NCBI RefSeq assembly: GCF_000378005.1
Contig: NZ_KB899040.1
Location: 1,355,997-1,418,154, forward strand
DNA length: 62,158 bases
Source of the DNA: Coprothermobacter platensis DSM 11748
Lineage (GTDB): Bacteria; Coprothermobacterota; Coprothermobacteria; Coprothermobacterales; Coprothermobacteraceae
Reading direction: 5' to 3'
Shown: positions 1 through 62,158 of the stretch, piece by piece
How positions within the stretch are numbered: position 1 is the stretch's first letter
Layout of the letters: each line of letters starts with the position of its first letter
Notes under the pieces: model-generated
Databases searched by the model: none
What the model saw: the letters and a program-made list of their open reading frames with translations, nothing else
What the model was told of the DNA's origin: nothing
Program-made: the position numbers and the translations under genes

Positions 1-1104
1 GATGGGACGGGTTCCACAAGGTTAAGGAGTTATGGAGCGGAAGCGAGTGAGTGGAGCTTTGGAGGTGGAGAAGCCACAACGCCCAAGGTAATGGATATGA
101 TAGTGCCTGAGGGCATGAAGCAGGAAGACATACTCAACTACAAAGAACATACAACCATCGCTTTGCCCGGTATCGCCATTGCGGATTATCTGCCCACTGT
201 TTCCAAGGTGAAAGTGCTGTCTCCACAAGATGGTACGATTACTAACCAGTTAACGGTTGATTTAAAGATAAAGGTATTGGTAGAAAACCTGACGAAGATT
301 GTTATAGGTGATAAAACATATGAAGTAAAGAGCGGGGAAAACGATATAACAGGTGTCGCTTTGCCCAGCGAAGGACAGAACGTTATTTCAATAAAAGATG
401 CCAACGGTGTTGAATTAGCTAAGGTTACGCTGGTTAGAGATACCACTCCACCGGATGTAACCATAAATACACCAAAGGAAGGCACTCTGCTTAATGACAG
501 AAAGGTTTCTGTTAGTTTGCAGACAGAACCCAACGCCAAAATATTGCTCGGTTTGAGCGCTCCTAATGGGAGCCAGGCAGATGTTATCAGCACATCGGCC
601 GATTCTACAGGAAAGCTGAACATAGATGTTGCTTTTAGAGCGTTTACCGGTATCAACATATTAAAAGCTGTGGTTACCGATAGTGCTGGAAACAGCACAA
701 CAAAGTATGCGCTGTTTGCATATGGTATGCCTCAAACGTTAAAACTGACCATAGGCAAGACGGACATGACCGTGAATGTAGACACAGTAAAATTGGATGC
801 TGCTCCTTACATAAAGAATGCAAGAACCATGGTGCCTGTAAGGGCCATAGCAGAAAGCCTTGGCGCTCAGGTTTCTTACGATGAAAGTACTAAAGGCATT
901 ACAGTGACATTGGGTAACCACACCATTAAACTAACTGTGGGCAGCACAGAAGCAACGGTCGATGGAAAAGCGGCCACATTAGATGCTCCTGCAGAAATTG
1001 TAAATGGTAGAACATTCGTTCCCGTTCGGTTTATAACAGAAGCATTTGGCTGCACCGTTAGTTGGGATGCTAAGACAAGAGTTGTTACAGTAACATACCC
1101 GTAA
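1..1104 (+). CDS. C-terminal part of a secreted glucan-hydrolase-like protein with Ig-like and stalk modules (5' truncated by window edge)
   Basis: The frame is open from base 1, so the gene begins outside the window and the ATG at 91 is internal. The visible part aligns throughout with the C-terminus of the next gene's product: the end of a glucodextranase-C/DOMON-like domain (MDMIVPEGMKQ), two Ig-like stretches around RDTTPPDVTI, and a copper-amine-oxidase-N1-like (stalk) module over roughly the last 120 residues with the paired signatures RTMVPVRAIAE and RTFVPVRFITEAFG. It is therefore probably the tail of a paralogous exported carbohydrate-active enzyme. No catalytic domain is visible, so the enzyme activity is unknown. 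A terminator follows directly. Confidence 0.8.
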   Translation, partial: DGTGSTRLRSYGAEASEWSFGGGEATTPKVMDMIVPEGMKQEDILNYKEHTTIALPGIAIADYLPTVSKVKVLSPQDGTITNQLTVDLKIKVLVENLTKIVIGDKTYEVKSGENDITGVALPSEGQNVISIKDANGVELAKVTLVRDTTPPDVTINTPKEGTLLNDRKVSVSLQTEPNAKILLGLSAPNGSQADVISTSADSTGKLNIDVAFRAFTGINILKAVVTDSAGNSTTKYALFAYGMPQTLKLTIGKTDMTVNVDTVKLDAAPYIKNARTMVPVRAIAESLGAQVSYDESTKGITVTLGNHTIKLTVGSTEATVDGKAATLDAPAEIVNGRTFVPVRFITEAFGCTVSWDAKTRVVTVTYP

Positions 1105-1121
1105 CGAATGCGCATACAAAG

Positions 1122-1161
1122 GGGAAACACACCCTCACTTTGGTGAGGTGTGTTTCCCTCC
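1122..1161 (+). terminator. Rho-independent terminator
   Basis: A 16-bp stem (GGGAAACAC.. with GTGTTTCCC) has a 4-nt TTTG loop and one bulged base, and is followed by CTCCTT. It lies just after the stop at 1104. The hairpin's right arm contains the GTG at 1150, which argues against that codon as a start for the next gene. Confidence 0.75.
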
Positions 1162-1197
1162 TTGAAAAGATTTATTAGCAAAGGGGGAGTGAGAGCG

Positions 1198-4100
1198 GTG
1201 AAGAGGTTTTTAAGTGCGATAGTGGTGCTGCTAATGTGTGTCACACTGTCGCCCGTAGGGACAATAAGGGCACAAAGCGAGCCAGTCCTCACGTTAGGTA
1301 GTGTTAATGTGCCTTTCGTGTATCGTGATGGCTACTATGTTGCCAGTGCTACAGTGAACAATGATGTTAAGAGTTTTAGTGTAAATGGAGGTCTTTTACC
1401 CTCTTATGAACAAGAAATTACGGCTACGGAAGCCAGACTGTTGGTAGTGAACTATCATGATGGAGCTTTTCATTATAAACTTCTACCAATCCAAAGTGAT
1501 GGTGCTGTCATGAGTGATGTGCGTTTGCTTAGATATCCTGAAGGCGCTGTGCCGGCTAACCAAGCTGTGACCTTTTACGTGTACACCCCACGCAGGGATG
1601 TGAGCAAGGTTGTTATCACATTGACAGACAGGGGCTTAAGCGATGAGCAGGCGCCTTCCAGTGGTAAACCCAAATCCTCTCAGGACATAGAACTAAAGAA
1701 AGTTGCTGAATCCAACGATGGATTTTACGATGTTTGGCGTTACCAGTTTACGCCCACCACTGTTACGTGGTATCAGTACACTGCTTACGCCTACGACGGC
1801 AGTACAAAACGTAAAGTGGATGAAGGACGCTTAACAGTTTATGACCCTTCATTCAAAACACCTGATTGGTTGAAAAATGCTGTTATTTATCAAATTTTCC
1901 CAGACAGATTCAAAGATGGTAACCCTGATAATAATGTGACCCAGGAAGGACAGAAATTCACATTCCATGACGCTTACCTGAATGAAGATTTCACCCTTCC
2001 AGGCGATTACATGGGACAGCTCATACAGGGTGCGCAGTGGAGCGAACCTGTTACGTCTTGGGCCACAGTGACCATGACGGATGGTACCAAAAAATGTGGA
2101 TATGTGGACTCTTACAGGTTCTACGGTGGTGATTTGGAAGGCATCATACAGGAACTGGATTACCTTCAAAGTCTCGGTGTAACAGCTATTTACTTAAACC
2201 CCATATTCCCTTCAGAAAGCACGCACCGTTATGATCCAGCCAGCTATTTTGCCGTGGATCCGCGGCTCGGCGACCCAGAAACGTATCAAAAACTGACCCA
2301 AGAAGCAGCTAAACGTGGTATCCGCATCATTGACGACATAACGCCTGACCACAGCGGAGATGATTCTATCTACTTCGATGTGAAGGGCGCTTACACATCC
2401 ACAGGCGCACACGAAAGTCAAGATTCCCCATACTATGCGTGGTACAACTTCACCCAGTGGCCCGATAAGTGGGAAGGGTGGGGCGGATTTAGCGCCATGC
2501 CCATCATCAATGTGCTGAACAAGGATGTTCAGAAGTTTTTCCTCACAGGCGACAACAATGTTATGAAATACTGGAATGATCTGGGCAGTTCTGGGTGGCG
2601 TGTGGATGTGGCCATGCAGGTTCCTATGGGTTTTACCAGAGCCATGAGACAAACCTTAAAGAGCTTGAATCCAGACAATGTCATGATTGCTGAAGTGTGG
2701 GACCATTATGAACAAGCTATCCCCATGCTTCTGGGTGATTCCTTTGATAGTGTTATGAACTACCGTATTCGCTCTTTGCTCATCGGTGATTGGGACAATG
2801 ATCATGCAGGGACGAACCCACAGTATCAGGGATTTTTCCTCAAAAAAGATATGACGCAGGAAGATTTCTGGGCTAAGTACATGCAAATGAAGAATGATTA
2901 CCCCAAAGAAGCGTTTTATGCCATGATGAATTTAGTGGACAGCCACGATGCGGCAAGGCCCATGTACTACTTGAGCAGTACATGGCAAAACAGTGCTACT
3001 TCAGCTTTGAAAGCCCTTTCATTTTTCCTCTACACCATACCAGGCGCCCCCACCACGTTCTATGGTGATGAAGCAGGAGCCACCAATGGTGGTAGTTACG
3101 GTTGCAACCAAGACAGACCGCTTACCGATGACCCATTCATGCGCGTACCGTTCCCATGGGGCAACGAAGATACAAACTTGCAAGCGTGGTACAAAAATCT
3201 GGGCGCTATAAGAAATCAGTATTCATTCCTGCGTACAGGGGAGATTGAACCGTTGCAAGTGCAAGGCAGTGACAGGGTTGTCGCTTACCTCAGGTACGAT
3301 GCAAATGGGACAGCTTTAGCGCTTTTCAACGGTTCTGACGCGCCAGCCACTGTAACGGTGAACCCCGGTTACTACGTGAAGAACAATGCAACGTTGAAAG
3401 GTGTCATAGGCACCGATATGAAGGTGGAGAATGGCTTAGTTACCTTAACTCTTCAGCCTTTTGAAACCAGGCTTGGTGTTACCACCGACAGCATCAGCAA
3501 TGCTAAGGTTTTGGATTTGCAAGGTACGGCCACGGGCCAAACGGTTTCTCTTTCTTTTACCGGAAGTGCCGTTGTGGAAAAACGTGACCTAACCACAGGC
3601 GAAGTTACCACGTTGAATGCAAAAGATGGCCTGACAGATACGGCTCGCGCTGGCCATTCCTATGTTTACACGGTATCCGTTCTCAGTGAAGGGCTCAAAG
3701 TTGCTCAAGGCATTTACGCAGTGGACATAGAAGGTAATGAAACTGTGGAACCGCCTATAACGGCGCAAGAGCAAGAAGAAACAGGGACTTCCACTCAAAC
3801 GTTTACCTCCATCGTCATAGAGGACCCCACGGGCGATGACAATGGCCCTGGCTACTACACTTATCCCACTGATTCGGTTTTTAAGAAAGGTGATTTTGAC
3901 CTTCTCAAGTTCGAGTTGGGTTTAAGCAGTGGCATTTACACCGCCACATACAGTGTGGGTAACCTGGACAATGCATGGGGAAGCACGAACGGTTTAAGCA
4001 AAGCTACATACTTCCTTTTCATCGACAATAAACCCAATGACGGCACTACTCAAGGCATACAGGGCTTAAATGTCGCTTTTGCTGACAATTTCAAGTGGGA

Positions 4101-5415
4101 TGTCGGTCTGCAAATAGAAGGATGGGAAAGTAAGGTTTACCAAGTCAATAGCGGAGAAATCAATGCCGTAAATGCCTCCGACTTAGGCGTGGAAATAAAA
4201 GGAACGGAAGGCGCTCCTGGACGTGTTGTCGTTACCATACCTCAAAGTGTTTTAGGCGCCCTCACGCCGGAAAGCAAAATGATGATCATGGTGGCAGGGC
4301 AAGATGGTTATGGTGTAAACCGCATAAGACAAGTTACCCCAGAAGCTCAGCAGTGGCGTTTTGGTGGAGGTAATGAAGCAGGTACGGCTCCTGCCGTATT
4401 GGACATGTTTGTCCCAGAGGGCATGAAACAGTCAGACTTGCTCGATTACAAAACACACAGCGTCGCTTTACCTGGTATACCGCTGAAGCCTTTCTTCACC
4501 ACAGAAGGTGCAGAGCGGCTTACCGTACTCACACCTCAAGATGGTACACTGCTGAATACGACAACCATTGATATAAAGGTCAAAGTAACGGATACCAACT
4601 TAAAGCAAGTGGTGGTTGGCGAGCAGTCTTTCGATGTCACACAAGGAGAGAACACTCTTTCAGGCGTTCAGTTGCCTAATGAAGGTGAAAACAGCATTCA
4701 GATTAAAGACGTAGCAGGAACAGTGCTCGCCACTGTAAAACTCATACGTGATACCACACCGCCACAAATAGAGATTATTTCTCCAAAAGAGGGCACATTG
4801 CTTACCGATCGTGCTTTTGGTGTGACCGCAAAGACAGAACCAAATGCAAAAGTGGTCTTGGAGTTGTTTGCCCCCGGCGGATTAACGGCAGATGCGGTAA
4901 GCACCAATGCTGACGCTCAGGGCAATGTGAAGGTGGATGTGGCTTTCCGTGCTTTTCAGGGGCTGAACATCATGAAAGCCACTGTCACCGATGGCGCTGG
5001 TAACAGCAGTGCTGTTTACACGTTGTTTGCCTATGGCAGAGCGCAAACGGCTAAGCTCACCATCGGCTCAAAATCCATGGATGTTAATGTGGACACCGTG
5101 ACATTGGATGCTGCTCCCTTTATAAAAGACGGCAATACCATGGTTCCTCTGCGCGCCATAGCGGAAGCTTTCGGTGGCGTGGTAAGTTGGGATGAAAGCT
5201 CAAAAACTGCAAAAATCAGTTTCGCTGGCCACATCATCAGCCTTAGCATTGGCAGTAAAGAAGCGGTGGTAGATGGAAAAACACTTTCTATGTCACTCCC
5301 AGCAGAAATTGTTAATGGCCGTACCTTTGTTCCAGCACGCTTTATCGCTAATGCCTTTGGCTTGACCATAAAGTGGGACGATAAGGCAAAAACCATAACT
5401 GTTACCTATCCATAA
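1198..5415 (+). CDS. Secreted GH13 alpha-amylase/neopullulanase-type glycosidase with C-terminal stalk module
   Basis: Predicted extracellular hydrolase of alpha-glucans, 1405 aa. The frame opens at GTG 1150, but that codon lies in the upstream terminator; GTG 1198 follows AAAGGGGGAG and gives a proper signal peptide (KRFLSAIVVLLM). Domains: CBM34-like N-domain (about 30-205); GH13 barrel (about 225-690) with YQIFPDRFKDG, nucleophile D470 in GWRVDVA, acid/base E499 in IAEVWDH and D584 in DSHDAAR; glucodextranase-C/DOMON-like domain (about 870-1095); Ig-like stretches with RDTTPPQIEI; and the stalk module (about 1285-1405). Conserved region I reads DITPDHSG where the family usually has D-x-V-F-N-H. 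The C-terminal 350 residues are paralogous to the preceding gene. The exact substrate cannot be decided. Confidence 0.88.
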   Translation: MKRFLSAIVVLLMCVTLSPVGTIRAQSEPVLTLGSVNVPFVYRDGYYVASATVNNDVKSFSVNGGLLPSYEQEITATEARLLVVNYHDGAFHYKLLPIQSDGAVMSDVRLLRYPEGAVPANQAVTFYVYTPRRDVSKVVITLTDRGLSDEQAPSSGKPKSSQDIELKKVAESNDGFYDVWRYQFTPTTVTWYQYTAYAYDGSTKRKVDEGRLTVYDPSFKTPDWLKNAVIYQIFPDRFKDGNPDNNVTQEGQKFTFHDAYLNEDFTLPGDYMGQLIQGAQWSEPVTSWATVTMTDGTKKCGYVDSYRFYGGDLEGIIQELDYLQSLGVTAIYLNPIFPSESTHRYDPASYFAVDPRLGDPETYQKLTQEAAKRGIRIIDDITPDHSGDDSIYFDVKGAYTSTGAHESQDSPYYAWYNFTQWPDKWEGWGGFSAMPIINVLNKDVQKFFLTGDNNVMKYWNDLGSSGWRVDVAMQVPMGFTRAMRQTLKSLNPDNVMIAEVWDHYEQAIPMLLGDSFDSVMNYRIRSLLIGDWDNDHAGTNPQYQGFFLKKDMTQEDFWAKYMQMKNDYPKEAFYAMMNLVDSHDAARPMYYLSSTWQNSATSALKALSFFLYTIPGAPTTFYGDEAGATNGGSYGCNQDRPLTDDPFMRVPFPWGNEDTNLQAWYKNLGAIRNQYSFLRTGEIEPLQVQGSDRVVAYLRYDANGTALALFNGSDAPATVTVNPGYYVKNNATLKGVIGTDMKVENGLVTLTLQPFETRLGVTTDSISNAKVLDLQGTATGQTVSLSFTGSAVVEKRDLTTGEVTTLNAKDGLTDTARAGHSYVYTVSVLSEGLKVAQGIYAVDIEGNETVEPPITAQEQEETGTSTQTFTSIVIEDPTGDDNGPGYYTYPTDSVFKKGDFDLLKFELGLSSGIYTATYSVGNLDNAWGSTNGLSKATYFLFIDNKPNDGTTQGIQGLNVAFADNFKWDVGLQIEGWESKVYQVNSGEINAVNASDLGVEIKGTEGAPGRVVVTIPQSVLGALTPESKMMIMVAGQDGYGVNRIRQVTPEAQQWRFGGGNEAGTAPAVLDMFVPEGMKQSDLLDYKTHSVALPGIPLKPFFTTEGAERLTVLTPQDGTLLNTTTIDIKVKVTDTNLKQVVVGEQSFDVTQGENTLSGVQLPNEGENSIQIKDVAGTVLATVKLIRDTTPPQIEIISPKEGTLLTDRAFGVTAKTEPNAKVVLELFAPGGLTADAVSTNADAQGNVKVDVAFRAFQGLNIMKATVTDGAGNSSAVYTLFAYGRAQTAKLTIGSKSMDVNVDTVTLDAAPFIKDGNTMVPLRAIAEAFGGVVSWDESSKTAKISFAGHIISLSIGSKEAVVDGKTLSMSLPAEIVNGRTFVPARFIANAFGLTIKWDDKAKTITVTYP

Positions 5416-5436
5416 AGGTTTTTGCTCACAGTTTCA

Positions 5437-5477
5437 AAGAAAGGGACGCCTCCTCATTGCAGCGGCGCCCCTTTCTT
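5437..5477. terminator. Bidirectional terminator between convergent genes
   Basis: Arms AAGAAAGGGACGCC (5437-5450) and GGCGCCCCTTTCTT (5464-5477) pair with one mismatch. The hairpin lies between the GH13 gene and the convergent Mrp-family gene, with T/A-rich flanks on both strands. Confidence 0.75.
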
Positions 5478-5479
5478 AC

Positions 5480-6265
5480 TTACAATGTTTCTAAAAGTGG
5501 GTTAAGCGGCGACGTGTCGGCTTCTTCTATTTTTCCTTCATCAGTCAGCTTCGCCACGTTTTGGTCGATGGGCAGTTCTGCTGAAGCCTTTACACCAAAT
5601 TCTTCAGCGGTGTCACTGAGCGGTTTTTGTCCAAACACGTAGAATTTTTCTCCGCAATGCGGGCACACAGCATAGCTCATGTTTTCTACAACACCCAGCA
5701 CCGGTATGTTCATCTGATTTGCCATGTGGTACGCCTTCTTTACAACTGAGCGAGCCATATCCTGAGGTGACGTAACCACGACCACACCATCTAAAGGCAG
5801 CATCTGCATCACCGTAAGGGGAACATCACTGGTTCCCGGCGGCATGTCGATGAGTAAATAATCTAACTCGCCCCAGTTCACATCTGTCCAAAACTGCTGA
5901 AGTGCTCTGGACAGCAATGGCCCACGCCATATCACAGCCGTTTCTGGGTTTTCCATGGCAAGTGCTATGGAAACGACTTTTATGCCCAAGGTGGTCTTGG
6001 CCGGTTCCAGCCCGTTTTCTGACACTTTCAGAAGGTCTTCCAAACCAAACAAGTATGGTATGGATGCGCCTGTCAGGTCTGCATCCATTATGCCCACCTT
6101 GTATCCTTCTTTTGCCAAAGCCACCGCTAAGAGCGCAGTAACGGTGGATTTCCCAACGCCGCCTTTGCCGCTTACCACCGCTATAACCTTATCAATGTAG
6201 CTTCCTTCGTTAAGAGACAGTTTATTTAGCCCACCTGAGGGCATATTTCTGTTCGTATCTGCCAT
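5480..6265 (-). CDS. mrp: Mrp/NBP35-family P-loop ATPase (Fe-S cluster carrier)
   Basis: Cytoplasmic P-loop ATPase of 261 aa, of the Mrp/ApbC/NBP35 family, which binds and transfers Fe-S clusters to apoproteins. Visible features are the deviant Walker A motif GKGGVGKST near residue 34, the switch region DADLTGASIPYLFG, LIDMPPGTSD, and the C-terminal AVCPHCGEKF, whose CxxC pair is the usual cluster ligand of the family. The ATG is preceded by AAAGGAG with good spacing. It is a single gene convergent with the GH13 gene and divergent from tupA, so no operon partner suggests a specific client. Confidence 0.92.
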   Translation of the reverse strand: MADTNRNMPSGGLNKLSLNEGSYIDKVIAVVSGKGGVGKSTVTALLAVALAKEGYKVGIMDADLTGASIPYLFGLEDLLKVSENGLEPAKTTLGIKVVSIALAMENPETAVIWRGPLLSRALQQFWTDVNWGELDYLLIDMPPGTSDVPLTVMQMLPLDGVVVVTSPQDMARSVVKKAYHMANQMNIPVLGVVENMSYAVCPHCGEKFYVFGQKPLSDTAEEFGVKASAELPIDQNVAKLTDEGKIEEADTSPLNPLLETL

Positions 6266-6346
6266 TTTTCAAAACTCCTTTCATAAGTGAAACTGCACAA
6301 AATCAACCACTACATGCCTGTCTGTGCGGTTTACTTTCTACCACAA

Positions 6347-6355
6347 TGTTATAAT
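6347..6355 (+). promoter_or_regulatory. Extended -10 promoter of tupA
   Basis: TGTTATAAT is an extended -10 element (TG-n-TATAAT) about 35 nt upstream of the tupA start. No good -35 box is seen, as is common for extended -10 promoters. Confidence 0.5.
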
Positions 6356-6389
6356 AATTCAAGATTTATCAGAAGGGGGTGCGTTCGAA

Positions 6390-7616
6390 ATGAGAAAAGG
6401 AATGCTTAAAACAATGTTGGTGTGCCTTACATTGGCAGTGATGGCACTGTCTGTCTGCCCGATAAGTACAGGTGCCTTTACCTCTGTGGCTGCAAACCCG
6501 GCGCCAGGCAGTAAAGGTACCATTGTCATGGCTACAACAACATCCTTCAGGGATTCTGGTTTGGCCGATGTGCTGGTGAAAGAAATGGAAAAAGTTAGCG
6601 GCTATACCATTAATCTGGTTGCTCAAGGTTCAGGTGCTGCAATATCCATGGTTCTTCGCGGTGACGCTGTGATAGCCATAACGCATGCGCCCGATTTGGA
6701 AGTTCAGCTTGTGCAAGCAGGATGGATACGCATGCCCATTATGACAAACTATTTCTACTTAGTGGGACCAAAGAACGACCCTGCGGGTGTAAAAGGAAAG
6801 ACTCTGCCTCAAGCATTTAACACCATTTATGAGAAACAAATGCCTTTTGTAAACCGCAACGACAACAGTGGCACAGACAGCAAAGAGAGAAGCATTTGGA
6901 AAAGCTTAGGCTTGGACCCGACAAAGTTCGGCAGTTGGTACATAAAAACCCAAGCTGGCATGCTCACCTCTTTACAAATTGCCAATGAAAAAGGTGCATA
7001 CATACTTACCGATGAGAGCACGTGGTTAAAGAATAAGAATCAGCTTACGAACTTGGATTACATCACCACTTCTGGAGAAGGTCTGAACATTTACAGCTTT
7101 TTCTTCAAAGACCCACAGTACAAAGTGCTTGCTGATTATCTAAAAACAGCCCAAGCACGGGATCTCATGAAACAGTATTATTTCGACCCCATAACCGATT
7201 CCACGGTTATTACCAACCCTGCCGAGACACCCAGCACAGTAAAATTGGCCATTGGTTTTACTGCTCTTTCTGTTAGCGGGTTAGGTGGAAACGCCACTAA
7301 AAAGCTGGAAGCAGCGCCTTATATCAAAAATGGCAGGACCATGGTGCCCATAAGAGCCATAACAGAACCCTTCGGCGCTGTAGTAAGTTGGGATGATGCT
7401 ACTAAGACAGTAAGCATTAGCTTCCAGGGGCATACGGTGAAGATGGTCATCGGCAACAATGTAGCTACCGTGGACAATACAACAAAAACCATGGACGCTC
7501 CTCCGGAAATAGTAAAGGGCAGAACTTTCATACCTGCACGTTTTGTCAGCGAATCGCTGGGCTTCAATGTGAAGTGGGACGAAAAAACGCGTACGGTTTC
7601 TGTAAGTTATCCATAA
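6390..7616 (+). CDS. tupA: Tungstate ABC transporter substrate-binding protein fused to a C-terminal stalk module
   Basis: Extracellular binding protein of 408 aa. ATG 6390 is chosen because AGAAGGGGG precedes it and it opens a signal peptide; the GTG at 6324 lies upstream of the promoter. The N-terminal two-thirds carry TupA signatures: TTTSFRDSGL, VAQGSGAAISMVLRGDA, ITHAPDLE, LVGPKNDPAGVK and RNDNSGTDSKE. Residues about 285-408 form a copper-amine-oxidase-N1-like module with RTMVPIRAITEPFG and RTFIPARFVSESLG. The signal peptide lacks a proper lipobox (LSVC), so the module may replace the usual lipid anchor. Permease and ATPase genes follow, supporting anion uptake. Tungstate rather than molybdate is inferred from the TupA-like motifs. 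Confidence 0.88.
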   Translation: MRKGMLKTMLVCLTLAVMALSVCPISTGAFTSVAANPAPGSKGTIVMATTTSFRDSGLADVLVKEMEKVSGYTINLVAQGSGAAISMVLRGDAVIAITHAPDLEVQLVQAGWIRMPIMTNYFYLVGPKNDPAGVKGKTLPQAFNTIYEKQMPFVNRNDNSGTDSKERSIWKSLGLDPTKFGSWYIKTQAGMLTSLQIANEKGAYILTDESTWLKNKNQLTNLDYITTSGEGLNIYSFFFKDPQYKVLADYLKTAQARDLMKQYYFDPITDSTVITNPAETPSTVKLAIGFTALSVSGLGGNATKKLEAAPYIKNGRTMVPIRAITEPFGAVVSWDDATKTVSISFQGHTVKMVIGNNVATVDNTTKTMDAPPEIVKGRTFIPARFVSESLGFNVKWDEKTRTVSVSYP

Positions 7617-7631
7617 TGAAAGCACATAAGC

Positions 7632-7669
7632 AAAGGAACGCCTCTGCCTACGTTGGAGGCGCTCCTTTT
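7632..7669 (+). terminator. Terminator between tupA and tupB
   Basis: AAAGGAACGCCTC pairs with GAGGCGCTCCTTTT across an 11-nt loop, 16 nt after the tupA stop and 63 nt before tupB. It probably limits read-through so that the binding protein is made in excess over the membrane components. Confidence 0.7.
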
Positions 7670-7731
7670 AACGCAGATTTTTCTACTGTTTGTTTTGATT
7701 TGCCGGTTTTCATGGGAAGGGGCGATATTCT

Positions 7732-8361
7732 GTGGAGATAACCGCCGCTCTCATTTGGCGCACGCTCATCTTTACTGTGTTGACTACGGCATTGGCATGC
7801 GCTTTGGCGCTCCTCGCAGGTACGCTTTACGCTTCTATTACACGTCGCCCATGGATGCATTTAAGTTTCTGGCGTGCCATAAGCAGCATCCCGCCTGTAC
7901 TGGTGGGCTTGCTGGTTTACTTACTCCTTTCTCATCAAGGGCCGCTGGGCTTCCTCCACTGGCTTTTTACACCAAAAGCGCTTGTAACGGCACAGTTTCT
8001 ACTGGCTTTGCCCATGGCAATCAGCTTGTGTTTACAGCACCGTATAAATCTGCCTCGGGACATGGAAGAGTTCATCGATGTGAACCTGCCTGCCAAACGC
8101 ATGAATGCCATGCTTTTGCACTTACGCGGCGGACTGGTAAACATTGCGTTTTTAACATGGGGACGCATTCTCGGTGAAGTGGGCGCTGCCACCCTTAGCG
8201 GTGGTGCCATAGTGGGTTACACCTCCACTTTGGCCACAGAAATCATGTACAGAACAAATTTGGGGCAGTTCGGTAATGCCATCGCTATGGGCATCATCTT
8301 GCTGCTTATGAGCCTCATCCCATCACTCATATTGGAGGTTTCCACACGTGGTCAACGCTGA
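7732..8361 (+). CDS. tupB: Tungstate ABC transporter permease
   Basis: Integral membrane permease of 209 aa. The GTG start is preceded by GGGAAGGGGCG. About five hydrophobic segments are visible, starting at LIFTVLTTALACALALLAG. The cytoplasmic EAA-type coupling loop lies near residues 130-150 (VNLPAKRMNAM... GRILGEVGAATLSGG); the GR-x-x-GE-x-GA pattern fits TupB/ModB-type permeases. It overlaps the next gene by 14 nt, so translation is probably coupled. Its position downstream of tupA defines the substrate. Confidence 0.88.
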   Translation: MEITAALIWRTLIFTVLTTALACALALLAGTLYASITRRPWMHLSFWRAISSIPPVLVGLLVYLLLSHQGPLGFLHWLFTPKALVTAQFLLALPMAISLCLQHRINLPRDMEEFIDVNLPAKRMNAMLLHLRGGLVNIAFLTWGRILGEVGAATLSGGAIVGYTSTLATEIMYRTNLGQFGNAIAMGIILLLMSLIPSLILEVSTRGQR

Positions 8362-8935
8362 TATGCACTTTGCAGTGGCAGGTCATTCTTATGATTTGAC
8401 CCTGTCTTTAGAAAATGGACTCTATTTGGTAATGGGACCCAACGGTTCAGGCAAAACCACGTTTTTACGTGCCATGCTTGGGCTTTATCCGTCTGATGGC
8501 CATATCACTTTGGACAAGCCCATAGGTTATGTCCCGCAGCATTATCAACCACTGAACGCGTCTGTGGAAGACAACCTGCGTTTGTTTGGCGTAAAATCAC
8601 TGCCGCCTAACAGCCCGCTGGCGAGCAAACGCCGCCTTAATGCTATGAAGCTCAGCGGTGGAGAAAAAGCTGTTTTAGGTCTTACGCAGGTTTTGGCGCT
8701 TAACCCAAAAACTTTGCTGGTGGATGAAATAACGGCGCATTTGGATCAGCCCAGTACCATCGCCATAGAAAACATGCTGCGCGATTACAGTTCACAAGCG
8801 GTGGTCCTGTTGGTGACTCATCAGTGGGATACCCTTCTGCGCCTTAAGGTGCCTACCATTTTATTTATCGGTGAGCGCGCTCAACTGCTAACGGCAGAGG
8901 AAACCTACGACAATTTGTTAAAGACCTTAAAGTAG
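8348..8935 (+). CDS. tupC: Tungstate ABC transporter ATP-binding protein
   Basis: Cytoplasmic ATPase of 195 aa that powers TupB, rather short for an ABC ATPase. The order of motifs is complete: Walker A GPNGSGKTT (about residues 34-42), Q-loop YVPQHYQP, signature LSGGEKAVLGL, Walker B LLVDEITAHLD and switch histidine LLVTHQWD. The GTG at 8348 follows GGAGG with 9-nt spacing and overlaps tupB; an ATG at 8363 is possible but is further from the ribosome binding site. No C-terminal molybdate-binding TOBE domain is present. Confidence 0.9.
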   Translation: MVNADMHFAVAGHSYDLTLSLENGLYLVMGPNGSGKTTFLRAMLGLYPSDGHITLDKPIGYVPQHYQPLNASVEDNLRLFGVKSLPPNSPLASKRRLNAMKLSGGEKAVLGLTQVLALNPKTLLVDEITAHLDQPSTIAIENMLRDYSSQAVVLLVTHQWDTLLRLKVPTILFIGERAQLLTAEETYDNLLKTLK

Positions 8936-8946
8936 TTTTTTGTTTG

Positions 8947-8961
8947 TGGCACGTTTGTTGC
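8947..8961 (+). promoter_or_regulatory. Sigma-54-type (-24/-12) promoter
   Basis: TGGCACG-TTTG-TTGC matches the RpoN consensus TGGCACG-N4-TTGC at every specified position. It predicts a start of transcription near 8973, only about 8 nt before the ATG of the next gene. The same 20-base string recurs at 15433-15452 upstream of the 1433-aa surface protein gene. Confidence 0.6.
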
Positions 8962-8980
8962 GCATTCCTTTTATAGAGAC

Positions 8981-9856
8981 ATGAGTGATTGGCATTTGCA
9001 ATTAAAGAAAGTTATTGCCCTCATGGTGCTTGTGTTCTTTACGTTGGGTGGCTCTTTACCCTTGTTCCCGCGCCATGTGAACGCTTCTATAAATTACAGT
9101 GAACAGCCTGCTTTTGTGCCCTTGGCGCTAAAAAAACTCGAGCTTACCGCTTCTCCTTCCGTGGTCACCGCAAGCGAGGATGCCCATGTAATGCTTTCTT
9201 TGCGCGATGTTACCAGCGCCAGCACACCCACGGCTATTGAGCAGGGGTCTTTGGTTACAGTGATGGTAGGCAGTTTCACCACTACTGCTACCGTAGGCAA
9301 AAAGGGCATGGCATCTGTAACACTGCCTGCTGAAGTTATTACCGGCAGCCGTTTAGTCGCAGTGGTCATTGTTCCTGGTTATCAAAAGGCTGCATTCACT
9401 CTTTTAGTTCAAAGTGCAACATTAAAAAGCGGATTAACTTCCAATGCTGAACAAAACAGCGTAACAGTGGAGCTTCAAATAGGCAATCCAGTGTGCAAGG
9501 TAAACGGAAAGAACGTGCGGCTGGGGGTTTCGCCTTACATAAAGGAAGGTAGAACCATGGTTCCCATTCGCTTCTTTGCTGAAGTTCTCAATTACCGTGT
9601 GCAGTACGACTTTTCTGACCCTCATATGAAACGCATCATGATTTACACACCGGAGCAGAATAAAAAAGATGCCCCGTTTATGACCATGTTCATTGACCAA
9701 AGCGCTGTTCTGATTGGTGGTGTTTTGGTAGAGATGGAAACTGCTCCAGAGCTCGTTACTGGCACTACCATGGTTCCTCTGCGTTTTGTGGCGCAAACAC
9801 TGGGCTACACAGTGCAGTGGAAACCCAATGTAATCATAGTGCGCTCCAATCCATAA
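8981..9856 (+). CDS. Secreted Ig-like plus stalk-module protein
   Basis: Exported protein of 291 aa with an N-terminal signal (KKVIALMVLVFF), one Ig-like repeat (about 54-146, ASPSVVTASEDAHVML to GYQKAAFTLLV) and a copper-amine-oxidase-N1-like module (about 155-291). The module is of the longer subtype, with VQYDFSDPHMKRIMIY between the two signatures GRTMVPIRFFAE and GTTMVPLRFVAQ. The Ig repeat is related to the repeats in the proteins at 13695 and 15642. No ribosome binding site precedes ATG 8981 and the sigma-54-like promoter leaves a very short leader; a TTG at 8996 is an alternative. Function unknown beyond a surface role. Confidence 0.75.
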   Translation: MSDWHLQLKKVIALMVLVFFTLGGSLPLFPRHVNASINYSEQPAFVPLALKKLELTASPSVVTASEDAHVMLSLRDVTSASTPTAIEQGSLVTVMVGSFTTTATVGKKGMASVTLPAEVITGSRLVAVVIVPGYQKAAFTLLVQSATLKSGLTSNAEQNSVTVELQIGNPVCKVNGKNVRLGVSPYIKEGRTMVPIRFFAEVLNYRVQYDFSDPHMKRIMIYTPEQNKKDAPFMTMFIDQSAVLIGGVLVEMETAPELVTGTTMVPLRFVAQTLGYTVQWKPNVIIVRSNP

Positions 9857-9917
9857 GTATCACAACCGCTTTTTTGTCAGTATGTAACTGCTTTCTTTTG
9901 TTTGTTCACCTCTGTGC

Positions 9918-9957
9918 TGTGCAAAAGTGCACATTTATGCCCTCCTTGTTATATAAT
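9918..9957 (+). promoter_or_regulatory. Protease promoter with overlapping palindrome
   Basis: TATAAT lies at 9952-9957. The perfect inverted repeat TGTGCA-aaag-TGCACA (9918-9933) ends 18 bp upstream and covers the -35 position (TGCACA). It is a plausible operator for a repressor controlling the protease gene. The regulator is not identifiable here. Confidence 0.5.
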
Positions 9958-10025
9958 GCTCACTAATAATGTGAGATGACCTTTTTACGCCAACGTGGGG
10001 GATTACCTAAGCGGGGTTTTTCTGC

Positions 10026-10046
10026 AAACACCTTTGTGTTTTTTTT
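10026..10046 (+). terminator. Weak attenuator-like hairpin in the protease leader
   Basis: AAACAC-cttt-GTGTTT followed by six more T residues resembles a minimal intrinsic terminator. It lies between the promoter and the GGGAGG ribosome binding site. The stem is only 6 bp, so the call is tentative. Confidence 0.3.
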
Positions 10047-10068
10047 ATAGGAGAAGGGAGGCAAAGTA

Positions 10069-13000
10069 ATGAATGTTTGTGGTAAGAGGAAAAATCAAGT
10101 AAGACGGTTATTCTCGTTGATTACCAGCATCGTTGTTGCCGCTGCGCTTATGTTTTCTGTATCTCCTTCTGTGGGTGCTGCCACCAAAAACAGCACAATT
10201 ACTTCCACAGAGACACGCCAAACTGTTTTAAATGCGCTTCAGTCTTATGCTCTCAGTGTTCCTAAAAGTACGGTTGTAGTGGATGGCGGTTTGGTATTAC
10301 CGAAGGACGTTTATGAAGGCATAACAAGCAGCGGAGGAAAGGCAAAGCTGTTTGTTGAGGTAAACCAAAAAGTTGACACCCAAAGCCCGACTTATCGAGC
10401 GCAAGCAGATGCCGCTCACATGTTAGCTTTCGCACAGATAAAACTTGCTGCACCTGATGCTGTGAAAAAAGCTGATTTGTACTACACTATGAACGGTTTC
10501 ACCATGGAAGTTCCCCTTGCTCAGCTTAAGAATGTGCTTTCACAGGAAGGCAGTGGAGCTGTTAAATCCATGGCGCTATCTAAACGTTATGAAATAAATG
10601 ATGAGTTGAACACGGTCCCTGATGGTGGCGTAGTTTCTCCCCAGATGGTGAACTCCGCCACGCTCATAGGTGTACCTGAAGCTTGGAGCCAAGGTTATAC
10701 AGGTTCGGGAACATACGTTGCCATTATCGACAGTGGCATCGATTATAAGCACGAGAACTTCGGCGGTTACACCAGTTTCCCCAATGAAAAAATCCCTTAC
10801 GGCTATGATTTTGCCGATAAGGACGCAGACCCCATGGATGCCAACGTTGCTATTGGCGGTCATGGCACGCATGTAGCCGGTACTGTAGCAGGCATAGGTA
10901 AAGCTTCGTTCCCTGACAAAGATGGAAATCAAATTCCTTTGAAGGGCATAGCACCGGATGCCAAACTCATAGCAGTGAAAGTGTTCAGCGATAAAAGCCA
11001 GAATGCTTACGGCGATGATATCGTAGCTGGCATTGACTACCTTATCAATCTTAAGAAAAGTGGCGTGAACGTGGTTTCTGCAAACATGTCACTTGGATCG
11101 ACCAAAGGTTTTGATGACCCTGAAGACCCCGAACAAAAAGCCATTAATGCCGCGGTGGAATCTGGCATTACCATGGTCATAGCCGCTGGCAATGACGATT
11201 ACAGCAACTACTCCGCCATCATCCCCGGAGACGCCGATGAAGGCACTGCTTCCACCACTTACATAAAGGATGTTTCCACACTGGGCTCTCCCGGAACCGC
11301 TACCTCAGCCATAACCGTAGCCGCTGTAAACAATGAAGGCGTGGTACTGCAAGGAAAGAAGCTCACTTTCGGTGACAAGCAATATGTTCTGTATTTAGCC
11401 AGTGGTGAAGCACCAGACCCCGTGGATGTGTTTAAGAAAGAAACGGTAAAACTTGTGGATACGGGCAGTATCATGTGCGCAAATGATGGAAAAGATTACA
11501 GCGGTAAAGTAGTGCTGCTCGATAGAGGCACGTGCACCTTTGAGGTGAAGGTGGGCATTGCTAAAGAAGAAGGCGCCATCGGTGTGGTTGTGGGCAATAA
11601 CAATACAGATAGAACATTGGTGTCCATGGCGCTGGGCTCCTCTGCAAGCACCATCCCAGCCGTTTTTGTGAATGGTCCGGACAAGCTCACGCTCAGAAAA
11701 GCCATAGCCGATGCAGGTGGCACCATGGATGTCGTTTTTAGCGACGAAGAGGCAATCAGTTACGCTCCCGCAGATGCAAACGTTGTCGCTGACTTTAGCT
11801 CCTGGGGTCCATCCCCCGATTTATCTTTTAAGCCCACCGTAGCAGCTCCGGGTGTAAGCATATTTTCTTCTATCCCCGGTGATAAGTATGAAACGATGCA
11901 GGGTACATCCATGGCAACGCCACATGTGGCAGGCGCTGTAGCCCTCATAAAACAGGCACACCCTGATTGGACGCCAGAGCAAATAAAACAGGCACTGGTA
12001 AACACAGCGGAGCCCATTGGTTTTTACAGCCCACGTTTGCAGGGTGCTGGCAGAATCAATGTTGCCAAAGCCATAGAAAATGGTGTTTTCGTTACTTCAG
12101 CCGTCACGGGTGAACCTTATGCCGAGTTGGGCATGTTCACCTCCAGCACCGCAATGACGTTGTCAGTAAAGAACACCACCACGCAAACATTTACCGCCAC
12201 ACTGGACGGCTACGTTACCACGTCACACAGTCAGTACGGCACAAGCAATGAAGGCAAAGTTGTGGAAATAGGCACGTTAAGTATGCCGTCAGCAATCACC
12301 GTAAATGCGGGAGAAACAGCCACCTTTGATGCCGTAGTCAATGCAGACCCAACATGGAACAATACCTTCATCGAAGGCCGTGTTCTGCTAACTTCAGCGG
12401 ACAACAATGTGTGGGTTTTACCGTTCATGGGTTATTTGGGTGATTGGAACATTTACAGTGACCCTGACACCATAAATGGTGATGCAAAGTTCCCGGACAA
12501 CAACAACATTGTGGACCTTCCATGGTGGAATGCTGATTTTACGTGGACTGGTTCTACCGGTCTTTACTGGCCTCAGCAACCCAGTGTTTACATACCGTTG
12601 GGTATGAAGGGTGACGGGTTTGATCCATCCGCTTTAGCCATCAGTGCTGGGTCTCCTTATAGCATCATGAATAACAGTGTGCAGGTTGTACTTACCATGT
12701 TAAGAAATGCAGAAAACCTTAATATCAGTGTGCTGGATGGCACAGGCAGCGTTGTGAAAACCATAGCAAAAGAAGAAATGGTTCGTGGCAACTACCTAAA
12801 GAGCACAGAGAATCCATCGTGGTATGACGGTTGGAATCATCCATGGTTCTGGGATGGCACCGATGAGAGCGGCAAACTTCTGCCAGAAGGCAATTACACC
12901 GTGCGCATAGAGGCATACCCCGGCAAGCTCATTACGGGTCAAGATACGGCAACGCAGATTATGGATATGCCCATTGCCATTGACCGCACCCAGCCCACGG

Positions 13001-13578
13001 TAAGCGCTTCCTTTGGCAGTGCGCGTTTGCTTACACAAAACGTTTATGTTCCTACCTCTTCTGTGGTGACACTTACTATGACAGGTTCGGACAGCTCCAG
13101 CATACTTGGTTATGTGGTAAACGATGAATTCATAACGGCAAACTTGGATAAGGCAAACACGGGTACCACAGCCATCAGCGTGGCATCGCTTTCTGGCAAA
13201 GAAGGGCAGCGTGTGGCTGTGCCCATTTCAGCCGTGGACGGAGCCGGTAATGCTAAAGGCACATACACATACCTTGTTTATGATGACCCCGCTACTATGC
13301 CAAACATAAATGCGCTGGAAAATATTGTTAATGGAAAGAATGCCACCGTAAAGATGAACATCACAAACGCGCCAGGCGCTTCTTTCACACTGGAAGTCAT
13401 TTCAAAGTGGGACAATAGCACGGTTTACAAAACTACTGGCTTGGTCACTACGTCCGATTATGACTTTGCTGCAAACATGAGCGTGGACAAAGCAGGCGCT
13501 TATGCTGTAAAGGTCGTTGTAACCGATATCTACGGCAATACCGCAGTGGCAGATGGGCTGTTTCGTGTCAGCGATTAG
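10069..13578 (+). CDS. Secreted subtilisin-like serine protease (S8) with PA domain
   Basis: Large exported endopeptidase of 1169 aa. ATG follows GGGAGG. Signal peptide (RRLFSLITSIVVAAALMF), then a propeptide-like region to about 185. The S8 domain holds D221 (AIIDSGID), H265 (GGHGTHVAG), oxyanion N375 (AAGNDD) and S614 (GTSMATPHVAG), so the triad is complete. A protease-associated (PA) domain is inserted at about 430-565 (KVVLLDRGTCTFEVK), as in lactocepin/C5a-peptidase-like enzymes. Fn3-like stretches follow, with a FlgD-Ig-like WDGTDESGKLLPEGNY near 925-940. It lacks the stalk module found on its neighbours, so it may be released or held another way. It probably supplies peptides for the binding proteins in this window. 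Confidence 0.93.
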   Translation: MNVCGKRKNQVRRLFSLITSIVVAAALMFSVSPSVGAATKNSTITSTETRQTVLNALQSYALSVPKSTVVVDGGLVLPKDVYEGITSSGGKAKLFVEVNQKVDTQSPTYRAQADAAHMLAFAQIKLAAPDAVKKADLYYTMNGFTMEVPLAQLKNVLSQEGSGAVKSMALSKRYEINDELNTVPDGGVVSPQMVNSATLIGVPEAWSQGYTGSGTYVAIIDSGIDYKHENFGGYTSFPNEKIPYGYDFADKDADPMDANVAIGGHGTHVAGTVAGIGKASFPDKDGNQIPLKGIAPDAKLIAVKVFSDKSQNAYGDDIVAGIDYLINLKKSGVNVVSANMSLGSTKGFDDPEDPEQKAINAAVESGITMVIAAGNDDYSNYSAIIPGDADEGTASTTYIKDVSTLGSPGTATSAITVAAVNNEGVVLQGKKLTFGDKQYVLYLASGEAPDPVDVFKKETVKLVDTGSIMCANDGKDYSGKVVLLDRGTCTFEVKVGIAKEEGAIGVVVGNNNTDRTLVSMALGSSASTIPAVFVNGPDKLTLRKAIADAGGTMDVVFSDEEAISYAPADANVVADFSSWGPSPDLSFKPTVAAPGVSIFSSIPGDKYETMQGTSMATPHVAGAVALIKQAHPDWTPEQIKQALVNTAEPIGFYSPRLQGAGRINVAKAIENGVFVTSAVTGEPYAELGMFTSSTAMTLSVKNTTTQTFTATLDGYVTTSHSQYGTSNEGKVVEIGTLSMPSAITVNAGETATFDAVVNADPTWNNTFIEGRVLLTSADNNVWVLPFMGYLGDWNIYSDPDTINGDAKFPDNNNIVDLPWWNADFTWTGSTGLYWPQQPSVYIPLGMKGDGFDPSALAISAGSPYSIMNNSVQVVLTMLRNAENLNISVLDGTGSVVKTIAKEEMVRGNYLKSTENPSWYDGWNHPWFWDGTDESGKLLPEGNYTVRIEAYPGKLITGQDTATQIMDMPIAIDRTQPTVSASFGSARLLTQNVYVPTSSVVTLTMTGSDSSSILGYVVNDEFITANLDKANTGTTAISVASLSGKEGQRVAVPISAVDGAGNAKGTYTYLVYDDPATMPNINALENIVNGKNATVKMNITNAPGASFTLEVISKWDNSTVYKTTGLVTTSDYDFAANMSVDKAGAYAVKVVVTDIYGNTAVADGLFRVSD

Positions 13579-13628
13579 TGCTGCTGCTAAGCTCCATGCG
13601 TATTTTGGTTAAAAAATGAAAGATTAAG

Positions 13629-13671
13629 GTGCAGGCTTTTCTCACCAAGCGCATATTTGAAAAGCCTGCAC
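13629..13671 (+). terminator. Perfect 13-bp hairpin after the protease gene
   Basis: GTGCAGGCTTTTC (13629-13641) and GAAAAGCCTGCAC (13659-13671) pair perfectly across a 17-nt loop, followed by only TTT. It may be a weak terminator or an mRNA-stabilising hairpin. It contains the GTG at 13629, which is therefore not a start. Confidence 0.5.
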
Positions 13672-13694
13672 TTTGCAAAAGGAGGTTCAACGAA

Positions 13695-15350
13695 ATGGTA
13701 AAAAAGGCAAAAAAGCTATTTTCACTCATAGCAGTTCTGTCGCTCATCTTTACGCTTGTGCCTGCTCTTGGTGTTGGAGCGCAGGAGGAGGCTCTGCCTT
13801 CGCTTGTGGTAACAGCGAGCCCCAACGCTGTCTTTTTAGGTGCTGATGCCACCATAACGCTGTCACTCACAGACGGCGCAGGTTCCCCTGTGGCAGGAGG
13901 CATTTCTGCCATCATTTCCGTAGATGGGCTCGGTTTTGCCACAGTGACCAACAGCGCCACCGATGGTTCCATTGTGGTGGTAATTCCTCAAAGCAAGCTT
14001 GCAGAGGGCACCTTTGAAGGCAGTGTAATGGTTTCAGGTTATCAAAAGGGTGTTTTCACACTGCAAGTGGCTGGCAAGCAGCTTGTGGCTGCTCCCACTT
14101 CTGCAACCATTACCTTTGGCCAAAAAGTGCCTCTTGCAATCACCTTAAAGAGCGAAACAGGTTCCGTAGTTCCTCAGGGCGTAGAGGCTTTGCTGTCACT
14201 TCCCAAAGGCTCCGTAGTGGCAAAGGTGGGCGCTGATGGCGTGGCTGATTTTACTCTCACCCCTGACCAGCTCATGGTTGGCAACTGCACCGCCATTTTA
14301 AGTGTGGAAGGCTATGCCGATGCCGTGATTACCCTGAACATTGTTCCCGGTGCACTGCTTACCGACCCGGCCAACTTTGATGTATCTTTTGCGAAGACGG
14401 TAACGCTGGTATTCGGCGTCTTGGAAGAAAGCAGTTCCACAGCCCTTCCCGAAGGCACGCCCATCACCTTTGCACTGGACGATTTTGTTAAAACCGTTAC
14501 CTTAGGCAAAGACGGCACAGCCACCATCACGCTTGGCCCTGAACAGCTTAAAGTGGGCGAAACGCTTGAACCCACATTGAAAGTGGAAGGTTATGATGCG
14601 GTAAAACTGCCCATTAACGTTAAAGAGGGCTTGCTCAAGCTTGACCCTGCAGAGCTTACTGTGAGCGGCAAGCAGGATGTAACTTTTACCGTGACATTGA
14701 TGGACAGCGCCAGCATGGATGTTCCTTACATGCTGAAGGATGAGCAGTTAGTAGCGACATTCACCTTTGGGCCCATATCAGCCACTGCTGCCGTGGGTAA
14801 AAACAGCAAAGTTACTTTTACCTTGACGGCATCCGTTTTTGAAGAGCTGGGTGGCGGCACCTTTGACAGCGCCGTTATGCTTTATGGTTTCGCCAGCGCG
14901 CCTTTTAAATTTTCTATAACGGACCTGCCGCAGAAAGAACAGCCTCAGGAACCAGAGGAGCCAACTGCTTCAGGAACAGTAATTGCTTTTACCATTGGTT
15001 CCAACACCTTCATATTCAACGGTGAAACCAAACAGCTTGATGTGGCTCCTTACATCGCCGATGGACGTACCATGGTGCCTCTTAGAGCTTTGTGCGAAGC
15101 CTTGGGCTTGACCGTTAATTATGACTTTACCAAGCCAGATGAGAAAAAAGTAACCATCAGCGGGGCAGAAGATATCGTTCTGACTGTGGGCAGTAAAACA
15201 GCTCTAATAGGTGGCGAAGCGGCTTCTTTGGATGCGGCGCCAGTCATAGTTTCTGGAAGAACCATGGTGCCTGTAAGGTTTTTGGCTGAGGCGTTGGGCT
15301 TTGCCGTAGATTATTCCGACGGCGTTGTAACCTTGACGCAGCAGCCCTGA
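13695..15350 (+). CDS. Secreted four-repeat Ig-like protein with stalk module
   Basis: Exported protein of 551 aa. ATG 13695 follows AAAAGGAGG and opens a typical signal peptide (KKAKKLFSLIAVLSLIF). Four Ig-like repeats of about 90 residues (about 35-125, 127-215, 219-305, 311-410) each end in a GY/GF plus alternating hydrophobic strand (GYQKGVFTLQV, GYADAVITLNI, GYDAVKLPINV, GFASAPFKFSI). A Pro/Glu linker (PQKEQPQEPEEP) leads to a stalk module (about 427-551) with GRTMVPLRALCEALG and GRTMVPVRFLAEALG. It lies 116 nt after the protease gene. It is probably a cell-surface structural or spacer protein. Confidence 0.8.
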   Translation: MVKKAKKLFSLIAVLSLIFTLVPALGVGAQEEALPSLVVTASPNAVFLGADATITLSLTDGAGSPVAGGISAIISVDGLGFATVTNSATDGSIVVVIPQSKLAEGTFEGSVMVSGYQKGVFTLQVAGKQLVAAPTSATITFGQKVPLAITLKSETGSVVPQGVEALLSLPKGSVVAKVGADGVADFTLTPDQLMVGNCTAILSVEGYADAVITLNIVPGALLTDPANFDVSFAKTVTLVFGVLEESSSTALPEGTPITFALDDFVKTVTLGKDGTATITLGPEQLKVGETLEPTLKVEGYDAVKLPINVKEGLLKLDPAELTVSGKQDVTFTVTLMDSASMDVPYMLKDEQLVATFTFGPISATAAVGKNSKVTFTLTASVFEELGGGTFDSAVMLYGFASAPFKFSITDLPQKEQPQEPEEPTASGTVIAFTIGSNTFIFNGETKQLDVAPYIADGRTMVPLRALCEALGLTVNYDFTKPDEKKVTISGAEDIVLTVGSKTALIGGEAASLDAAPVIVSGRTMVPVRFLAEALGFAVDYSDGVVTLTQQP

Positions 15351-15390
15351 GTACATAAGTAGAAGATAAACTAACCTCCTTCATTACGCG

Positions 15391-15424
15391 GGCGTTCCCC
15401 CATATGGGGGAACGCCTTTTTTGT
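15391..15424 (+). terminator. Strong rho-independent terminator
   Basis: GGCGTTCCCCC-atat-GGGGGAACGCC, a perfect 11-bp stem with a tetraloop, is followed by TTTTTTG. It isolates the surface-protein gene downstream from the protease block. Confidence 0.9.
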
Positions 15425-15433
15425 TCACAGCAG

Positions 15434-15448
15434 TGGCACGTTTGTTGC
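15434..15448 (+). promoter_or_regulatory. Sigma-54-type (-24/-12) promoter of the large surface protein
   Basis: TGGCACG-TTTG-TTGC again fits the RpoN consensus perfectly and sits just after a terminator, exactly where a promoter is needed. The predicted transcript start near 15460 leaves a leader of about 180 nt. Confidence 0.65.
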
Positions 15449-15511
15449 GCATAAAAAGAATTGAGAAGCTCCTGCGGTGGTATAAAAACGTAAAAGCACA
15501 AAAAGGAGCAG

Positions 15512-15590
15512 ATGACCTAAAGCATTGATGACCTAACGGAGGAAGCAAAAACCTAAATTGGGGATGACCTAAGGGAAAATTAACCACCTA
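15512..15590 (+). repeat. ACCTAA leader repeats with Met-Thr minigenes
   Basis: Five ACCTAA motifs occur at 15515, 15531, 15551, 15567 and 15585, spaced 16-20 nt apart. Three are in the form ATG-ACC-TAA (15512, 15528, 15564), the first preceded by AAAAGGAG at ribosome-binding distance. A related ATTACCTAA lies in the protease leader at about 10002. They lie in the untranslated leader of the next gene and may affect its translation or stability. Confidence 0.5.
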
Positions 15591-15641
15591 AGTCAAGAGC
15601 AACTCAAAAAAATTTAAATACCTCATGAAGGAGGGAAAGAA

Positions 15642-18600
15642 ATGAAAGCAAGCAAGAAATTATTTGCACTGCTCGCCGTACTGACTATGGCTTTGACACT
15701 CATGCCTATTACTGCGCCAGTAAGTGCAGCTACAGGGTTAGTCATTGACCCATCTACCGCTACCATTTTTGTTGGCGAAACGAAACAGTTAACGTTAACC
15801 TTAGATGGTGGTTCTCTTGGTGGTAGCTATGTTGTTTCTTGGGACACTGCCTCGCATGGTATAGCTACCGTAAACGGCAATGGTTTAGTGACTGCAGTCG
15901 CTGCTGGACAAACAACCGTTACAGCCACTGTTAAAACTAGTGGCGACACAGTTATTGGTACAGCACAAGCAGCTATCAATGTAGTTGCAAAGCCGACTAC
16001 TCCTGGAGAATTGGTTGGCAATACAGCTATTACTGCTGCTCAGGATATTAGTTTAGACCCTATTATTAATGCCACTATAAACTTCACAGCTACGACCGCC
16101 TCTATAGATCCCAGTTATGTACTTGGATTAAAGATAGAGGGAAGCTCAGCACTTTCTGGAACGACGGCAAGTGTAATGCTTAAGACGGCGCAAACATCAT
16201 CTTCTTTTGATGCTAATGGAACAACTACTATAGTTTTCACAGCACCTTTACTTAATCAGCTTACCCCTACGAACACGTTAAGAATTGAATTAATGAGCGG
16301 CAGCTACATCTATCTGCCCAGTGAGACCACCGTTACTATCACACTTTTTGGTGGGACAGCAGCAGAAATCAATGCTGGTACAGCCAGTGTACTTGCGAGC
16401 AAAGCTGTAACCTTAAACCCTCACACATTCAGTTTGCAGAGGCCTGACCAGATAGTTCTAACGCCTAACCAAACAGCTACTTACCAAATTACGCCAAAAC
16501 TCGCCAATATTGCAGCTTCTGCATTTACATCTGCTACTCTTGGTGCTGTCGCCAATGATTCCAACGTAGTGACGACTATAAGCATAGATAACAATACTGG
16601 ACTAACAGTAAAAGCAGGTTCCAATCCCGGCTCTACATACGTTACTATCACAGCTACAGTTAGATACAGTGGCCACGATTACACTGCCACAGCAATAATT
16701 CCGGTAATTGTTTCTCAGCCTGCTGATGGTATAGTCCTTTATAATGCGGCTGGTTCTTGGGTTACAGCAGATCAGCTTCGTTACAAGGTAACCTATGATG
16801 TAGTAAATGCATACAACACGCAGAATTTGGCAGTACAGGTCACCAGTAGCAATGGAATAGTTCTCGGTTCAGCCCAACTTGGTCAACCAGTGCTCATACC
16901 TTTTACAACATTGGTGAACAGTTTAGGCCAAACAGACACTTATTTGAAACTGAGTGTTGTTGGTGGTACTACCAGTGTGACAGTGCCAATAACATTCCTA
17001 TCACTTGATGATTCAACGTTTGCCAGCTCTTATGTTAGTGGCCAGCCGGTGGGTACTGTGACAGGTACCATAAACAATGTTAAGTATTGGCCTCTTTCTG
17101 GCAACATCCCCTTAGCTTTGGTTGCTGTATGGACTGCTCCTGATGGAAGCACCAAGTCAGCACTTGTGCCATCTGCTACATTTACAGCAACACTCTTAGC
17201 TGATGACAATACTACAGCAACATTCTCTGTTCCATCTAACGTCCGCTTCACGGTTCCAGCGGGCAGCGTATATCTTGTTTCCAAGAGCATAGCTGACGCC
17301 ATGGTAGATGGAAAAGTATATGGTGTATCTGTTGCAAAGTATGCCTATAAGACCATCACCATTACCCAAGGTACTTTGGTTGCTAATCCAAACACCGTAA
17401 ACGCTCCAGCTACAAAAGAGATTTATCTGTACGACCAGTTTGGTTATCCTCTGGCTGGTACACAAGTTAAGCTTCAGTATGGATATAAGGACGCAAATGG
17501 CAATGTTATACCAGCTATTACCGCTACGACAAATGCTGATGGTAAGGTTTCTTTTAACTTCCCACAGCCATACGCATTCGGAACTTACACTGCTACCATT
17601 TCAACGTTTAAGTCTGGCGCTTATGTTGATGGTGCAGTAGCTCTGACCGTTTCTTATGCAGGCGGCTTCAGCTTAGGCGATTTAGCTATGACGGGGTCCA
17701 TTGGCTCACTTAATATGCACGTGATTTCTACAACTGCTTCCATAAGCAAACTTTGGATCAGTGTCGATGATACAAGTACAGTTTTAGAAACTTTTGCAGC
17801 ATACCCGAGTGGCAATGAAGTTGATTATAAGTTGGCTCCTACAGGATATACTCAGACGTTTGTATATGCCAATAACGGTGCATGTGGCGTAAGTGTTACC
17901 GACTCTTACTGGGTTGGTAATGCTAAGGACGTAACACTTACTGGTACTGCTCTTCGAGGCGGAAGCTTTACTGTAACTGCAAAGGCTGAACTTGCCGATG
18001 GCAGCATTGTAACTACCAGCAAGCAGTACATTGTCAAAGCTTATAGGATTGATAGCATCACACCAGCTTCAACAACCTATGGAACGGCTACCACAGTAAA
18101 GATAGTTGTAAAAGACTGGTATGGCAGCCCCGTTGATAATCTGCAGGTTAAACTGCTAAATGGTGCTAATGCTTACACACTGATACGTGGAGATTTCGGT
18201 ACCTATACTTATACAATACCTGGTGCTGCAACACCTGGGACATACAGTGTAGAGATCAATGGCGTAAACTACAGCACATTGAACAATGGTGTGACATACA
18301 TAAGCAATAGCTATTTCACCGTTAATCCTGCATTAGACCTTAAGGTGACCGCGCCTGCTACGGTTAATGCCATGTCCAGCTTCAATGTGGCAGTCGCCGA
18401 TGCAAACGGAAACCCAATCAATGGCAGTTGGTATGTTGTCGATCCTTACAATGAATTATATACAGTAGCAGATGGCTCCGTGGTTTCTGGGCAGTTTACT
18501 GTAAACACTGCTAACTTTAGTTCATATACTGAACTGCCACTGCCACTGGGTGCCTATACATTGGTTGTCACCGATAGCAATGGTCAGCATGGTGCGGAAG

Positions 18601-19943
18601 TTACATTCAATGTGATTGCGCCTGCAACGATTACGCCTACCGTAGTAACTAACGGCATAAGCAGCACATTTGTAGTGCAGATGACATCTACTGGTCTTAA
18701 TGCCAACCAGATCAAGTTCGCAGATGCTTCGAGAACTGTTTGGCAGGTTGGAAGCGTTAATACTACGGCTACGAAGGTTGTTTCTTTAGCTTACGGAGAT
18801 AGAAACATCAGCACAAGTGGACAGACAGCAACGGTTATAGTCAATGTTCAAAAGAAGCTTGAATGCCCTAACGCTGTTGTGCGTTTGGAGTATGGCAACT
18901 TCTTATTACCTACAAGTGTTGCTGTTGGTCACCCTCAGCTTAGCTTTGTAAACACAGCTACCCTGTATGCAGGCGACACTGTACCTATGCAGGTGAAACT
19001 CGTAGATGCTTTAGGCAATCCTATTAAAGGTGCAGTCATAAAGCTTTATCAGCTTGGTTACACTAGTTTAACTGCAACGACGTCTTCTACAGGTATTGCT
19101 GATTTTGGGTATGTAACTATTAGCGTACCTGGCAACATTGTTGCTGAATTACTGTCTAGTCCTGATGGCAAGACTGTTACTGACTACAGGCTTATCGGTC
19201 AGACAGATGATACTAACTACAAGGTAACTCAGCAGGTTTACGCTGCCAGACCCAGCCAGGAGCTTAAGGTAACCGTAACCCCGACATCTGTGGTAGAAGG
19301 GCAAAAGGCTACTTTAACACTGACATTGGTTGGTGCTGATGGCAAGGCTGTTGAGACTGGCAAGAACGTCATGGTTTCCATCGGCTCTTCCACTTTCAAC
19401 GGACTTGTGGGCGCCAACGGCGTAGTAACCGTGAACGTGGATGGTACCGCACTTACTGGCACAGTAGTAACAGGTGTAGTGAAGGTTGAGGGTTACAATG
19501 CTGCAACCTTTACTTTAGCTGTTACACCAGTGGCTAAGACCGGTACTGTCATTGAGCTTGCCGTGAACAATGATATTTACACCATTAACGGCAAGACATT
19601 GTTCTGGGATGCTACACCTTATGTGAAGGGCGGCAGAACATTAGTACCTATTAGAGCTTTGGCAGAAGCGCTTGGATTCCAGGTTACCTATGACTTCAGC
19701 GATGTCAAGAACAAGACTGTGTACATTTACAAGGCCGGTCAGGACATCGAGAAGGAAAAGGATAATCCTTACATCCTGCTTGTAATTGGTCAGCCAACCG
19801 CTATGGTTAATGGCCAGCTTGTGGGATTGGACGTTGCTCCTGAGATTCTCAACAGCAGGACCATGGTCCCATTAAGATTCGTATCTGAGACCTTGGGCTA
19901 CAATGTTGAGCTTGATGGAACAATGATCCGCCTGAGCAAATAG
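15642..19943 (+). CDS. Large secreted surface protein with Ig-like repeats and stalk module (possible S-layer-type protein)
   Basis: Exported protein of 1433 aa. ATG follows GAAGGAGGG. Signal peptide MKASKKLFALLAVLTM ending near SAATG; a Big_2-type domain (about 33-115, VTAVAAGQTTVTATV); many further Ig-like stretches rich in Thr, Val, Ser and Asn; an Ig repeat of the neighbouring family (about 1206-1296); and a C-terminal stalk module (about 1304-1433) with GRTLVPIRALAEALG and SRTMVPLRFVSETLG. Size, composition, a strong terminator on each side, its own sigma-54-like promoter and a good ribosome binding site suggest an abundant envelope protein. S-layer function is inference; SLH domains are absent. 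Confidence 0.82.
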   Translation: MKASKKLFALLAVLTMALTLMPITAPVSAATGLVIDPSTATIFVGETKQLTLTLDGGSLGGSYVVSWDTASHGIATVNGNGLVTAVAAGQTTVTATVKTSGDTVIGTAQAAINVVAKPTTPGELVGNTAITAAQDISLDPIINATINFTATTASIDPSYVLGLKIEGSSALSGTTASVMLKTAQTSSSFDANGTTTIVFTAPLLNQLTPTNTLRIELMSGSYIYLPSETTVTITLFGGTAAEINAGTASVLASKAVTLNPHTFSLQRPDQIVLTPNQTATYQITPKLANIAASAFTSATLGAVANDSNVVTTISIDNNTGLTVKAGSNPGSTYVTITATVRYSGHDYTATAIIPVIVSQPADGIVLYNAAGSWVTADQLRYKVTYDVVNAYNTQNLAVQVTSSNGIVLGSAQLGQPVLIPFTTLVNSLGQTDTYLKLSVVGGTTSVTVPITFLSLDDSTFASSYVSGQPVGTVTGTINNVKYWPLSGNIPLALVAVWTAPDGSTKSALVPSATFTATLLADDNTTATFSVPSNVRFTVPAGSVYLVSKSIADAMVDGKVYGVSVAKYAYKTITITQGTLVANPNTVNAPATKEIYLYDQFGYPLAGTQVKLQYGYKDANGNVIPAITATTNADGKVSFNFPQPYAFGTYTATISTFKSGAYVDGAVALTVSYAGGFSLGDLAMTGSIGSLNMHVISTTASISKLWISVDDTSTVLETFAAYPSGNEVDYKLAPTGYTQTFVYANNGACGVSVTDSYWVGNAKDVTLTGTALRGGSFTVTAKAELADGSIVTTSKQYIVKAYRIDSITPASTTYGTATTVKIVVKDWYGSPVDNLQVKLLNGANAYTLIRGDFGTYTYTIPGAATPGTYSVEINGVNYSTLNNGVTYISNSYFTVNPALDLKVTAPATVNAMSSFNVAVADANGNPINGSWYVVDPYNELYTVADGSVVSGQFTVNTANFSSYTELPLPLGAYTLVVTDSNGQHGAEVTFNVIAPATITPTVVTNGISSTFVVQMTSTGLNANQIKFADASRTVWQVGSVNTTATKVVSLAYGDRNISTSGQTATVIVNVQKKLECPNAVVRLEYGNFLLPTSVAVGHPQLSFVNTATLYAGDTVPMQVKLVDALGNPIKGAVIKLYQLGYTSLTATTSSTGIADFGYVTISVPGNIVAELLSSPDGKTVTDYRLIGQTDDTNYKVTQQVYAARPSQELKVTVTPTSVVEGQKATLTLTLVGADGKAVETGKNVMVSIGSSTFNGLVGANGVVTVNVDGTALTGTVVTGVVKVEGYNAATFTLAVTPVAKTGTVIELAVNNDIYTINGKTLFWDATPYVKGGRTLVPIRALAEALGFQVTYDFSDVKNKTVYIYKAGQDIEKEKDNPYILLVIGQPTAMVNGQLVGLDVAPEILNSRTMVPLRFVSETLGYNVELDGTMIRLSK

Positions 19944-19974
19944 CGCTTAGCTACACTGCTCACAGGGTTTCACC

Positions 19975-20014
19975 AAGAAAAAGGGTGCTCCCAAAAGGGG
20001 GTGCCCTTTTTCTT
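19975..20014 (+). terminator. Rho-independent terminator
   Basis: AAAAAGGGTGCTCCC-aaaa-GGGGGTGCCCTTTTT forms a long stem with three G-U pairs, followed by CTTTT. It ends the surface-protein transcript. Confidence 0.88.
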
Positions 20015-20028
20015 TTAATAAGCAGTTC

Positions 20029-20034
20029 TATAAT
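20029..20034 (+). promoter_or_regulatory. Candidate -10 box for the Lin0512-family gene
   Basis: TATAAT lies about 44 nt before the start of the next gene and just after the preceding terminator. No clear -35 box is seen, since that position overlaps the terminator's T-tract. Confidence 0.35.
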
Positions 20035-20077
20035 GATGAAGTGAAAAAGCAAAAAGAAGGGGGCGTAGATTGTTATC

Positions 20078-20458
20078 ATGGCATGGCACAGACTTTTAGT
20101 GGAAATGGGCATGGGCGTGGACCAGCATGGTCAAGACCCCACGCGAGCTTGTCAGAAAGCCATAAAGGATGCGATGCACCGCGTTTGTATTCCCAGCTTG
20201 GTGGAAGCCGACATGTTCGGCAACAATGATGTCAAATTGACGGTGGACCTGGCGGTGCCCGGCGCTGCCACGGTGGATATTGAGAAACTGAGGCAGGCGC
20301 TGCCGTTGAAGATGGACGCTGAATTCATGGTGCAAGAAGGCGGCATGAAGGCGAAAGGTGTTGTCATGGAGGAGCTGGAAGACAAAAGCGATGACATGTT
20401 CATTGCCGTTGCCGCTGTGACGGTGTGGGTTTCTACCACCGGTCAGACGTCAGATTAA
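20078..20458 (+). CDS. Lin0512 family protein
   Basis: Cytoplasmic protein of about 126 aa. The N-terminal pattern LLVEMGMGVDQHGQDPTRACQKAIKDAM matches my recollection of the uncharacterised Lin0512 family. Its reaction is unknown. The AAGGGGG ribosome binding site is 14 nt from ATG 20078 but only 5 nt from an in-frame ATT at 20069, so translation could begin three codons earlier. It has its own promoter after a terminator and is followed by the guanine riboswitch, so it is monocistronic. Confidence 0.7.
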   Translation: MAWHRLLVEMGMGVDQHGQDPTRACQKAIKDAMHRVCIPSLVEADMFGNNDVKLTVDLAVPGAATVDIEKLRQALPLKMDAEFMVQEGGMKAKGVVMEELEDKSDDMFIAVAAVTVWVSTTGQTSD

Positions 20459-20517
20459 TTTTTTTGCCGTTCATGTATTAGAATATTTCCATATAAAAGG
20501 CAATAAGGTATGAGTAG

Positions 20518-20661
20518 CTCCTGTGTAATCCCCCTAATGAGGCGGGGGAGTTTCTACCTGCGGACCGTAAATCTGCAGACCACAGGGGTGGAGAAACTGC
20601 TTATTCACTCCGCATGTTCTTCACCTCCGGTGGTCCAAGCATGAACCTTGGAAAAGGAGGT
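20518..20661 (+). ncRNA. Guanine riboswitch (purine class) with SD-sequestering expression platform
   Basis: P1 is CTCCTGTG (20518-20525) with CACAGGGG (20581-20588); P2 is CCCCC with GGGGG; J2/3 is TTTCTACC; the P3 loop contains CCGTAAAT; and the ligand-specifying base in GACCACAG is C, indicating guanine rather than adenine. Downstream, ACCTCC (20623-20628) can pair with GGAGGT (20656-20661), the ribosome binding site of the permease, around an inner TCCAAG/CTTGGA hairpin. Without ligand, the 3' side of P1 (GGGGTGGAG, 20585-20593) can instead pair with CTTCACCTC (20619-20627) and free the site. The logic is translational repression by guanine. Confidence 0.88.
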
Positions 20662-20671
20662 CGATTTTATT

Positions 20672-21994
20672 TTGATTAAGTGGCTGGAAAAACACTTCGA
20701 GTTTGAATCCCGCGGTGCTCATTGGGCTGACGAGGTTATCGCTGGCTTTACCACCTTTGTCACCATGGCTTACATTCTTTTTGTGAACCCAAACATATTG
20801 GGAACGACGGGTATGCCCAAGGGCGCTGTTTTAATGGCAACTGCCATCGGAGCTGGCATCTCCACGCTGATGATGGGACTCTACGCCAAGCTGCCTTTCG
20901 CTTTGGCGCCCGGCATGGGGCTCAATGCTTATTTTGCCTACTCGGTGTGTCAGGGCATGGGCCTGCCGTGGCAGGTGGCACTGGGCGCTGTGTTCATCGA
21001 TGGCGTAATTTTCTTCTTGCTGTCAGTTACACCTGTTCGGCGTTGGATTGTGCAAGCCATCCCGCTGAGCATCAAACTGGCAGCTTCTGTGGGCATCGGT
21101 TTGTTTATTGCCTTCATCGGCATGATTAATGCCGGTTTGGTTGTAAAAAACGATTCTACGTTGGTCGCTTTGGGCAGCGTGACCAAGCCTGAAACCGTGC
21201 TGGCTTTGGTGGGTTTGATCATCATCGTGGTGCTCATGGCATTAAAAGTAAAGGGCAACATTCTGCTGGGCATTTTGATTACCACATTCATTGGCGTCTT
21301 TGTGAAGGGCAGCAGCGGTGCGCCCATTACAAACTTCACCGGCTCGCTGGTGGCGCTGCCAAACTGGGGCGAGCTTTCGCAAACCTTCGGTGCCATGGAT
21401 GTTCTGGGAGCCATAAAGTGGGGCTTTGTTTCCATCATATTCACCTTCACCTTTGTGGACATGTTTGACACGCTGGGTACCATAGCTGGTTTGGCGGCAA
21501 AACTGAACATATTAAAACCTGACGGCAGTTTTGATGGAGCTGACAGGGCGCTTGTTACTGACGCTGTGGGCACCATGGTGGGTGCCGTGGCTGGCACGTC
21601 CACGGTGACCACTTACGTGGAGTCGGCAGCGGGCATCGCTGAAGGTGGCAAAACGGGTGCCACATCTGTGGTAACAGGCATTTTGTTTTTGCTTTCTTTG
21701 TTTCTTTGGCCTTTGGCTGAGGTGGTGCCTTCGGCTGCCACAGCACCTGCCCTCATTGTGGTAGGCTTCCTCATGATGGAACCTATTTTGAAGATTGATT
21801 TTTCCAAAATTACCGAAGCAGTACCAGCTTTCATAACCATGATTGCCATGCCGTTCACCTATTCCATCGCTAACGGGCTCATTTTTGGCATTCTCAGTTA
21901 TGTTATTATGAAGCTTTTTACAGGTAAAGCAAAAGAAATTCACCCCGTTTTGGGTGTGCTTGCTGTGGTGTTCATTGTGTATTTGATTCATTAG
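20672..21994 (+). CDS. Guanine/hypoxanthine permease (NCS2, AzgA/PbuG type)
   Basis: Membrane purine:proton symporter of 440 aa with about 12 hydrophobic segments. Family motifs: AGFTTFVTMAYILFVNP near the N-terminus, APGMGLNAYFAY, FVDMFDTLGTIAGLA and the substrate-site region GTSTVTTYVESAAGIAEGG. TTG 20672 is chosen because GGAGG lies 11 nt before it; the frame opens at TTG 20648, but that is upstream of the ribosome binding site. The guanine riboswitch directly upstream agrees with purine uptake and should shut synthesis down when guanine is plentiful. A hairpin follows. Confidence 0.92.
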   Translation: MIKWLEKHFEFESRGAHWADEVIAGFTTFVTMAYILFVNPNILGTTGMPKGAVLMATAIGAGISTLMMGLYAKLPFALAPGMGLNAYFAYSVCQGMGLPWQVALGAVFIDGVIFFLLSVTPVRRWIVQAIPLSIKLAASVGIGLFIAFIGMINAGLVVKNDSTLVALGSVTKPETVLALVGLIIIVVLMALKVKGNILLGILITTFIGVFVKGSSGAPITNFTGSLVALPNWGELSQTFGAMDVLGAIKWGFVSIIFTFTFVDMFDTLGTIAGLAAKLNILKPDGSFDGADRALVTDAVGTMVGAVAGTSTVTTYVESAAGIAEGGKTGATSVVTGILFLLSLFLWPLAEVVPSAATAPALIVVGFLMMEPILKIDFSKITEAVPAFITMIAMPFTYSIANGLIFGILSYVIMKLFTGKAKEIHPVLGVLAVVFIVYLIH

Positions 21995-22054
21995 ATGCAA
22001 GCTCAAAGAGAAGGAAACATCTTTTGCATAGAACGGTACATAGGTTGTTTTGCT

Positions 22055-22083
22055 GCTAAGTGCGGCTTCACGCCGCACTTAGC
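22055..22083 (+). terminator. Perfect 12-bp hairpin after the permease gene
   Basis: GCTAAGTGCGGC-ttcac-GCCGCACTTAGC is a perfect stem but is followed by TCCTCCCCCC rather than a T-tract. It may be a 3' end stabiliser or a terminator of unusual form. Confidence 0.5.
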
Positions 22084-22160
22084 TCCTCCCCCCATCAGTT
22101 TGTGTGTTCGTTTCAAGCGGGAGCATAGAAAGAATGGTAAAGCGTCTGTTAAATGCTTTG

Positions 22161-22169
22161 TGATATACT
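22161..22169 (+). promoter_or_regulatory. Extended -10 promoter
   Basis: TGATATACT (TG-n-TATACT) lies 34 nt upstream of the next start codon, with a GAAGGAGG ribosome binding site between. No good -35 box is seen. Confidence 0.4.
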
Positions 22170-22202
22170 AAGTGTAATCAGTTTCGAAGGAGGTCTTTTG
22201 CA

Positions 22203-22421
22203 ATGCAGCATTCTTTTGTGGTAGAATTTTTCCCTTACTCCGAAGAGAAAGGCAGTTCGGTTGAAGAAGCATTGAAGTTGCCGTACGTGGTTGAGGCAAA
22301 AGAGGGCAAGCTTATCATGGTTACGGTGGAAGCTGACTCGTATGAAGAGGGCAGGCAGAGGGCTGAAGAAGTAGGTAAAAAAGTGTTTGGCGAAGGCAAC
22401 ATCAGAGTTCGCCGAGCATAG
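22203..22421 (+). CDS. Small protein, PurS-like
   Basis: Protein of 72 aa with a strong GAAGGAGG site before ATG. The layout, a first strand FVVEFFPY, a helix VEEALKLPYVV, a strand KLIMVTVEA, a helix EEGRQRAEEVGKKVF and a last strand NIRVRRA, resembles PurS, the small subunit of phosphoribosylformylglycinamidine synthase. No purL or purQ is near, so the assignment rests on length and pattern only; it could be another ferredoxin-fold protein. It lies between a purine permease and a membrane protein. Confidence 0.5.
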   Translation: MQHSFVVEFFPYSEEKGSSVEEALKLPYVVEAKEGKLIMVTVEADSYEEGRQRAEEVGKKVFGEGNIRVRRA

Positions 22422-22485
22422 TAGAATAAAAGCATTGTTTTTTTGGAAGAACAGAAAAACGCGCTGTTGTGTGGTTTTATAAGCA

Positions 22486-23592
22486 GTGGATTTCTACAAT
22501 TTAAAAAAGAAACTGTCTGAATTCTCTAACAGAGCGCCCGGTTCTGAAAGGGTGGAAAAGCTTTTCGATCAGCTTAAAAAGGCTTTTCCTGCCTATGAAT
22601 CGGAAACGATAGGTTTTAGAAGCCCATCCAATAAGGGGTGGCCGTTTGGCTCCTTACTGCTTTTTACGGTGGCAGGCTTGACTCTCATGGAGCGAAGTCC
22701 ACTCCTTTCTGTGGTGTTGGTTGTAATTTCTGCAATCCTGCTGCTGTGGGAAGAAAACGGTTATGTAATTTGGTCAACGTTGTTTAGCTTTACTCGGTGC
22801 CACGATTTAGTGCTCAAAAAAGGCGGTGAAACGCCGCACATGGTCTTTGTGGTCAATGTGGACAGCCGCACTGAAGGTCTGTGGGACCGCTTTGACCCTG
22901 AAGGTGTGGGCAGAACGTCTTGGCTCAATCTTTCTTTACTGCTGGCATCTTTTATTACAGTCCTCAGTTATTATTTTCCAGTAAGGTTCTGGGTTTATGT
23001 GGCTGTGGTTTTGGATGTGGTTCTGCTCTTGCAGTTTTTTGATTTCATCTATCAGGGGCTTCTGCACCACTATTACCCTGGTGCTTTGGATAACGGTTCA
23101 GGCATTTTGGTTTTACAGAGCATCAGTGATCTGGTAAATGTTCCGCACTGGATTGTGTTTGTAGATGGCGGCAATGCAGGCGGCGCAGGCATTGTAGCCT
23201 TTAAGAAGCACTATAAACTGCCCAAGAATGTGCTCTATGTGGCGTTGGAAAAGCCGGGTTTGGGCAAAGTTGGTGTGGCTCAGCGTCACGGCTTGTGGTC
23301 TGCTGTGAGTCTGCCCAAAGAAGTGAAAGCATTCTTGAGCAAAGAGGCGAACATCACAGAGTTTGTCGATTACAGCTACAGGCGAAGCTTAGCAGCTTAT
23401 CTGAATTTCCGCGGCTGCGCTGCATTTTCTGTGGTTGGGCAGCCTACCAGTAAAGAAGAAAGTAAGCTCCTTCTTATTGACACGGTAGATTGTATAAAGG
23501 ATGAAAACATACAAGAAGCTGGATCCATTCTTTTGAGGCTGGTGAACATGTTTGAGCGACCAAGCGAACAAGAACAGCCTAAATCTGAATAG
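22486..23592 (+). CDS. Membrane protein with degenerate M28 peptidase-like domain
   Basis: Protein of 368 aa with hydrophobic pairs at about 52-92 and 144-185. Two stretches recall M28 zinc aminopeptidases: PGALDNGSG keeps the bridging aspartate (D202). The usual H-x-D is N124-V-D126, and the catalytic Glu-Glu with GLxGS is replaced by DGGNAGGAG (227-235). Zinc ligation therefore looks lost, making it a probable non-catalytic homologue. The GTG start has no good ribosome binding site. The last 41 nt overlap the Wzy-like gene, so the two are probably translated together, hinting at a role in the envelope or polysaccharide. The family assignment is moderate. Confidence 0.6.
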   Translation: MDFYNLKKKLSEFSNRAPGSERVEKLFDQLKKAFPAYESETIGFRSPSNKGWPFGSLLLFTVAGLTLMERSPLLSVVLVVISAILLLWEENGYVIWSTLFSFTRCHDLVLKKGGETPHMVFVVNVDSRTEGLWDRFDPEGVGRTSWLNLSLLLASFITVLSYYFPVRFWVYVAVVLDVVLLLQFFDFIYQGLLHHYYPGALDNGSGILVLQSISDLVNVPHWIVFVDGGNAGGAGIVAFKKHYKLPKNVLYVALEKPGLGKVGVAQRHGLWSAVSLPKEVKAFLSKEANITEFVDYSYRRSLAAYLNFRGCAAFSVVGQPTSKEESKLLLIDTVDCIKDENIQEAGSILLRLVNMFERPSEQEQPKSE

Positions 23593-24787
23593 AAGACAAC
23601 TTTTAGAAGAGTTTACTCTTCTTACCTTTGCTTTTTATCCCTGGTATGGGCGTTTAGCTGATGCCATAACGCCGAGCAAATCCTATTGGTTTGACCTTCT
23701 TTATTTCGCTTGTGTGTACGCAGTTATCGATTACAAGCACATAAAATGGGAAAAAGTGATGCGCTTTGCCCCATTTTTGCTTGTGTTTTTTTGGAGTGCA
23801 GCCATAAATGGCGTGCCGCTGCTCATTTTCAAAGAGTCTTTGAGACGTGTAGTTTTCCCCTTCGGTGTCATGCTTTTTGCTTCCGCCGTAGATTGGGATT
23901 ACAAGAAACTTCGCCGTTTTCTTATCTACATTACCATAAGCGGTTTGCTCATGGGCGGAGTGGCTGGATATCAATTTCTTACCAAACAAGCGCCGCAATC
24001 AGAATGGCTTGACACACAACTGGATACGGATACGACCATAATCAGGGTGTGGTCCATCTTTTCCATACCCACTTACTACAGTATTTTCGTGGACATATCC
24101 ATATTGATTGCCTTGGGGCTTTTACTCACTGCTTTTAACTGGTTAGGGCGTGTTATTTGGGGTTTGAGTTTTGTGGGCTTTTTGGCCGCTCAACTGCTGA
24201 CCTATGCGCGCGGCGGTTTATTGGCTTCCGCTTTTGGGCTGTTTGTTTCCATTGCCACTGAAAACTTGGCGTTAGCTGCCGTGGTTGCTGTGGGTGGCAT
24301 ATTGGCAGTGCTGTTCATACCGCAAATAAGAGACCGTTTGCTCAGCGCTTTTAGCTGGGCTTACATAGCAGAAAGCTCACAACCCGGCGGAAGGATTTAT
24401 GAGTGGAGTAGGGCTCTGGAAAACGTGGGCGTCATTGGTGGCTTCAAGGGATTGAAACAGCTTCTTTTTGGTACGGGGCCCGGCAGTTTTGGGACGCAGG
24501 CATCGATCAATTTAGGGCTTCACGGTGCACTGCGCATAGATAGTGCTTATTTTGCCGTGATAGCAGAATACGGCCTTTTGGGAGCTGTAAGTTATGTGTT
24601 CTACGTAGTAAGCACCCTCTTGGAAGGGTTGAAAACGGTGCTCTCAAAACATGATAAAGCGGAGAGGTTACTGCTGGCGTGCGTGCTTGGCGCTATTTCC
24701 GCATGGGCATTCCACGGTCTCACTGATAATGTTTTTGACTACTTCTACATACTGCCGTGGGTGTTTTCTTTAAGCATGGTGCTTTAA
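23552..24787 (+). CDS. O-antigen polymerase/ligase-like membrane protein (Wzy/Wzy_C)
   Basis: Polytopic membrane protein of about 411 aa with ten or more hydrophobic segments. The diagnostic part is a central RGGLLAS motif followed by GTGPGSFG and DSAYFAVIAEYGLLG, the pattern of Wzy_C-family polymerases and ligases. The position that is His in WaaL ligases reads Asp here, favouring a Wzy-type polymerase. The TTG at 23552 overlaps the upstream gene and lacks a strong ribosome binding site, so the start is uncertain. It probably polymerises a surface polysaccharide, although no glycosyltransferases lie alongside. Confidence 0.72.
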   Translation: MSDQANKNSLNLNRRQLLEEFTLLTFAFYPWYGRLADAITPSKSYWFDLLYFACVYAVIDYKHIKWEKVMRFAPFLLVFFWSAAINGVPLLIFKESLRRVVFPFGVMLFASAVDWDYKKLRRFLIYITISGLLMGGVAGYQFLTKQAPQSEWLDTQLDTDTTIIRVWSIFSIPTYYSIFVDISILIALGLLLTAFNWLGRVIWGLSFVGFLAAQLLTYARGGLLASAFGLFVSIATENLALAAVVAVGGILAVLFIPQIRDRLLSAFSWAYIAESSQPGGRIYEWSRALENVGVIGGFKGLKQLLFGTGPGSFGTQASINLGLHGALRIDSAYFAVIAEYGLLGAVSYVFYVVSTLLEGLKTVLSKHDKAERLLLACVLGAISAWAFHGLTDNVFDYFYILPWVFSLSMVL

Positions 24788-24834
24788 AATATTATTGTTG
24801 AGCTTATGCATCTTTCTATAGGGAGGGATAGGAC

Positions 24835-26919
24835 GTGGGCAAACAATCGTTAAGAATAAAGATGATCGCCGTTATGGTCTTGCTGGTACTCATTTCTGTT
24901 GTTGGCTTGGGTGCCATTGAAGCTTACCGTATTAGTGGCGATATGCAAAATTTGGTGAGTCAGCAGCTAAAAACACAAACTGACTCAGATTCCAGAGCCA
25001 CATGGGATTATTTGCAATCTTACGGCAATTTAGCCGCTTATCTGTCTAATACTAATCAGGTTGTTACCGTTCTTTCTACGGGTGACCTGATGGTGCAATC
25101 AGACATGAGGCAGCTTTTTGAAGCCATTAGTAAGCAGTATCCTGACATTGATATGATTTATGCCGCTTCTGCAAGTGGTTTAATGATCACGCAACCCATA
25201 CAATCGCTGCCCAGCGATTATGACCCTACAACTACTGCGTGGTACAAGCAGGCTATGGCAAACCCCACAGACTTTGTTGTTAGTGAGCCTTATCAAGATG
25301 CGGCTAACAACAGGACTGTAATAACGGTGGCAAAAGCTGTTTATGGCATGGGTGATTACGTGGGGGTTGTAGGTATTGACATTTCTACGCAGAAAATAAC
25401 AGGCCAGATGCTGGCTTATACAAATAACATGTCCAAGTATTTAATAAGCAGAGACGGAAAGGTATTACTGTCCGGCAACGGTGCGTTTGTGTCGGCGGGA
25501 ACAGACTTTTCTAAAGAGAGCTTCTGGAAGGATATGAAGTCGGCTGCCGTAAAAGGCAACATGGTCAGGTACACACTCAAGGGCGCAAAACGCATAGGTT
25601 TTGTTAAACAGCTAAGCAGTGGCTGGTACTTCTTGGAAGCCGTACCCGCTTCGGTTATCAGTCAACCGGTTAGCAAAGTTATAAGCACAACCATTTTGGT
25701 CGGCGTGATTATTTTAGTGCTTACGGTCATTCTTGGCCTGTTTGCCGTTCAAAATGTTTTCTTAAAGCCTTTAGATGCCCTCAGAAAAGCTATTGCTGTA
25801 ATCTCTGATGGAGATATTACCGTAAGGGCGCCTGTGAAGAGTAAGGATGAATTGGGGCAGATGGGTGAAGGCATAAACCACATGGTAGAGAACTTAAACA
25901 ATTTGATCAGTGCTGCTGCTCAAACAGTTGACCATGTCACCAATTCTGCTTCTACCTTGGCAGCTACATCACAAGAGACCAGCGCCTCTGTGGAAGAACT
26001 TACTGCTCAAAGCAATGAAATTGCCACCAATGCTGAAACGGCTTACCATGCCATAGAAGACTTCGCAGGCGGCGTTGACCAAGTATCCAGTACGGCACAA
26101 GGTATTGCCACTGATGCTCAGATGTTGGCTACCGAAGCAAACAATGTGAAAGCAAATGCTCAAGAAGGCGCTCAAAGTCTTGAAGAGGTAGCAAAAGTGG
26201 TTGAAATCGCTAATACTAACACGGATAAAACAAACGACATCTTAAATCATTTAGCTACGGATGCAAGCAGCATAAGTAACATTGTGGAAACCATAGAGCA
26301 GATTGCAGAGCAAACGAACTTGCTGGCTTTAAATGCAGCCATAGAAGCAGCCAGAGCGGGTGAAGCCGGTAGAGGTTTTGCCGTGGTGGCTGACGAAATT
26401 AGGAAACTGGCAGAAAAGAGCCAACAAGCTACGCAGAACATAGCGGATATATTGGGTGGAATTGAAAATAGAACATCACAGGCCAGCGGTTCTATGAAAG
26501 AGACCATGAGTGTGGTGCGCAACGCCTACGACAGGACCATGGAAGTGCAGAAGAAATTTGGTGCTATCTTGGATAGCGTAGGCAAGATTGTTGGTACTGC
26601 GGAAGGGTTTGCTGCCAGTGCTGAAGAACTTAGCGCTTCCAGTGAAGAGCTGAATGCGGCTGTGGATAGTGCAGTGCAGCCCGTACAAAACATTGCAGAA
26701 CAGGTAAGACAATTCAGCGATGCTTTGAAACAGCAGTCTCAAGGTGTGTACCAAATTGCTGAAGAAACTTCATCTTTGGAGCAGTTAGCTGAGCAGCTCA
26801 AAGAGCAGGTAGAGAAATTCAAGATAACAGGTGAAAATCAAATTGCTATCGAAAGAGATTCTTTAGAGCAGTTAGCTGAACAGGTAAAAGAACAAGTAGA
26901 CAAATTTAAAACACAATAG
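24835..26919 (+). CDS. Methyl-accepting chemotaxis protein (dCache-HAMP-MA)
   Basis: Transmembrane chemoreceptor of 694 aa. GTG follows AGGGAGGG. TM1 at about 9-31; extracellular dCache-type sensor at about 35-275 ([29 protein letters not shown]); TM2 at about 282-305; HAMP next ([20 protein letters not shown]); and a signalling domain whose conserved tip is at about 490-526 ([20 protein letters not shown]). The tail carries a near-exact duplication of 17 codons (26773-26823 and 26860-26910, [15 protein letters not shown]). The ligand is unknown. It would signal through CheA/CheW; a CheW-like gene is at 40893 but no cheA lies in the window. A terminator follows. Confidence 0.92.
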
Positions 26920-26935
26920 AGTGTAAAAGCAGCCC

Positions 26936-26969
26936 AAAGAGGAGGCGTCCTTTTAGACGCCTCCTCTTT
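26936..26969 (+). terminator. Rho-independent terminator
   Basis: AAAGAGGAGGCGTC-cttttа-type loop-GACGCCTCCTCTTT is a perfect 14-bp stem with a 6-nt loop, 16 nt after the chemoreceptor stop. Confidence 0.88.
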
Positions 26970-26975
26970 ACGTAT

Positions 26976-26991
26976 TAGCGCTCAAGCGCTA
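26976..26991. promoter_or_regulatory. Palindromic operator candidate
   Basis: TAGCGCT-CA-AGCGCTA is a perfect 7-bp inverted repeat between a terminator and the ABC-2 exporter operon. It abuts ATGACA, a possible -35 box. The arms are too short and T-poor for a terminator, so a repressor site is more likely. Confidence 0.4.
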
Positions 26992-27098
26992 TGACATACT
27001 TTGTGTGTGGTAAGATGGGCTTTAAGCGGTAGGGCGGCGTTGATGCAAGTACTGAAACACCGCTGGGCGATTGGGCCCAGGGAAACGGAGGCGTAAGT

Positions 27099-27866
27099 TT
27101 GCTCGCAGAGATGATCAAGTTTGAAATAAGTAGACTGCTAAAAAGGCGTACATTGCTGTTTTGGGGCATAGTTTTGCTAATAGCCCTCTTCACAGGCATT
27201 ATTGAGTACCTTGGAATGGGCACTCCTAAAAGAACAGTCTTTGATGCTTTTAGCTTTTCTACCAGTTCCATAATGCCTTTGCTTCTCGCACCCATGGCAG
27301 GATTTTTTACTGGAGGTGCTTTGGTTGAAGACAGCCGCTCAGGACTACTTTCGCTCATTTTCTCCAAAGGTGTTTCTGCCTTTGAGTATGTTACGTCAAA
27401 AGCAGTTACCAGTGCCTTGAGTCAAATGTGTTTTATCGGCATTACGTTGGTTGTGTTTTTTGTTGCTTTGCTTCCTTTTTTTCCCATGGGATCAATTTAC
27501 ATAGGCGCTCAGCATTATTCTGAAGCATTCGCTTATAATGAGCCTGTTGCATACTGTTTTCTCATTGCGTTGCTTTTTATAACTGCCGCAGTGGCTTTTA
27601 ATGGAATTGCACTGCTAACTTCAGTGTGGGTCAAGAACACATTCGTGGTAATGGCTGCGCCTACTTTGCTTTACATGGGGCTAATCTATGTAATGAGCAT
27701 GGACGCGACTAAAGTCAGTTTAATAGACCCCTACGCCAATCTGGCGCTTATTGACGTTTATATTCCGGTGTCCATACTGCATATGGTTTGCTATTGGGCT
27801 GTAATAGCCTTAATCACGCATGTGCTTGCCATTGCTGCCTTTAGTTTTAAAAAGGATTACATGTAA
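27099..27866 (+). CDS. ABC-2 type exporter membrane subunit
   Basis: Integral membrane protein of 255 aa with about six hydrophobic segments and a typical ABC-2 layout: a cytoplasmic N-terminus (KFEISRLLKRRTLLFWGI) and a periplasm-facing loop with MPLLLAPMAGFFTGGALVEDSRSGLLSLIFSKGVS. The TTG start is preceded by GGAGGCG with 5-nt spacing; an ATG at 27111 is an alternative. It is the first gene of a three-gene exporter operon. The cargo is unknown; such systems commonly export antibiotics, peptides or polysaccharide. Confidence 0.78.
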   Translation: MLAEMIKFEISRLLKRRTLLFWGIVLLIALFTGIIEYLGMGTPKRTVFDAFSFSTSSIMPLLLAPMAGFFTGGALVEDSRSGLLSLIFSKGVSAFEYVTSKAVTSALSQMCFIGITLVVFFVALLPFFPMGSIYIGAQHYSEAFAYNEPVAYCFLIALLFITAAVAFNGIALLTSVWVKNTFVVMAAPTLLYMGLIYVMSMDATKVSLIDPYANLALIDVYIPVSILHMVCYWAVIALITHVLAIAAFSFKKDYM

Positions 27867-27878
27867 GGAGCTGAGGAA

Positions 27879-28775
27879 ATGAATGAAGTACTGCAAGTAA
27901 AATCGCTGACAAAGAGGGTTAAGCAAAAGGTCATCCTGCAAGATGTAAATTTATCCGTAAGTGAAGGAGAGATCTTGGGCCTCATAGGTCCAAATGGCGC
28001 GGGAAAAACTACCTTGCTTAAAATTGTTTCCGGCGTTGTAAGGGCAAGCAGCGGCTCTGTTTGGTTTGATAAATCGGCTGGCATAGGTATTGTGCCTGAG
28101 CAAGCGGCATTACTCGGGGATATGGATGCCTTACAAAATCTTCGCATGTTATCTTCCATAAGAGGCAAAATTGGCACAAGTGAGATTAAACAAACACTCA
28201 AGCGCGTCGGTCTTGATCCCGATAATAAAAAGGCAGTGAGAAACTATTCTTTGGGCATGAAACAAAGGCTCATGCTTGCTCAAGCTATCATGGAACATCC
28301 AAAGCTTCTGTTGTTGGATGAGCCCACCAATGCTCTCGATCCACTGGGCATCATCGATTTGCGGATGCTGCTTTCTGAGCTGGCTCAAGCTGGTACAGGC
28401 ATCATCATTGCCAGCCACTTGCTTAATGAAATAGAACGTATGTGCGACCGTGTGGCAATCATCAGTGGCGGAAAAATCTTGCGCCAAGTAAACCTTCGTT
28501 CCACTGAGCAAACGCCCATAGAAGTCACTGTGAGCACTGCATATGATTGGGACATTTTAAAGCGGTGGGCTGAGTCTGTTCATGTGGAGCTGCAAAAACT
28601 GACGCCTAACAAAGGCTTGCCTCGAGGCATATTGAAAACCAAAATGGCGGTTTCACAGGTTATATCAGAGCTGCAATCGGCTGGTATTGCCATAGAAAGT
28701 ATCAGCCACGTAGGGCCCAACTTAGAGGCTGTCTTCTTGGAGTATGCACAGCTTGAAGGGGGCGTCTACCGATGA
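27879..28775 (+). CDS. ABC exporter ATP-binding subunit
   Basis: Cytoplasmic ATPase of 298 aa (CcmA/NatA type). ATG follows AAGGAG. Walker A GPNGAGKTT (about 45-53), Q-loop GIVPEQAAL, signature YSLGMKQRL, Walker B LLLLDEPTNALDP and switch histidine ASHLLNEIE are all intact. The C-terminal 80 residues form the accessory domain typical of ABC-2 ATPases. It lies between two different membrane subunits and overlaps the second by 4 nt, so it probably energises a heterodimeric exporter. Confidence 0.92.
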   Translation: MNEVLQVKSLTKRVKQKVILQDVNLSVSEGEILGLIGPNGAGKTTLLKIVSGVVRASSGSVWFDKSAGIGIVPEQAALLGDMDALQNLRMLSSIRGKIGTSEIKQTLKRVGLDPDNKKAVRNYSLGMKQRLMLAQAIMEHPKLLLLDEPTNALDPLGIIDLRMLLSELAQAGTGIIIASHLLNEIERMCDRVAIISGGKILRQVNLRSTEQTPIEVTVSTAYDWDILKRWAESVHVELQKLTPNKGLPRGILKTKMAVSQVISELQSAGIAIESISHVGPNLEAVFLEYAQLEGGVYR

Positions 28776-29584
28776 TAAGACTTTGGTGGAATGAAACACT
28801 CAGGCTGGTATGGTGCAAGCGTTTTTTGGCTGTGTTTCCTGCGTTTGCGTTAGCTACCCTGCTTGCACTTGCTGATCTGCTACCCCTTGTTAGAGCTTAC
28901 GGTGTGCAAATGAACGTTTGGGATGGCGTATTCGGTACCATGGCACATTGGCTGTATTTTCGCTTTATCATCTTGCTGGTGTTCGTTTTCCTTACCGCCG
29001 ATACATTAGTTCAAGATATCAGCAGTAATTGGTCTTGGCTGGTATTACCGCGAACGAATAGCCGAATGCGCTGGTGGACAGCAAAGGTACTGAGTCTATT
29101 CAGCGCTGCTCTCGTTTATTTTATAATTGGTTTTTTGATTGTTTTTGCCATTTCAGCAACGCAGCTTCCGTATGCACCAAACTTCAGTGAATATGCCACA
29201 CAGGGTTCTTCATTTAATGCTGGTGTTGGCACGTTAAAGTTTCCTGAAGGTGCAAACCCGTTTGTACTATCAGCTAAGATGATACTTTATTCTGCTTTTA
29301 GTTCAGCGGTCTTTATGATGATCCCTGTGACCATATCCATAATTGTGCGTCAAGGGTATGTAGCATTGCTTATTCCATTCACGTGGATATTCTTGTCAAA
29401 TTTTTGGCAGACGAATAAATTCATTTTTTCCATCGATTTGATCCCACGTCTGTTTTACGGGTCATATTTTTCTTCATTTTCAAGCCGCGTTATTGATCTA
29501 TCCACATCCTTAGTCTATCTGGCGCTGGTGGGCATAGTGTTTTACTTTGCAGGCGGTTACATGATAAAGAGAACAGATTTTTAG
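28772..29584 (+). CDS. ABC exporter second membrane subunit
   Basis: Membrane protein of 270 aa with six hydrophobic segments (for example FRFIILLVFVFLTADTL, LFSAALVYFIIGFLIVFA and LVYLALVGIVFYFAGGY). The ATG overlaps the ATPase stop (ATGA), so translation is coupled. Sequence similarity to the first membrane subunit is not evident, consistent with a heteromeric ABC-2 transporter. Substrate unknown. Confidence 0.78.
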   Translation: MIRLWWNETLRLVWCKRFLAVFPAFALATLLALADLLPLVRAYGVQMNVWDGVFGTMAHWLYFRFIILLVFVFLTADTLVQDISSNWSWLVLPRTNSRMRWWTAKVLSLFSAALVYFIIGFLIVFAISATQLPYAPNFSEYATQGSSFNAGVGTLKFPEGANPFVLSAKMILYSAFSSAVFMMIPVTISIIVRQGYVALLIPFTWIFLSNFWQTNKFIFSIDLIPRLFYGSYFSSFSSRVIDLSTSLVYLALVGIVFYFAGGYMIKRTDF

Positions 29585-29672
29585 CTGTTTCGCGCTTTAA
29601 GAAAAACCTACAAGCACGATTAAAATAGCGCTTAAAATTGTGTGAGGTACCCACAGGAGGTGACATGTTTTT

Positions 29673-30308
29673 ATGGACCAGAAAGAACAATTGTTGAGGC
29701 AGTCTTTGGCTGATATTATGAAAAAGCTTTACAGCCGCGGACTTATATCTGTTTATGGTGGCAATGCCAGTGCACTACTTGATGATAATAGCGCGCTTTT
29801 CATAACGCCTTCGGGTTTCAATAAAGAAAACCTTACAAAAGAAGATTTGGTAAAAGTAGACTTTAGATCTGGCTTAGCATTAGGTGATGGCAAGCCTTCA
29901 AGTGAACTAAAAACGCACATGAGCGTATATGGAACAAACTCAGCAGTGCGTGCTGTGGTGCATGCCCATCCCACTACCTTGGTTGGCTTATGCACTGCTG
30001 GTCACAATTTTGGTGTTTATACGCCTGAGCAGGCTATATTGGTGGGCAAACCTGCCGTTATCGATTTTTGCATGGGTGAAGAGTTGGCAAAACAGGCTTC
30101 CTCGCTCTGTTTGATTTATTCCGCCGTCGTTGTAAAAAATCATGGCGTTTTTGCTTGGGGTTCAAGTATTATGGAAGCTTATGCAAAGATAGAAATACTG
30201 GAAGAAGCGGCAAAAATGGTTTTGGCTGGCTTTTCTGTTCCTGGTATGAACGCATTCGATGAGCAAATGCTTGAAGCTGTGCGTAAAAACTACAAGCCCG
30301 GTCGTTAA
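29673..30308 (+). CDS. Class II aldolase/adducin family protein (L-fuculose-1-phosphate aldolase-like)
   Basis: Cytoplasmic zinc enzyme of 211 aa, close to the 215 aa of FucA. Phosphate-binding GGNAS and TPSGFNKE; catalytic E78 in SSELKTH; zinc ligands H97 and H99 in HAHP and H157 in KNHGVFAWG. These positions fit the FucA/AraD family, which splits or epimerises sugar phosphates such as L-fuculose-1-phosphate. ACAGGAGG precedes ATG by 12 nt. No sugar kinase or isomerase is adjacent, so the in vivo substrate is open; methylthioribulose-phosphate dehydratase is an alternative. Confidence 0.85.
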   Translation: MDQKEQLLRQSLADIMKKLYSRGLISVYGGNASALLDDNSALFITPSGFNKENLTKEDLVKVDFRSGLALGDGKPSSELKTHMSVYGTNSAVRAVVHAHPTTLVGLCTAGHNFGVYTPEQAILVGKPAVIDFCMGEELAKQASSLCLIYSAVVVKNHGVFAWGSSIMEAYAKIEILEEAAKMVLAGFSVPGMNAFDEQMLEAVRKNYKPGR

Positions 30309-30337
30309 AAATGTTTACTTATTTTTAAGTAAAATAA

Positions 30338-30368
30338 TTGCATCTTTTTCTTCTTTAGGGGTTATATT
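30338..30368 (+). promoter_or_regulatory. Promoter giving a probable leaderless mRNA
   Basis: TTGCAT (30338-30343) and TTATATT (30362-30368) are spaced 18 bp. The -10 box ends 8 nt before ATG 30377, so transcription should begin at or next to the start codon. No Shine-Dalgarno sequence is present. Confidence 0.45.
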
Positions 30369-30376
30369 ACTAATAT

Positions 30377-31924
30377 ATGGACAGTAAACGTTTTAGCTTT
30401 TCAACGTTTATAGCCATTGTTTTGGCTGCCGCTTTAGCGTTGACGGCAGGCTGGTTAGCCGGCGAAAAAGATCGTGTGCTGGTTTATGTGCTATCCAGCG
30501 ATGCGGTGAGTTTAGATCCGTTAAAAGCTACGGATAGCACATCGTTGAAGATTATTGCGCAAATCTATGAAGGGTTGATGAAGTTTAGACCTGGTTCTTT
30601 AGAGGTGGAACCTAACTTGGCTATTGATTACCTTGTTAGCAAAGATGGATTAGTATATACTTTTGATTTGCAAAGAAATGTTATGTTCCAAGATGGCACG
30701 CCTTTTGACGCAGATGCAGTGATATGGAATTACAATCGTGCAAAAGCTGCTCTTAGCAGCTCGTATTATGCGTCATTGGTGTGGCAAAATGTGCAGAGTG
30801 TCGAAAAGGTAAGCCGTTATCGCGTTCGCTTTGTGCTAAAGCATGTTGATGCCAGCTTTTTGACAGATTTAGCGTTGCCTATCGGTGGCAGCATGGTTTC
30901 TCCAAATGTGTCCGATGCCGGTTTCATGCCCATAGGTACAGGCCCTTACAAGTTAGTTAACTGGCAGAGGGGCAAAAGCGTTGTTTTAACGTACAATCAA
31001 AACTGGTGGCAAGATAAACTGGCTCGTCCTTATTTTAAAGGTATTAGATTTACAGTTATTAGTGACGCTACGCAAGCGTTGAGTATGGCAGAACAAGGCA
31101 AAGCTGACATTTTGGATAATGTTCCGCCGCAGACTGCAGAGACCATCGGCGAAGGGAAAGACATAAAGATTCTGGAAACAAACGCGCTCACTACGGCATT
31201 TCTTGGTTTCAACACAACTCATGGGGTTTTTTCTAACCCCAAGGTGAGGCAGGCTTTAAAACTGTTGATAGACAGGCAGGAGATTATAGATGATGTTTAC
31301 GATGATTTGGCTATGCCGGCTAATGGCCCTTTGCCCCCTGTTTTGAACCGTCAAGTTGTGTGTCGAGATTTAGCAGCGAACAAAGAGGCTGGCAAAGACA
31401 TGCTACGAGAGCTTGGCTTCACTGCTACACATCCGCTTTCTTTCACGGTAGAGATTCCTTTGGAACCACGGGATTATCTTCCCACTGATGGCATGGCCAT
31501 GGGCAATGAACTGCGTTCACAATTTGAATCCACTGGCTTAATCAGTGTGTCGTTTGTTTACAAACCATTTGAGCAGATTATTGAAGATTTAGAAGCCGGT
31601 TCTACGGATGCGTTTGTGCTTGGTTGGAGTAGTGATAACGGCCAGGTATCAAATTTTCTCAAGCCGCTGTTTTACAGTAGTAGTTCGCTAAACTTTTTCA
31701 AATACCATAACAAAGCAGTGGATACATATTTAGATGAGGCAGATATGGAGCTTAATCCAGATAAACAACGCATGTTCTACAGAATGGTGTGTGAGCAGTT
31801 TCTGGACGATCCACCCGCCATTTTTTTGTCTTACCCGTTTTCCTATAAAGTGGTAAATACAAACCTAAAAGGCGTTAACATAAACCCAATGGATGTAGAA
31901 GAACTTTACCTTCTCAGATATTAA
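30377..31924 (+). CDS. Peptide/nickel-type ABC transporter substrate-binding protein (SBP family 5)
   Basis: Extracytoplasmic binding protein of 515 aa. The N-terminal segment FIAIVLAAALALTAGWLAG acts as signal or membrane anchor; there is no lipobox Cys. Family 5 features: SSDAVSLDPLKATDSTS, IYEGLMKFRPGSLEVEPNLA, QDGTPFDADAVIWNYNR and GTGPYKLVNWQRGKSVVLTYN. It probably binds oligopeptides, matching the proteolytic theme, but no permease genes are near. It heads a three-gene operon with two small proteins. It appears leaderless. Confidence 0.88.
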   Translation: MDSKRFSFSTFIAIVLAAALALTAGWLAGEKDRVLVYVLSSDAVSLDPLKATDSTSLKIIAQIYEGLMKFRPGSLEVEPNLAIDYLVSKDGLVYTFDLQRNVMFQDGTPFDADAVIWNYNRAKAALSSSYYASLVWQNVQSVEKVSRYRVRFVLKHVDASFLTDLALPIGGSMVSPNVSDAGFMPIGTGPYKLVNWQRGKSVVLTYNQNWWQDKLARPYFKGIRFTVISDATQALSMAEQGKADILDNVPPQTAETIGEGKDIKILETNALTTAFLGFNTTHGVFSNPKVRQALKLLIDRQEIIDDVYDDLAMPANGPLPPVLNRQVVCRDLAANKEAGKDMLRELGFTATHPLSFTVEIPLEPRDYLPTDGMAMGNELRSQFESTGLISVSFVYKPFEQIIEDLEAGSTDAFVLGWSSDNGQVSNFLKPLFYSSSSLNFFKYHNKAVDTYLDEADMELNPDKQRMFYRMVCEQFLDDPPAIFLSYPFSYKVVNTNLKGVNINPMDVEELYLLRY

Positions 31925-31951
31925 AAAGATTGGAGGTTTATAATATCTAAC

Positions 31952-32353
31952 ATGGCTGAATACAATATAAAAGAAATAAGCCCTGACGATTTGAAAGATA
32001 TTTCAGTCGGTTGGGATGATTCTTACTATGATGATGTGGATGTAATGCTCATAAAGAGCATGATAATGAACGAGCTGGAACATCAGTATGGCGAAGGAAC
32101 GCACATGGAAGTGTATTCCTTAGGCGACATGCTGGACAAAATGGAAGATTTCGTTGGCGAACAGATTTCTCCAGAAGATTTACCTTTTGACCAGATGGCA
32201 CCCCTTATGGCACGCTTTTTTGGTGACGCTGTAAAGTTTTTTGTGGATGACCAAGACAACTTGTTTATGGCTCTTCTGGTGGATTTGCTTCCTGCCAGCT
32301 CTGATTTTATGAAAACGTTGTGGCAGTACTGGAATAACAATAACAAGGGGTGA
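31952..32353 (+). CDS. Acidic hypothetical protein
   Basis: Protein of about 133 aa, very rich in Asp, Glu and Met, with no signal or membrane segment. I do not recognise a family. GGAGG (31932-31936) is 15 nt from ATG 31952 but 6 nt from an in-frame ATA at 31943, so translation may begin three codons earlier. It lies 27 nt after the binding-protein gene and 8 nt before a DUF4330-like gene. Confidence 0.65.
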   Translation: MAEYNIKEISPDDLKDISVGWDDSYYDDVDVMLIKSMIMNELEHQYGEGTHMEVYSLGDMLDKMEDFVGEQISPEDLPFDQMAPLMARFFGDAVKFFVDDQDNLFMALLVDLLPASSDFMKTLWQYWNNNNKG

Positions 32354-32361
32354 TGTAAACG

Positions 32362-32820
32362 ATGCGAAACAGGACTTACATGTGGGTCATCGCTGGCATA
32401 TTGATTGCTGTATTGGTACTGGGTGGCTGGTACGTGTTAAAAGGTACGGATAGAGGCCTGACAGCCAAAAATGCCGTGGTTGTCATACGTGCAGACGATG
32501 TGCCTTACGAAGTGGCTTCAGCACCAAAGCCTGGAGATGTTATTATTGACAAGTACAATAAGCCCTATTTTGAAGTGATAAGTGCTACATACACACACCT
32601 GCAATACAGAGGAACAGACGCAGAAGGCCAAGTTATTTACAGCTCTGATCCACAACGTTATACGATGTATGTTACCGCAAAAACCATATCGCCATTTTAC
32701 GATGACGTTCCTGTGATGGCTAAGCAGCGTGTGGTCGTAGGACGTACGCTCACACTGGAAGGTCCCACTTGGGCAGTTTCCGGGCGAGTTACAAAGCTGA
32801 CAGTTACGCCGGTAAAGTAG
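32362..32820 (+). CDS. Membrane-anchored DUF4330-like protein
   Basis: Protein of 152 aa with one N-terminal membrane segment (MWVIAGILIAVLVLGGWYVL) and an extracytoplasmic beta-rich domain (PKPGDVIIDKY, VVVGRTLTLEGPTWAVSGRV) resembling DUF4330 as I recall it. GGGGTGATG precedes the ATG. Function unknown; it is the last gene of the binding-protein operon. Its last 17 nt overlap the convergent lipid kinase gene. Confidence 0.6.
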   Translation: MRNRTYMWVIAGILIAVLVLGGWYVLKGTDRGLTAKNAVVVIRADDVPYEVASAPKPGDVIIDKYNKPYFEVISATYTHLQYRGTDAEGQVIYSSDPQRYTMYVTAKTISPFYDDVPVMAKQRVVVGRTLTLEGPTWAVSGRVTKLTVTPVK

Positions 32821-33730
32821 GCTCTGGCCACAAAAAGGGTACTTTGTGAGGTATTAGGCTTATGTGCGCAGGGGTGAAACCTATAACTTCTCCCTGCACA
32901 TAAATAAGCTGTTGAGAGCCTTCCACATTGAGCTGTGTAGTCCTTATATGGGTTGCCTTGGGATGGGGCAGATGTGTGCCTTTGAATGTTTTTGGAAGCA
33001 GCTTTAACATTTCAAGACGTGTTAACTTTTCTACGAAAAGCACATCCATGTAACCATCGTCTGCTATAGCCATGGGCGCTATTTTTATGCCGCCTCCCAA
33101 GTATTTGCCAACCATAGCGAAGAGCATGTTGTACATACCGCTGGTAGAAAGCTCTGGTGTTTCTATGTGCAATGCCATGAGTTTGTTCTGCATGATTTCT
33201 GCTACCACTGCTTCAAGGTAGCTCCATGTGCCTTTAAGTATGCCTTTCATGTTATTTACGCGGAAGCTCACCTTTGCCGGGAAGCCTACGCCAAAGTCGT
33301 TTATTGAATACTTTAATGCTCTTTCTCCTTCAAAGCTGGAGTAATCGATTTTCATCAAATCGACATACTTTGTATGACCATGTTTTATAACGTCAATTTG
33401 TCTTTTTATGTCTTTGGAAATGCCTGCTGTTTTTAGAAAGTCGTTTCCCGTGCCTATACCCAACGCGCCCATGGGTACGGCAAAATCTAATTCTGCCAAA
33501 CCATTAAGCACTTCATTTATGGTGCCATCTCCACCAGCACTGACAATGGCATCTACACCGCGTTTTACGAGTTTTTGCGCCAATTCCAGACCATGGCCAG
33601 CGTACTGTGTGATTTCTACCAGTGTTTTCAGACCGGCATCGCTTAACTGCGTAAGGATATCTGGAAATATGCGACCTGCGTTGCCACTGCCTGCTGTTGG
33701 GTTAAGGACAATTCCTATGGTTTTCGTCAA
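32804..33730 (-). CDS. Diacylglycerol/lipid kinase family protein (YegS/DagK type)
   Basis: Cytoplasmic, membrane-associated kinase of 308 aa that phosphorylates a lipid alcohol, probably diacylglycerol. Family motifs: [11 protein letters not shown] at the N-terminus, [15 protein letters not shown] near residue 67 (nucleotide binding) and [12 protein letters not shown]. Length fits the family. The start overlaps the end of folE2 by 29 nt, so it is the third gene of the queD-folE2 operon, although its role is unrelated to pterins. Confidence 0.9.
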
Positions 33731-34487
33731 CGTTTTTCTTCTCTTTCACTGCTACAGCGTTGTGTGGATGTATGGATTCATGGCTAACCACTTTTATCTT
33801 GAAACAGGGGGAAAGTGGGTCTAATTTAAGGAATAAATCCTTCGCAATATCTTCAACGAATTTAGGGTTCAAATAAGCTTTTTCCGTAACATATTTCTCA
33901 TCGGGCCTCTTGAGCAGTGGGTACAATGGCTGAGAAGCGCTGCCTTCTACCAAAGATACCACATCTTCTATCCACAAATTGCCACGCCAACTTACTGTGA
34001 CATCGGCACGCTGGTTATGTGCGCCAAAATCACTGATATCTTTTGAGCATGGACACAACGTATGGACTGGAACGGTAACGGTGGACGTAACTATGTAGCC
34101 ATCTTTGTTAAGTTCGGCTTTAAATGAAGCATCTACGTACATGATGGTTTCCAGTCTTGTTACAGGCGTGAGCTTATCAATGGCGTAAGGGAAACCAACT
34201 TCGATTAGCGCTTTCGTAGCTTGCAAACGGTCTTTTATGTCCTCCAGTACGACACGCAATTTGGATTGAGATATTTCTTCTAAATGCTGATAAAGTACTT
34301 CCATAAAACGTGACATATGGGTGCCTCTGAAGGAGTATGGAAAATCCACACCTATGGCAAATGTGCCTACGGTAGACTGCATCTGCCCATTTTTTGTGCG
34401 CACTTTTATGGGCAGGCGCACATCTTCTATGCCAACGTAATCCAGCGGTACATTTCTGGGGTCATGCTCACTTTGTACATCGCGCAT
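33702..34487 (-). CDS. folE2: GTP cyclohydrolase FolE2 (type IB)
   Basis: Converts GTP to 7,8-dihydroneopterin triphosphate; 261 aa. The frame opens at 34523, but ATG 34487 follows GTGGAG and the queD stop directly (TGATATG), and starts with the family N-terminus [12 protein letters not shown]. Signatures: [22 protein letters not shown] with the metal-site cysteine, and [13 protein letters not shown]. Together with queD it makes the first two steps to 6-carboxytetrahydropterin for queuosine; it also could feed folate. The type IB enzyme does not depend on zinc, unlike FolE. Confidence 0.93.
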
Positions 34488-34488
34488 A

Positions 34489-34851
34489 TCAAACAATCTC
34501 CACCCAAGAAGTAGCTGTCTCAAATAGCTTTACAGAAGACAGCGTTAAATTTAATCGTTCAATGTGAGGCTTCAATGTTTCAAAAATCCACATGGCTACC
34601 AATTCTGTGCTGGGCTGTGGAAACCGATCATTTAGATAAGTGTGGTCCAACTTAGAAATAACTTCATTATCAACTAAGTTTTTTAAGTCGCCAAAATCCA
34701 TTAAAAGGCCATTGTCCAAGCTGGCACTATCACCACAAACTTTAATTTCTAACCGATAAGTGTGGCCATGCAGCGCTTCGCACTTTCCTTTGTAATTCAC
34801 TAAATTATGGGCTGCATCAAACGTAAAAGCTTTGGTAATGCAAACTTTCAT
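34489..34851 (-). CDS. queD: 6-carboxytetrahydropterin synthase
   Basis: Queuosine pathway enzyme (PTPS/QueD family) of 120 aa, second step of preQ0 formation. Visible: zinc ligands in AFTFDAAH and LHGHTY, catalytic Cys in KCEALHGH (the Cys-xxx-HGH pattern distinguishes QueD/PTPS from the Glu-type PTPS-III), and C-terminal ETATSW. It heads the operon with folE2. There is no Shine-Dalgarno sequence, and TATACT (34866-34861) ends 9 nt before the ATG, suggesting a leaderless or near-leaderless mRNA. Confidence 0.92.
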
Positions 34852-34891
34852 ACAGAAAAAAGTATAACACTGCTTGAGAGAATTCTGTTGT

Positions 34892-35146
34892 CTACAAACC
34901 TAAAGCAGGAAGAAGCATGGAGGTGACAAACCTTGCAAGCCATTGCGGGAATGTCAGCAGATAACTGTATGGGGTGTACTGAAGCAGTAAAACGGCGCCT
35001 GCAGCAGATAAGAACAAACCTTTCAGACCCATTTCATGGATGAGGTAGTACCTCTTCACTTTTCTGTGGATAGGTTTTTTTACCTTGTCCCATTCTTCGT
35101 CGTACTCTACGGTGCTGATAAGGTCAATAAAATCCAGATCGTCCAC
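34892..35146 (-). CDS. Small membrane protein downstream of an ECF sigma factor (possible anti-sigma)
   Basis: Protein of 84 aa with an acidic, charged N-terminal half (MDDLDFIDLISTVEYDEEWDKVKK) and two hydrophobic segments after residue 40. The GTG start follows GGAGG, which lies inside the end of the sigma gene. Position and topology (cytoplasmic N-terminus, membrane C-terminus) resemble single-pass anti-sigma factors, but no zinc-binding HxxxCxxC motif is present. The role is inference. Confidence 0.6.
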   Translation of the reverse strand: MDDLDFIDLISTVEYDEEWDKVKKPIHRKVKRYYLIHEMGLKGLFLSAAGAVLLLQYTPYSYLLTFPQWLARFVTSMLLPALGL

Positions 35147-35151
35147 GGTTT

Positions 35152-35589
35152 TTACACCTCCTTTTTTATTTTTTCTTTGGCTCTGTGAACAATGCTCTTT
35201 ATGGTGTTCTCGGGTTTACCGGTAAGTTCTGCCACCTCGCTGTAAGAAAGACCTTCTTGGTAAAGTAAAAGTAGTATGCTGCGTTCGTCTTCTCTGAGGC
35301 TTTGCATAAGCAAGTGCACATCTTCGAAACTTCCACCATCACTGTAACCTTGAGTGTCGTCTTCTTCAACTAATGTCATTCTGCCCTTTAACGTATCCAT
35401 GGCCCAGTTGTGAGCTATTTTGAACAGATAACCTTTTGGTGATGACCAATCAATTCGAGACTGCATTGCTCTAATAAACACTTCTTGGACACCATCTTCT
35501 GCTTCCACCTGAGAAAGCCCTAACCGTCGCATGTATGCGTAAAGTCTTTTGCCATAAAGTTCAAATGCTCTTTCTACTTCGTTATTCAT
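35152..35589 (-). CDS. ECF-type RNA polymerase sigma factor
   Basis: Extracytoplasmic-function sigma factor of 145 aa, short but with regions 2 (AEDGVQEVFIRAMQSRIDW... GYLFKIAHNWAMDTLK) and 4 (LSYSEVAELTGKPENTIKSIVHRAKEKIKK, a helix-turn-helix for the -35 element). It overlaps the upstream DUF4097-like gene by 4 nt (ATGA) with a GGAG site. It is embedded in a PspC/DUF4097 operon, so it probably answers envelope stress; its targets are unknown. Confidence 0.92.
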   Translation of the reverse strand: MNNEVERAFELYGKRLYAYMRRLGLSQVEAEDGVQEVFIRAMQSRIDWSSPKGYLFKIAHNWAMDTLKGRMTLVEEDDTQGYSDGGSFEDVHLLMQSLREDERSILLLLYQEGLSYSEVAELTGKPENTIKSIVHRAKEKIKKEV

Positions 35590-36725
35590 GGCTCCAAAGT
35601 GGTAATGGTCACGTTTCCCATTTTCATATCCAGATAAAGTTTCATAGTACCATTATATCCTTGAGGGTCGCTATTATTGCTAAGTCTGTTCACTGAGCCC
35701 ATGTTCTCTACGATAACTTTCACGCCTGTGGGAACATTCATGCGCAGATTTCCAGCATCTGCCTTCACCTGTACGTTATCTATCACTGTGCTGGTGTATA
35801 TGTTTATGTTACCGGCTCTGCTTTGTATGGTTAATGTACTGGTAGGTTCGTTTAAGTTAATGTCTACGTTTCCAGCATAGCTGTTTAATTTGATATTACC
35901 TATTCCTGCGGCACTGTCAATGGTGATGTCTCCCATTTTCGAATTAACTTCAAGTTCTTGCATAGGTTTGACAATTTCCATGTAGATGGCCCCGTAACTA
36001 TCAGCGAGGCTCAGGTCATTTACGTTTGTGCTCAAAAACAATGCTCCAGCTTCGTCACTGCCACCTTGTGGTATGAGTTCATAGGCGGCAGTTGCAGTCT
36101 TACTTACATCAAAAGAATATGTTCCAAATCCAACCTTATTTCCAATATCCTCCGTTGATGTTATCTGAGACACATACAGGGAACCAAAATTAAGACGAAA
36201 CGACAGGGCAGAAGAGGAATCTTCTGCCCATGTCAGTTCCTCCGCAGAAATGTTGCGGAGATTATATATGCGAAGGGGGGCAGGGAAAGGGCGATTTCCT
36301 TTTTGATGGGGGAGGGGGGAGGCGTTTCCGGGGTTTATTTCACCCTGTTGACCCTGCCAATAAGGGGGAGGTGTGAGCGATGTAAAGAGATAAAACCCAC
36401 CTACCAGCAAAGCAACGCATGCCAATAAAGCTACAATATCCTTTGCTGGGAAAGGCAGTAGGTACCGAATTCCATAAACAATGAGCAACCCTCCCAAGAC
36501 GTACCATGGATCGGGGAGGGCGTAGTATGTGATTAAAGATTGCAGTGGGCTTGATGGTAAAACGGCCAGTAGCCATAGAATGCCTGCGGCAATCAAAATT
36601 ATGCCGCCTACCTGACCGTTTGATAATTTAACCTTGAAAAGGGCAAGTAAAGACTGTAGTAACACGACTACCACCCAAATGATAAGTATCAGCGAGAATA
36701 TGTTGTCTACAGTCCATGTATTCAT
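35586..36725 (-). CDS. Membrane protein with DUF4097/LiaF-like C-terminal domain
   Basis: Protein of 379 aa. Four hydrophobic segments in the first 120 residues (IFSLILIIWVVVVLLQSLLALF, GGIILIAAGILWLLAVL and others) are followed by a Pro/Gly/Asn-rich linker and an extracytoplasmic right-handed beta-type domain (GDITIDSAAGIGNIKLNSYA, GNLRMNVPTGVKV, MGNVTITTLEP), typical of DUF4097/LiaF-type sensors. It lies between PspC-domain genes and the ECF sigma gene and overlaps the latter. I infer an envelope-stress sensor or sigma regulator. Confidence 0.75.
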   Translation of the reverse strand: MNTWTVDNIFSLILIIWVVVVLLQSLLALFKVKLSNGQVGGIILIAAGILWLLAVLPSSPLQSLITYYALPDPWYVLGGLLIVYGIRYLLPFPAKDIVALLACVALLVGGFYLFTSLTPPPYWQGQQGEINPGNASPLPHQKGNRPFPAPLRIYNLRNISAEELTWAEDSSSALSFRLNFGSLYVSQITSTEDIGNKVGFGTYSFDVSKTATAAYELIPQGGSDEAGALFLSTNVNDLSLADSYGAIYMEIVKPMQELEVNSKMGDITIDSAAGIGNIKLNSYAGNVDINLNEPTSTLTIQSRAGNINIYTSTVIDNVQVKADAGNLRMNVPTGVKVIVENMGSVNRLSNNSDPQGYNGTMKLYLDMKMGNVTITTLEP

Positions 36726-36727
36726 TT

Positions 36728-37219
36728 TTACTTGTCCTCTCCTTCTGAAGTGTGATTGTTACGGTGATTCAGTATCAAAACAATACCGACAATGATAAGA
36801 AGAACAGGAATTGCTGAAGCACGAACCAAATCAAAGTAAGGCATAAGCCATGTTGGAACATGTATGACGATGTAACCGGAAAGATTCTTAAAAAGAATAA
36901 CGGATCCTATGACTAAGAGAATGGCTCCTAAAATGACACCAGCATTTGTGTGACGTCGGTCGACATTGCTTTCTGAACTGCCCATGAACCCTTCCACTGA
37001 AGTTCCATCTACGCTGGCGGAAACTTTAGGCTGCTCAGGGATGATGATCCAGCCGATAATGTAAAGCACAGTAAAGAAAGCGAAATTGCCAAAAAACAAG
37101 AGCAGTAAATAGATAATGCGAACAAATATGCTATCTACTTGCAAATATTCGGCTAAACCACCTAAAACACCAGCAACGATTTTGTCTTTTCTGCTTCTAT
37201 AAAGTTTTTTATTGTTCAT
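36728..37219 (-). CDS. PspC-domain membrane protein with LiaI/LiaF-like extension
   Basis: Protein of 163 aa with a full PspC domain at the N-terminus (KKLYRSRKDKIVAGVLGGLAEYLQVDS, then LYIIGWIIIPEQP) and two further hydrophobic segments (AGVILGAILLVIGSVILF, VLLIIVGIVLILN). The ATG is preceded by AGGAGG inside the upstream gene, which it overlaps by 11 nt. PspC proteins sense membrane damage in other bacteria. A direct link to the ECF sigma factor is inferred from the operon. Confidence 0.85.
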   Translation of the reverse strand: MNNKKLYRSRKDKIVAGVLGGLAEYLQVDSIFVRIIYLLLLFFGNFAFFTVLYIIGWIIIPEQPKVSASVDGTSVEGFMGSSESNVDRRHTNAGVILGAILLVIGSVILFKNLSGYIVIHVPTWLMPYFDLVRASAIPVLLIIVGIVLILNHRNNHTSEGEDK

Positions 37220-37418
37220 TACTTCCTCCTCTGGGTTCTTCTGGGATAATGACCCAGCCGATGAAGTAAAGCAACGCTAAAACAGGCATAAACAATGTGA
37301 GCCCTGCCGTTACTAACCGAAGCACGTTAGTGTCAACATTTAGGTCAAAGTATGCTCTAAGGCCCCCGATTATGCCGCCCAGAACCTTATCTGTTCTGCT
37401 GCGGTAAAGTTTTTTCAA
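37209..37418 (-). CDS. Small PspC-domain protein
   Basis: Protein of 69 aa that is essentially one PspC domain: KKLYRSRTDKVLGGIIGGLRAYFDLNVD, a hydrophobic segment and LYFIGWVIIPEEPRGG. It starts at TTG 37418, because the paralogue downstream begins at the same place and AAGGACGG lies 12 nt before; the open frame runs on to 37622 but that part does not resemble the family. It is the first gene of the PspC-ECF sigma operon. Confidence 0.75.
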   Translation of the reverse strand: MKKLYRSRTDKVLGGIIGGLRAYFDLNVDTNVLRLVTAGLTLFMPVLALLYFIGWVIIPEEPRGGSNEQ

Positions 37419-37496
37419 TTCGTGACACCGTCCTTTCTTTTTGGCTTCTACGATATATACCAACAAAGATGGGTAAAAGTTGCACAATGTAAATGA

Positions 37497-37865
37497 ATGG
37501 AAAAAGATGACATCAACGATAAGTGGTGGGAAAGAGATTTTAGAAAACTTTATGACATAAAGGCAATGGAAGAATACAAAGATAAATGGCTGGAAATTTC
37601 CGGCTGTCACTTTGTGCTCCATATTCCGCTTATTTTGCTTTCTCTATCTGGCACGTTGGCAAACGAACATGGTAAAAAAGAAGTATGCTATGAAATTCAG
37701 GAAAACGCGCTTACAATAGCTGTAGATGACATAGAAGAGTTTTTGAACATGGAGCCTGGGCAACAGCTGAACAAGACTTTAAAGGTCAATGGCGAATTAG
37801 AAATGACTGTAATTACTCAAGTGTGCGTGCAATCTTCCAGTGATACCAATAAACTGGAACAATGA
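37497..37865 (+). CDS. Hypothetical protein
   Basis: Protein of 122 aa, acidic, with a short hydrophobic stretch (HFVLHIPLILLSLSG) but no clear membrane segment; I recognise no family. The composition and the run of balanced secondary structure suggest it is real. ATG 37497 has no Shine-Dalgarno sequence. It is divergent from the PspC operon and its 3' end overlaps the convergent gene at 37813 by 53 nt, an unusually long convergent overlap. Confidence 0.5.
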   Translation: MEKDDINDKWWERDFRKLYDIKAMEEYKDKWLEISGCHFVLHIPLILLSLSGTLANEHGKKEVCYEIQENALTIAVDDIEEFLNMEPGQQLNKTLKVNGELEMTVITQVCVQSSSDTNKLEQ

Positions 37866-38181
37866 TTATCAAATAAGCGATGTGCTGAAGGAGTGATTGC
37901 TTTGCATAGAAAGTTTGTGATTCTCTCGCTCCTCGCTGCCTTTGTTCCACGAACTCCTTCACTTCCTCTGGTGTAACCGTTCCACTTTTTGCATCCCCAT
38001 ATTTTTCCGTTAGCAGTAAGTTCTTGGCATCGTTGTAACTCCGCTGTGAAGGATATACCGGCGATGGGAATGCTATTTGAACCAAACTGGAAACAATGCT
38101 TGTTAAGTTTGTCAGTATAGCTATAAGCAGTATGAGCGAGACGGCATAAAAATAAACCTTTTTGACTGTCCAGTTGTGCAT
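37813..38181 (-). CDS. Hypothetical membrane protein
   Basis: Protein of 122 aa with hydrophobic segments at about 8-37 (VYFYAVSLILLIAILTNL) and 98-115 (IAYLIIIVPVYWYHW), enclosing a charged loop with TPEEVKEFVEQRQRGARE. ATG follows GGGGGAAA. I do not recognise the family. It is divergent from the minor-pilin cluster. Confidence 0.65.
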   Translation of the reverse strand: MHNWTVKKVYFYAVSLILLIAILTNLTSIVSSLVQIAFPSPVYPSQRSYNDAKNLLLTEKYGDAKSGTVTPEEVKEFVEQRQRGARESQTFYAKQSLLQHIAYLIIIVPVYWYHWKIARTLE

Positions 38182-38287
38182 GGCTTTCCCCCTTTTTGTG
38201 CTAACAAACTACCGCTATTATGTCATCGGTAAAACTTTCATCGAACCGTGGAAGTTTTGTGGCAGGCAAGTAGTACAATCTATTATT

Positions 38288-39097
38288 ATGAACCATTCGC
38301 TTCGAGGGATGACACTTATGGAACTCATATTTGCTATGCTTTTGCTTGGTATTATCATGATCACTGTGGCATTCAGCAGCTCTGCTGTAATATCTGCCGT
38401 AAAAAATCGTGTGGATGCGAGCTCAGATTATGTACTGGCCATGAACAAGGCAGAAAGTGTGGTTTATGCTCAAAGTTCGTATTTTGCTGACAGCGCCACG
38501 TTCAACATCGCTTACACTGGTACAAGAGCTATTATCAAATACTGGGAAGCCATCCCCACAGCAACGGGAGGATACAGCATACCTCAAATTTCTTCTACCA
38601 TCGATTTCAACGCCGAGATGGAAAAAGCTGGTGTTTCCAATGTTACCGTTACAGTTACCACTTCTACTTCAGACCCTAATATAGTCATAGTAAACCTCAC
38701 TAGTGTTGATAAAACCGGACGGCGTTATGAGAACACGGCTATTTTGAAAAAACTCATAAATGCGGCACCTTTGCTGCCTGCTAATTTGCCAAGTTGTTCT
38801 TTTGAAGGTCCAACCATGTGTACATTTACGTTGCTGTTTCCTGCTGTCTCCTTTTTCCCAACAACTTCGACTACGTCGGTGATCACTACAACAACAGGAA
38901 GCACGTTTTCTGAAGGTAAGCTTTCACCTGCTACATATTCTTTAACGGGAACGCAGACTATTCCTTCTATTTGTCCCAATGGTTGCTATACCTCTCTAAG
39001 CATTCAGACGTCTACTTCTGCTACTTTAATACAGATTCCAAAAATGAAAGGTTTGGATTCAACAGTATCTGATGAAGTGTGGGTGAAAGTACATTGA
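38288..39097 (+). CDS. Type IV prepilin-like protein (minor pilin/pseudopilin)
   Basis: Secreted through the type IV pilus or type II machinery after prepilin peptidase cleavage; 269 aa. ATG 38288 gives the leader MNHSLRG followed by MTLMELIFAMLLLGIIMI, i.e. G|M with the Glu at +5 and a hydrophobic N-helix. No Shine-Dalgarno sequence; TACAAT (38274-38279) ends 8 nt before the ATG, suggesting a leaderless message. It is the first of three genes in a pilin cluster. The large globular part suggests a minor rather than major pilin. Confidence 0.78.
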   Translation: MNHSLRGMTLMELIFAMLLLGIIMITVAFSSSAVISAVKNRVDASSDYVLAMNKAESVVYAQSSYFADSATFNIAYTGTRAIIKYWEAIPTATGGYSIPQISSTIDFNAEMEKAGVSNVTVTVTTSTSDPNIVIVNLTSVDKTGRRYENTAILKKLINAAPLLPANLPSCSFEGPTMCTFTLLFPAVSFFPTTSTTSVITTTTGSTFSEGKLSPATYSLTGTQTIPSICPNGCYTSLSIQTSTSATLIQIPKMKGLDSTVSDEVWVKVH

Positions 39098-39540
39098 ACA
39101 CAAAAGGACTGGCTCTTATTACGGTGATGGGATTTATTCTCATTTTAAGCTTGCTCATGGTTCCTCTGGCTTTAGGCATAACGCAAATGACATCGTCCAC
39201 AAATGTTGTTGCAAGCAGGATATATATTGAAGAAGCCCGAAACAGTGTAGTAGAACTAGTAAGATATAACATAACTACGAGTTCTACATGCCAGAGTACT
39301 GCATCTTCTTTCGAAGGATTGGCACAGGGTTCTTTAGCATTTGCTATTACTTGCACAAGAAAAGTGCCTGCTTATAGTGAAGATGCTTACCGATATTGGG
39401 ATTTTACCGCTACATATACACCTGCTGATACTATGAGAAAACCATTTTCTTTCACAGGTAGTGCTGTTGAATACATATCAACACCCAGGGTGGTTTATAT
39501 CACACATGTAGAAGATGTAAAAGACGGTAACAAAAAATAG
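39094..39540 (+). CDS. PilX-like pilus assembly protein
   Basis: Protein of 148 aa with a short N-terminus and hydrophobic helix (GLALITVMGFILILSLLMVPLALG), then an extracytoplasmic domain with two cysteines about 20 residues apart. This is the layout of PilX/minor pilins lacking a canonical FTLxE motif. The TTG at 39094 overlaps the previous stop (TTGA) and has GGGTGAAAG before it; GTG 39079 is possible. It is coupled to the first pilin gene. Confidence 0.6.
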   Translation: MNTKGLALITVMGFILILSLLMVPLALGITQMTSSTNVVASRIYIEEARNSVVELVRYNITTSSTCQSTASSFEGLAQGSLAFAITCTRKVPAYSEDAYRYWDFTATYTPADTMRKPFSFTGSAVEYISTPRVVYITHVEDVKDGNKK

Positions 39541-39571
39541 ATTCAAAATGAACGAAAGGAAGTGAGAATAA

Positions 39572-40852
39572 ATGAAGCGTAAGGCGGAAGGTTTTACTTT
39601 GTTGGAAGTGATTATTGCACTGGCGATAATAGGCATCATGGCAACAGGAATGCTTCCTGCTTTGGCATCGTTAAGCAAAGGTTCTTTGAACTCTGAACTT
39701 GCCTATGCATCGCCTTTTGTAGCTCAGAGCGCATTAAATGATGTGCAAGGTTCAGATGTTTACAAAGACCGTTTTGGTTTGGTATCTACAGTAACTACTA
39801 TTCCCAGTGAGGAATATCTATCAGTAGTAACCACTACTGTTATTGCAAACGCGATGACTTCTCGTTTAAGTACTATCAAATCAGGTATTGGCCAACCAAC
39901 TGTGTGGGGGAACAGTTCTACTGCGCCAGGTAATCCAGGCAATCCAGGTGATCCTACTACCCCACCAACTCCTCCTACCCCTGTATATACATCAGCCAGT
40001 TCCACATTGTTAGCAACACCTCTCGTTACGCCAACTGTGGATACAACCGCAGTTGATGTTACGTACGTTGCAAACAAGGAAAACAATTGCACGAACGATA
40101 AAGATGTTTGGCGGAATTATGTGTTGAACGATACCTCTGCGGATGATATAAGTCTAACTGGTACAACATTGACAATCGCGTCCAATAAAGACAAGTTTAT
40201 TAACACGGCTGTAGTTATTGGGCCAATGAGTACTGCAACAAACATATATGTTTCCTATTCAAAAGTAAGTGATTCTCCAAGTTTTATTGACGTAGAGTGG
40301 TACATTAAACAACCAGAAAAAGATGTATGCAAACTTGTTTCTTTAAGTTCCTTGGGCTGGAATATTTTAAGGCGGGGAGAGACAAAAGATATTTCTGGCA
40401 CAAATAGTACCGTTCTAAAACCTTTGACTGGTTGGTTTGGTGGATTCAAACCTAATTATGTAAAGTTAATCTTCGTTGCGAAATTATCGAGTGCGGATGG
40501 CTATGTAAATGTAACCATACCATCAGTGTCAAAAACGAGTACTGTTACCACATACAATTCCATTTCCAAAACCATAACTGCTACCCCTGCTGATGATTGG
40601 GTGGGATGGGATTATGTAGCATTTGCTGTCGGTGATAACACAGTGGCAAATATTGAATTAGATACAAACACGAGCTCTGTTGTTTTGGGTCCTTATGAAA
40701 AGGGGGTTTACACAATTACATTGAAGCCCTTTAATTTTCCTAAAGAACCGTTAAATATTACATTGCTTGCTTCTCCAAAAACGTCGACATTGCCGGCGAG
40801 AGTTTCCGATGTTAAAATCGTTTATGTAAAAGTCATGAATGGAAATCCGTAG
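39572..40852 (+). CDS. Type IV prepilin-like protein
   Basis: Protein of 426 aa with a canonical prepilin N-terminus: leader MKRKAEG, cleavage G|F, then FTLLEVIIALAIIGIMATG with Glu at +5. GAAAGGAAG precedes the ATG. The C-terminal part is long, with a Pro/Gly/Asn-rich linker (GNPGNPGDPTTPPTPP) near residue 130 and beta-rich sequence beyond, unusual for a major pilin, so a tip-associated or adhesive minor pilin is plausible. Third gene of the cluster. Confidence 0.75.
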   Translation: MKRKAEGFTLLEVIIALAIIGIMATGMLPALASLSKGSLNSELAYASPFVAQSALNDVQGSDVYKDRFGLVSTVTTIPSEEYLSVVTTTVIANAMTSRLSTIKSGIGQPTVWGNSSTAPGNPGNPGDPTTPPTPPTPVYTSASSTLLATPLVTPTVDTTAVDVTYVANKENNCTNDKDVWRNYVLNDTSADDISLTGTTLTIASNKDKFINTAVVIGPMSTATNIYVSYSKVSDSPSFIDVEWYIKQPEKDVCKLVSLSSLGWNILRRGETKDISGTNSTVLKPLTGWFGGFKPNYVKLIFVAKLSSADGYVNVTIPSVSKTSTVTTYNSISKTITATPADDWVGWDYVAFAVGDNTVANIELDTNTSSVVLGPYEKGVYTITLKPFNFPKEPLNITLLASPKTSTLPARVSDVKIVYVKVMNGNP

Positions 40853-40892
40853 GTGACTATAAGCTTTCTAATGGTATACGGGAGGTGCTTTG

Positions 40893-41315
40893 ATGCGTTA
40901 CATAACATATGAGTTGGGAGATAGGGTTTTTGCCAGTGAATTGCTGAGCATAAAAGAAATTGTTTTGAAGCAAGAATTAAGGCCTATTCCTGGGTCTCAG
41001 GAGTGGCTGCTCGGTGTTATGGCACTTCGAGGGCAATTGCTGCCTGTAGTGGATTTAGGGCTCAGATTACAGGGCAAAAGCAGCGAAGGAGATAAAATTT
41101 TGGTCATGGATGGCGAAAGGCTCGTGGGGTTCCTCGTAGATGATGTAAAAACCATAGAAGATGTGGCAGATTTGAAACCTCTTCCGGCTGAATTGCCAGA
41201 AAATGTGAGGCGTTTTCTAACAGGTAGCTTTTTGCAAAACGACAGTATCGTTTTAGTACTGGATTTATCTAAAGTGCTCAGTGAACAAGAACTATCGCAG
41301 GTTACAGTTCCCTAA
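40893..41315 (+). CDS. cheW: CheW-like chemotaxis coupling protein
   Basis: Cytoplasmic adaptor of 140 aa linking chemoreceptors to CheA. The CheW fold is recognisable: ELGDRVFASELLSIKEIV, RPIPGSQEWLLGVMALRGQLLPVVDLG and VGFLVDDVKTIEDV. ATG 40893 is preferred over TTG 40890 because GGAGG ends 7 nt before it. It follows the pilin cluster, so it could serve a pilus-motility pathway as well as the receptor at 24835. The 3' end overlaps the convergent GGDEF gene by 14 nt. Confidence 0.85.
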   Translation: MRYITYELGDRVFASELLSIKEIVLKQELRPIPGSQEWLLGVMALRGQLLPVVDLGLRLQGKSSEGDKILVMDGERLVGFLVDDVKTIEDVADLKPLPAELPENVRRFLTGSFLQNDSIVLVLDLSKVLSEQELSQVTVP

Positions 41316-44300
41316 TGCGTTTAGCTTTTTCAGCTTTTAATATGTAGACGCGGCGGTCTGCTAAGTTGAGCAGTTCTTCTGGACTGCTTACTTCAGAACT
41401 TGCCGCGTAGCCTACACTTACAGTGATGGGTCTGCCTATAGCACTGTTCTTTAGCTTCAGTTGTGACGATATTCTTTTTGCAATTTCCATGGCTTCGCTG
41501 ATTTCTGTGTCAGGAAGGACAACCAAAAACTCATCCCCGCCCCACCTTATGGCGGCATCAGTTCCTCTAAGAGATGAACGCAAAAAGTTGGCAAATTCTA
41601 TGAGGACTTTATCGCCCATTTCGTGGCTGTAATTGTCATTAATCTGCTTGAAATCATCTAAATCCATGAAAAGTATGCTGAAGTTCGGTCCGCCCCTAAG
41701 ATAAAGTTCCCATTCTTCTTTAAGACGCTGATTGCTGTAATTACGATTGAATAAACCGGTAAGAGGGTCCTGCATACCAAATAGCTTTGACATAAGCTGC
41801 TCTAAACTATAGCTCAGCAGATCAAGTGCTGGCCCTACTATGGGTTCGGCATAGTCATACCATGCCTTTATTTTTACCACAGCACCTTTTTCTATGGGAT
41901 GTACGTTTCTCATAAGAACTCTGCTGTCGCCAAATTCCAAGTTCAATGTACCGCTCTCCACGCGGACAAAATAATCTTGCTTAAAGTAATGATGAAAAAT
42001 GTAAGCTAATGCACCATTCAATTGCTCTACATTTATGATTTCCTGTATGTTAAGATGCCACCCCAAGAAGCTGCTCCATTGTGACATGGCTGTTATGCTA
42101 CCGTAAATATCTTGCCAGTATCCTATGAGCTGTGAATAATCTAACGTACGCATCTCTTCGAGTATCCAATCAGATAACGTTTTCAATATGGAAGGATCGT
42201 AATTGTTTTCTATGCACTTGGAAATAACTATGCCTAAGTTTGACATAGACAAACGTTCCCAGCGGCGCCAGAGTGCCAGCATGTAACGGAAGATATTTTC
42301 GCCGTTTGTTCCTTCAGTTGCAATAAATCTAAGTGCTTCTTGATACGGACTGCTATCTAAATGTGCAAGTAACTCTGCTGGTATTGGTTTATGATGCGCC
42401 ATTAAAAGCAGCGCCACCAAATTTGCCACGTCTATGCCTTTGGGTAAAAGCTTAAGCGCTTTCGCTTCCAGTTCATCTAAAACGCTATTATCTACTGTTG
42501 AACCCTCAAGTATTTTTAAGTAGGCACTCAAAATGGCCGCGTTGAGGTTTTCTGTCTCGGACAATGCATTCTTAGAAGCAAGTATGAGGAACCACTCCGC
42601 TAAGTTAAAATCGAGTACATTGGCATAATGCCACGCTAAGGTCATATAGCCATTGAATTTATAAGGAGCAGAATAAAGTCTGCGCGTGTTTTCCTCAAGC
42701 CCTTTAACATATCGTTGTATGCCTTCTCGTGCCATGAATTCCTGAAGGCTGACTAAAAGTGTTTCCCAAAATCCTTGCTGGCTTATGCTGGAAAGGTTCT
42801 CAACTACGTTTTCTAATTGTTCTTTACTTTCTAAAACAGTTTTTGCACCGTAAATAACCGTTTTCAACGCAATTTCATTTATAAGGGGTCTGGAGTAAAC
42901 ATCTATGTGAGACGTTCCATTTAGTAATTTCATGGATTCTCTGTAGCACTTTATAGCATCTTCATACTTGCCCGTAGCATCCAATGCTGCTCCGACAGTG
43001 TTTAAGAAAGCACCCCAATGCATTTTCGGCGCCTTAACATGGCTATTTACAAGATCGATGTAAAAGTCATACAGCAGCTGAGGTTCTTGTTTTATGTTTA
43101 TTATGTAGACAGCCAAATCAGATAACATTCCAGGCCAGTAGAATGGGTCAATGTTTTCTTTCAGTCGCCTCAGCAATGCTTCACCCGAAATGGTGGCTTC
43201 TTCGTTCATGCCGAGCAAAACTAAAAGCCTTACTTGATGCGCTAAATCAAAAAACGTTGGGTTTTCAAGAGACTTTGATAGTTTGTATGCTTCTTCATAT
43301 TGTCCAGAGGAATAGTAAACATCCATGAGTTTACGTTTGGCGCCACCTAAATGAGGAAATAGGGTTAATGCATCTTGAAGCATTTGCGCTTTAGCAGAAA
43401 AATCGAGTTCGTAGCGTGATGCCATGAGTAGGGCAAACGCTTGACTTCGCTTTTCTTCTGCCATTTTGAAAAGGTGCGATATGCGGTGCCAATAAGTTGG
43501 CATACCGAGTTTGCTTAGGGCTTTACCCCACCATAAAGATGCTTCTTTTGGTTCAAGTTTGCTCTTTTCTCTTACGAGCTGCTTTACCTCTGGTGATATA
43601 AAACGATACTGTGGCGCTTCCTCCATAATTAAGGGAGAATCTAATAAAGAATGTTCGCCTGATAAAAAGTTCTCTTCAACGAGGTTTTTACTAATCGAAC
43701 TAAACCACAAATCTCCTACCGAAAGATAAGCAAGTGCTCTGAATAGGTCTGGATTTTGCTTCATTTCCTGTTCTACTAATTCATCTAATGAAGAAGCATG
43801 GGTTTTTATGAGAAGTTGAGCATTAAAAAGGTTTCCACCGCTGATATTCAATAATCTCGCTGCTTCTTTTTCGTCAAGATGCCACATTTCCATATATTGC
43901 TTTATCAAATCCGAATTATCCTTTTTAGGAAAACGCAATGGCATAGATGGGTATTCAATTTGTAAAAGTGCATCTTGGTACGTAGAAGTTGCGATAACCG
44001 TAATGCCTTCTTTGGGAAGTTGTTCAAGCAAGTATTTTACCGTATCATCTATTTCCACTGGGTCAAGCTGGTCGATGAGAAGCGTTTTGATATCGTAAGC
44101 CTCCAAGAGTGTCATCGTGCTTAGCAAAACATCTCGTGCCAACGCGCTGGAGTCTACAAAGTATGTTGGTTTTACATCTATGTCCAGTGGAATATCAGTT
44201 TTCGGTATGTAGCGTAAAAATGTCGACCACGAACGTTTGTCAAGCTGGATGCCTTTTTGCCAATTAGTTGACAATATGCTAAAAAACAATTCGCCCAACG

Positions 44301-44457
44301 GCATACGAAAAGAATGTATGTGAACATAGAATGCGTTATCAAGCTTGGGCTGTAGGCGCTTTAATAAAACAGTCTTTCCGCTTCCGTGAGGCCCCCATAT
44401 CCCTAATTGATTCTTAAAAATGCTTTTTAACGCTCGCTCGACGTTCTCATTTTCCAA
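41302..44457 (-). CDS. ATPase-helical repeat-GGDEF signalling protein (diguanylate cyclase)
   Basis: Cytoplasmic protein of 1051 aa, predicted to make cyclic di-GMP. N-terminal P-loop NTPase of AAA_16/STAND type: Walker A GPHGSGKT (about 22-29) and Walker B-like LLIDQLD (about 125). A long helical region of TPR type spans about 300-800 (for example AAGKYEDAIKCYRESMKLL-like repeat). The C-terminal GGDEF domain (about 885-1051) has DPLTGLFNR, DDFKQINDNYSHEMGD, an intact WGGDEF and an inhibitory I-site RxxD five residues before it. It thus looks like a MalT-like sensor whose output is a cyclase. The TTG start has no strong ribosome binding site. It lies downstream of the NagZ-like gene. Confidence 0.85.
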   Translation of the reverse strand: MENENVERALKSIFKNQLGIWGPHGSGKTVLLKRLQPKLDNAFYVHIHSFRMPLGELFFSILSTNWQKGIQLDKRSWSTFLRYIPKTDIPLDIDVKPTYFVDSSALARDVLLSTMTLLEAYDIKTLLIDQLDPVEIDDTVKYLLEQLPKEGITVIATSTYQDALLQIEYPSMPLRFPKKDNSDLIKQYMEMWHLDEKEAARLLNISGGNLFNAQLLIKTHASSLDELVEQEMKQNPDLFRALAYLSVGDLWFSSISKNLVEENFLSGEHSLLDSPLIMEEAPQYRFISPEVKQLVREKSKLEPKEASLWWGKALSKLGMPTYWHRISHLFKMAEEKRSQAFALLMASRYELDFSAKAQMLQDALTLFPHLGGAKRKLMDVYYSSGQYEEAYKLSKSLENPTFFDLAHQVRLLVLLGMNEEATISGEALLRRLKENIDPFYWPGMLSDLAVYIINIKQEPQLLYDFYIDLVNSHVKAPKMHWGAFLNTVGAALDATGKYEDAIKCYRESMKLLNGTSHIDVYSRPLINEIALKTVIYGAKTVLESKEQLENVVENLSSISQQGFWETLLVSLQEFMAREGIQRYVKGLEENTRRLYSAPYKFNGYMTLAWHYANVLDFNLAEWFLILASKNALSETENLNAAILSAYLKILEGSTVDNSVLDELEAKALKLLPKGIDVANLVALLLMAHHKPIPAELLAHLDSSPYQEALRFIATEGTNGENIFRYMLALWRRWERLSMSNLGIVISKCIENNYDPSILKTLSDWILEEMRTLDYSQLIGYWQDIYGSITAMSQWSSFLGWHLNIQEIINVEQLNGALAYIFHHYFKQDYFVRVESGTLNLEFGDSRVLMRNVHPIEKGAVVKIKAWYDYAEPIVGPALDLLSYSLEQLMSKLFGMQDPLTGLFNRNYSNQRLKEEWELYLRGGPNFSILFMDLDDFKQINDNYSHEMGDKVLIEFANFLRSSLRGTDAAIRWGGDEFLVVLPDTEISEAMEIAKRISSQLKLKNSAIGRPITVSVGYAASSEVSSPEELLNLADRRVYILKAEKAKRIREL

Positions 44458-44560
44458 GTTTCATCGGTTCTCTCTTTTGTATTTTTTGCATATTTTGTAC
44501 ATTACTTTACTGCCTAAAAATGATGTTAACATTTTATCATTTTCATAACGTTCTTGAACA

Positions 44561-45856
44561 TTATTTTTCTTCTGTTTCCTTAGCTATTTCTTTGTTTTCT
44601 TCAGTGCCAACATGACTGAGAACTGCTGCCAATGTCGATGGCTGATCCGTCAGATTATATTTTTCTTTAAGCAAAATAATACGTCTTACAGATTGATCTA
44701 TGCGCGCTTCGCTGATTACGCCCTTTTGTACCGCTTGCAATAATGCATTGTAAGATTCTATTTGCTCTTCGTAGCTGTGGCAAATTAGCACAATATCTGT
44801 TCCAGCTTCTACCGCTTTTACTGTTGCGTCTGCCACAGAGTAATACTTACGGATGGCTTCCATGTGCATATCATCAGTGATAACCACGCCATTAAAATGC
44901 AAGCGTTGACGCAGAATATCACTTATCACGTATGTTGAAAGCGAAGCTGGCGTCAAAGAACGATCAACATTAGGAAGCTCTATATGGGCGACCATGACCA
45001 TATCAGCGCCATCTTTGATGGCTTCTTCAAAGGGCACAAGTTCGAAGGCTTCCAGCTGATCCATTGTTTTATAAGAAATGGGCAAGTCTTTGTGCGAATC
45101 GACAGAGGTATCGCCGTGTCCAGGAAAATGTTTTATCACAGGTATGACACCCGTGTTTCTTATCCCTTCCATGGTAGCGACACCTAAACTGGCTACCAAG
45201 TTAGGGTCACTTCCAAAGGAGCGATCTCCAATAACGGTGTTTTGTGGGTTGCTGAAGATATCTAATACGGGTGCAAAATCCACATTGAAGCCATAAGCTT
45301 TAAGCTCTTTGCCCATCACGTTTCCCACTGCGTAAGATAAAGTGGCAGAACGTTTTTCTCCTATGACCAAATTAGGCGGAAAAGTGGTGGCTCTTGCAGG
45401 CAAGCGTGATACTCTACCACCTTCCTGGTCGGTAGAAATAAAAAGGGGAAGCTTGTTAACACTGTTAACAACCTTGATACTGTTTATGAGTGTTACCAAT
45501 TGATTATCGTTCTCTATGTTCTCTGGATAAAGTATGACACCGCCCACATGGTTGTCTTTTATGAGTGCGTTCAAGGCCGTGGGTACGGTAGTTCCTGTAA
45601 AGCTGACGATAAACATTTGTCCGATTTTTTCTTCCAATGACATACCCGCTATGAGTTGGCTAACACTGTCAACTTGTGTTGTGGGTGTATCTGTGTGATC
45701 TTCAGTGGCTGTGGTCGTAGGCGAGCCTGTCTCTGTTTTTGTAGGTGTGCTTTCTTCTGTTTTGCCACTGGTGTTGTGGTTGCGCATGCTGATTAAGTTC
45801 TTAGCGTTGGCTCCAAAGAAAAAAGATATACAAAAAACTAAAATAAGAATAACCAC
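44561..45856 (-). CDS. Beta-N-acetylhexosaminidase-like glycoside hydrolase family 3 protein (NagZ type)
   Basis: Exported, probably membrane-anchored GH3 enzyme acting on N-acetylglucosaminides, perhaps in cell-wall turnover. Membrane segment VILILVFCISFFF, a Thr/Ser-rich linker (about 30-60), then the GH3 domain with IGQMFIVSF, FISTDQEGGRV, KHFPGHGDTSVDSH (NagZ signature with the catalytic His) and nucleophile Asp in ITDDMHM. GTG 45856 lacks a ribosome binding site; the frame runs upstream through NKRKRNSRIPAF to AAAGGAG, where the only initiator-like codon is ATA (45898-45896), so translation may start there. Confidence 0.88.
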   Translation of the reverse strand: MVILILVFCISFFFGANAKNLISMRNHNTSGKTEESTPTKTETGSPTTTATEDHTDTPTTQVDSVSQLIAGMSLEEKIGQMFIVSFTGTTVPTALNALIKDNHVGGVILYPENIENDNQLVTLINSIKVVNSVNKLPLFISTDQEGGRVSRLPARATTFPPNLVIGEKRSATLSYAVGNVMGKELKAYGFNVDFAPVLDIFSNPQNTVIGDRSFGSDPNLVASLGVATMEGIRNTGVIPVIKHFPGHGDTSVDSHKDLPISYKTMDQLEAFELVPFEEAIKDGADMVMVAHIELPNVDRSLTPASLSTYVISDILRQRLHFNGVVITDDMHMEAIRKYYSVADATVKAVEAGTDIVLICHSYEEQIESYNALLQAVQKGVISEARIDQSVRRIILLKEKYNLTDQPSTLAAVLSHVGTEENKEIAKETEEK

Positions 45857-46014
45857 AAGAAAAGCAGGGATTCTACTGTTTCGCTTACGCTTATTTATAT
45901 TATTTTTTCTCCTTTAGCGTGCATTTTGAGGCATGTAGTATCATTCTACTCCATAACATACGTAGCATCCCTTAAGATTGACAAGGAAATGAATGTGCTT
46001 TTGCCCATTTTTCC

Positions 46015-46023
46015 TGATATAAT
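46015..46023 (+). promoter_or_regulatory. Extended -10 promoter of guaBA
   Basis: TGATATAAT (TG-n-TATAAT) lies 28 nt before guaB. A TTGACA at 45978 is too far (34 bp) to act as its -35 box. Confidence 0.5.
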
Positions 46024-46029
46024 ACTTAG

Positions 46030-47505
<1,476 letters not shown>

Positions 47506-47508
47506 GTT

Positions 47509-49041
47509 ATGAAACGTGATGGAGTAGCCGTTATAGATTTTGGTGGACAATATGCCCACCTTATCAGCAGACGCATAAGAGATTTGGGTGTTTACGCTGA
47601 GATTGTCCCTTTTCAAAACTGGAAAGAAGTTCTTATCGACAGCACAGTTAAGGCTGTCGTGCTTTCAGGTGGCCCGGCGTCCGTTTATGAAACGGACGCA
47701 CCCGAACTACCCGAGGAGTTTTTTAAGATTGTTAACAAACCGGTTTTAGGCATATGCTATGGCGCTCAATTGATAGCGCAAGCCCTTGGTGGAACCGTTG
47801 GCTTAGCTGAGGACGGGGAGTATGGGAGAACCAGGCTCGTAGTCAATAAGGCGGAGCCGCTTTTTATAGGAACCCCTGAGCAGCAGGATGTTTGGATGAG
47901 CCATGGAGACCAGGTTTTAGCGCTTCCGTCATCCTTTAATATTGCTGCAAGCACCGATAACTGTAAACTGGCTGCATTTCAGAAAGAACCTAACCTCTAT
48001 GCTGTACAGTTTCATCCTGAAGTGGCACACACCACATATGGCAAACAAATATTAGAAAACTTCGTTTTCAATGTAGCAAAGATAGAAAAGAACTGGAATG
48101 TTACTGATTACGTGGGCGAAGCCATAAAAGAGATTAGAGAAATAGTGGGGGAGAATGGCATGGTTTTGGGCGCTCTTAGTGGCGGTGTGGATTCTGCTGT
48201 GGCGTGTGTGCTTACCGATAGGGCGCTGGGTGGCAGGCTTCAGTGCTTCTACATTGATACGGGGCTTCAGAGAGCCGATGATGAAGCTTATGTGAGGCAT
48301 CTATCACAGCATCTCGGTTTAAAGCTAAAAGTAGTAAATGCAAAAAGCTTGTTTCTTTCAGCTTTAGATGGTGTGGTAGACCCAGAAGAAAAGAGAAAAA
48401 TCATTGGTAGCTTGTTTATCAAAGTGTTTGAACAAGAAGCTTCCGCCTTAGGGCACTTTGATTTCCTCTTGCAGGGCACGCTTTATCCTGATGTAGTGGA
48501 GAGCGGTGGTGGAGCGGCTAACGTGATAAAATCGCACCACAACGTGGGTGGTTTACCTGAACGTTTGGGCTTAAAGCTGCTGGAGCCTCTTCGGTGGCTT
48601 TACAAAGATGAAGTACGCAACATGGGAAAGTGGCTTGGCATTCCCGAAGATTTTCTTATGCGCCATCCTTTTCCGGGACCCGGCCTTGCTGTGCGCATTG
48701 TAGGGCCTGTAAAAGAAGAATATTTGGACATTTCCAGAAGGGCAGACCGTGTGCTGGAACGTGTACTCAAGGAAGAAGGTGTCTACAGTGACCTGTGGCA
48801 AGCGTTTCCTGTTTTCACCGGTGTTAAAAGCGTTGGCGTAAAAGGCGATGCCCGACACTACGGGTGGGTCATGGCGGTGAGAATGGTTCAGAGTGTGGAT
48901 GCTATGACTGCCGATTGGTACAGAGCCGACCCCGAGCTATTGGAAAAAATTGCCAGCACCCTCATAAGCGAGATTCCCGAGCTTTCCCGAGTTGTCTATG
49001 ACATTACCAGCAAGCCGCCCGGAACCATTGAATGGGAATAA
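47509..49041 (+). CDS. guaA: GMP synthase (glutamine-hydrolysing)
   Basis: Converts XMP to GMP with glutamine and ATP; 510 aa, normal length. N-terminal class I glutamine amidotransferase with nucleophile Cys in LGICYGAQ and His-Glu in FHPEVAHT; PP-loop ATP-pyrophosphatase motif LSGGVDSAV near residue 223; C-terminal dimer domain ending KPPGTIEWE. ATG follows GGAGG overlapping the end of guaB. With guaB it makes GMP, while the riboswitch-controlled permease at 20672 takes up purines. Confidence 0.97.
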   Translation: MKRDGVAVIDFGGQYAHLISRRIRDLGVYAEIVPFQNWKEVLIDSTVKAVVLSGGPASVYETDAPELPEEFFKIVNKPVLGICYGAQLIAQALGGTVGLAEDGEYGRTRLVVNKAEPLFIGTPEQQDVWMSHGDQVLALPSSFNIAASTDNCKLAAFQKEPNLYAVQFHPEVAHTTYGKQILENFVFNVAKIEKNWNVTDYVGEAIKEIREIVGENGMVLGALSGGVDSAVACVLTDRALGGRLQCFYIDTGLQRADDEAYVRHLSQHLGLKLKVVNAKSLFLSALDGVVDPEEKRKIIGSLFIKVFEQEASALGHFDFLLQGTLYPDVVESGGGAANVIKSHHNVGGLPERLGLKLLEPLRWLYKDEVRNMGKWLGIPEDFLMRHPFPGPGLAVRIVGPVKEEYLDISRRADRVLERVLKEEGVYSDLWQAFPVFTGVKSVGVKGDARHYGWVMAVRMVQSVDAMTADWYRADPELLEKIASTLISEIPELSRVVYDITSKPPGTIEWE

Positions 49042-49066
49042 AAAATAGGGCCAATAGAATGCTCGA

Positions 49067-49783
49067 CTAATCGAAAGCTCTTCCTACGTAATAAACAATA
49101 CTCTCAACTCTATTGAACTTGTCGCCTTTCATTAGTGAAGTATGAATTATCAAATCTACACCTTTCTTAGCTGAATTACTGTAAGTATGTGAACCAGTTA
49201 TTTGTTCATATTCTTTGTAATAGCCACTCGTATTAATTGGCAGAACATAGTGGTATGCTGTGCATAGATCATCATTAACGACGTCACCAATGGTATTTTT
49301 TTCTAAAGGTTCACCATATAGTTTTGTAACCATTTCCACTGGATCGCCTATTTTTAGCCCTTTTTGTGTCGCATATGGGCTGAAAAACTCTGTATCCGAT
49401 GTTGGAAATATGATTAGTTCGTTCAATAGGCCACTTTCTGCATCATAGCCTATATCTATTCCGCCTATAATACGAAAGCCGAGTTGGTTTAAGATTTCTT
49501 CATCTGAATACCCATAGTCATTTGGTTCCAACTGTAGCTGATTATCAGTCAAGACCTGTTTTACTTGGTCCCGTGTCATGCCAAAGTGGAACATCGCCTT
49601 CGTATTGTCATCTTCTGCGAATACTAAAGTCTTTGTTTGCGAGGTTGGCGTAAGCGAATCAGAATTTGAAAGCGAACCTGTTTGACTTGATGGAGCTGGC
49701 GAGTTGGCTGCAGATGATGGCTTACAACTCGCACATACAAACAGCATTACCACACACATACAAATAGCCAATAATTTTTTCAT
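49067..49783 (-). CDS. Putative lipoprotein of unknown function
   Basis: Exported protein of 238 aa. ATG 49783 follows GAAGGGGGTT and opens MKKLLAICMCVVMLFVCASC, a lipoprotein-type signal with Cys; the frame opens 11 codons further upstream at 49816. A Ser/Pro/Thr-rich linker follows the cysteine. The globular part contains FHFGMTRDQVKQVLTD and LKIGDPVEMVTKLYGEP, two copies of the pattern F-G-M/I-xx-xxV-xx-hh seen in BamE/SmpA-like and related folds. No family is assigned. It is a single gene convergent with guaA. Confidence 0.7.
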   Translation of the reverse strand: MKKLLAICMCVVMLFVCASCKPSSAANSPAPSSQTGSLSNSDSLTPTSQTKTLVFAEDDNTKAMFHFGMTRDQVKQVLTDNQLQLEPNDYGYSDEEILNQLGFRIIGGIDIGYDAESGLLNELIIFPTSDTEFFSPYATQKGLKIGDPVEMVTKLYGEPLEKNTIGDVVNDDLCTAYHYVLPINTSGYYKEYEQITGSHTYSNSAKKGVDLIIHTSLMKGDKFNRVESIVYYVGRAFD

Positions 49784-49816
49784 AATAACCCCCTTCTTCC
49801 ATAAGAGAGAAATCAA

Positions 49817-50238
49817 ATAAGACGAAACACAAATTTACTTTATATCTAATCTTTTCCTTATACCACAAAAGTAACACATATTGTTGTGGTAATGTCTAAA
49901 TTTTTCACATATCTGCCGCAATGTATTTCTTGTCTGTTGCCGGCGTAGGTGTTTTCTTCATGTTTAGGCAGACATTCTTTATTTTTGACGCATGATTTGG
50001 TTTGTCCCATTTCATACAAATAAAAATGCTCCTAAGAAGCTCGGATTCTCCAGACACGTTTTTGTCAATAACAGGGCTTTTTTTGGCCATTTCGGACTTT
50101 TATTCGCACATTCTACAAAACAGTGATATGTCCATAGCCAATATGCTCTGCGCTGTAGGTGCGAGCAAGTGGCGTTCCGTCTATCGCTCCAGCGTCTTTT
50201 TCCTTACATTTTTAGAAGGTGCTTGGCAACCCATTAAA
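49817..50238. other. Intergenic stretch with a possible gene remnant
   Basis: About 420 bases separate the lipoprotein gene from the BNR-protein terminator. On the minus strand 50090-49905 reads as a 61-codon frame (MAKKSPVIDKN... KKYIAADM) with coding-like composition but no ribosome binding site. Just upstream, other minus-strand frames (for example LLAPTAQSILAMDISLF) end in stops, as in a decayed gene. I recognise no family. Confidence 0.3.
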
Positions 50239-50266
50239 ATGCCGCCTCACTATTGTGAGGCGGCAT
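50239..50266 (-). terminator. Rho-independent terminator of the BNR-protein gene
   Basis: ATGCCGCCTCAC and GTGAGGCGGCAT form a perfect 12-bp stem with a 4-nt loop. On the minus strand it is followed by TTTTAA. Confidence 0.8.
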
Positions 50267-50291
50267 CTGTTGAGGCAAACGAATCGGAGCT

Positions 50292-52277
50292 TTAGTACTT
50301 TATCGTTACTGTTTTAGTGTCAGCATTCCAGACTACTTGGCACCCCAATTGCTCAGTTACAAACCTTAAAGGCACCATGGTGCGTCCGTTAATAATCTGT
50401 GGAGCTACATCCATATCTTTTGCTTTCCCATTTACCGTTGCCTGCTTCTTATCTATGGTAAGCACTATGGTCGTGGTTTTGAGCTTTATGGTAACTGCTC
50501 TTGCCGTGTCATTCCACGCAACGCTGCCTCCCATTGTTTCTATGAGCGCCCTTATAGGTAGCAGCGTGCGCCCTTTTACTATGACGGGCGCAGTGGTTCT
50601 ACCAGGATCAATTTCTTTCTTTGCACCGTTTACCGTCATATATGGGTCGCCTATTTTCAAGACGATGGTCAACTTACTTGTGGGTGTTGTGGCAGAACCG
50701 TAGATAACAGTTTTCTTTACTGTCACTGTGTCTCCTGCTTTGTTCGTAACCTGTATGGTGATGGTATTGGTTCCTGACGCTAAGGCCACCACGGCTGTGA
50801 AGTTACCTGAGGCATCTACGTTCACCTGCTTGCCATTCACGGTAACCGTTGACCCTGGGTCTACTTTGCCAGTGAAGGTGTACTGAGAGCTTGTTGCTTT
50901 AGCATTGTCCGGAATATTAACTACAGGCGGTGTAGGAGCTTTGGGTACTGCTGAAACTTCATTTGAAGCAGGGGATACGGTATTGTCTTTGTGGACGGCT
51001 CTGACAGTGTAGTAATAAGTTTTGCCGTTTTCTACATTCTCATCCACATAACTTGTTCCTTCAATGGGGAAGTCAGACGCAGGCTCGTCGTACTTACCAG
51101 AATAAGGACCTCTGTACACGTAGTATCCAGAGACATTGCTTGTATCAGCTGGGGCATTCCACTCAAGTGCGACTTTGCCATTTCCGGGGTATGCTTTTAG
51201 GTTGCTCACAGGGTAGTTTGGTGCACCTGCAGATTGGATCATCTTGTATGTCCCACCAGCAGAAGAACTTACACCTGCCAGTAAAATCCGAGTATCATGT
51301 GGGTTAACTTTTATAAGAGAGGTCTCAAGGAATGGTAAGCCGTTATTTATTGGAACCCAGCTATTACCACTGTCATTTGATTTTTGTACTCCGATCCCGG
51401 GATACGCACTTGCGAAGTAAACAACTTGATTGTTCTTGGGATCGATAGCGATGCTTCTTACATTAGTATGTTCATGCTTCTTTACCCAGCTTTTTCCACC
51501 ATCTGTGGTTTTGAATACGCCGTCACCTGTTGAGGCGTAAAGTATCTGTGTGTTTATGGGGTCAATTGCAAGGTCATAGATGGTAAAGTCTGTAAGCCCA
51601 TTGTTTACTTCAACCCAGTCCGTACCACTACTTGCAAATTTGTAGACACCACGTGCCCTGTCCGTTCCGGCATACACAGTTCCAGGATCTTTGGGGTCGA
51701 TAACAATGGGGTAAACGTAAGTAAAATGCAGCCCACGTTTTTCCCATGTTTGCCCACCGTTTGTAGACCTGAAAACACCCCAGAATCCAGCATAAAGTTC
51801 ATTAGGATTTGATGGATTTATGGCAAGACAATCGACGCGGCATGTTCCTCCAGGGCAGTCACGGAAACCATCATTGATGGGTGTCCATGTCTGGCCTTTA
51901 TCCATGGATTTGAAAACACCATAGTCTCCTCCTAAGTCGCTTGCTGCTGCGTAAATTATTTGGGTATTCGTAGGATCAATAACAATGTCTACTATTGAAC
52001 AACAACTCAATCCTAAAAGTGACCAATGGTCCCCTCCGTCCGAGGATACAAAAATTCCTCTGTTTGTTTCATTTGAACCAGACAAGGCTGCATAAACCAG
52101 CTGCGGGTCTTGGGGATCAAACACGATCTGGTCGAACCTGAAGTCAGATACTCTGTACCATTTGTCATATTCAGGAATAACTGCAGAAACTTTACCTATG
52201 GGCACCATGCTGATAACTAATCCTAAGAGGGCTACTATCACAATTACTTGCTTGACAAACTTCATATTTTTGGTCAT
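50292..52277 (-). CDS. Secreted BNR/Asp-box beta-propeller protein with Fn3, Ig-like and stalk modules
   Basis: Exported protein of 661 aa. ATG follows CAGGAGGTGG. Signal peptide VKQVIVIVALLGLVISM. Residues about 35-345 hold at least seven Asp-box (BNR) repeats of the form S-x-D-x-G-x-x-W (SSDGGDHWS, SMDKGQTWT, STNGGQTWE, TTDGGKSWV, SNDSGNSWV), indicating a sortilin- or sialidase-like beta-propeller. An Fn3 domain (about 352-445), an Ig-like domain (about 447-527) and the stalk module (about 535-661, GRTLLPIRALIETMG, GRTMVPLRFVTEQLG) follow. Sialidase catalytic residues are not evident. Probably a carbohydrate- or protein-binding surface protein. Confidence 0.85.
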   Translation of the reverse strand: MTKNMKFVKQVIVIVALLGLVISMVPIGKVSAVIPEYDKWYRVSDFRFDQIVFDPQDPQLVYAALSGSNETNRGIFVSSDGGDHWSLLGLSCCSIVDIVIDPTNTQIIYAAASDLGGDYGVFKSMDKGQTWTPINDGFRDCPGGTCRVDCLAINPSNPNELYAGFWGVFRSTNGGQTWEKRGLHFTYVYPIVIDPKDPGTVYAGTDRARGVYKFASSGTDWVEVNNGLTDFTIYDLAIDPINTQILYASTGDGVFKTTDGGKSWVKKHEHTNVRSIAIDPKNNQVVYFASAYPGIGVQKSNDSGNSWVPINNGLPFLETSLIKVNPHDTRILLAGVSSSAGGTYKMIQSAGAPNYPVSNLKAYPGNGKVALEWNAPADTSNVSGYYVYRGPYSGKYDEPASDFPIEGTSYVDENVENGKTYYYTVRAVHKDNTVSPASNEVSAVPKAPTPPVVNIPDNAKATSSQYTFTGKVDPGSTVTVNGKQVNVDASGNFTAVVALASGTNTITIQVTNKAGDTVTVKKTVIYGSATTPTSKLTIVLKIGDPYMTVNGAKKEIDPGRTTAPVIVKGRTLLPIRALIETMGGSVAWNDTARAVTIKLKTTTIVLTIDKKQATVNGKAKDMDVAPQIINGRTMVPLRFVTEQLGCQVVWNADTKTVTIKY

Positions 52278-52385
52278 TTCCCCACCTCCTGAAAAATCTA
52301 CCTTTTGATACTTTTTTAAGGTGTTTCTAACCGTTTTTTTATCTACCGCGAGGTGGAAAAACTACTCTTTTACCTTAGCAATGAG

Positions 52386-52404
52386 TGTCCATTTTATTTG
52401 GACA
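52386..52404 (-). other. Hairpin in a ~245-nt leader
   Basis: TGTCCA and TGGACA form a 6-bp hairpin with a 7-nt loop in the middle of the long leader of the BNR-protein gene (52278-52523). No known riboswitch pattern was recognised there. Confidence 0.3.
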
Positions 52405-52529
52405 TCCTAATGCATCAAATAGCATTTTTTGTCATGAAACATGTTTTTCCCTGATGAGCCAAAACAGTTTTGATAACCTTTTCTCCTCCCTTCCTATCCT
52501 CCGCAATCTGGATAATAATTCTTGAGCAT

Positions 52530-52558
52530 AGTTTACACTATATTTTATATTCTGTCAA
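52530..52558 (-). promoter_or_regulatory. Sigma-70-type promoter of the BNR-protein gene
   Basis: On the minus strand TTGACA (52558-52553) is 17 bp from TAAACT (52535-52530). It predicts a start near 52523 and a leader of about 245 nt. The remaining bases up to 52745 are A/T-rich with no gene I can support. Confidence 0.6.
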
Positions 52559-52745
52559 TAATGTGGAATATGTTGTCAATTAAAAAACACATTTGTTTAG
52601 TGTTAAACAACTTTAAAGCTGTTTTGTTTGGCCTCGTGTGTTGCAAAAATATAAATATGTGTTTGCTTATTGCTTACCACAATTAACTGCACTATATGAA
52701 TTAAAATGGTGTTTTAAGCCTATAACGTTTCAACATATATCGTTT

Positions 52746-52801
52746 AGAACAGAAAAGCCGCAGTCTTCTTGCTGTTCGCAAGACTGCGGCTTTTCTGTTC
52801 T
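52746..52801. terminator. Perfect 22-bp inverted repeat, bidirectional terminator
   Basis: AGAACAGAAAAGCCGCAGTC.. and its exact complement are separated by 12 nt. The A- and T-rich inner flanks of the GCCGCAGTC core would give U-tracts on both strands. It lies just past the ferritin-like gene's stop on the minus strand. Confidence 0.65.
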
Positions 52802-52820
52802 CTTCTTGAACAAATTTCTT

Positions 52821-53300
52821 TTACAGCATTAGCGGACCATTTAGGTCTTCTCGAAGCCTCAAATAACGTTCTAACATGATTTGCATATGGCTCTTTTCCA
52901 TATCCGATAAGTCGCTGAATAGTTTATTAAGTTCTTTGTCTTCTATGAACTTCTTTGCTAAATCGCTGTAATATTCAGAGGATGTTAATTCTGTAATGTA
53001 AGCAGTGGATGCGATGCGTAGGACATTGTAAACATCTTTAAATTCATCGGTTTTCACCTTCAAGGCGGGTTCCACTGTAAGCCCCGGCACAGGTTGGAAT
53101 TTTTCATTGAATCGTTTTTCATAAATGGAAGTGAGCTGGTCTCGATGTTTGGCTTCCCAGTCGGCTAATTCTTCCAGTTCTTTTTTTGCAGCGGCATCGC
53201 TTGTGTTCAATGCCCAGTTTAAATAAAACTCGTTCGCTTCGATTTCTGCATGTATGGCATAGCTTAATGCTTCTTTAGCATTCATATTGTCTTTTACCAT
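52821..53300 (-). CDS. Ferritin-like/rubrerythrin-type di-iron protein
   Basis: Cytoplasmic four-helix protein of 159 aa. Paired iron-ligand motifs are visible: AEIEANEFYLNWA and WEAKHRDQL in the first half, ELTSSEYYSDLA and MEKSHMQIM in the second. There is no C-terminal rubredoxin domain, so it is a short (erythrin-like) member. In anaerobes such proteins remove peroxide or store iron. ATG follows AAAGGGG. It is the last gene of an operon with a GNAT-like gene. Confidence 0.8.
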   Translation of the reverse strand: MVKDNMNAKEALSYAIHAEIEANEFYLNWALNTSDAAAKKELEELADWEAKHRDQLTSIYEKRFNEKFQPVPGLTVEPALKVKTDEFKDVYNVLRIASTAYITELTSSEYYSDLAKKFIEDKELNKLFSDLSDMEKSHMQIMLERYLRLREDLNGPLML

Positions 53301-53306
53301 CGTTAA

Positions 53307-53711
53307 TCACACCCCTTTCCTCCAAAGACTTGTAAAGGTATTATAACCATAATCACTTAAATCCGTGTTTTCACAATAGATTTCCACTTGTGTAGCACCC
53401 ATGTTTTTTGCTACTTCTTCGCATGTCGTTAAAAGAACTCTCATTGCTTCCTTGTCCGTGGCATCTCTGAGGATGAAATCCTTTATTTCTGCGGTCATAT
53501 TTTGTGTAACTGCCGAATGTTTGAACCACAAAAGCGCAAAACCCACAAGCTGACCATCTTTTTCCACTACGACGACACGAGCGTAAGGAACGCGCAAATA
53601 ATTGAGAAGGCTCTGTATAAAAGCAGTTCTTTGATTCTTGGGATAAGGTGCCCATTGAGCAAGATCTACCACATCATCTTCAGTGGCCCTTCTGCCAACA
53701 TAGGGGGACAT
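53307..53711 (-). CDS. GNAT-family acetyltransferase-like protein
   Basis: Protein of 134 aa. The order of strands and helices, with YARVVVVEKDGQLVGFALLWF, IKDFILRDATDKEAMRVLLTTCEEVAKNMGATQVEIYC, fits a GCN5-type N-acetyltransferase; the acetyl-CoA pyrophosphate loop (R/Q-x-x-G-x-G/A) is not clearly conserved. Its substrate is unknown. It starts 8 nt after the SBP-like gene and ends 6 nt before the ferritin-like gene. Confidence 0.62.
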   Translation of the reverse strand: MSPYVGRRATEDDVVDLAQWAPYPKNQRTAFIQSLLNYLRVPYARVVVVEKDGQLVGFALLWFKHSAVTQNMTAEIKDFILRDATDKEAMRVLLTTCEEVAKNMGATQVEIYCENTDLSDYGYNTFTSLWRKGV

Positions 53712-53718
53712 GCTTAGA

Positions 53719-54753
53719 TCACAACACCTTCTTTGAAATTTTGGAAAAATCCATAATGTCCAAATATGTTTGAAGATTACTTATGCGGCTGTTTATAGCC
53801 AAGCTGTAACATTTCATATCGGAAACGTAAATAAGGTTTTTATCCATTAATGTTGTAAGGGGCAATGTAGAAGAAGCTACCTGCGGGTTATTCAGGAGTA
53901 CAGCCATACCTAATCTAAATGCACTGGCATCTGGATAGTCTAACTGCCATGGGTACAAACTTGCTTTACCTTTAGCTGGTTTTTGTGGTGGAACGAAAAA
54001 TGCTGTGGGTGTGTATGTTTCCACATTGGACAAATTTGCTATGGGTACGCTAAAGCATCTGGTAGATGTGGATGTAGGCAAAAAGGTGGAAGAAATAACG
54101 TAATTGAATTCTCCTGAGAACAAACTATCTCCTTCAGTCCAAATAATATCAGCTTTATCTTTTTCATTTGTGAAAATGATATTGGTTTTTCCTTTACTGA
54201 GTGTGTTTTTATCATATACCACGTTGGTGGTAACAGACGTGGAAAAAACAGGATCGGCAAGTAACATCGGTAAATTCATAGGGAAAGTCGTTGTTATGTC
54301 CAGAACTGTTGCCGATTTTGCCCTCAAGCCAGAAAATGCTCCTGTATTATTCTTATAATCTTGCCCACCATCGATGTAAAAGAACAGCTTTCCCACCACA
54401 GTGGGGTTACCTTTCTTCAATGTCTCTGACCATGTTGCAATAACTTGTGATGCAGTTATTTCTGGCTTCAGAGCAATTTCCCAATGAATTTTATCTTTTG
54501 TTGTAGCCGTTTCTGCCAAATCGGGGATAGCCACGTAGCTGGAGTTCTGCTTATCATATTTAAACAATGTTCGTCTTGTGTTGTAAAGTATCGTTTTGTC
54601 TGCAGGTGTGAATGCAGTCCACGGGTTAACGCTTGCAGTCGGTTCCTCAGGCAGGAACACATATATAACTTTACTGCTTTGCAACCTTTGCCAGTAGAAA
54701 GTGCCTCCTCCTATGAGGATAACGAAAACAAGAATAGCGCTAATCCATTTCAT
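53719..54753 (-). CDS. Membrane-anchored solute-binding-like protein (divergent SBP family 5)
   Basis: Protein of 344 aa with an N-terminal membrane segment (WISAILVFVILIGGGTFYW). The sequence after it (VIYVFLPEEPTASVNPWTAFTPADKTILYNTRRTLFKYD, AIPDLAETATTKDKIHWEIALKPEITASQVIATWSETL) resembles a shortened family 5 binding protein, compare the 515-aa protein at 30377. ATG 54753 overlaps the end of the macro-domain gene by 14 nt. Ligand unknown; the usual second lobe seems reduced. Confidence 0.55.
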   Translation of the reverse strand: MKWISAILVFVILIGGGTFYWQRLQSSKVIYVFLPEEPTASVNPWTAFTPADKTILYNTRRTLFKYDKQNSSYVAIPDLAETATTKDKIHWEIALKPEITASQVIATWSETLKKGNPTVVGKLFFYIDGGQDYKNNTGAFSGLRAKSATVLDITTTFPMNLPMLLADPVFSTSVTTNVVYDKNTLSKGKTNIIFTNEKDKADIIWTEGDSLFSGEFNYVISSTFLPTSTSTRCFSVPIANLSNVETYTPTAFFVPPQKPAKGKASLYPWQLDYPDASAFRLGMAVLLNNPQVASSTLPLTTLMDKNLIYVSDMKCYSLAINSRISNLQTYLDIMDFSKISKKVL

Positions 54754-55237
54754 TGATAAGCTCCATGAGAAATCGTTTGTCAAAAGCACATACTACTATA
54801 TCTATGTTTTCGTCCTTCATAGATGTGAAAACGCTGGCATATTGACGTGCCAAAGGCTGAGGTTGAAGCTCGCCCACGCCCATACCCAATGCTGGTAAAG
54901 CCAATGTCTTTATGTTGAGTTCCATCGCTTTCCTTATGGCATTTGTCAACGCTTGCTTAGTAGAGTCATAATCTGCCAATTCGGCAGGATAAGTCATTGT
55001 AACTGCGTGTACAACGTACTTCCATTTCTTACCACCCGTAGTAACATAAACACTGCCTGGCTTAAACGGTCCATCTTTTTTGCAAAGGTTTGTTGCTTCC
55101 TCTTCAATGATGGAACCTCCAACGTTCTTTATTGCATATGCTACACCGCCGCCCATAGGTCCCATGCCATTGGCAGCGTTTACCACGGCTTCTGTATCAA
55201 GGATAGTTAAATCCCCCTTAAACAGAAAGATTCTCAT
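54740..55237 (-). CDS. Macro domain protein (ADP-ribose binding/hydrolase)
   Basis: Cytoplasmic protein of 165 aa consisting of one macro domain: VVNAANGMGPMGGGVAYAI (ligand loop with the NAAN and GGGV signatures) and ALPALGMGVG. Such proteins remove or bind ADP-ribose derivatives, including O-acetyl-ADP-ribose and ADP-ribosylated proteins. There is no Shine-Dalgarno sequence, and TATAAT (55249-55244) ends 6 nt before the ATG, so the message is probably leaderless. It is the first gene of a four-gene operon. Confidence 0.88.
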   Translation of the reverse strand: MRIFLFKGDLTILDTEAVVNAANGMGPMGGGVAYAIKNVGGSIIEEEATNLCKKDGPFKPGSVYVTTGGKKWKYVVHAVTMTYPAELADYDSTKQALTNAIRKAMELNIKTLALPALGMGVGELQPQPLARQYASVFTSMKDENIDIVVCAFDKRFLMELINEMD

Positions 55238-55243
55238 GGTGTT

Positions 55244-55251
55244 ATTATAGT
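55244..55251. promoter_or_regulatory. Overlapping divergent -10 boxes
   Basis: TATAAT on the minus strand (55249-55244) and TATAGT on the plus strand (55246-55251) overlap. Each is 6-7 nt from the ATG of its gene (55237 minus, 55259 plus). The 21-nt gap between the two start codons therefore holds both promoters. Confidence 0.45.
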
Positions 55252-55258
55252 ATAAATC

Positions 55259-55630
55259 ATGGGATTTTCCTATGCTGACGTGCTCATATCGTTAATCTTA
55301 ATGTTAATGGCGGGTATGCTTTTACTGGGTGCCTCAAGGGAAATTCATGGTGTAGATATGTATATGAAAGAAAGGAATGTGGCTTTCACGATAATGTATG
55401 AGCAGCTATATAATGCGCCTTGGTATTCTGAAACGGCTACCAACTTTGATGTTTGGGTTGACGAACAAAAGTATACCGTGGCAAGGATTGTAACGCGTGG
55501 TTGCTCCGGCTTTGGTGCTTCTGCGCAAGAGGTGCCGTTTTGTTCAGAAGATTTCAAAGATACTACGGTAACCGTACATTGGAAAGACCACACTATTACA
55601 AAAACAAGAGTCTCCAGGCTTTTACCTTAA
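55259..55630 (+). CDS. Type IV prepilin-like minor pilin with minimal leader
   Basis: Protein of 123 aa. The N-terminus is MG|FSYADVLISLILMLMAGMLLLG: a prepilin-type cleavage site after a two-residue leader, with Asp at +5 where most pilins have Glu. Two cysteines lie near residues 82 and 93. First of three genes in a second minor-pilin cluster; leaderless promoter directly upstream. A FimU/PilV-type role is an inference. Confidence 0.65.
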   Translation: MGFSYADVLISLILMLMAGMLLLGASREIHGVDMYMKERNVAFTIMYEQLYNAPWYSETATNFDVWVDEQKYTVARIVTRGCSGFGASAQEVPFCSEDFKDTTVTVHWKDHTITKTRVSRLLP

Positions 55631-55863
55631 TAGAAGTTATTCTCGCTTTGTCCGCTTCTGCGTGCCTTATACTTCTTCTGTTTGGTTATATGCGTTTTGC
55701 TTTTAACGAATTAAGAAGTGCTCCATCAACTCTTACTCAGAAAAGTTCGCTGCAATCAGTTCTTTTACGAAGCGGAGCAAACGAACAAGAGGAAAGCATT
55801 TTTGGACCGAGATGTTTCATTGTGAGAGTAGGGGAGCATGATTTCAAAATTCTTACGCGGTAG
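55579..55863 (+). CDS. Type IV prepilin-like minor pilin
   Basis: Protein of about 94 aa. The prepilin signature SLQA|FTLIEVILALSASACLILLLFG is clear, with Ala rather than Gly at -1 and Glu at +5. No ATG is available; TTG 55579 gives a 14-residue leader (MERPHYYKNKSLQA) and lies inside the upstream gene, consistent with coupled translation. The frame is open from TTG 55501, so the start is uncertain. Overlaps the next gene by 26 nt. Confidence 0.65.
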   Translation: MERPHYYKNKSLQAFTLIEVILALSASACLILLLFGYMRFAFNELRSAPSTLTQKSSLQSVLLRSGANEQEESIFGPRCFIVRVGEHDFKILTR

Positions 55864-57043
55864 TGCCACACTGCTTCCGCTTATTATAATAACCAGTTTG
55901 GTTTTTGTGCTCATGGGGTTATCTATATTTGCCGTAGTTTATGAAAAGCTCTTGGAGCAAAAAGCATTAGACAGTATTCATATAGAAGAATGCGCTGATG
56001 CTTCTGAACAGATATTCAACATAAAAGGTGATAAGGTCAACCATTTTAATGGTTGTAGTATTGATTGGGGAAATAGTAACATTGCTATTAAATACAGGAA
56101 AATGGTAAAGGTTTTTGATATTGAGTGGGTACCCGATTTTGTGGTCAACGTAAATAGGGATTTTTCTTTAGATAGCGATAGCAGAGTAGAAGGCAACATC
56201 GCTGTAGGTAAGTTATATACGTATGGTGTAAGAAAACTACTTACGGAAAAGCCTTACCATATGACACAAACAACGTGGATGCCCAATATATCGGGGAAGC
56301 TGTATCTTACCTCTACTAGCACGACAGTAATTTTCGTTGGTATGAAAGGTATGAAAACTACGGAATACAAAGACTGGTATTACTATGCAGGCGCGGGCAC
56401 AAAAGCTAACGATTTAGGATATGAGTACAGCAACCTTATTTTTCAATCATCTTCAATGTGCTATTACACCATTTATGGAAACTGCGAAGGTGAAAAGCAA
56501 AAGGTAGTAAGCTTTGATGATGGCATGAAACATGTATTGCCTGAAGTCGTTTTATGGAGGAAAAGAAATCAATCCCAGGAATTACTTTTTGATAACATTT
56601 ACAGATGTGAAGCAGGCAAGCTAATGCTGGGCACAGCAAGTTATGTTCTAACTACCCCGACGCTATCTTTGACCTATGACAGTGATTTGAAACTATTAGA
56701 CGGCAAAGAGGAAATCATAATCCCTTCAGAGAATTCTCTCTTTCAAGGATGCAATATACATTTAGAAGATGGTTACTATGCAAATTTAACTATAGGTGCC
56801 AAGAATGTTGAAATAGCCAATGCCTCCATAAAAGCAATTACCTTACAGGCAGAGAATATTACTGCTACGCTAAGCACCTTAGACAACGTAACGCTAACAG
56901 CAACAAAGAGTAATGTGAATGGTACTACTGTAAGCGGTCATATCTATGGCGACAATGCAGCCATTAGAAACAGCATTGTAAGGAACGCTTTACCTTCCAA
57001 TGAAGGTAGCGCTCCTTACATGTTTGTTCGGATCATTCATTGA
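55838..57043 (+). CDS. Pilus-associated membrane-anchored protein with beta-helical C-terminus
   Basis: Protein of 401 aa with a short basic start and hydrophobic helix (TLLPLIIITSLVFVLMGLSIFAVV) like PilX-type proteins, then a long extracytoplasmic part. The last 100 residues contain regularly spaced short strands (YYANLTIGAKNVEIANASIKA, NVTLTATKSNVNGTTVSG), suggesting a parallel beta-helix. ATG follows AGGGGAG. Third gene of the cluster; an adhesin-like tip protein is possible. Its 3' end overlaps gatB by 11 nt. Confidence 0.6.
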   Translation: MISKFLRGSATLLPLIIITSLVFVLMGLSIFAVVYEKLLEQKALDSIHIEECADASEQIFNIKGDKVNHFNGCSIDWGNSNIAIKYRKMVKVFDIEWVPDFVVNVNRDFSLDSDSRVEGNIAVGKLYTYGVRKLLTEKPYHMTQTTWMPNISGKLYLTSTSTTVIFVGMKGMKTTEYKDWYYYAGAGTKANDLGYEYSNLIFQSSSMCYYTIYGNCEGEKQKVVSFDDGMKHVLPEVVLWRKRNQSQELLFDNIYRCEAGKLMLGTASYVLTTPTLSLTYDSDLKLLDGKEEIIIPSENSLFQGCNIHLEDGYYANLTIGAKNVEIANASIKAITLQAENITATLSTLDNVTLTATKSNVNGTTVSGHIYGDNAAIRNSIVRNALPSNEGSAPYMFVRIIH

Positions 57044-58448
57044 GCATTTGTTCCAATAATGCACGTGTTTGATTTGGATCCACAGTACCTTTTGTTTTTT
57101 TCATAACCTGTCCCAGCAGAAATCCAATTACGTTTGCGTTGCCTTTTTTGTATTTTTCGACGGCATCTGGATTCTGCTGTAGAACATCCGAAATGATCTG
57201 CTTTATATCGATATTCTCATGTTTAAGTAGCTCATGCTCTTCTGCATACTTCATTGGGTCATTGCCTCGAGCCGCTTGCCACAGCAGGTCTTTTGCCACA
57301 GCAGGTGTAATTTTTCCATCTTGCTGAAGCTGCAAAATACTATTTAAAAATGTTTTGTCCACGTCTCCCCATGTTTTTGCAACTTCGCTGAGTATGTTAG
57401 GCAAATCGATGAGAATCATCCTATTTAGCAGCTTCTTATCAAAACCTTTTTCTGCTAAGCTGCTGTACAGCATGTACTGGTCTTTGTTAAGTGCCAACGT
57501 TCGTGCATCTGCTTCTTTATTAGTCCAAGAAAGAGCATTATGGTAGGCATCAAGAAAGCTACCATTGTATCTATTTGCTTCCTCAAAGAGTTCTTCTGTG
57601 AGGATCAGGGGCGGTAAGTCTGGTTCTGGAAAATAACGATAATCGGCGGATGATTGTTTCGTGCGCATGGTTCGGGTTTTGCCTGTTTTTTCATCGAAGG
57701 CAAGCGTTTCCGTAATAATGTTTTCACCCCGTTTGTATGCTTCTACGTGACGGTTGTATTCATAAGTTAAGGCTTGGCGTATGGATCGAGTGGAGTTCAG
57801 GTTCTTTATTTCAACACGTGTACCTTCTTTTCCGTCCACTTCCACAGAAACGTTCACATCGCATCGAAGTTGGCCAAGTTCCATTTGAGCATTGCTTATC
57901 CCGAGGTATCTCAGTGTCGCTTGGAGTTCTTCTACAAAAAGCGTAGCTTCTTCAGGAGATTCAAAAACAGGGTCGGTCACAATTTCTATGAGCGGTACAC
58001 CTGACCTATTGAAGTCAAGCAATGTTTCCTGCGCGCCTGCTAATCTACCGCTACTGCTTACATGCACACTTTTTGCTGCATCTTCTTCTAAATGCATGCG
58101 TTTAATGGGTATATTTTTACCCGTGGATAACGGCAGTACGGCGTTTTCTATGATGGGAACATCGCCCTGCGTAATTTGATAACCCTTGGGTAAATCCGGA
58201 TAGAAATAATTCTTTCTGTGAAAGCGCGAAATCATGTTAATGTGGCCATTTAGCGCCTTTCCAAGGGCAATTGCCATTATCACCGCTTCACGATTTATTA
58301 CAGGAAGCGTCCCTGGATATCCTAAGCATACAGGACATACACGCGTATTAGGAACATCTAGCCCTTCAGTGGGGCAGCTACAAAACATTTTTGTTTTCGT
58401 ATTCAATTGCACATGTATTTCCAAGCCAGCTACAAATTTGAAATTCAT
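57033..58448 (-). CDS. gatB: Asp-tRNA(Asn)/Glu-tRNA(Gln) amidotransferase subunit B
   Basis: Subunit of GatCAB, which turns mis-acylated Glu-tRNA(Gln) or Asp-tRNA(Asn) into the correct amide; GatB binds tRNA and ATP. 471 aa, full length: GLEIHVQLNTKTKMFC at the start, PVCLGYPGTLPV, KNYFYPDLPKGYQITQ, DYRYFPEPDLPPL and a C-terminal YqeY-like helical domain (GNANVIGFLLGQVMKKTKGTVDPNQTR-type). Overlaps gatA by 4 nt (ATGA). Confidence 0.96.
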   Translation of the reverse strand: MNFKFVAGLEIHVQLNTKTKMFCSCPTEGLDVPNTRVCPVCLGYPGTLPVINREAVIMAIALGKALNGHINMISRFHRKNYFYPDLPKGYQITQGDVPIIENAVLPLSTGKNIPIKRMHLEEDAAKSVHVSSSGRLAGAQETLLDFNRSGVPLIEIVTDPVFESPEEATLFVEELQATLRYLGISNAQMELGQLRCDVNVSVEVDGKEGTRVEIKNLNSTRSIRQALTYEYNRHVEAYKRGENIITETLAFDEKTGKTRTMRTKQSSADYRYFPEPDLPPLILTEELFEEANRYNGSFLDAYHNALSWTNKEADARTLALNKDQYMLYSSLAEKGFDKKLLNRMILIDLPNILSEVAKTWGDVDKTFLNSILQLQQDGKITPAVAKDLLWQAARGNDPMKYAEEHELLKHENIDIKQIISDVLQQNPDAVEKYKKGNANVIGFLLGQVMKKTKGTVDPNQTRALLEQMLNE

Positions 58449-59854
58449 AATTCTTCAGCCCCCTGCCATAATTCGTTTATGAAACTAAGTAGTTTGTGAT
58501 CTTCACCGAAGGGAGCGATGAACTGCAAACCTATGGGTAAGTCCTTTTTGTTTTCTTGGAACGGATAAGGCATGTTTATTGCAGGCAAATAAGCCAAGTT
58601 CGCAGGTGTTGTGAACAAATCAGCTTTATAAAGATCCAGTGGGTCTTTTATTTCTCCCAGCTTGAACGGCGGTGTGGGGGTAGTGGGTGTAAGCACCATA
58701 TCAACGTTTTGAAATACTTGGTCGAATTCAAAAACAAGCCACTGCCTTAGGTAATTAGCTTTTTCATAAAGAGCATCTTTGTAGCCAGCGGACAAAGCAA
58801 AAGAACCCAAAAGAATACGCCGTTTGACTTCTTCACCAAATAAATTCCTTGTCTTTCTAATGCTTTCTGAGTAGTTTTCAGCTTCCATGGTCGTACCATA
58901 CCTTACACCATCGTAACGAGATAAATTTGAAGAAGCTTCTGCTGGTGCTATGAAATAATAGGCAGCCAGAGCTTCTTCCCAATGTGGAATAGAAATTTCT
59001 ACAACTTCGTATGTGCGTGACAAGTAGTTTATAAAGCTATCATAAGCGTGTTTGACATCTTTGTCCAGCATGTTTGAATCGATTTCTTTTACGATGCCTA
59101 CTCTTTTCACATTGCTTGCTTCGGGTTGTGGTGCCATCGGAATATCTCTGCTGGTGCTATCCATGGGGTCTTGGCCAAAAAGAACAGAAGACGCCAGTAT
59201 TACATCTTCTGGGTGCTTTGCCAAAACTCCAATTTGGTCTAAAGAGGAGGCAAAAGCCACTAAACCATATCGGGAGATAGCGCCATAACTGGGCTTAAAA
59301 CCAAACGTACCTGTAAATGCAGCAGGCTGTCTTACCGATCCGCCTGTATCACTTCCAAGAGCAAGCAAGGACATACCGGATGCCACTGCTGCGGCGGAAC
59401 CTCCTGATGAACCACCCGGAGAACACGTTTTATCCAGCGGATTTCTTGTGGGGCCAAAAGCAGAGTTCTCACTTGAGCTGCCCATGGCAAATTCATCAAG
59501 ATTTGTCTTTCCGACAATGATGGCTCCTGCATCTTTTAATTTCTTTACGGCTGTGGCATCGTAAGGCGCCACAAAATGTTCCAATATTTTGCTTCCACAG
59601 GTACACGGTAAACCCGTTACGCACATGTTGTCCTTTATGGCAATGGGTATTCCAAGAAGAGGTTTGCGCTGTCCTTCATCCCATGCGTTGTCTGCCGCTT
59701 TCGCATCAGCCATCAACTCATCGGCATTTCTGATGAACAAAAATGCATGCAATTCGTCATCATGGGAAAGTTCTTTTAATGTTTCTTCCATAAGGTGGGT
59801 AAAGGTTATTTCATTTGCTTCTCGCTTGGAAAATATGGTTTTTACATCGTCCAT
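58445..59854 (-). CDS. gatA: Asp-tRNA(Asn)/Glu-tRNA(Gln) amidotransferase subunit A
   Basis: Glutaminase subunit of GatCAB, amidase-signature family, 469 aa. The Ser-cisSer-Lys triad is present: Lys in GIPIAIKDNMC, Ser in CSPGGSSGGSAAAVA and Ser in DTGGSVRQPAAF. It supplies ammonia to GatB. It lies between gatC (7-nt gap) and gatB. The gene order C-A-B is the common one. Confidence 0.96.
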   Translation of the reverse strand: MDDVKTIFSKREANEITFTHLMEETLKELSHDDELHAFLFIRNADELMADAKAADNAWDEGQRKPLLGIPIAIKDNMCVTGLPCTCGSKILEHFVAPYDATAVKKLKDAGAIIVGKTNLDEFAMGSSSENSAFGPTRNPLDKTCSPGGSSGGSAAAVASGMSLLALGSDTGGSVRQPAAFTGTFGFKPSYGAISRYGLVAFASSLDQIGVLAKHPEDVILASSVLFGQDPMDSTSRDIPMAPQPEASNVKRVGIVKEIDSNMLDKDVKHAYDSFINYLSRTYEVVEISIPHWEEALAAYYFIAPAEASSNLSRYDGVRYGTTMEAENYSESIRKTRNLFGEEVKRRILLGSFALSAGYKDALYEKANYLRQWLVFEFDQVFQNVDMVLTPTTPTPPFKLGEIKDPLDLYKADLFTTPANLAYLPAINMPYPFQENKKDLPIGLQFIAPFGEDHKLLSFINELWQGAEEL

Positions 59855-59861
59855 GGGAACA

Positions 59862-60146
59862 TCAGTCCTCTTCCTCTAAAACGGGTTTTACTTTTAATAG
59901 GCCATCTTGAAGCCTTGATTGTCCCAGTAATTGTGATGCATTTTCAAAAGATTTAGGTTCATCTTCTCGAAGTGGCGATGAAAATGCTGTTGTTGTTTCA
60001 GGTGGCACTTCCACTCTGCTTATGATTTGGAACGTACCGAGTATGTGGTTCAAGTCCTGGAGCATTTTTTCTTCCAGCCCTTCAGGTAATTCCAGTTGAG
60101 CTAACTCTTCCAAGTGCTTCAGTATTTCTGGGGATATGTTAAACAA
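59862..60146 (-). CDS. gatC: Asp-tRNA(Asn)/Glu-tRNA(Gln) amidotransferase subunit C
   Basis: Small GatCAB subunit that holds GatA and GatB together; 94 aa. Typical sequence: ISPEILKHLEELAQLEL near the start and the middle TTAFSSPLREDEP. The frame opens at GTG 60155, but that GTG is part of the ribosome binding site GGAGGTG; TTG 60146 is 8 nt beyond GGAGG and is the better start. It heads the gatCAB operon. Confidence 0.9.
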   Translation of the reverse strand: MFNISPEILKHLEELAQLELPEGLEEKMLQDLNHILGTFQIISRVEVPPETTTAFSSPLREDEPKSFENASQLLGQSRLQDGLLKVKPVLEEED

Positions 60147-60210
60147 TAAGAGCACCTCCTATGTAGATTGTTCTATGAGCAGTTTTCATTAATTATAAGG
60201 CATCTGGAAA

Positions 60211-60251
60211 TGGGAAAGGGCGTCTCAGCTTTCACTGGACGCCCTTTCCCA
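60211..60251. terminator. Terminator after the SLH-SBP gene
   Basis: TGGGAAAGGGCGTC and GACGCCCTTTCCCA form a perfect 14-bp stem with a 13-nt loop. It separates the solute-binding-protein gene from gatCAB, both on the minus strand. Confidence 0.78.
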
Positions 60252-60286
60252 TCAATATTTGCAACAACTTCCAAAATGAAGTATTT

Positions 60287-62158
60287 TTACTCTCTATACC
60301 ACCAAGCGGAGTTCCACGTATGAGCAGAAACATCCAAGCCCATATCATAACCTTCGATATTCAGCTTCACTGCGTCATGCTGATCCTGCCAGTAAAGTGG
60401 TATTTCTGGAATATAGACACCGTAGAAGTTCTTGGAGAAATCTTTATATGCCTGGACTCGTTCTGTGGTGTTAAAGCTATTCCATTTGCTTATTAAAGCG
60501 TCGGCATCAGCATTTCTGAATCCGCCATAGTTTTGGCCTTGGTAACCATTTGCAGATGACGGTATAAACCTTGATTGATACAACGTATTATTTCCTGGCT
60601 CAAGGATGGTATCCTGGCCCCAAGCAAACAGCGCCATCTCAAAGGTTCTGTGGGGTAGTAAATCATCGAAGAATGGTCCAGCATCCATGGGCTGTATGGT
60701 CAGGTTAATACCAACCTGCTTGTACTGCTGCTGGATAACCTGCAGAGCGCTGATTCGATCTGCCCTGTTGGTTGTTTGAGCAATCAAACTTAACTTTGTT
60801 CCACTCTTTGAATAGATGCCATCGCTGCCCTTTGTGTAACCTGCTTGTTGTAAAAGTGTCGTTGCTTTTGCTGGGTTATAGGTAAACACATCCTTTAAGG
60901 AAGGCTCGTCATATTTACTGCCAGGCAACACAAAGTTGTAGCATACAGGTCTCATTCCATAATAAACACGGTTAGATACATCTTGTCTGTTTATGGAATA
61001 GGATAGAGCTTGCCTTACTTTGATATCACTCAGGATAGGATGAGTATAAGCTGTACCTGGCTGTGGATTCGTTGGTACGTTTTTCGGATCATCGTAATTA
61101 ACCACAAAATGTTCAAAATACGTTGAGGGGATATTGTTTAGTTTGTACATGTTCAAGAACGCTTTGTTGGAAGAGAGTGCTTTCGAATTTTGGGTATCGA
61201 CTACACCGACTAAAGCTACATCTGGCTGACCTTTAAGCAGTTCTGCTAATCCTGACTGAGCACTTCTAAAGCCGACTATGACCTTGTCAAATAACCCCTG
61301 ACCAAGGATAAAGTTGGGGTCTGGTGCCATTTCGATGTAGCTCTTTTGAACCCAGTTAGTTACTTTGTATGGCCCACTATACACGGGTTTTGTGTTAAAG
61401 CTGCTGCTGGATATGGCCTCAGCATTCTTATCCATGACCTCTTTAAGTGTCTTCGGTATGGTGTAGGATTCATCAGCGATGTACGCCAAGTTGGCATTGT
61501 GTTTGAGTACGAAATCGACTGTATTCGGGATGGTTAAGGTTGTTTTCATGACATTTTGCTCAAACCAATGTTTCGGGTACAAAGAAAAACCATATTTGGC
61601 AAATATGTCATAAGGACTCTGCGGATCTATGGATGTGAAATAGACCCTAATGGTGTAGTTGTCAAGCTTCTCAATCCTTGCTACACTATCGTAAGGATCG
61701 ATGTTATAAACAGGCATATTCTTGGAAAGGTAAAGTAACACTGTAAAAATGAGGTCATCGGCTGTAATAGGCTGGCCATCTGCCCACTTAAGGCCTTGCC
61801 TTAGGCCAAAGTCATACCTCATGTAAATAGGTACTTTGGTGCCGTCTTGCAAAGTAATGGTTTGCGGTGTGCTGTAAATGACTTGTTTGCCATTCTCAGT
61901 GGTAGGTACCCAACGTTCAAGTTCTGGCCACCAGTTTTGCCGCCAATCAGAACCTTGTGGTTGATCCATTACAAACCCCAATACTTGGATCATCGCTGTC
62001 ATGTCATCGAGGGCATAGAACAATGTAGCTGGCTCTTGGTCTTCTATGACGTAGAGCTGGCCACCTTTTTTAACAGGCCATTTCATCTTGTAAATGGTGT
62101 ACGCCGCTTCACCTCTGGTTGCAGCTTTGTCTGCTGCAATCAAACGTCCCGGTTGCCT
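60287..62158 (-). CDS. SLH-linked oligopeptide ABC transporter substrate-binding protein (5' truncated by window edge)
   Basis: The open frame runs off the right edge; the TTG at 62143 is internal. The first visible residues (PGRLIAADKAATRGEAAYTIYKM) look like the end of an S-layer homology domain, whose conserved tail is TRAEAA.IIY. A family 5 solute-binding protein follows: FRYDFGLRQGLKWADGQPITADD, DLIFTVLLYL, SGPYKVTNWVQKSYIEM and HPILSDIKVRQALSYSINRQDV. At least 618 aa are visible. The binding protein is thus held at the cell wall by SLH domains instead of a lipid, probably to capture peptides from proteolysis. Confidence 0.88.
   Translation of the reverse strand, partial: RQPGRLIAADKAATRGEAAYTIYKMKWPVKKGGQLYVIEDQEPATLFYALDDMTAMIQVLGFVMDQPQGSDWRQNWWPELERWVPTTENGKQVIYSTPQTITLQDGTKVPIYMRYDFGLRQGLKWADGQPITADDLIFTVLLYLSKNMPVYNIDPYDSVARIEKLDNYTIRVYFTSIDPQSPYDIFAKYGFSLYPKHWFEQNVMKTTLTIPNTVDFVLKHNANLAYIADESYTIPKTLKEVMDKNAEAISSSSFNTKPVYSGPYKVTNWVQKSYIEMAPDPNFILGQGLFDKVIVGFRSAQSGLAELLKGQPDVALVGVVDTQNSKALSSNKAFLNMYKLNNIPSTYFEHFVVNYDDPKNVPTNPQPGTAYTHPILSDIKVRQALSYSINRQDVSNRVYYGMRPVCYNFVLPGSKYDEPSLKDVFTYNPAKATTLLQQAGYTKGSDGIYSKSGTKLSLIAQTTNRADRISALQVIQQQYKQVGINLTIQPMDAGPFFDDLLPHRTFEMALFAWGQDTILEPGNNTLYQSRFIPSSANGYQGQNYGGFRNADADALISKWNSFNTTERVQAYKDFSKNFYGVYIPEIPLYWQDQHDAVKLNIEGYDMGLDVSAHTWNSAWWYRE

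Follow-up and report, generated by a model that had tools for sequence, protein, structure and literature searches.

The result that OlpC binds secondary cell-wall polymer, the closest precedent for the system described here, reportedly stems from Pinheiro 2009. A passage of PMC4582956 reports that OlpC of Clostridium thermocellum binds this polymer through a PF07833 module, which was named the cell surface-binding module (CSBM), a name that is also used in PMC5590126 and PMC6780208. Both OlpC and ScaG have been assigned to Pfam family PF07833 (PMC3413522), and PF07833 proteins were recovered in the surfaceome of Desulfotomaculum reducens, in a study whose screened wall-binding domains did not include PF07833 (PMC4137172). 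The principle of wall anchoring is already known, having been reported for one PF07833 homologue (OlpC), while the family still carries a copper amine oxidase name in databases. The analysis presented below indicates that in Coprothermobacter the PF07833 module, as a putative wall anchor, very probably holds exported proteins on the cell wall. Because this module has already been called a CSBM, the anchoring proposal is not new as such. A literature search found no description of such a PF07833 system in Coprothermobacter, nor usable work on the envelope or surface proteome of this genus.

The window, which is the whole stretch of DNA analysed, comprises 62,158 nucleotides of the genome of the heat-loving Coprothermobacter platensis DSM 11748 (1.42 Mb; 44% GC in the window). 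An earlier note on this DNA had proposed that seven products end in an established module with a paired signature (R-T-M-V-P-x-R ... R-T-x-x-P-x-R-F). This proposal agrees with the Pfam results: PF07833 (Cu_amine_oxidN1, "stalk") lies at the C-terminus in 7/7 named genes with E values from 7e-56 to 2e-28, every score well exceeding the curated threshold of 24.2 bits, and the paired R-T-x-V-P-x-R motif is visible in the alignment (Table 1). Within NCBIfam, the module is caught only by the full primary-amine-oxidase models and has no dedicated model. The N-terminal parts had been called unrelated, which is correct for four cargo classes (GH13/glucodextranase-type, tungstate-binding, Ig-like and BNR) and not for seven, because the gene at position 1 is a paralogue of the GH13 gene, with 56% identity to its C-terminal quarter, and 8981, 13695 and 15642 have Ig-like parts that are related to one another. 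The gene at position 1 is partial because an assembly N run directly adjoins the left edge of the window; the tandem oligopeptide-binding genes at the right end also contain N runs. The GH13 gene has PDB matches to maltogenic amylase and neopullulanase and encodes a signal peptide at its start. For the TupA-like protein, which is followed by ABC genes at 7732 and 8348, the NCBIfam TupA match (2.9e-38) falls under the curated cut-off of that model. A subtilase gene within the cluster of module genes (10069-13578) has no PF07833 match in Pfam, and no SLH match was found by Pfam in the module genes of the window.

Table 1. Genes of the window that encode a PF07833 module (E values from Pfam).
Product	Gene position	Strand	PF07833 module and evidence
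3' part of GH13/glucodextranase-type exoprotein (PF09985 + Ig-like)	1..1104	+	~718-1101; Pfam, two stretches, 7.4e-56
Exported GH13 neopullulanase/maltogenic-amylase-type enzyme with PF09985 'SLH-like' domain	1189..5415	+	~5032-5412; Pfam
TupA-like tungstate-binding protein without lipobox	6390..7616	+	~7239-7613; 6.7e-39 (PBP_like_2, 1.9e-26)
Short Ig-like exported protein (gene 8981 of the earlier note)	8996..9856	+	YDF subtype, ~9446-9853; Pfam 4.5e-30, alignment, tree
Repeated Ig-like exported protein	13695..15350	+	YDF subtype, ~14970-15347; Pfam 2.3e-44, alignment
Large Ig-like exported protein, 1433 aa (Big_2, partial SpaA/MG4)	15642..19943	+	YDF subtype, ~19521-19940; Pfam 2.4e-28, AlphaFold2
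BNR/sortilin-type beta-propeller + glucodextranase-B Ig domain	50292..52277	-	~50295-50672; Pfam 5.3e-36

The genome-wide domain search that the earlier note had suggested returned 16 PF07833 matches in 15 proteins of the source genome, which was examined outside the window through targeted stretches. In three of these 15 proteins, a phosphodiester-glycosidase (NAGPA)-type protein, a sugar-binding protein and an S41 protease, the module is N-terminal and directly follows the signal peptide. PF07833 is present in 9/9 sampled Coprothermobacterota genomes, and the module lies at a protein end in 51 of the 52 complete exported PF07833 proteins of this phylum (37 C-terminal, 13 N-terminal and one both), compared with 7.3 expected at random. 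In other genomes, mostly from Bacillota, end placement is observed in 81/92 complete proteins (18.7 expected), with an internal module in the remaining 11. The fetched loci were chosen by motif pattern, and this choice accounts for part of the motif conservation among them but does not affect placement. The module had been described as a C-terminal sorting device, too narrow a description for one that serves at N-terminal as well as C-terminal ends; the anchoring role itself is supported in the form of surface attachment.

The module is rarely found on the same protein as another surface anchor. As in a CSBM-type arrangement, PF07833 occurs on Sec-exported proteins without another recognisable anchor, the exceptions being one locus (L185) and some truncated or gapped gene starts. 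SLH repeats are absent from all listed PF07833 proteins. A screen of the wider set for lipoboxes and membrane segments, which like signal peptides were called by simple scripts and not by SignalP, gave six positives: four are doubtful, with the Cys within the hydrophobic core, a fifth is a marginal segment that lies within the module, and the sixth, L185 from outside Coprothermobacterota, combines a convincing lipobox with the module.

The envelope of the phylum was considered through profile searches. No match to Omp85/BamA (PF01103) at E<=0.001 was found in nine Coprothermobacterota genomes, whereas 7/14 control genomes were positive, as expected, and outer-membrane (diderm) export was rejected on this basis. 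Sortase (PF04203) likewise had no match at E<=0.001 in the nine genomes, with three controls positive, again as expected, and LPXTG/sortase anchoring was also rejected. As neither Omp85 nor sortase was found, Coprothermobacterota are most likely single-membrane cells, in which exported proteins would need some means of retention. SLH repeats (PF00395) are few, with three over the cut-off in the source genome, all in one other gene (1276690-1277196), and none to 13 in the other sampled genomes. A CsaB-like pyruvyltransferase family (PF04230) is present in 7/9 genomes.

Solute-binding proteins provide a good test of attachment because single-membrane cells must keep them near the transporter. 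Fifty-one such proteins with an intact N-terminus, from four Pfam families and TupA, were compiled from Coprothermobacterota: 13 carry PF07833, six SLH, 21 a lipobox, two an inner membrane segment and nine an N-terminal hydrophobic segment only. None of the 51 combines two of PF07833, SLH and lipobox. A lipobox is found in 0/13 proteins with the module, TupA included, versus 21/32 with neither module nor SLH (p = 3.7e-5), and lipoprotein anchoring of the module-bearing proteins was therefore rejected. Genes of related genomes are not independent; after hand collapse to protein groups, the values are 0/7 versus 10/17 (p = 0.019). On solute-binding proteins, the module thus substitutes for the lipobox or for SLH repeats. 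This exchange can be seen between two sugar-binding proteins of one family in a single genome of the same genus (G001), where L037 has a lipobox and L045 the module. Outside the phylum, L163 from a distant bacterium, which is a PstS-like protein, carries the module and lacks a lipobox. That each solute-binding protein has exactly one anchor is not proven, because the hydrophobic segment could be cleaved off in the nine proteins that have no other candidate anchor.

To describe the module itself, an AlphaFold2 model was examined (pLDDT 94.7, pTM 0.87). The modelled module consists of two like repeats, each of five strands, a helix and two further strands. This architecture bears on a rival reading, in which the module serves oligomerisation or stability and dimerises or stiffens exported proteins with no binding to the wall. 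The PF07833 domain of the Paenibacillus lautus Cu/Zn-SOD (8IMD) forms the dimer interface of the homodimeric enzyme and adds ~12 degrees to its melting temperature (PMC10432803), and in our reading its single-repeat dimer resembles the modelled two-repeat module. However, two repeats in one chain can satisfy the dimer interface internally, so that dimerisation is not needed, and the SOD study used protein expressed away from cells. Dimerisation alone also accounts neither for the placement at either end nor for the replacement of lipobox or SLH on solute-binding proteins, and we consider this reading unlikely.

Surface attachment, which is the best-supported reading, is also consistent with the nature of the cargo and with the charge of the module. 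The cargo is very varied, with 62 Pfam families in 50 proteins and 80 in 55. Part of it consists of hydrolases (GH13, subtilases and GH10), as would be expected of a CBM-like binder of an external polysaccharide or peptide substrate; however, no substrate is common to tungstate-, sugar- and amino-acid-binding proteins, S41 proteases and Ig-like proteins, and binding to such a substrate instead of the cell's own wall is highly improbable. The net charge per 100 aa is +2.15 for the module versus -1.60 for the cargo, and the module is the more positive part in 50/58 proteins (sign test, 1.6e-8). A basic module on acidic cargo is expected if the ligand is an anionic wall polymer.

The closest structural relative in the PDB search is domain D1 of the E. 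coli copper amine oxidase, which supports the PF07833 fold of the model (75 residues, rmsd of 1.3 Å, Z 12.8); nothing else stands out in that search, which is no argument against other relatives. D1 covers model residues 37-111 alone, corresponding to the second half of repeat 1 and the first half of repeat 2. Within this aligned part, the R-T-P-R positions of repeat 2 are occupied in D1 by K-A-S-T, and the second Arg of repeat 1 by Asp. As D1 keeps the fold without these residues, they may serve binding and not folding. The conserved positions of the module are R, T, V, P, E, D, G, W and N. A role as a metal or copper domain, which the family name and the partial match of D1 to the fold would imply, is barely credible, given that the conservation analysis shows no conserved His or Cys in the module and that the window proteins have no Pfam match to the amine-oxidase catalytic domain, an absence that also led us to reject a copper amine oxidase identity for these proteins.

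Two subtypes, a short one and one with an inserted Y-D-F-S/T segment, had been distinguished in the module. The YDF variant at 8981, 13695 and 15642 stands in both alignment and tree: YDF modules form one supported clade together with 15642 orthologues that come from two other genomes and lack the exact Y-D-F motif. The 'short' type is in effect all the rest, and treating the two as equal subtypes was rejected, as the tree places the BNR module apart from those of GH13 and TupA. The latter two form one group (support 93/90) despite unrelated cargo, which points to module shuffling within the locus. In the structural comparison that had also been suggested, the YDF-subtype module of 15642 (AlphaFold2, pLDDT 93.2, pTM 0.84) shows the same predicted fold and has longer loops in its central part.

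Taken as a wall anchor, the module would operate as follows. Proteins would be exported by Sec with a cleavable signal peptide that has no lipobox, and the folded module would then bind a cell-wall polymer non-covalently, most likely an anionic secondary wall polymer. Enzymes, Ig-like proteins and solute-binding proteins would thereby stay attached to the cell, and the module could function at either protein end, as SLH does. It would be one of several anchoring means, alongside lipoprotein anchors, membrane segments and a small number of SLH proteins, in an apparently single-membrane phylum in which sortases were not detected. We infer wall binding in Coprothermobacter, its ligand and the role of the R-T-x-V-P-x-R arginines in binding.

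The scale at which PF07833 is used and its use on solute-binding proteins instead of a lipid anchor are new here; there seems to be no earlier description of PF07833 as a main surface anchor that extends even to nutrient-binding proteins. In a wider and tentative proposal, to which we give somewhat less than an even chance, PF07833 may be a general further non-covalent wall anchor beside SLH/CWB2 in Bacillota, Coprothermobacterota and Caldisericota. In this view, even the solute-binding proteins of ABC transporters would be held by the module instead of a lipid, the arginines of the two motifs would form the polymer-binding site, and the Coprothermobacter YDF clade would be an anchor sub-specialised for Ig-like surface-layer proteins of the cell itself. 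If PF07833 is a wall anchor throughout, many exported proteins annotated as "hypothetical, copper amine oxidase-like" could be assigned to the cell surface. It would also become possible to read the envelope of Coprothermobacterota, a little-studied phylum that apparently has a single membrane, as one in which a polymer-binding module, and not a lipid, retains solute-binding proteins and digestive enzymes. The module could also supply a display tag, possibly a heat-stable one.

Compared with known systems, the N-terminal domain of the P. lautus Cu/Zn-SOD is alike in belonging to PF07833 and in being part of an exported enzyme, one that has no lipobox because it has no Cys. It is unlike the module in being a single repeat that homodimerises, and its structural match to the module model is weak (Z 3.3). 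The SLH domain shares more features with the proposed anchor: both are repeat modules at protein ends with varied exported cargo, attachment to the wall is non-covalent (here as a proposal), and both occur on solute-binding proteins in Coprothermobacterota. SLH acts through three repeats on a pyruvylated polymer. In contrast, PF07833 is a separate Pfam family with two repeats per module. The CSBM of OlpC and ScaG likewise consists of PF07833 on Sec-exported proteins, and OlpC is reported to be anchored through it to secondary cell-wall polymer (PMC4582956, PMC3413522). In this comparison, made through Pfam annotation, the difference lies in the cargo, which is single-cohesin scaffoldins in OlpC and ScaG, whereas in Coprothermobacter enzymes, solute-binding proteins and Ig-like proteins carry the module, mostly at the C-terminus and in ~15 proteins of a 1.4 Mb genome.

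At the N-terminal positions where assembly N runs cover two copies of the tandem oligopeptide-binding genes in the genome containing the window, the orthologues in the closed genome of the same genus (G001) carry SLH repeats, and the SLH count in the window's genome is therefore probably too low. As solute-binding proteins, those of loci L096 and L107 appear to be wall-anchored rather than lipid-anchored.

Oligopeptide-binding genes and proteins in the window's genome (G000) and its relatives
Feature	Location
Tandem oligopeptide-binding gene	window 60287-62158
Tandem oligopeptide-binding gene	G000:C1 560-1771
Tandem oligopeptide-binding gene	G000:C1 1421696-1422934
Oligopeptide-binding protein with N-terminal SLH repeats	L096 (G001:C1 122000-131000)
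Oligopeptide-binding protein with N-terminal SLH repeats	L107 (G004, same family)

A PF07833 module of 137 aa stands alone, without its own signal peptide (L019, 6010-6423), and may be what is left of a broken gene; L094 holds another short module like it. The contig of another PF07833 protein (L138) bears the label Woesearchaeota archaeon, which may reflect contamination or transfer.

Two Ig-like proteins (window 13695-19943), one with a length of 1433 aa, might serve Coprothermobacter platensis as surface-layer or fibre proteins. Finally, the GH13 protein (window 1189-5415) also has a Pfam match to PF09985; because Pfam describes this family as an 'SLH-like' binding module of glucodextranase, the protein may hold two attachment modules.

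Follow-up and report, generated by a model that had tools for sequence, protein, structure and literature searches.

Organization of the locus

The host belongs to a deep-branching phylum known for protein-degrading thermophiles. In the window (the whole 62,158-nt stretch of Coprothermobacter platensis DNA that was analysed) we found two copies of the 20-base stretch GTGGCACGTTTGTTGCGCAT, at positions 8946–8965 and 15433–15452 on the forward strand. Both are intergenic, lie upstream of one or more genes for secreted proteins and are referred to here as P1 and P2. The features of the region are listed below, with relatives denoted by number; G001 is the sister species and G004 represents another genus of the same family.

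8946–8965, +: P1, predicted −24/−12 promoter (GTGGCACGTTTGTTGCGCAT) with a predicted transcript start near 8973; kept in G001 and G002
8981–9856, +: first gene after P1; its secreted product has 291 aa and Cu_amine_oxidN1 domains, and G001 and G002 have orthologues behind P1
10069–13578, +: secreted subtilase of 1169 aa (Peptidase_S8, PA, FlgD_ig), presumed member of the P1 operon; subtilases at the equivalent place in G001, G002 and G004
13629–15350, +: 573-aa Cu_amine_oxidN1/Ig-like protein, presumed end of the P1 operon
15390–15422, +: predicted intrinsic terminator (12-bp stem and T-run) separating the P1 operon from P2
15433–15452, +: P2, predicted −24/−12 promoter (GTGGCACGTTTGTTGCGCAT) for which transcription is predicted to start near 15460; G001 and G004 have the identical 15-mer in the same position
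15460–15641, +: long 5′ leader predicted for the giant gene; a stem at 15468–15509 is close to its 5′ end
15514–15592, +: ACCTAA-type repeat array, with copies near 15515, 15531, 15551, 15567 and 15586
15642–19943, +: giant secreted surface protein of 1433 aa with Big_2 and other Ig-like domains and a C-terminal Cu_amine_oxidN1 domain; orthologues behind P2 in G001 and G004

The core of each site is the 15-mer TGGCACGTTTGTTGC (8947–8961 and 15434–15448, both on the + strand), in which GG and GC are 10 bp apart, as expected of −24/−12 sigma-54 promoters. The coordinates given in the preliminary description for two TGGCACG-TTTG-TTGC sites are exact, these being the only zero-mismatch matches to TGGCACG-N4-TTGC in the window, and the 20-base identity that it noted between them is exactly the length of the shared stretch. 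It had also placed both sites ahead of secreted genes, the second one after a terminator, in agreement with their intergenic positions and with the hairpin at 15390–15422. An ABC-ATPase gene ends 11 nt ahead of the P1 15-mer, and 19 nt separate the latter from the ATG at 8981. That of P2 is found downstream of the 12-bp hairpin and T-run, 193 nt ahead of the ATG at 15642.

With a predicted start at 8973, the P1 transcript would have an 8-nt leader lacking a clear Shine-Dalgarno sequence and would thus be nearly leaderless. For the stretch from the ABC gene to P1, terminator prediction gave no good candidate. In G001 and G004, GC-rich hairpin-like runs precede P2, and in the window no good candidate for a sigma-70-like promoter was found between the terminator and the giant gene. 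The P2 leader carries a Shine-Dalgarno sequence (AAGGAGGG) at 15628–15635. Its ACCTAA-type repeats are present in two relatives as well, and a hairpin starting shortly past the predicted P2 start is found in the window and in G001. The ATG-ACC-TAA mini-ORFs of the window leader were rejected as a common feature, as they are not kept in G004. Overall, the leader was no more structured than its shuffled versions (z −0.2 to −0.4), so we make no claim for an RNA family; an Rfam search with the leader gave no match.

Frequency and conservation of the sites

Under a dinucleotide model, the 15-mer pattern with its 11 fixed bases is expected 0.049 times in the window and 1.1 times in the genome, and the 20-mer is expected 3e-7 times in the window. 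The genome search with TGGCACG-N4-TTGC that had been proposed in the preliminary description yielded three exact matches, the window pair included; the third (C1:536768) falls within a 418-aa gene and was ruled out as a promoter. With two mismatches allowed, the window contained 27 matches against a shuffle mean of 20.9, which is not an enrichment, so the information appears to be carried by the perfect sites only. Scans of the genome by pattern searches and stretches, which may have missed weaker sigma-54 sites, revealed no other strong −24/−12 site outside genes. Sites with one mismatch and those of the form TGGYRY-N5-YTGC were nearly all intragenic, and we accepted none of them as targets. 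The candidates located outside genes (L148, which is a palindrome, L152, L163 and L182) or at gene ends (L041, L199 and L202) were set aside as non-consensus elements or as likely coding context.

Comparison with the relatives showed that both sites of the sister species G001 have the same 15-mer, including the TTTG spacer, in front of orthologous genes. In G004 this identity, spacer included, holds for P2 only and P1 is absent; a site of that genome, TGGCATGCACGTTGC (C1:202836), was rejected as a P1 counterpart, being within an ORF on the other strand. G002 has a near-identical P1 with a single change in the spacer (TTCG). Silent sites are saturated, yet the 15-mer is unchanged in G001 (P1 and P2) and G004 (P2), and a flanking G and R-Y-W-Y are kept besides it. 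The search for a shared upstream activator site produced two weak 10-mers, one of which corresponds to conserved TMVP codons; these were discarded, the control consisting of three simple shuffles.

A shortened RpoN and an NtrC-type activator

The preliminary description had implied the presence of RpoN and an enhancer-binding activator, and had named the lack of rpoN beforehand as grounds for refutation. The genome (1.42 Mb) was found to encode a single rpoN and a single true enhancer-binding protein, so the proposal was not refuted on this count; it is supported, with the sites conserved ahead of orthologous genes for secreted proteins in relatives. In sigma-54, region I is the part held to lock the polymerase and the target of the GAFTGA loop of the AAA+ activator. 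The RpoN of Coprothermobacteraceae is only ∼330 aa long. Its DNA-binding domain (PF04552; HTH and RpoN box) was matched at 60–61 bits, with SRRTVNKYR, and the core-binding domain (PF04963) scored above the cut-off in G000, where the match spans profile positions 17–81 of 185 and the second half is missing or collapsed. The activator-interacting region I (PF00309) was not detected in G000 (E ≤ 0.01) or in G001 and G004 (E ≤ 1), whereas it was found in the RpoN of G007, a member of the sister family, and in that of a distant control; some 35–40 residues of the family RpoN can still be aligned to it. Given the lack of a recognizable region I and the truncated core-binding domain, normal activator-dependent opening is not to be assumed. 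With 93.7 bits on the NCBIfam equivalog TIGR02395, below the cut-off of 277, the protein is better described as a divergent RpoN relative than as a standard RpoN, and an RpoN search of the genome collection returned no match. The rpoN gene is under purifying selection (dN/dS 0.05–0.10 within the genus).

The single true sigma-54 activator is of the NtrC type, with a strong Sigma54_activat match, and consists of a receiver and a sigma-54 AAA+ domain in which Walker A (GESGTGKE) and GAFTGA are present. About 50 residues at its C-terminus align with the Fis-type domain; the usual GN...recognition-helix pattern is absent from them, and they have no Pfam match. The activator is encoded in every family genome (75–97% identity; dN/dS 0.04–0.06 where measurable). 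Both rpoN and a GAFTGA-containing activator are present in G000–G004 and G008, and neither was found in the order-level relatives G005 and G006, which have no detectable rpoN and an activator that has lost the GAFTGA segment. The genome also encodes one orphan NtrB/AtoS-type kinase, whose gene is not beside that of the activator; this kinase is the most likely candidate for the sensor of the sigma-54 circuit.

A proposed small regulon for the cell exterior

Judging from these sequence data, P1 and P2 are probably real sigma-54 promoters and the core of a regulon that is very small, serves the cell exterior and is opened by the NtrC-type activator (we put the probability at about 0.78); the shortened sigma-54 seems to act mainly on these two. 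RNA polymerase with the single RpoN would form a closed complex at both sites. Upon a physiological signal, which according to the preliminary description may be nutrient or protein supply, the activator would receive a phosphate, probably from the orphan kinase, and would open P1 and P2 together. P1 would then drive the secreted subtilase operon (a Cu_amine_oxidN1 protein, the subtilase and another Cu_amine_oxidN1 protein), and P2, insulated by the terminator, would drive the giant Ig-like surface protein via a long leader with an early hairpin and the repeat array. Such joint opening would couple protease output with the renewal of the surface coat.

A more specific proposal, which we hold to be somewhat less likely than not, is that Coprothermobacteraceae possess a minimal circuit, in which a GAFTGA activator, its own DNA-binding end being degenerate, opens a shortened RpoN without the canonical region I at essentially two promoters, one for the secreted protease and one for the giant coat protein, with further control of the coat-protein mRNA by a previously undescribed repeat-array leader. 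If true, a sigma-54 without a recognizable region I and part of the core-binding domain, yet under purifying selection beside an intact GAFTGA activator and two invariant promoters, would reveal which parts of the mechanism are dispensable, and a system with a single factor, a single activator and some two strong promoters would be small enough for reconstitution as a whole. In biological terms, it suggests that protease secretion and the surface coat are controlled jointly.

Alternatively, P1 and P2 could be sigma-54 promoters at which the shortened RpoN needs no activator, being constitutive or regulated in some other way, for example through the P2 leader. Model systems in which region I is mutated or missing no longer need an activator, provided that the bubble is pre-formed (PMC7057263), and both the absence of PF00309 from three family members and the degenerate DNA-binding end of the activator would fit such a bypass. 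These forms still require melted DNA (PMC7057263), however, and the family RpoN retains residues alignable to region I. The high conservation of the GAFTGA activator across the family, with GAFTGA missing exactly where rpoN is undetected, also makes this alternative an unlikely one.

It is likewise rather improbable that P2 alone is functional and that P1 is decayed or accessory, the protease operon being read mainly from the upstream ABC-transporter operon or from another promoter. The absence of P1 from G004, the nearly leaderless P1 mRNA without a Shine-Dalgarno sequence and the lack of a good predicted terminator after the ABC gene are consistent with this view, but P1 is identical in G001 and differs by one spacer change in G002 despite the saturation of silent sites.

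The spacers of sigma-54 promoters are usually free, and the fixation of TTTG, together with the kept flanking G and R-Y-W-Y, might indicate that the 15-mer is the site of another DNA-binding protein and resembles a −24/−12 element by accident. We regard this as very improbable: the genome in which the exact TGGCACG-N4-TTGC geometry occurs also encodes rpoN and a GAFTGA activator, P2 follows a terminator with no better promoter ahead of the giant gene, and a hairpin closely follows the predicted start both in the window and in G001.

That both sites are accidental matches can be dismissed on account of their placement and conservation: a genome as large as this should contain about one exact match to the 15-mer pattern, and a coding region does hold one, but the window has two intergenic matches with 20 bases in common, conserved across species and one genus boundary.

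Comparison with known systems

Very small sigma-54 circuits, such as the RpoN-Rrp2 system of Borrelia and the single-activator system of Chlamydia, resemble the one proposed here in having one RpoN, one NtrC-type activator and few promoters. Unlike here, their RpoNs are not known to deviate from the ordinary layout, and their targets are rpoS or late developmental genes. Among the open-access papers searched, none mentions Coprothermobacter in connection with sigma-54 or rpoN.

A further parallel is the PrsK/PrsR-RpoN system that controls PEP-CTERM surface proteins (Haft et al., 2006, PMC1569441; PMC9850573), where sigma-54 also acts through −24/−12 sites ahead of genes for secreted surface proteins and the gene of the NtrC-type activator is likewise located beside one for an exopolysaccharide sugar transferase. 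In contrast to that system, we found no conserved upstream activator motif, the kinase gene is away from the activator gene, RpoN is shortened and the putative targets are Ig-like/Cu_amine_oxidN1 proteins and a subtilase; the activator scores 399 bits on the PrsR equivalog TIGR02915, below its cut-off of 502.6. The SigL regulons of Clostridiales have a promoter consensus, TTGGCATNNNNNTTGCT, that is also of the −24/−12 type, and comprise 263 activators in 57 genomes with identifiable upstream sites (PMC6615313), whereas the system described here has a single activator and an RpoN of altered domain layout, and no clear upstream site was found.

The present case fits the general role of sigma-54 in serving the cell exterior that has been proposed by Francke et al. 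(2011, PMC3162934), who do not name Coprothermobacter and whose theme is mainly the synthesis and transport of precursors, whereas the putative targets here are the surface protein and the secreted protease themselves. The same study noted activators that had become sigma-54-independent by a small deletion, and the activator of G005 and G006, without its GAFTGA segment, resembles these.

Two -24/-12 sites ahead of surface-protein genes

The preliminary description placed two -24/-12 sites with a 20-base match ahead of secreted-protein genes, the second of them after a terminator, and expected sigma-54 and an activator to go with them. A pattern search of the window confirmed both sites (P1 and P2), the only exact matches there to TGGCACG-N4-TTGC; the identity between them runs for exactly 20 bases (GTGGCACGTTTGTTGCGCAT), and the genome carries one rpoN and one true activator gene. 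The features and their window positions are:

8947-8961 (+), P1 core TGGCACGTTTGTTGC, exact match to TGGCACG-N4-TTGC
ATG at 8981, first gene behind P1, secreted protein of 291 aa with Cu_amine_oxidN1 domains
second gene behind P1, subtilase of 1169 aa (Peptidase_S8, PA, FlgD_ig)
third gene behind P1, Cu_amine_oxidN1 protein of 573 aa
15390-15422, 12-bp hairpin with a T-run, between the 573-aa gene and P2
15434-15448 (+), P2 core TGGCACGTTTGTTGC, exact match to TGGCACG-N4-TTGC
15514-15592, ACCTAA-type repeat array in the giant-gene leader (in the other two of three species, L108:16740-16945 and L110:16290-16475)
gene behind P2, giant secreted protein of 1433 aa with Big_2 and C-terminal Cu_amine_oxidN1 domains

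P1 starts 11 nt past the stop codon of the preceding gene, which encodes an ABC-transporter ATPase, and is followed after 19 nt by the ATG, and a gap of 193 nt separates P2 from the giant gene. From the terminator to the giant-gene start codon, the top sigma-70-like match is just 9/12 (TTGAGA-16-TAAAAA) and falls within the predicted leader; in the counterpart stretch of G004, which represents another genus of Coprothermobacteraceae, it is 7/12.

For this 1.42 Mb genome (G+C 44% within the window), a dinucleotide model gives an expectation of 0.049 exact matches per window and 1.1 per genome. The genome search that had been proposed returned three, the third within a 418-aa gene. Matches with two mismatches were not in excess in the window (27 versus a shuffle mean of 20.9), so that only the perfect sites carry information.

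Conservation in relatives

The sister species (G001) has the identical 15-mer twice, 6.9 kb apart, ahead of orthologues of both gene groups, and G004 has it once, ahead of the giant gene. In G002, which like G003 is an incomplete genome, a copy with the spacer TTCG precedes the orthologous Cu_amine_oxidN1-subtilase genes. Each of the six copies has G on its 5' side and R-Y-W-Y on its 3' side. Among the genome studied here (G000), G001 and G004, silent-site divergence has reached saturation in both rpoN and the activator gene; the identity of five 15-mers, spacer included, therefore argues for constraint. G004 lacks P1 (its subtilase gene carries a TATAAT hexamer in place of the site), and P2 is thus the older or more conserved target.

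TGGCAY-N5-TTGC was listed at 52 places in five genomes and, among those whose locus was examined, all are intragenic save the P1- and P2-orthologous positions. A looser pattern search (TGGYRY-N5-YTGC), confined to the studied genome and re-covering its TGGCAY-N5-TTGC places, revealed no comparable second target there. The 20-base pattern GTGGCACGTTTGTTGCRYWY had ten matches in 84,980 genomes versus 7-8 expected by chance (simple counting), one of them in a Coprothermobacteraceae record.

A shortened RpoN and its activator

The single rpoN (PF04552, 61 bits) lies, as judged by reading translations, in the order rapZ-whiA-rpoN-gap-pgk-tpi; the shortened gene occupies L011:3575-4564, flanked by whiA and the glycolytic gap-pgk-tpi genes. 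RpoN of Coprothermobacteraceae has 329-340 aa, against a length of 418-530 aa for almost every other sequence in the comparison, and retains the HTH and the RpoN box. The activator-interacting domain PF00309 (region I), whose role is laid out in a review (PMC7057263), had no match in RpoN of the studied genome, G001 or G004 and is present in the sister-family protein (from G007) and a distant control. Some 35-40 residues do align with region I, but lack both the L/Q-rich signature and the NPxLE end of that region. Only the first third of the core-binding domain was matched in the studied genome, and the second half is missing or collapsed in the alignment. Within the genus, rpoN dN/dS values of 0.05-0.10 indicate purifying selection, and with 52% identity, versus 84% for the activator, rpoN diverges much faster.

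The activator (246 bits; runner-up 32) consists of a receiver and an AAA+ domain with the motifs GESGTGKE and GAFTGA. An exopolysaccharide sugar transferase gene follows its gene, and G001 and G004 have similar-sized ORFs in unchanged order at this locus. GAFTGA is kept in G000-G004 and G008, every one of which has rpoN. In G005 and G006, draft genomes of the same order (87-93% complete), rpoN was not detected and the activators (L073, L074) have the GAFTGA segment deleted; activators are known to become independent of sigma-54 by deletions of this kind (PMC3162934). The nearest match in G007 reads GAFTDA. Since GAFTGA is kept with rpoN and lost where rpoN is undetected, the activator of Coprothermobacteraceae most likely still serves sigma-54, judging from these sequences. 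It would then open a holoenzyme whose sigma factor is without the usual contact region.

A possible regulatory circuit

Two HATPase_c matches in the genome are kinases adjoining response regulators. The single classical kinase without a regulator in its stretch is a 531-aa membrane protein (closest NCBIfam model, AtoS) with a HEIRNPLTAI-type motif, which is typical for partners of NtrC-type regulators; among the HATPase_c matches inspected (all but L215 and L216), this kinase is the strongest candidate to be the partner of the activator. Directly after its gene, L214:204-1469 (-) encodes a 421-aa membrane protein with no Pfam match, a possible sensing partner.

We propose that RpoN holoenzyme binds P1 and P2 and that the orphan kinase would phosphorylate the activator, which would then open both, so that protease and coat protein would go up together. 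The activator, whose HTH is degenerate and for which no distinct upstream site was recognized, may work from solution or by way of weak sites. With a subtilase among the genes behind P1, protein supply is an attractive putative signal. Flagellar genes (FliN-like, CheY, FliO/P/Q-like) were recognized by reading translations in L077 (G000:C1, about 189-192 kb).

The P2 leader

The predicted P2 transcript starts at ~15460. In the window and G001, about 8 nt lie between the predicted 5' end and the start of a hairpin, and the G004 leader also has a hairpin near its beginning; overall, the leaders show no unusual degree of structure. The three leaders contain 6, 7 and 10 copies of ACCT versus 0.9-1.8 expected, and 0 or 1 of the complementary AGGT. 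The ACCT copies often read ACCTAA and, through much of the G004 array, recur about every 15-16 nt. By the definition used, no ACCT cluster was found elsewhere in the 1.65 Mb examined, in which overlapping stretches are counted repeatedly. A fair, if unproven, guess is that the array binds a protein or sRNA that governs translation or stability of the coat-protein mRNA.

A separate 2dG-II purine riboswitch aptamer match at 20518-20588 (+) (56.6 bits, E 2.5e-12) just misses the Rfam gathering score of 60; a xanthine/uracil permease gene (20648-21994) lies immediately downstream.
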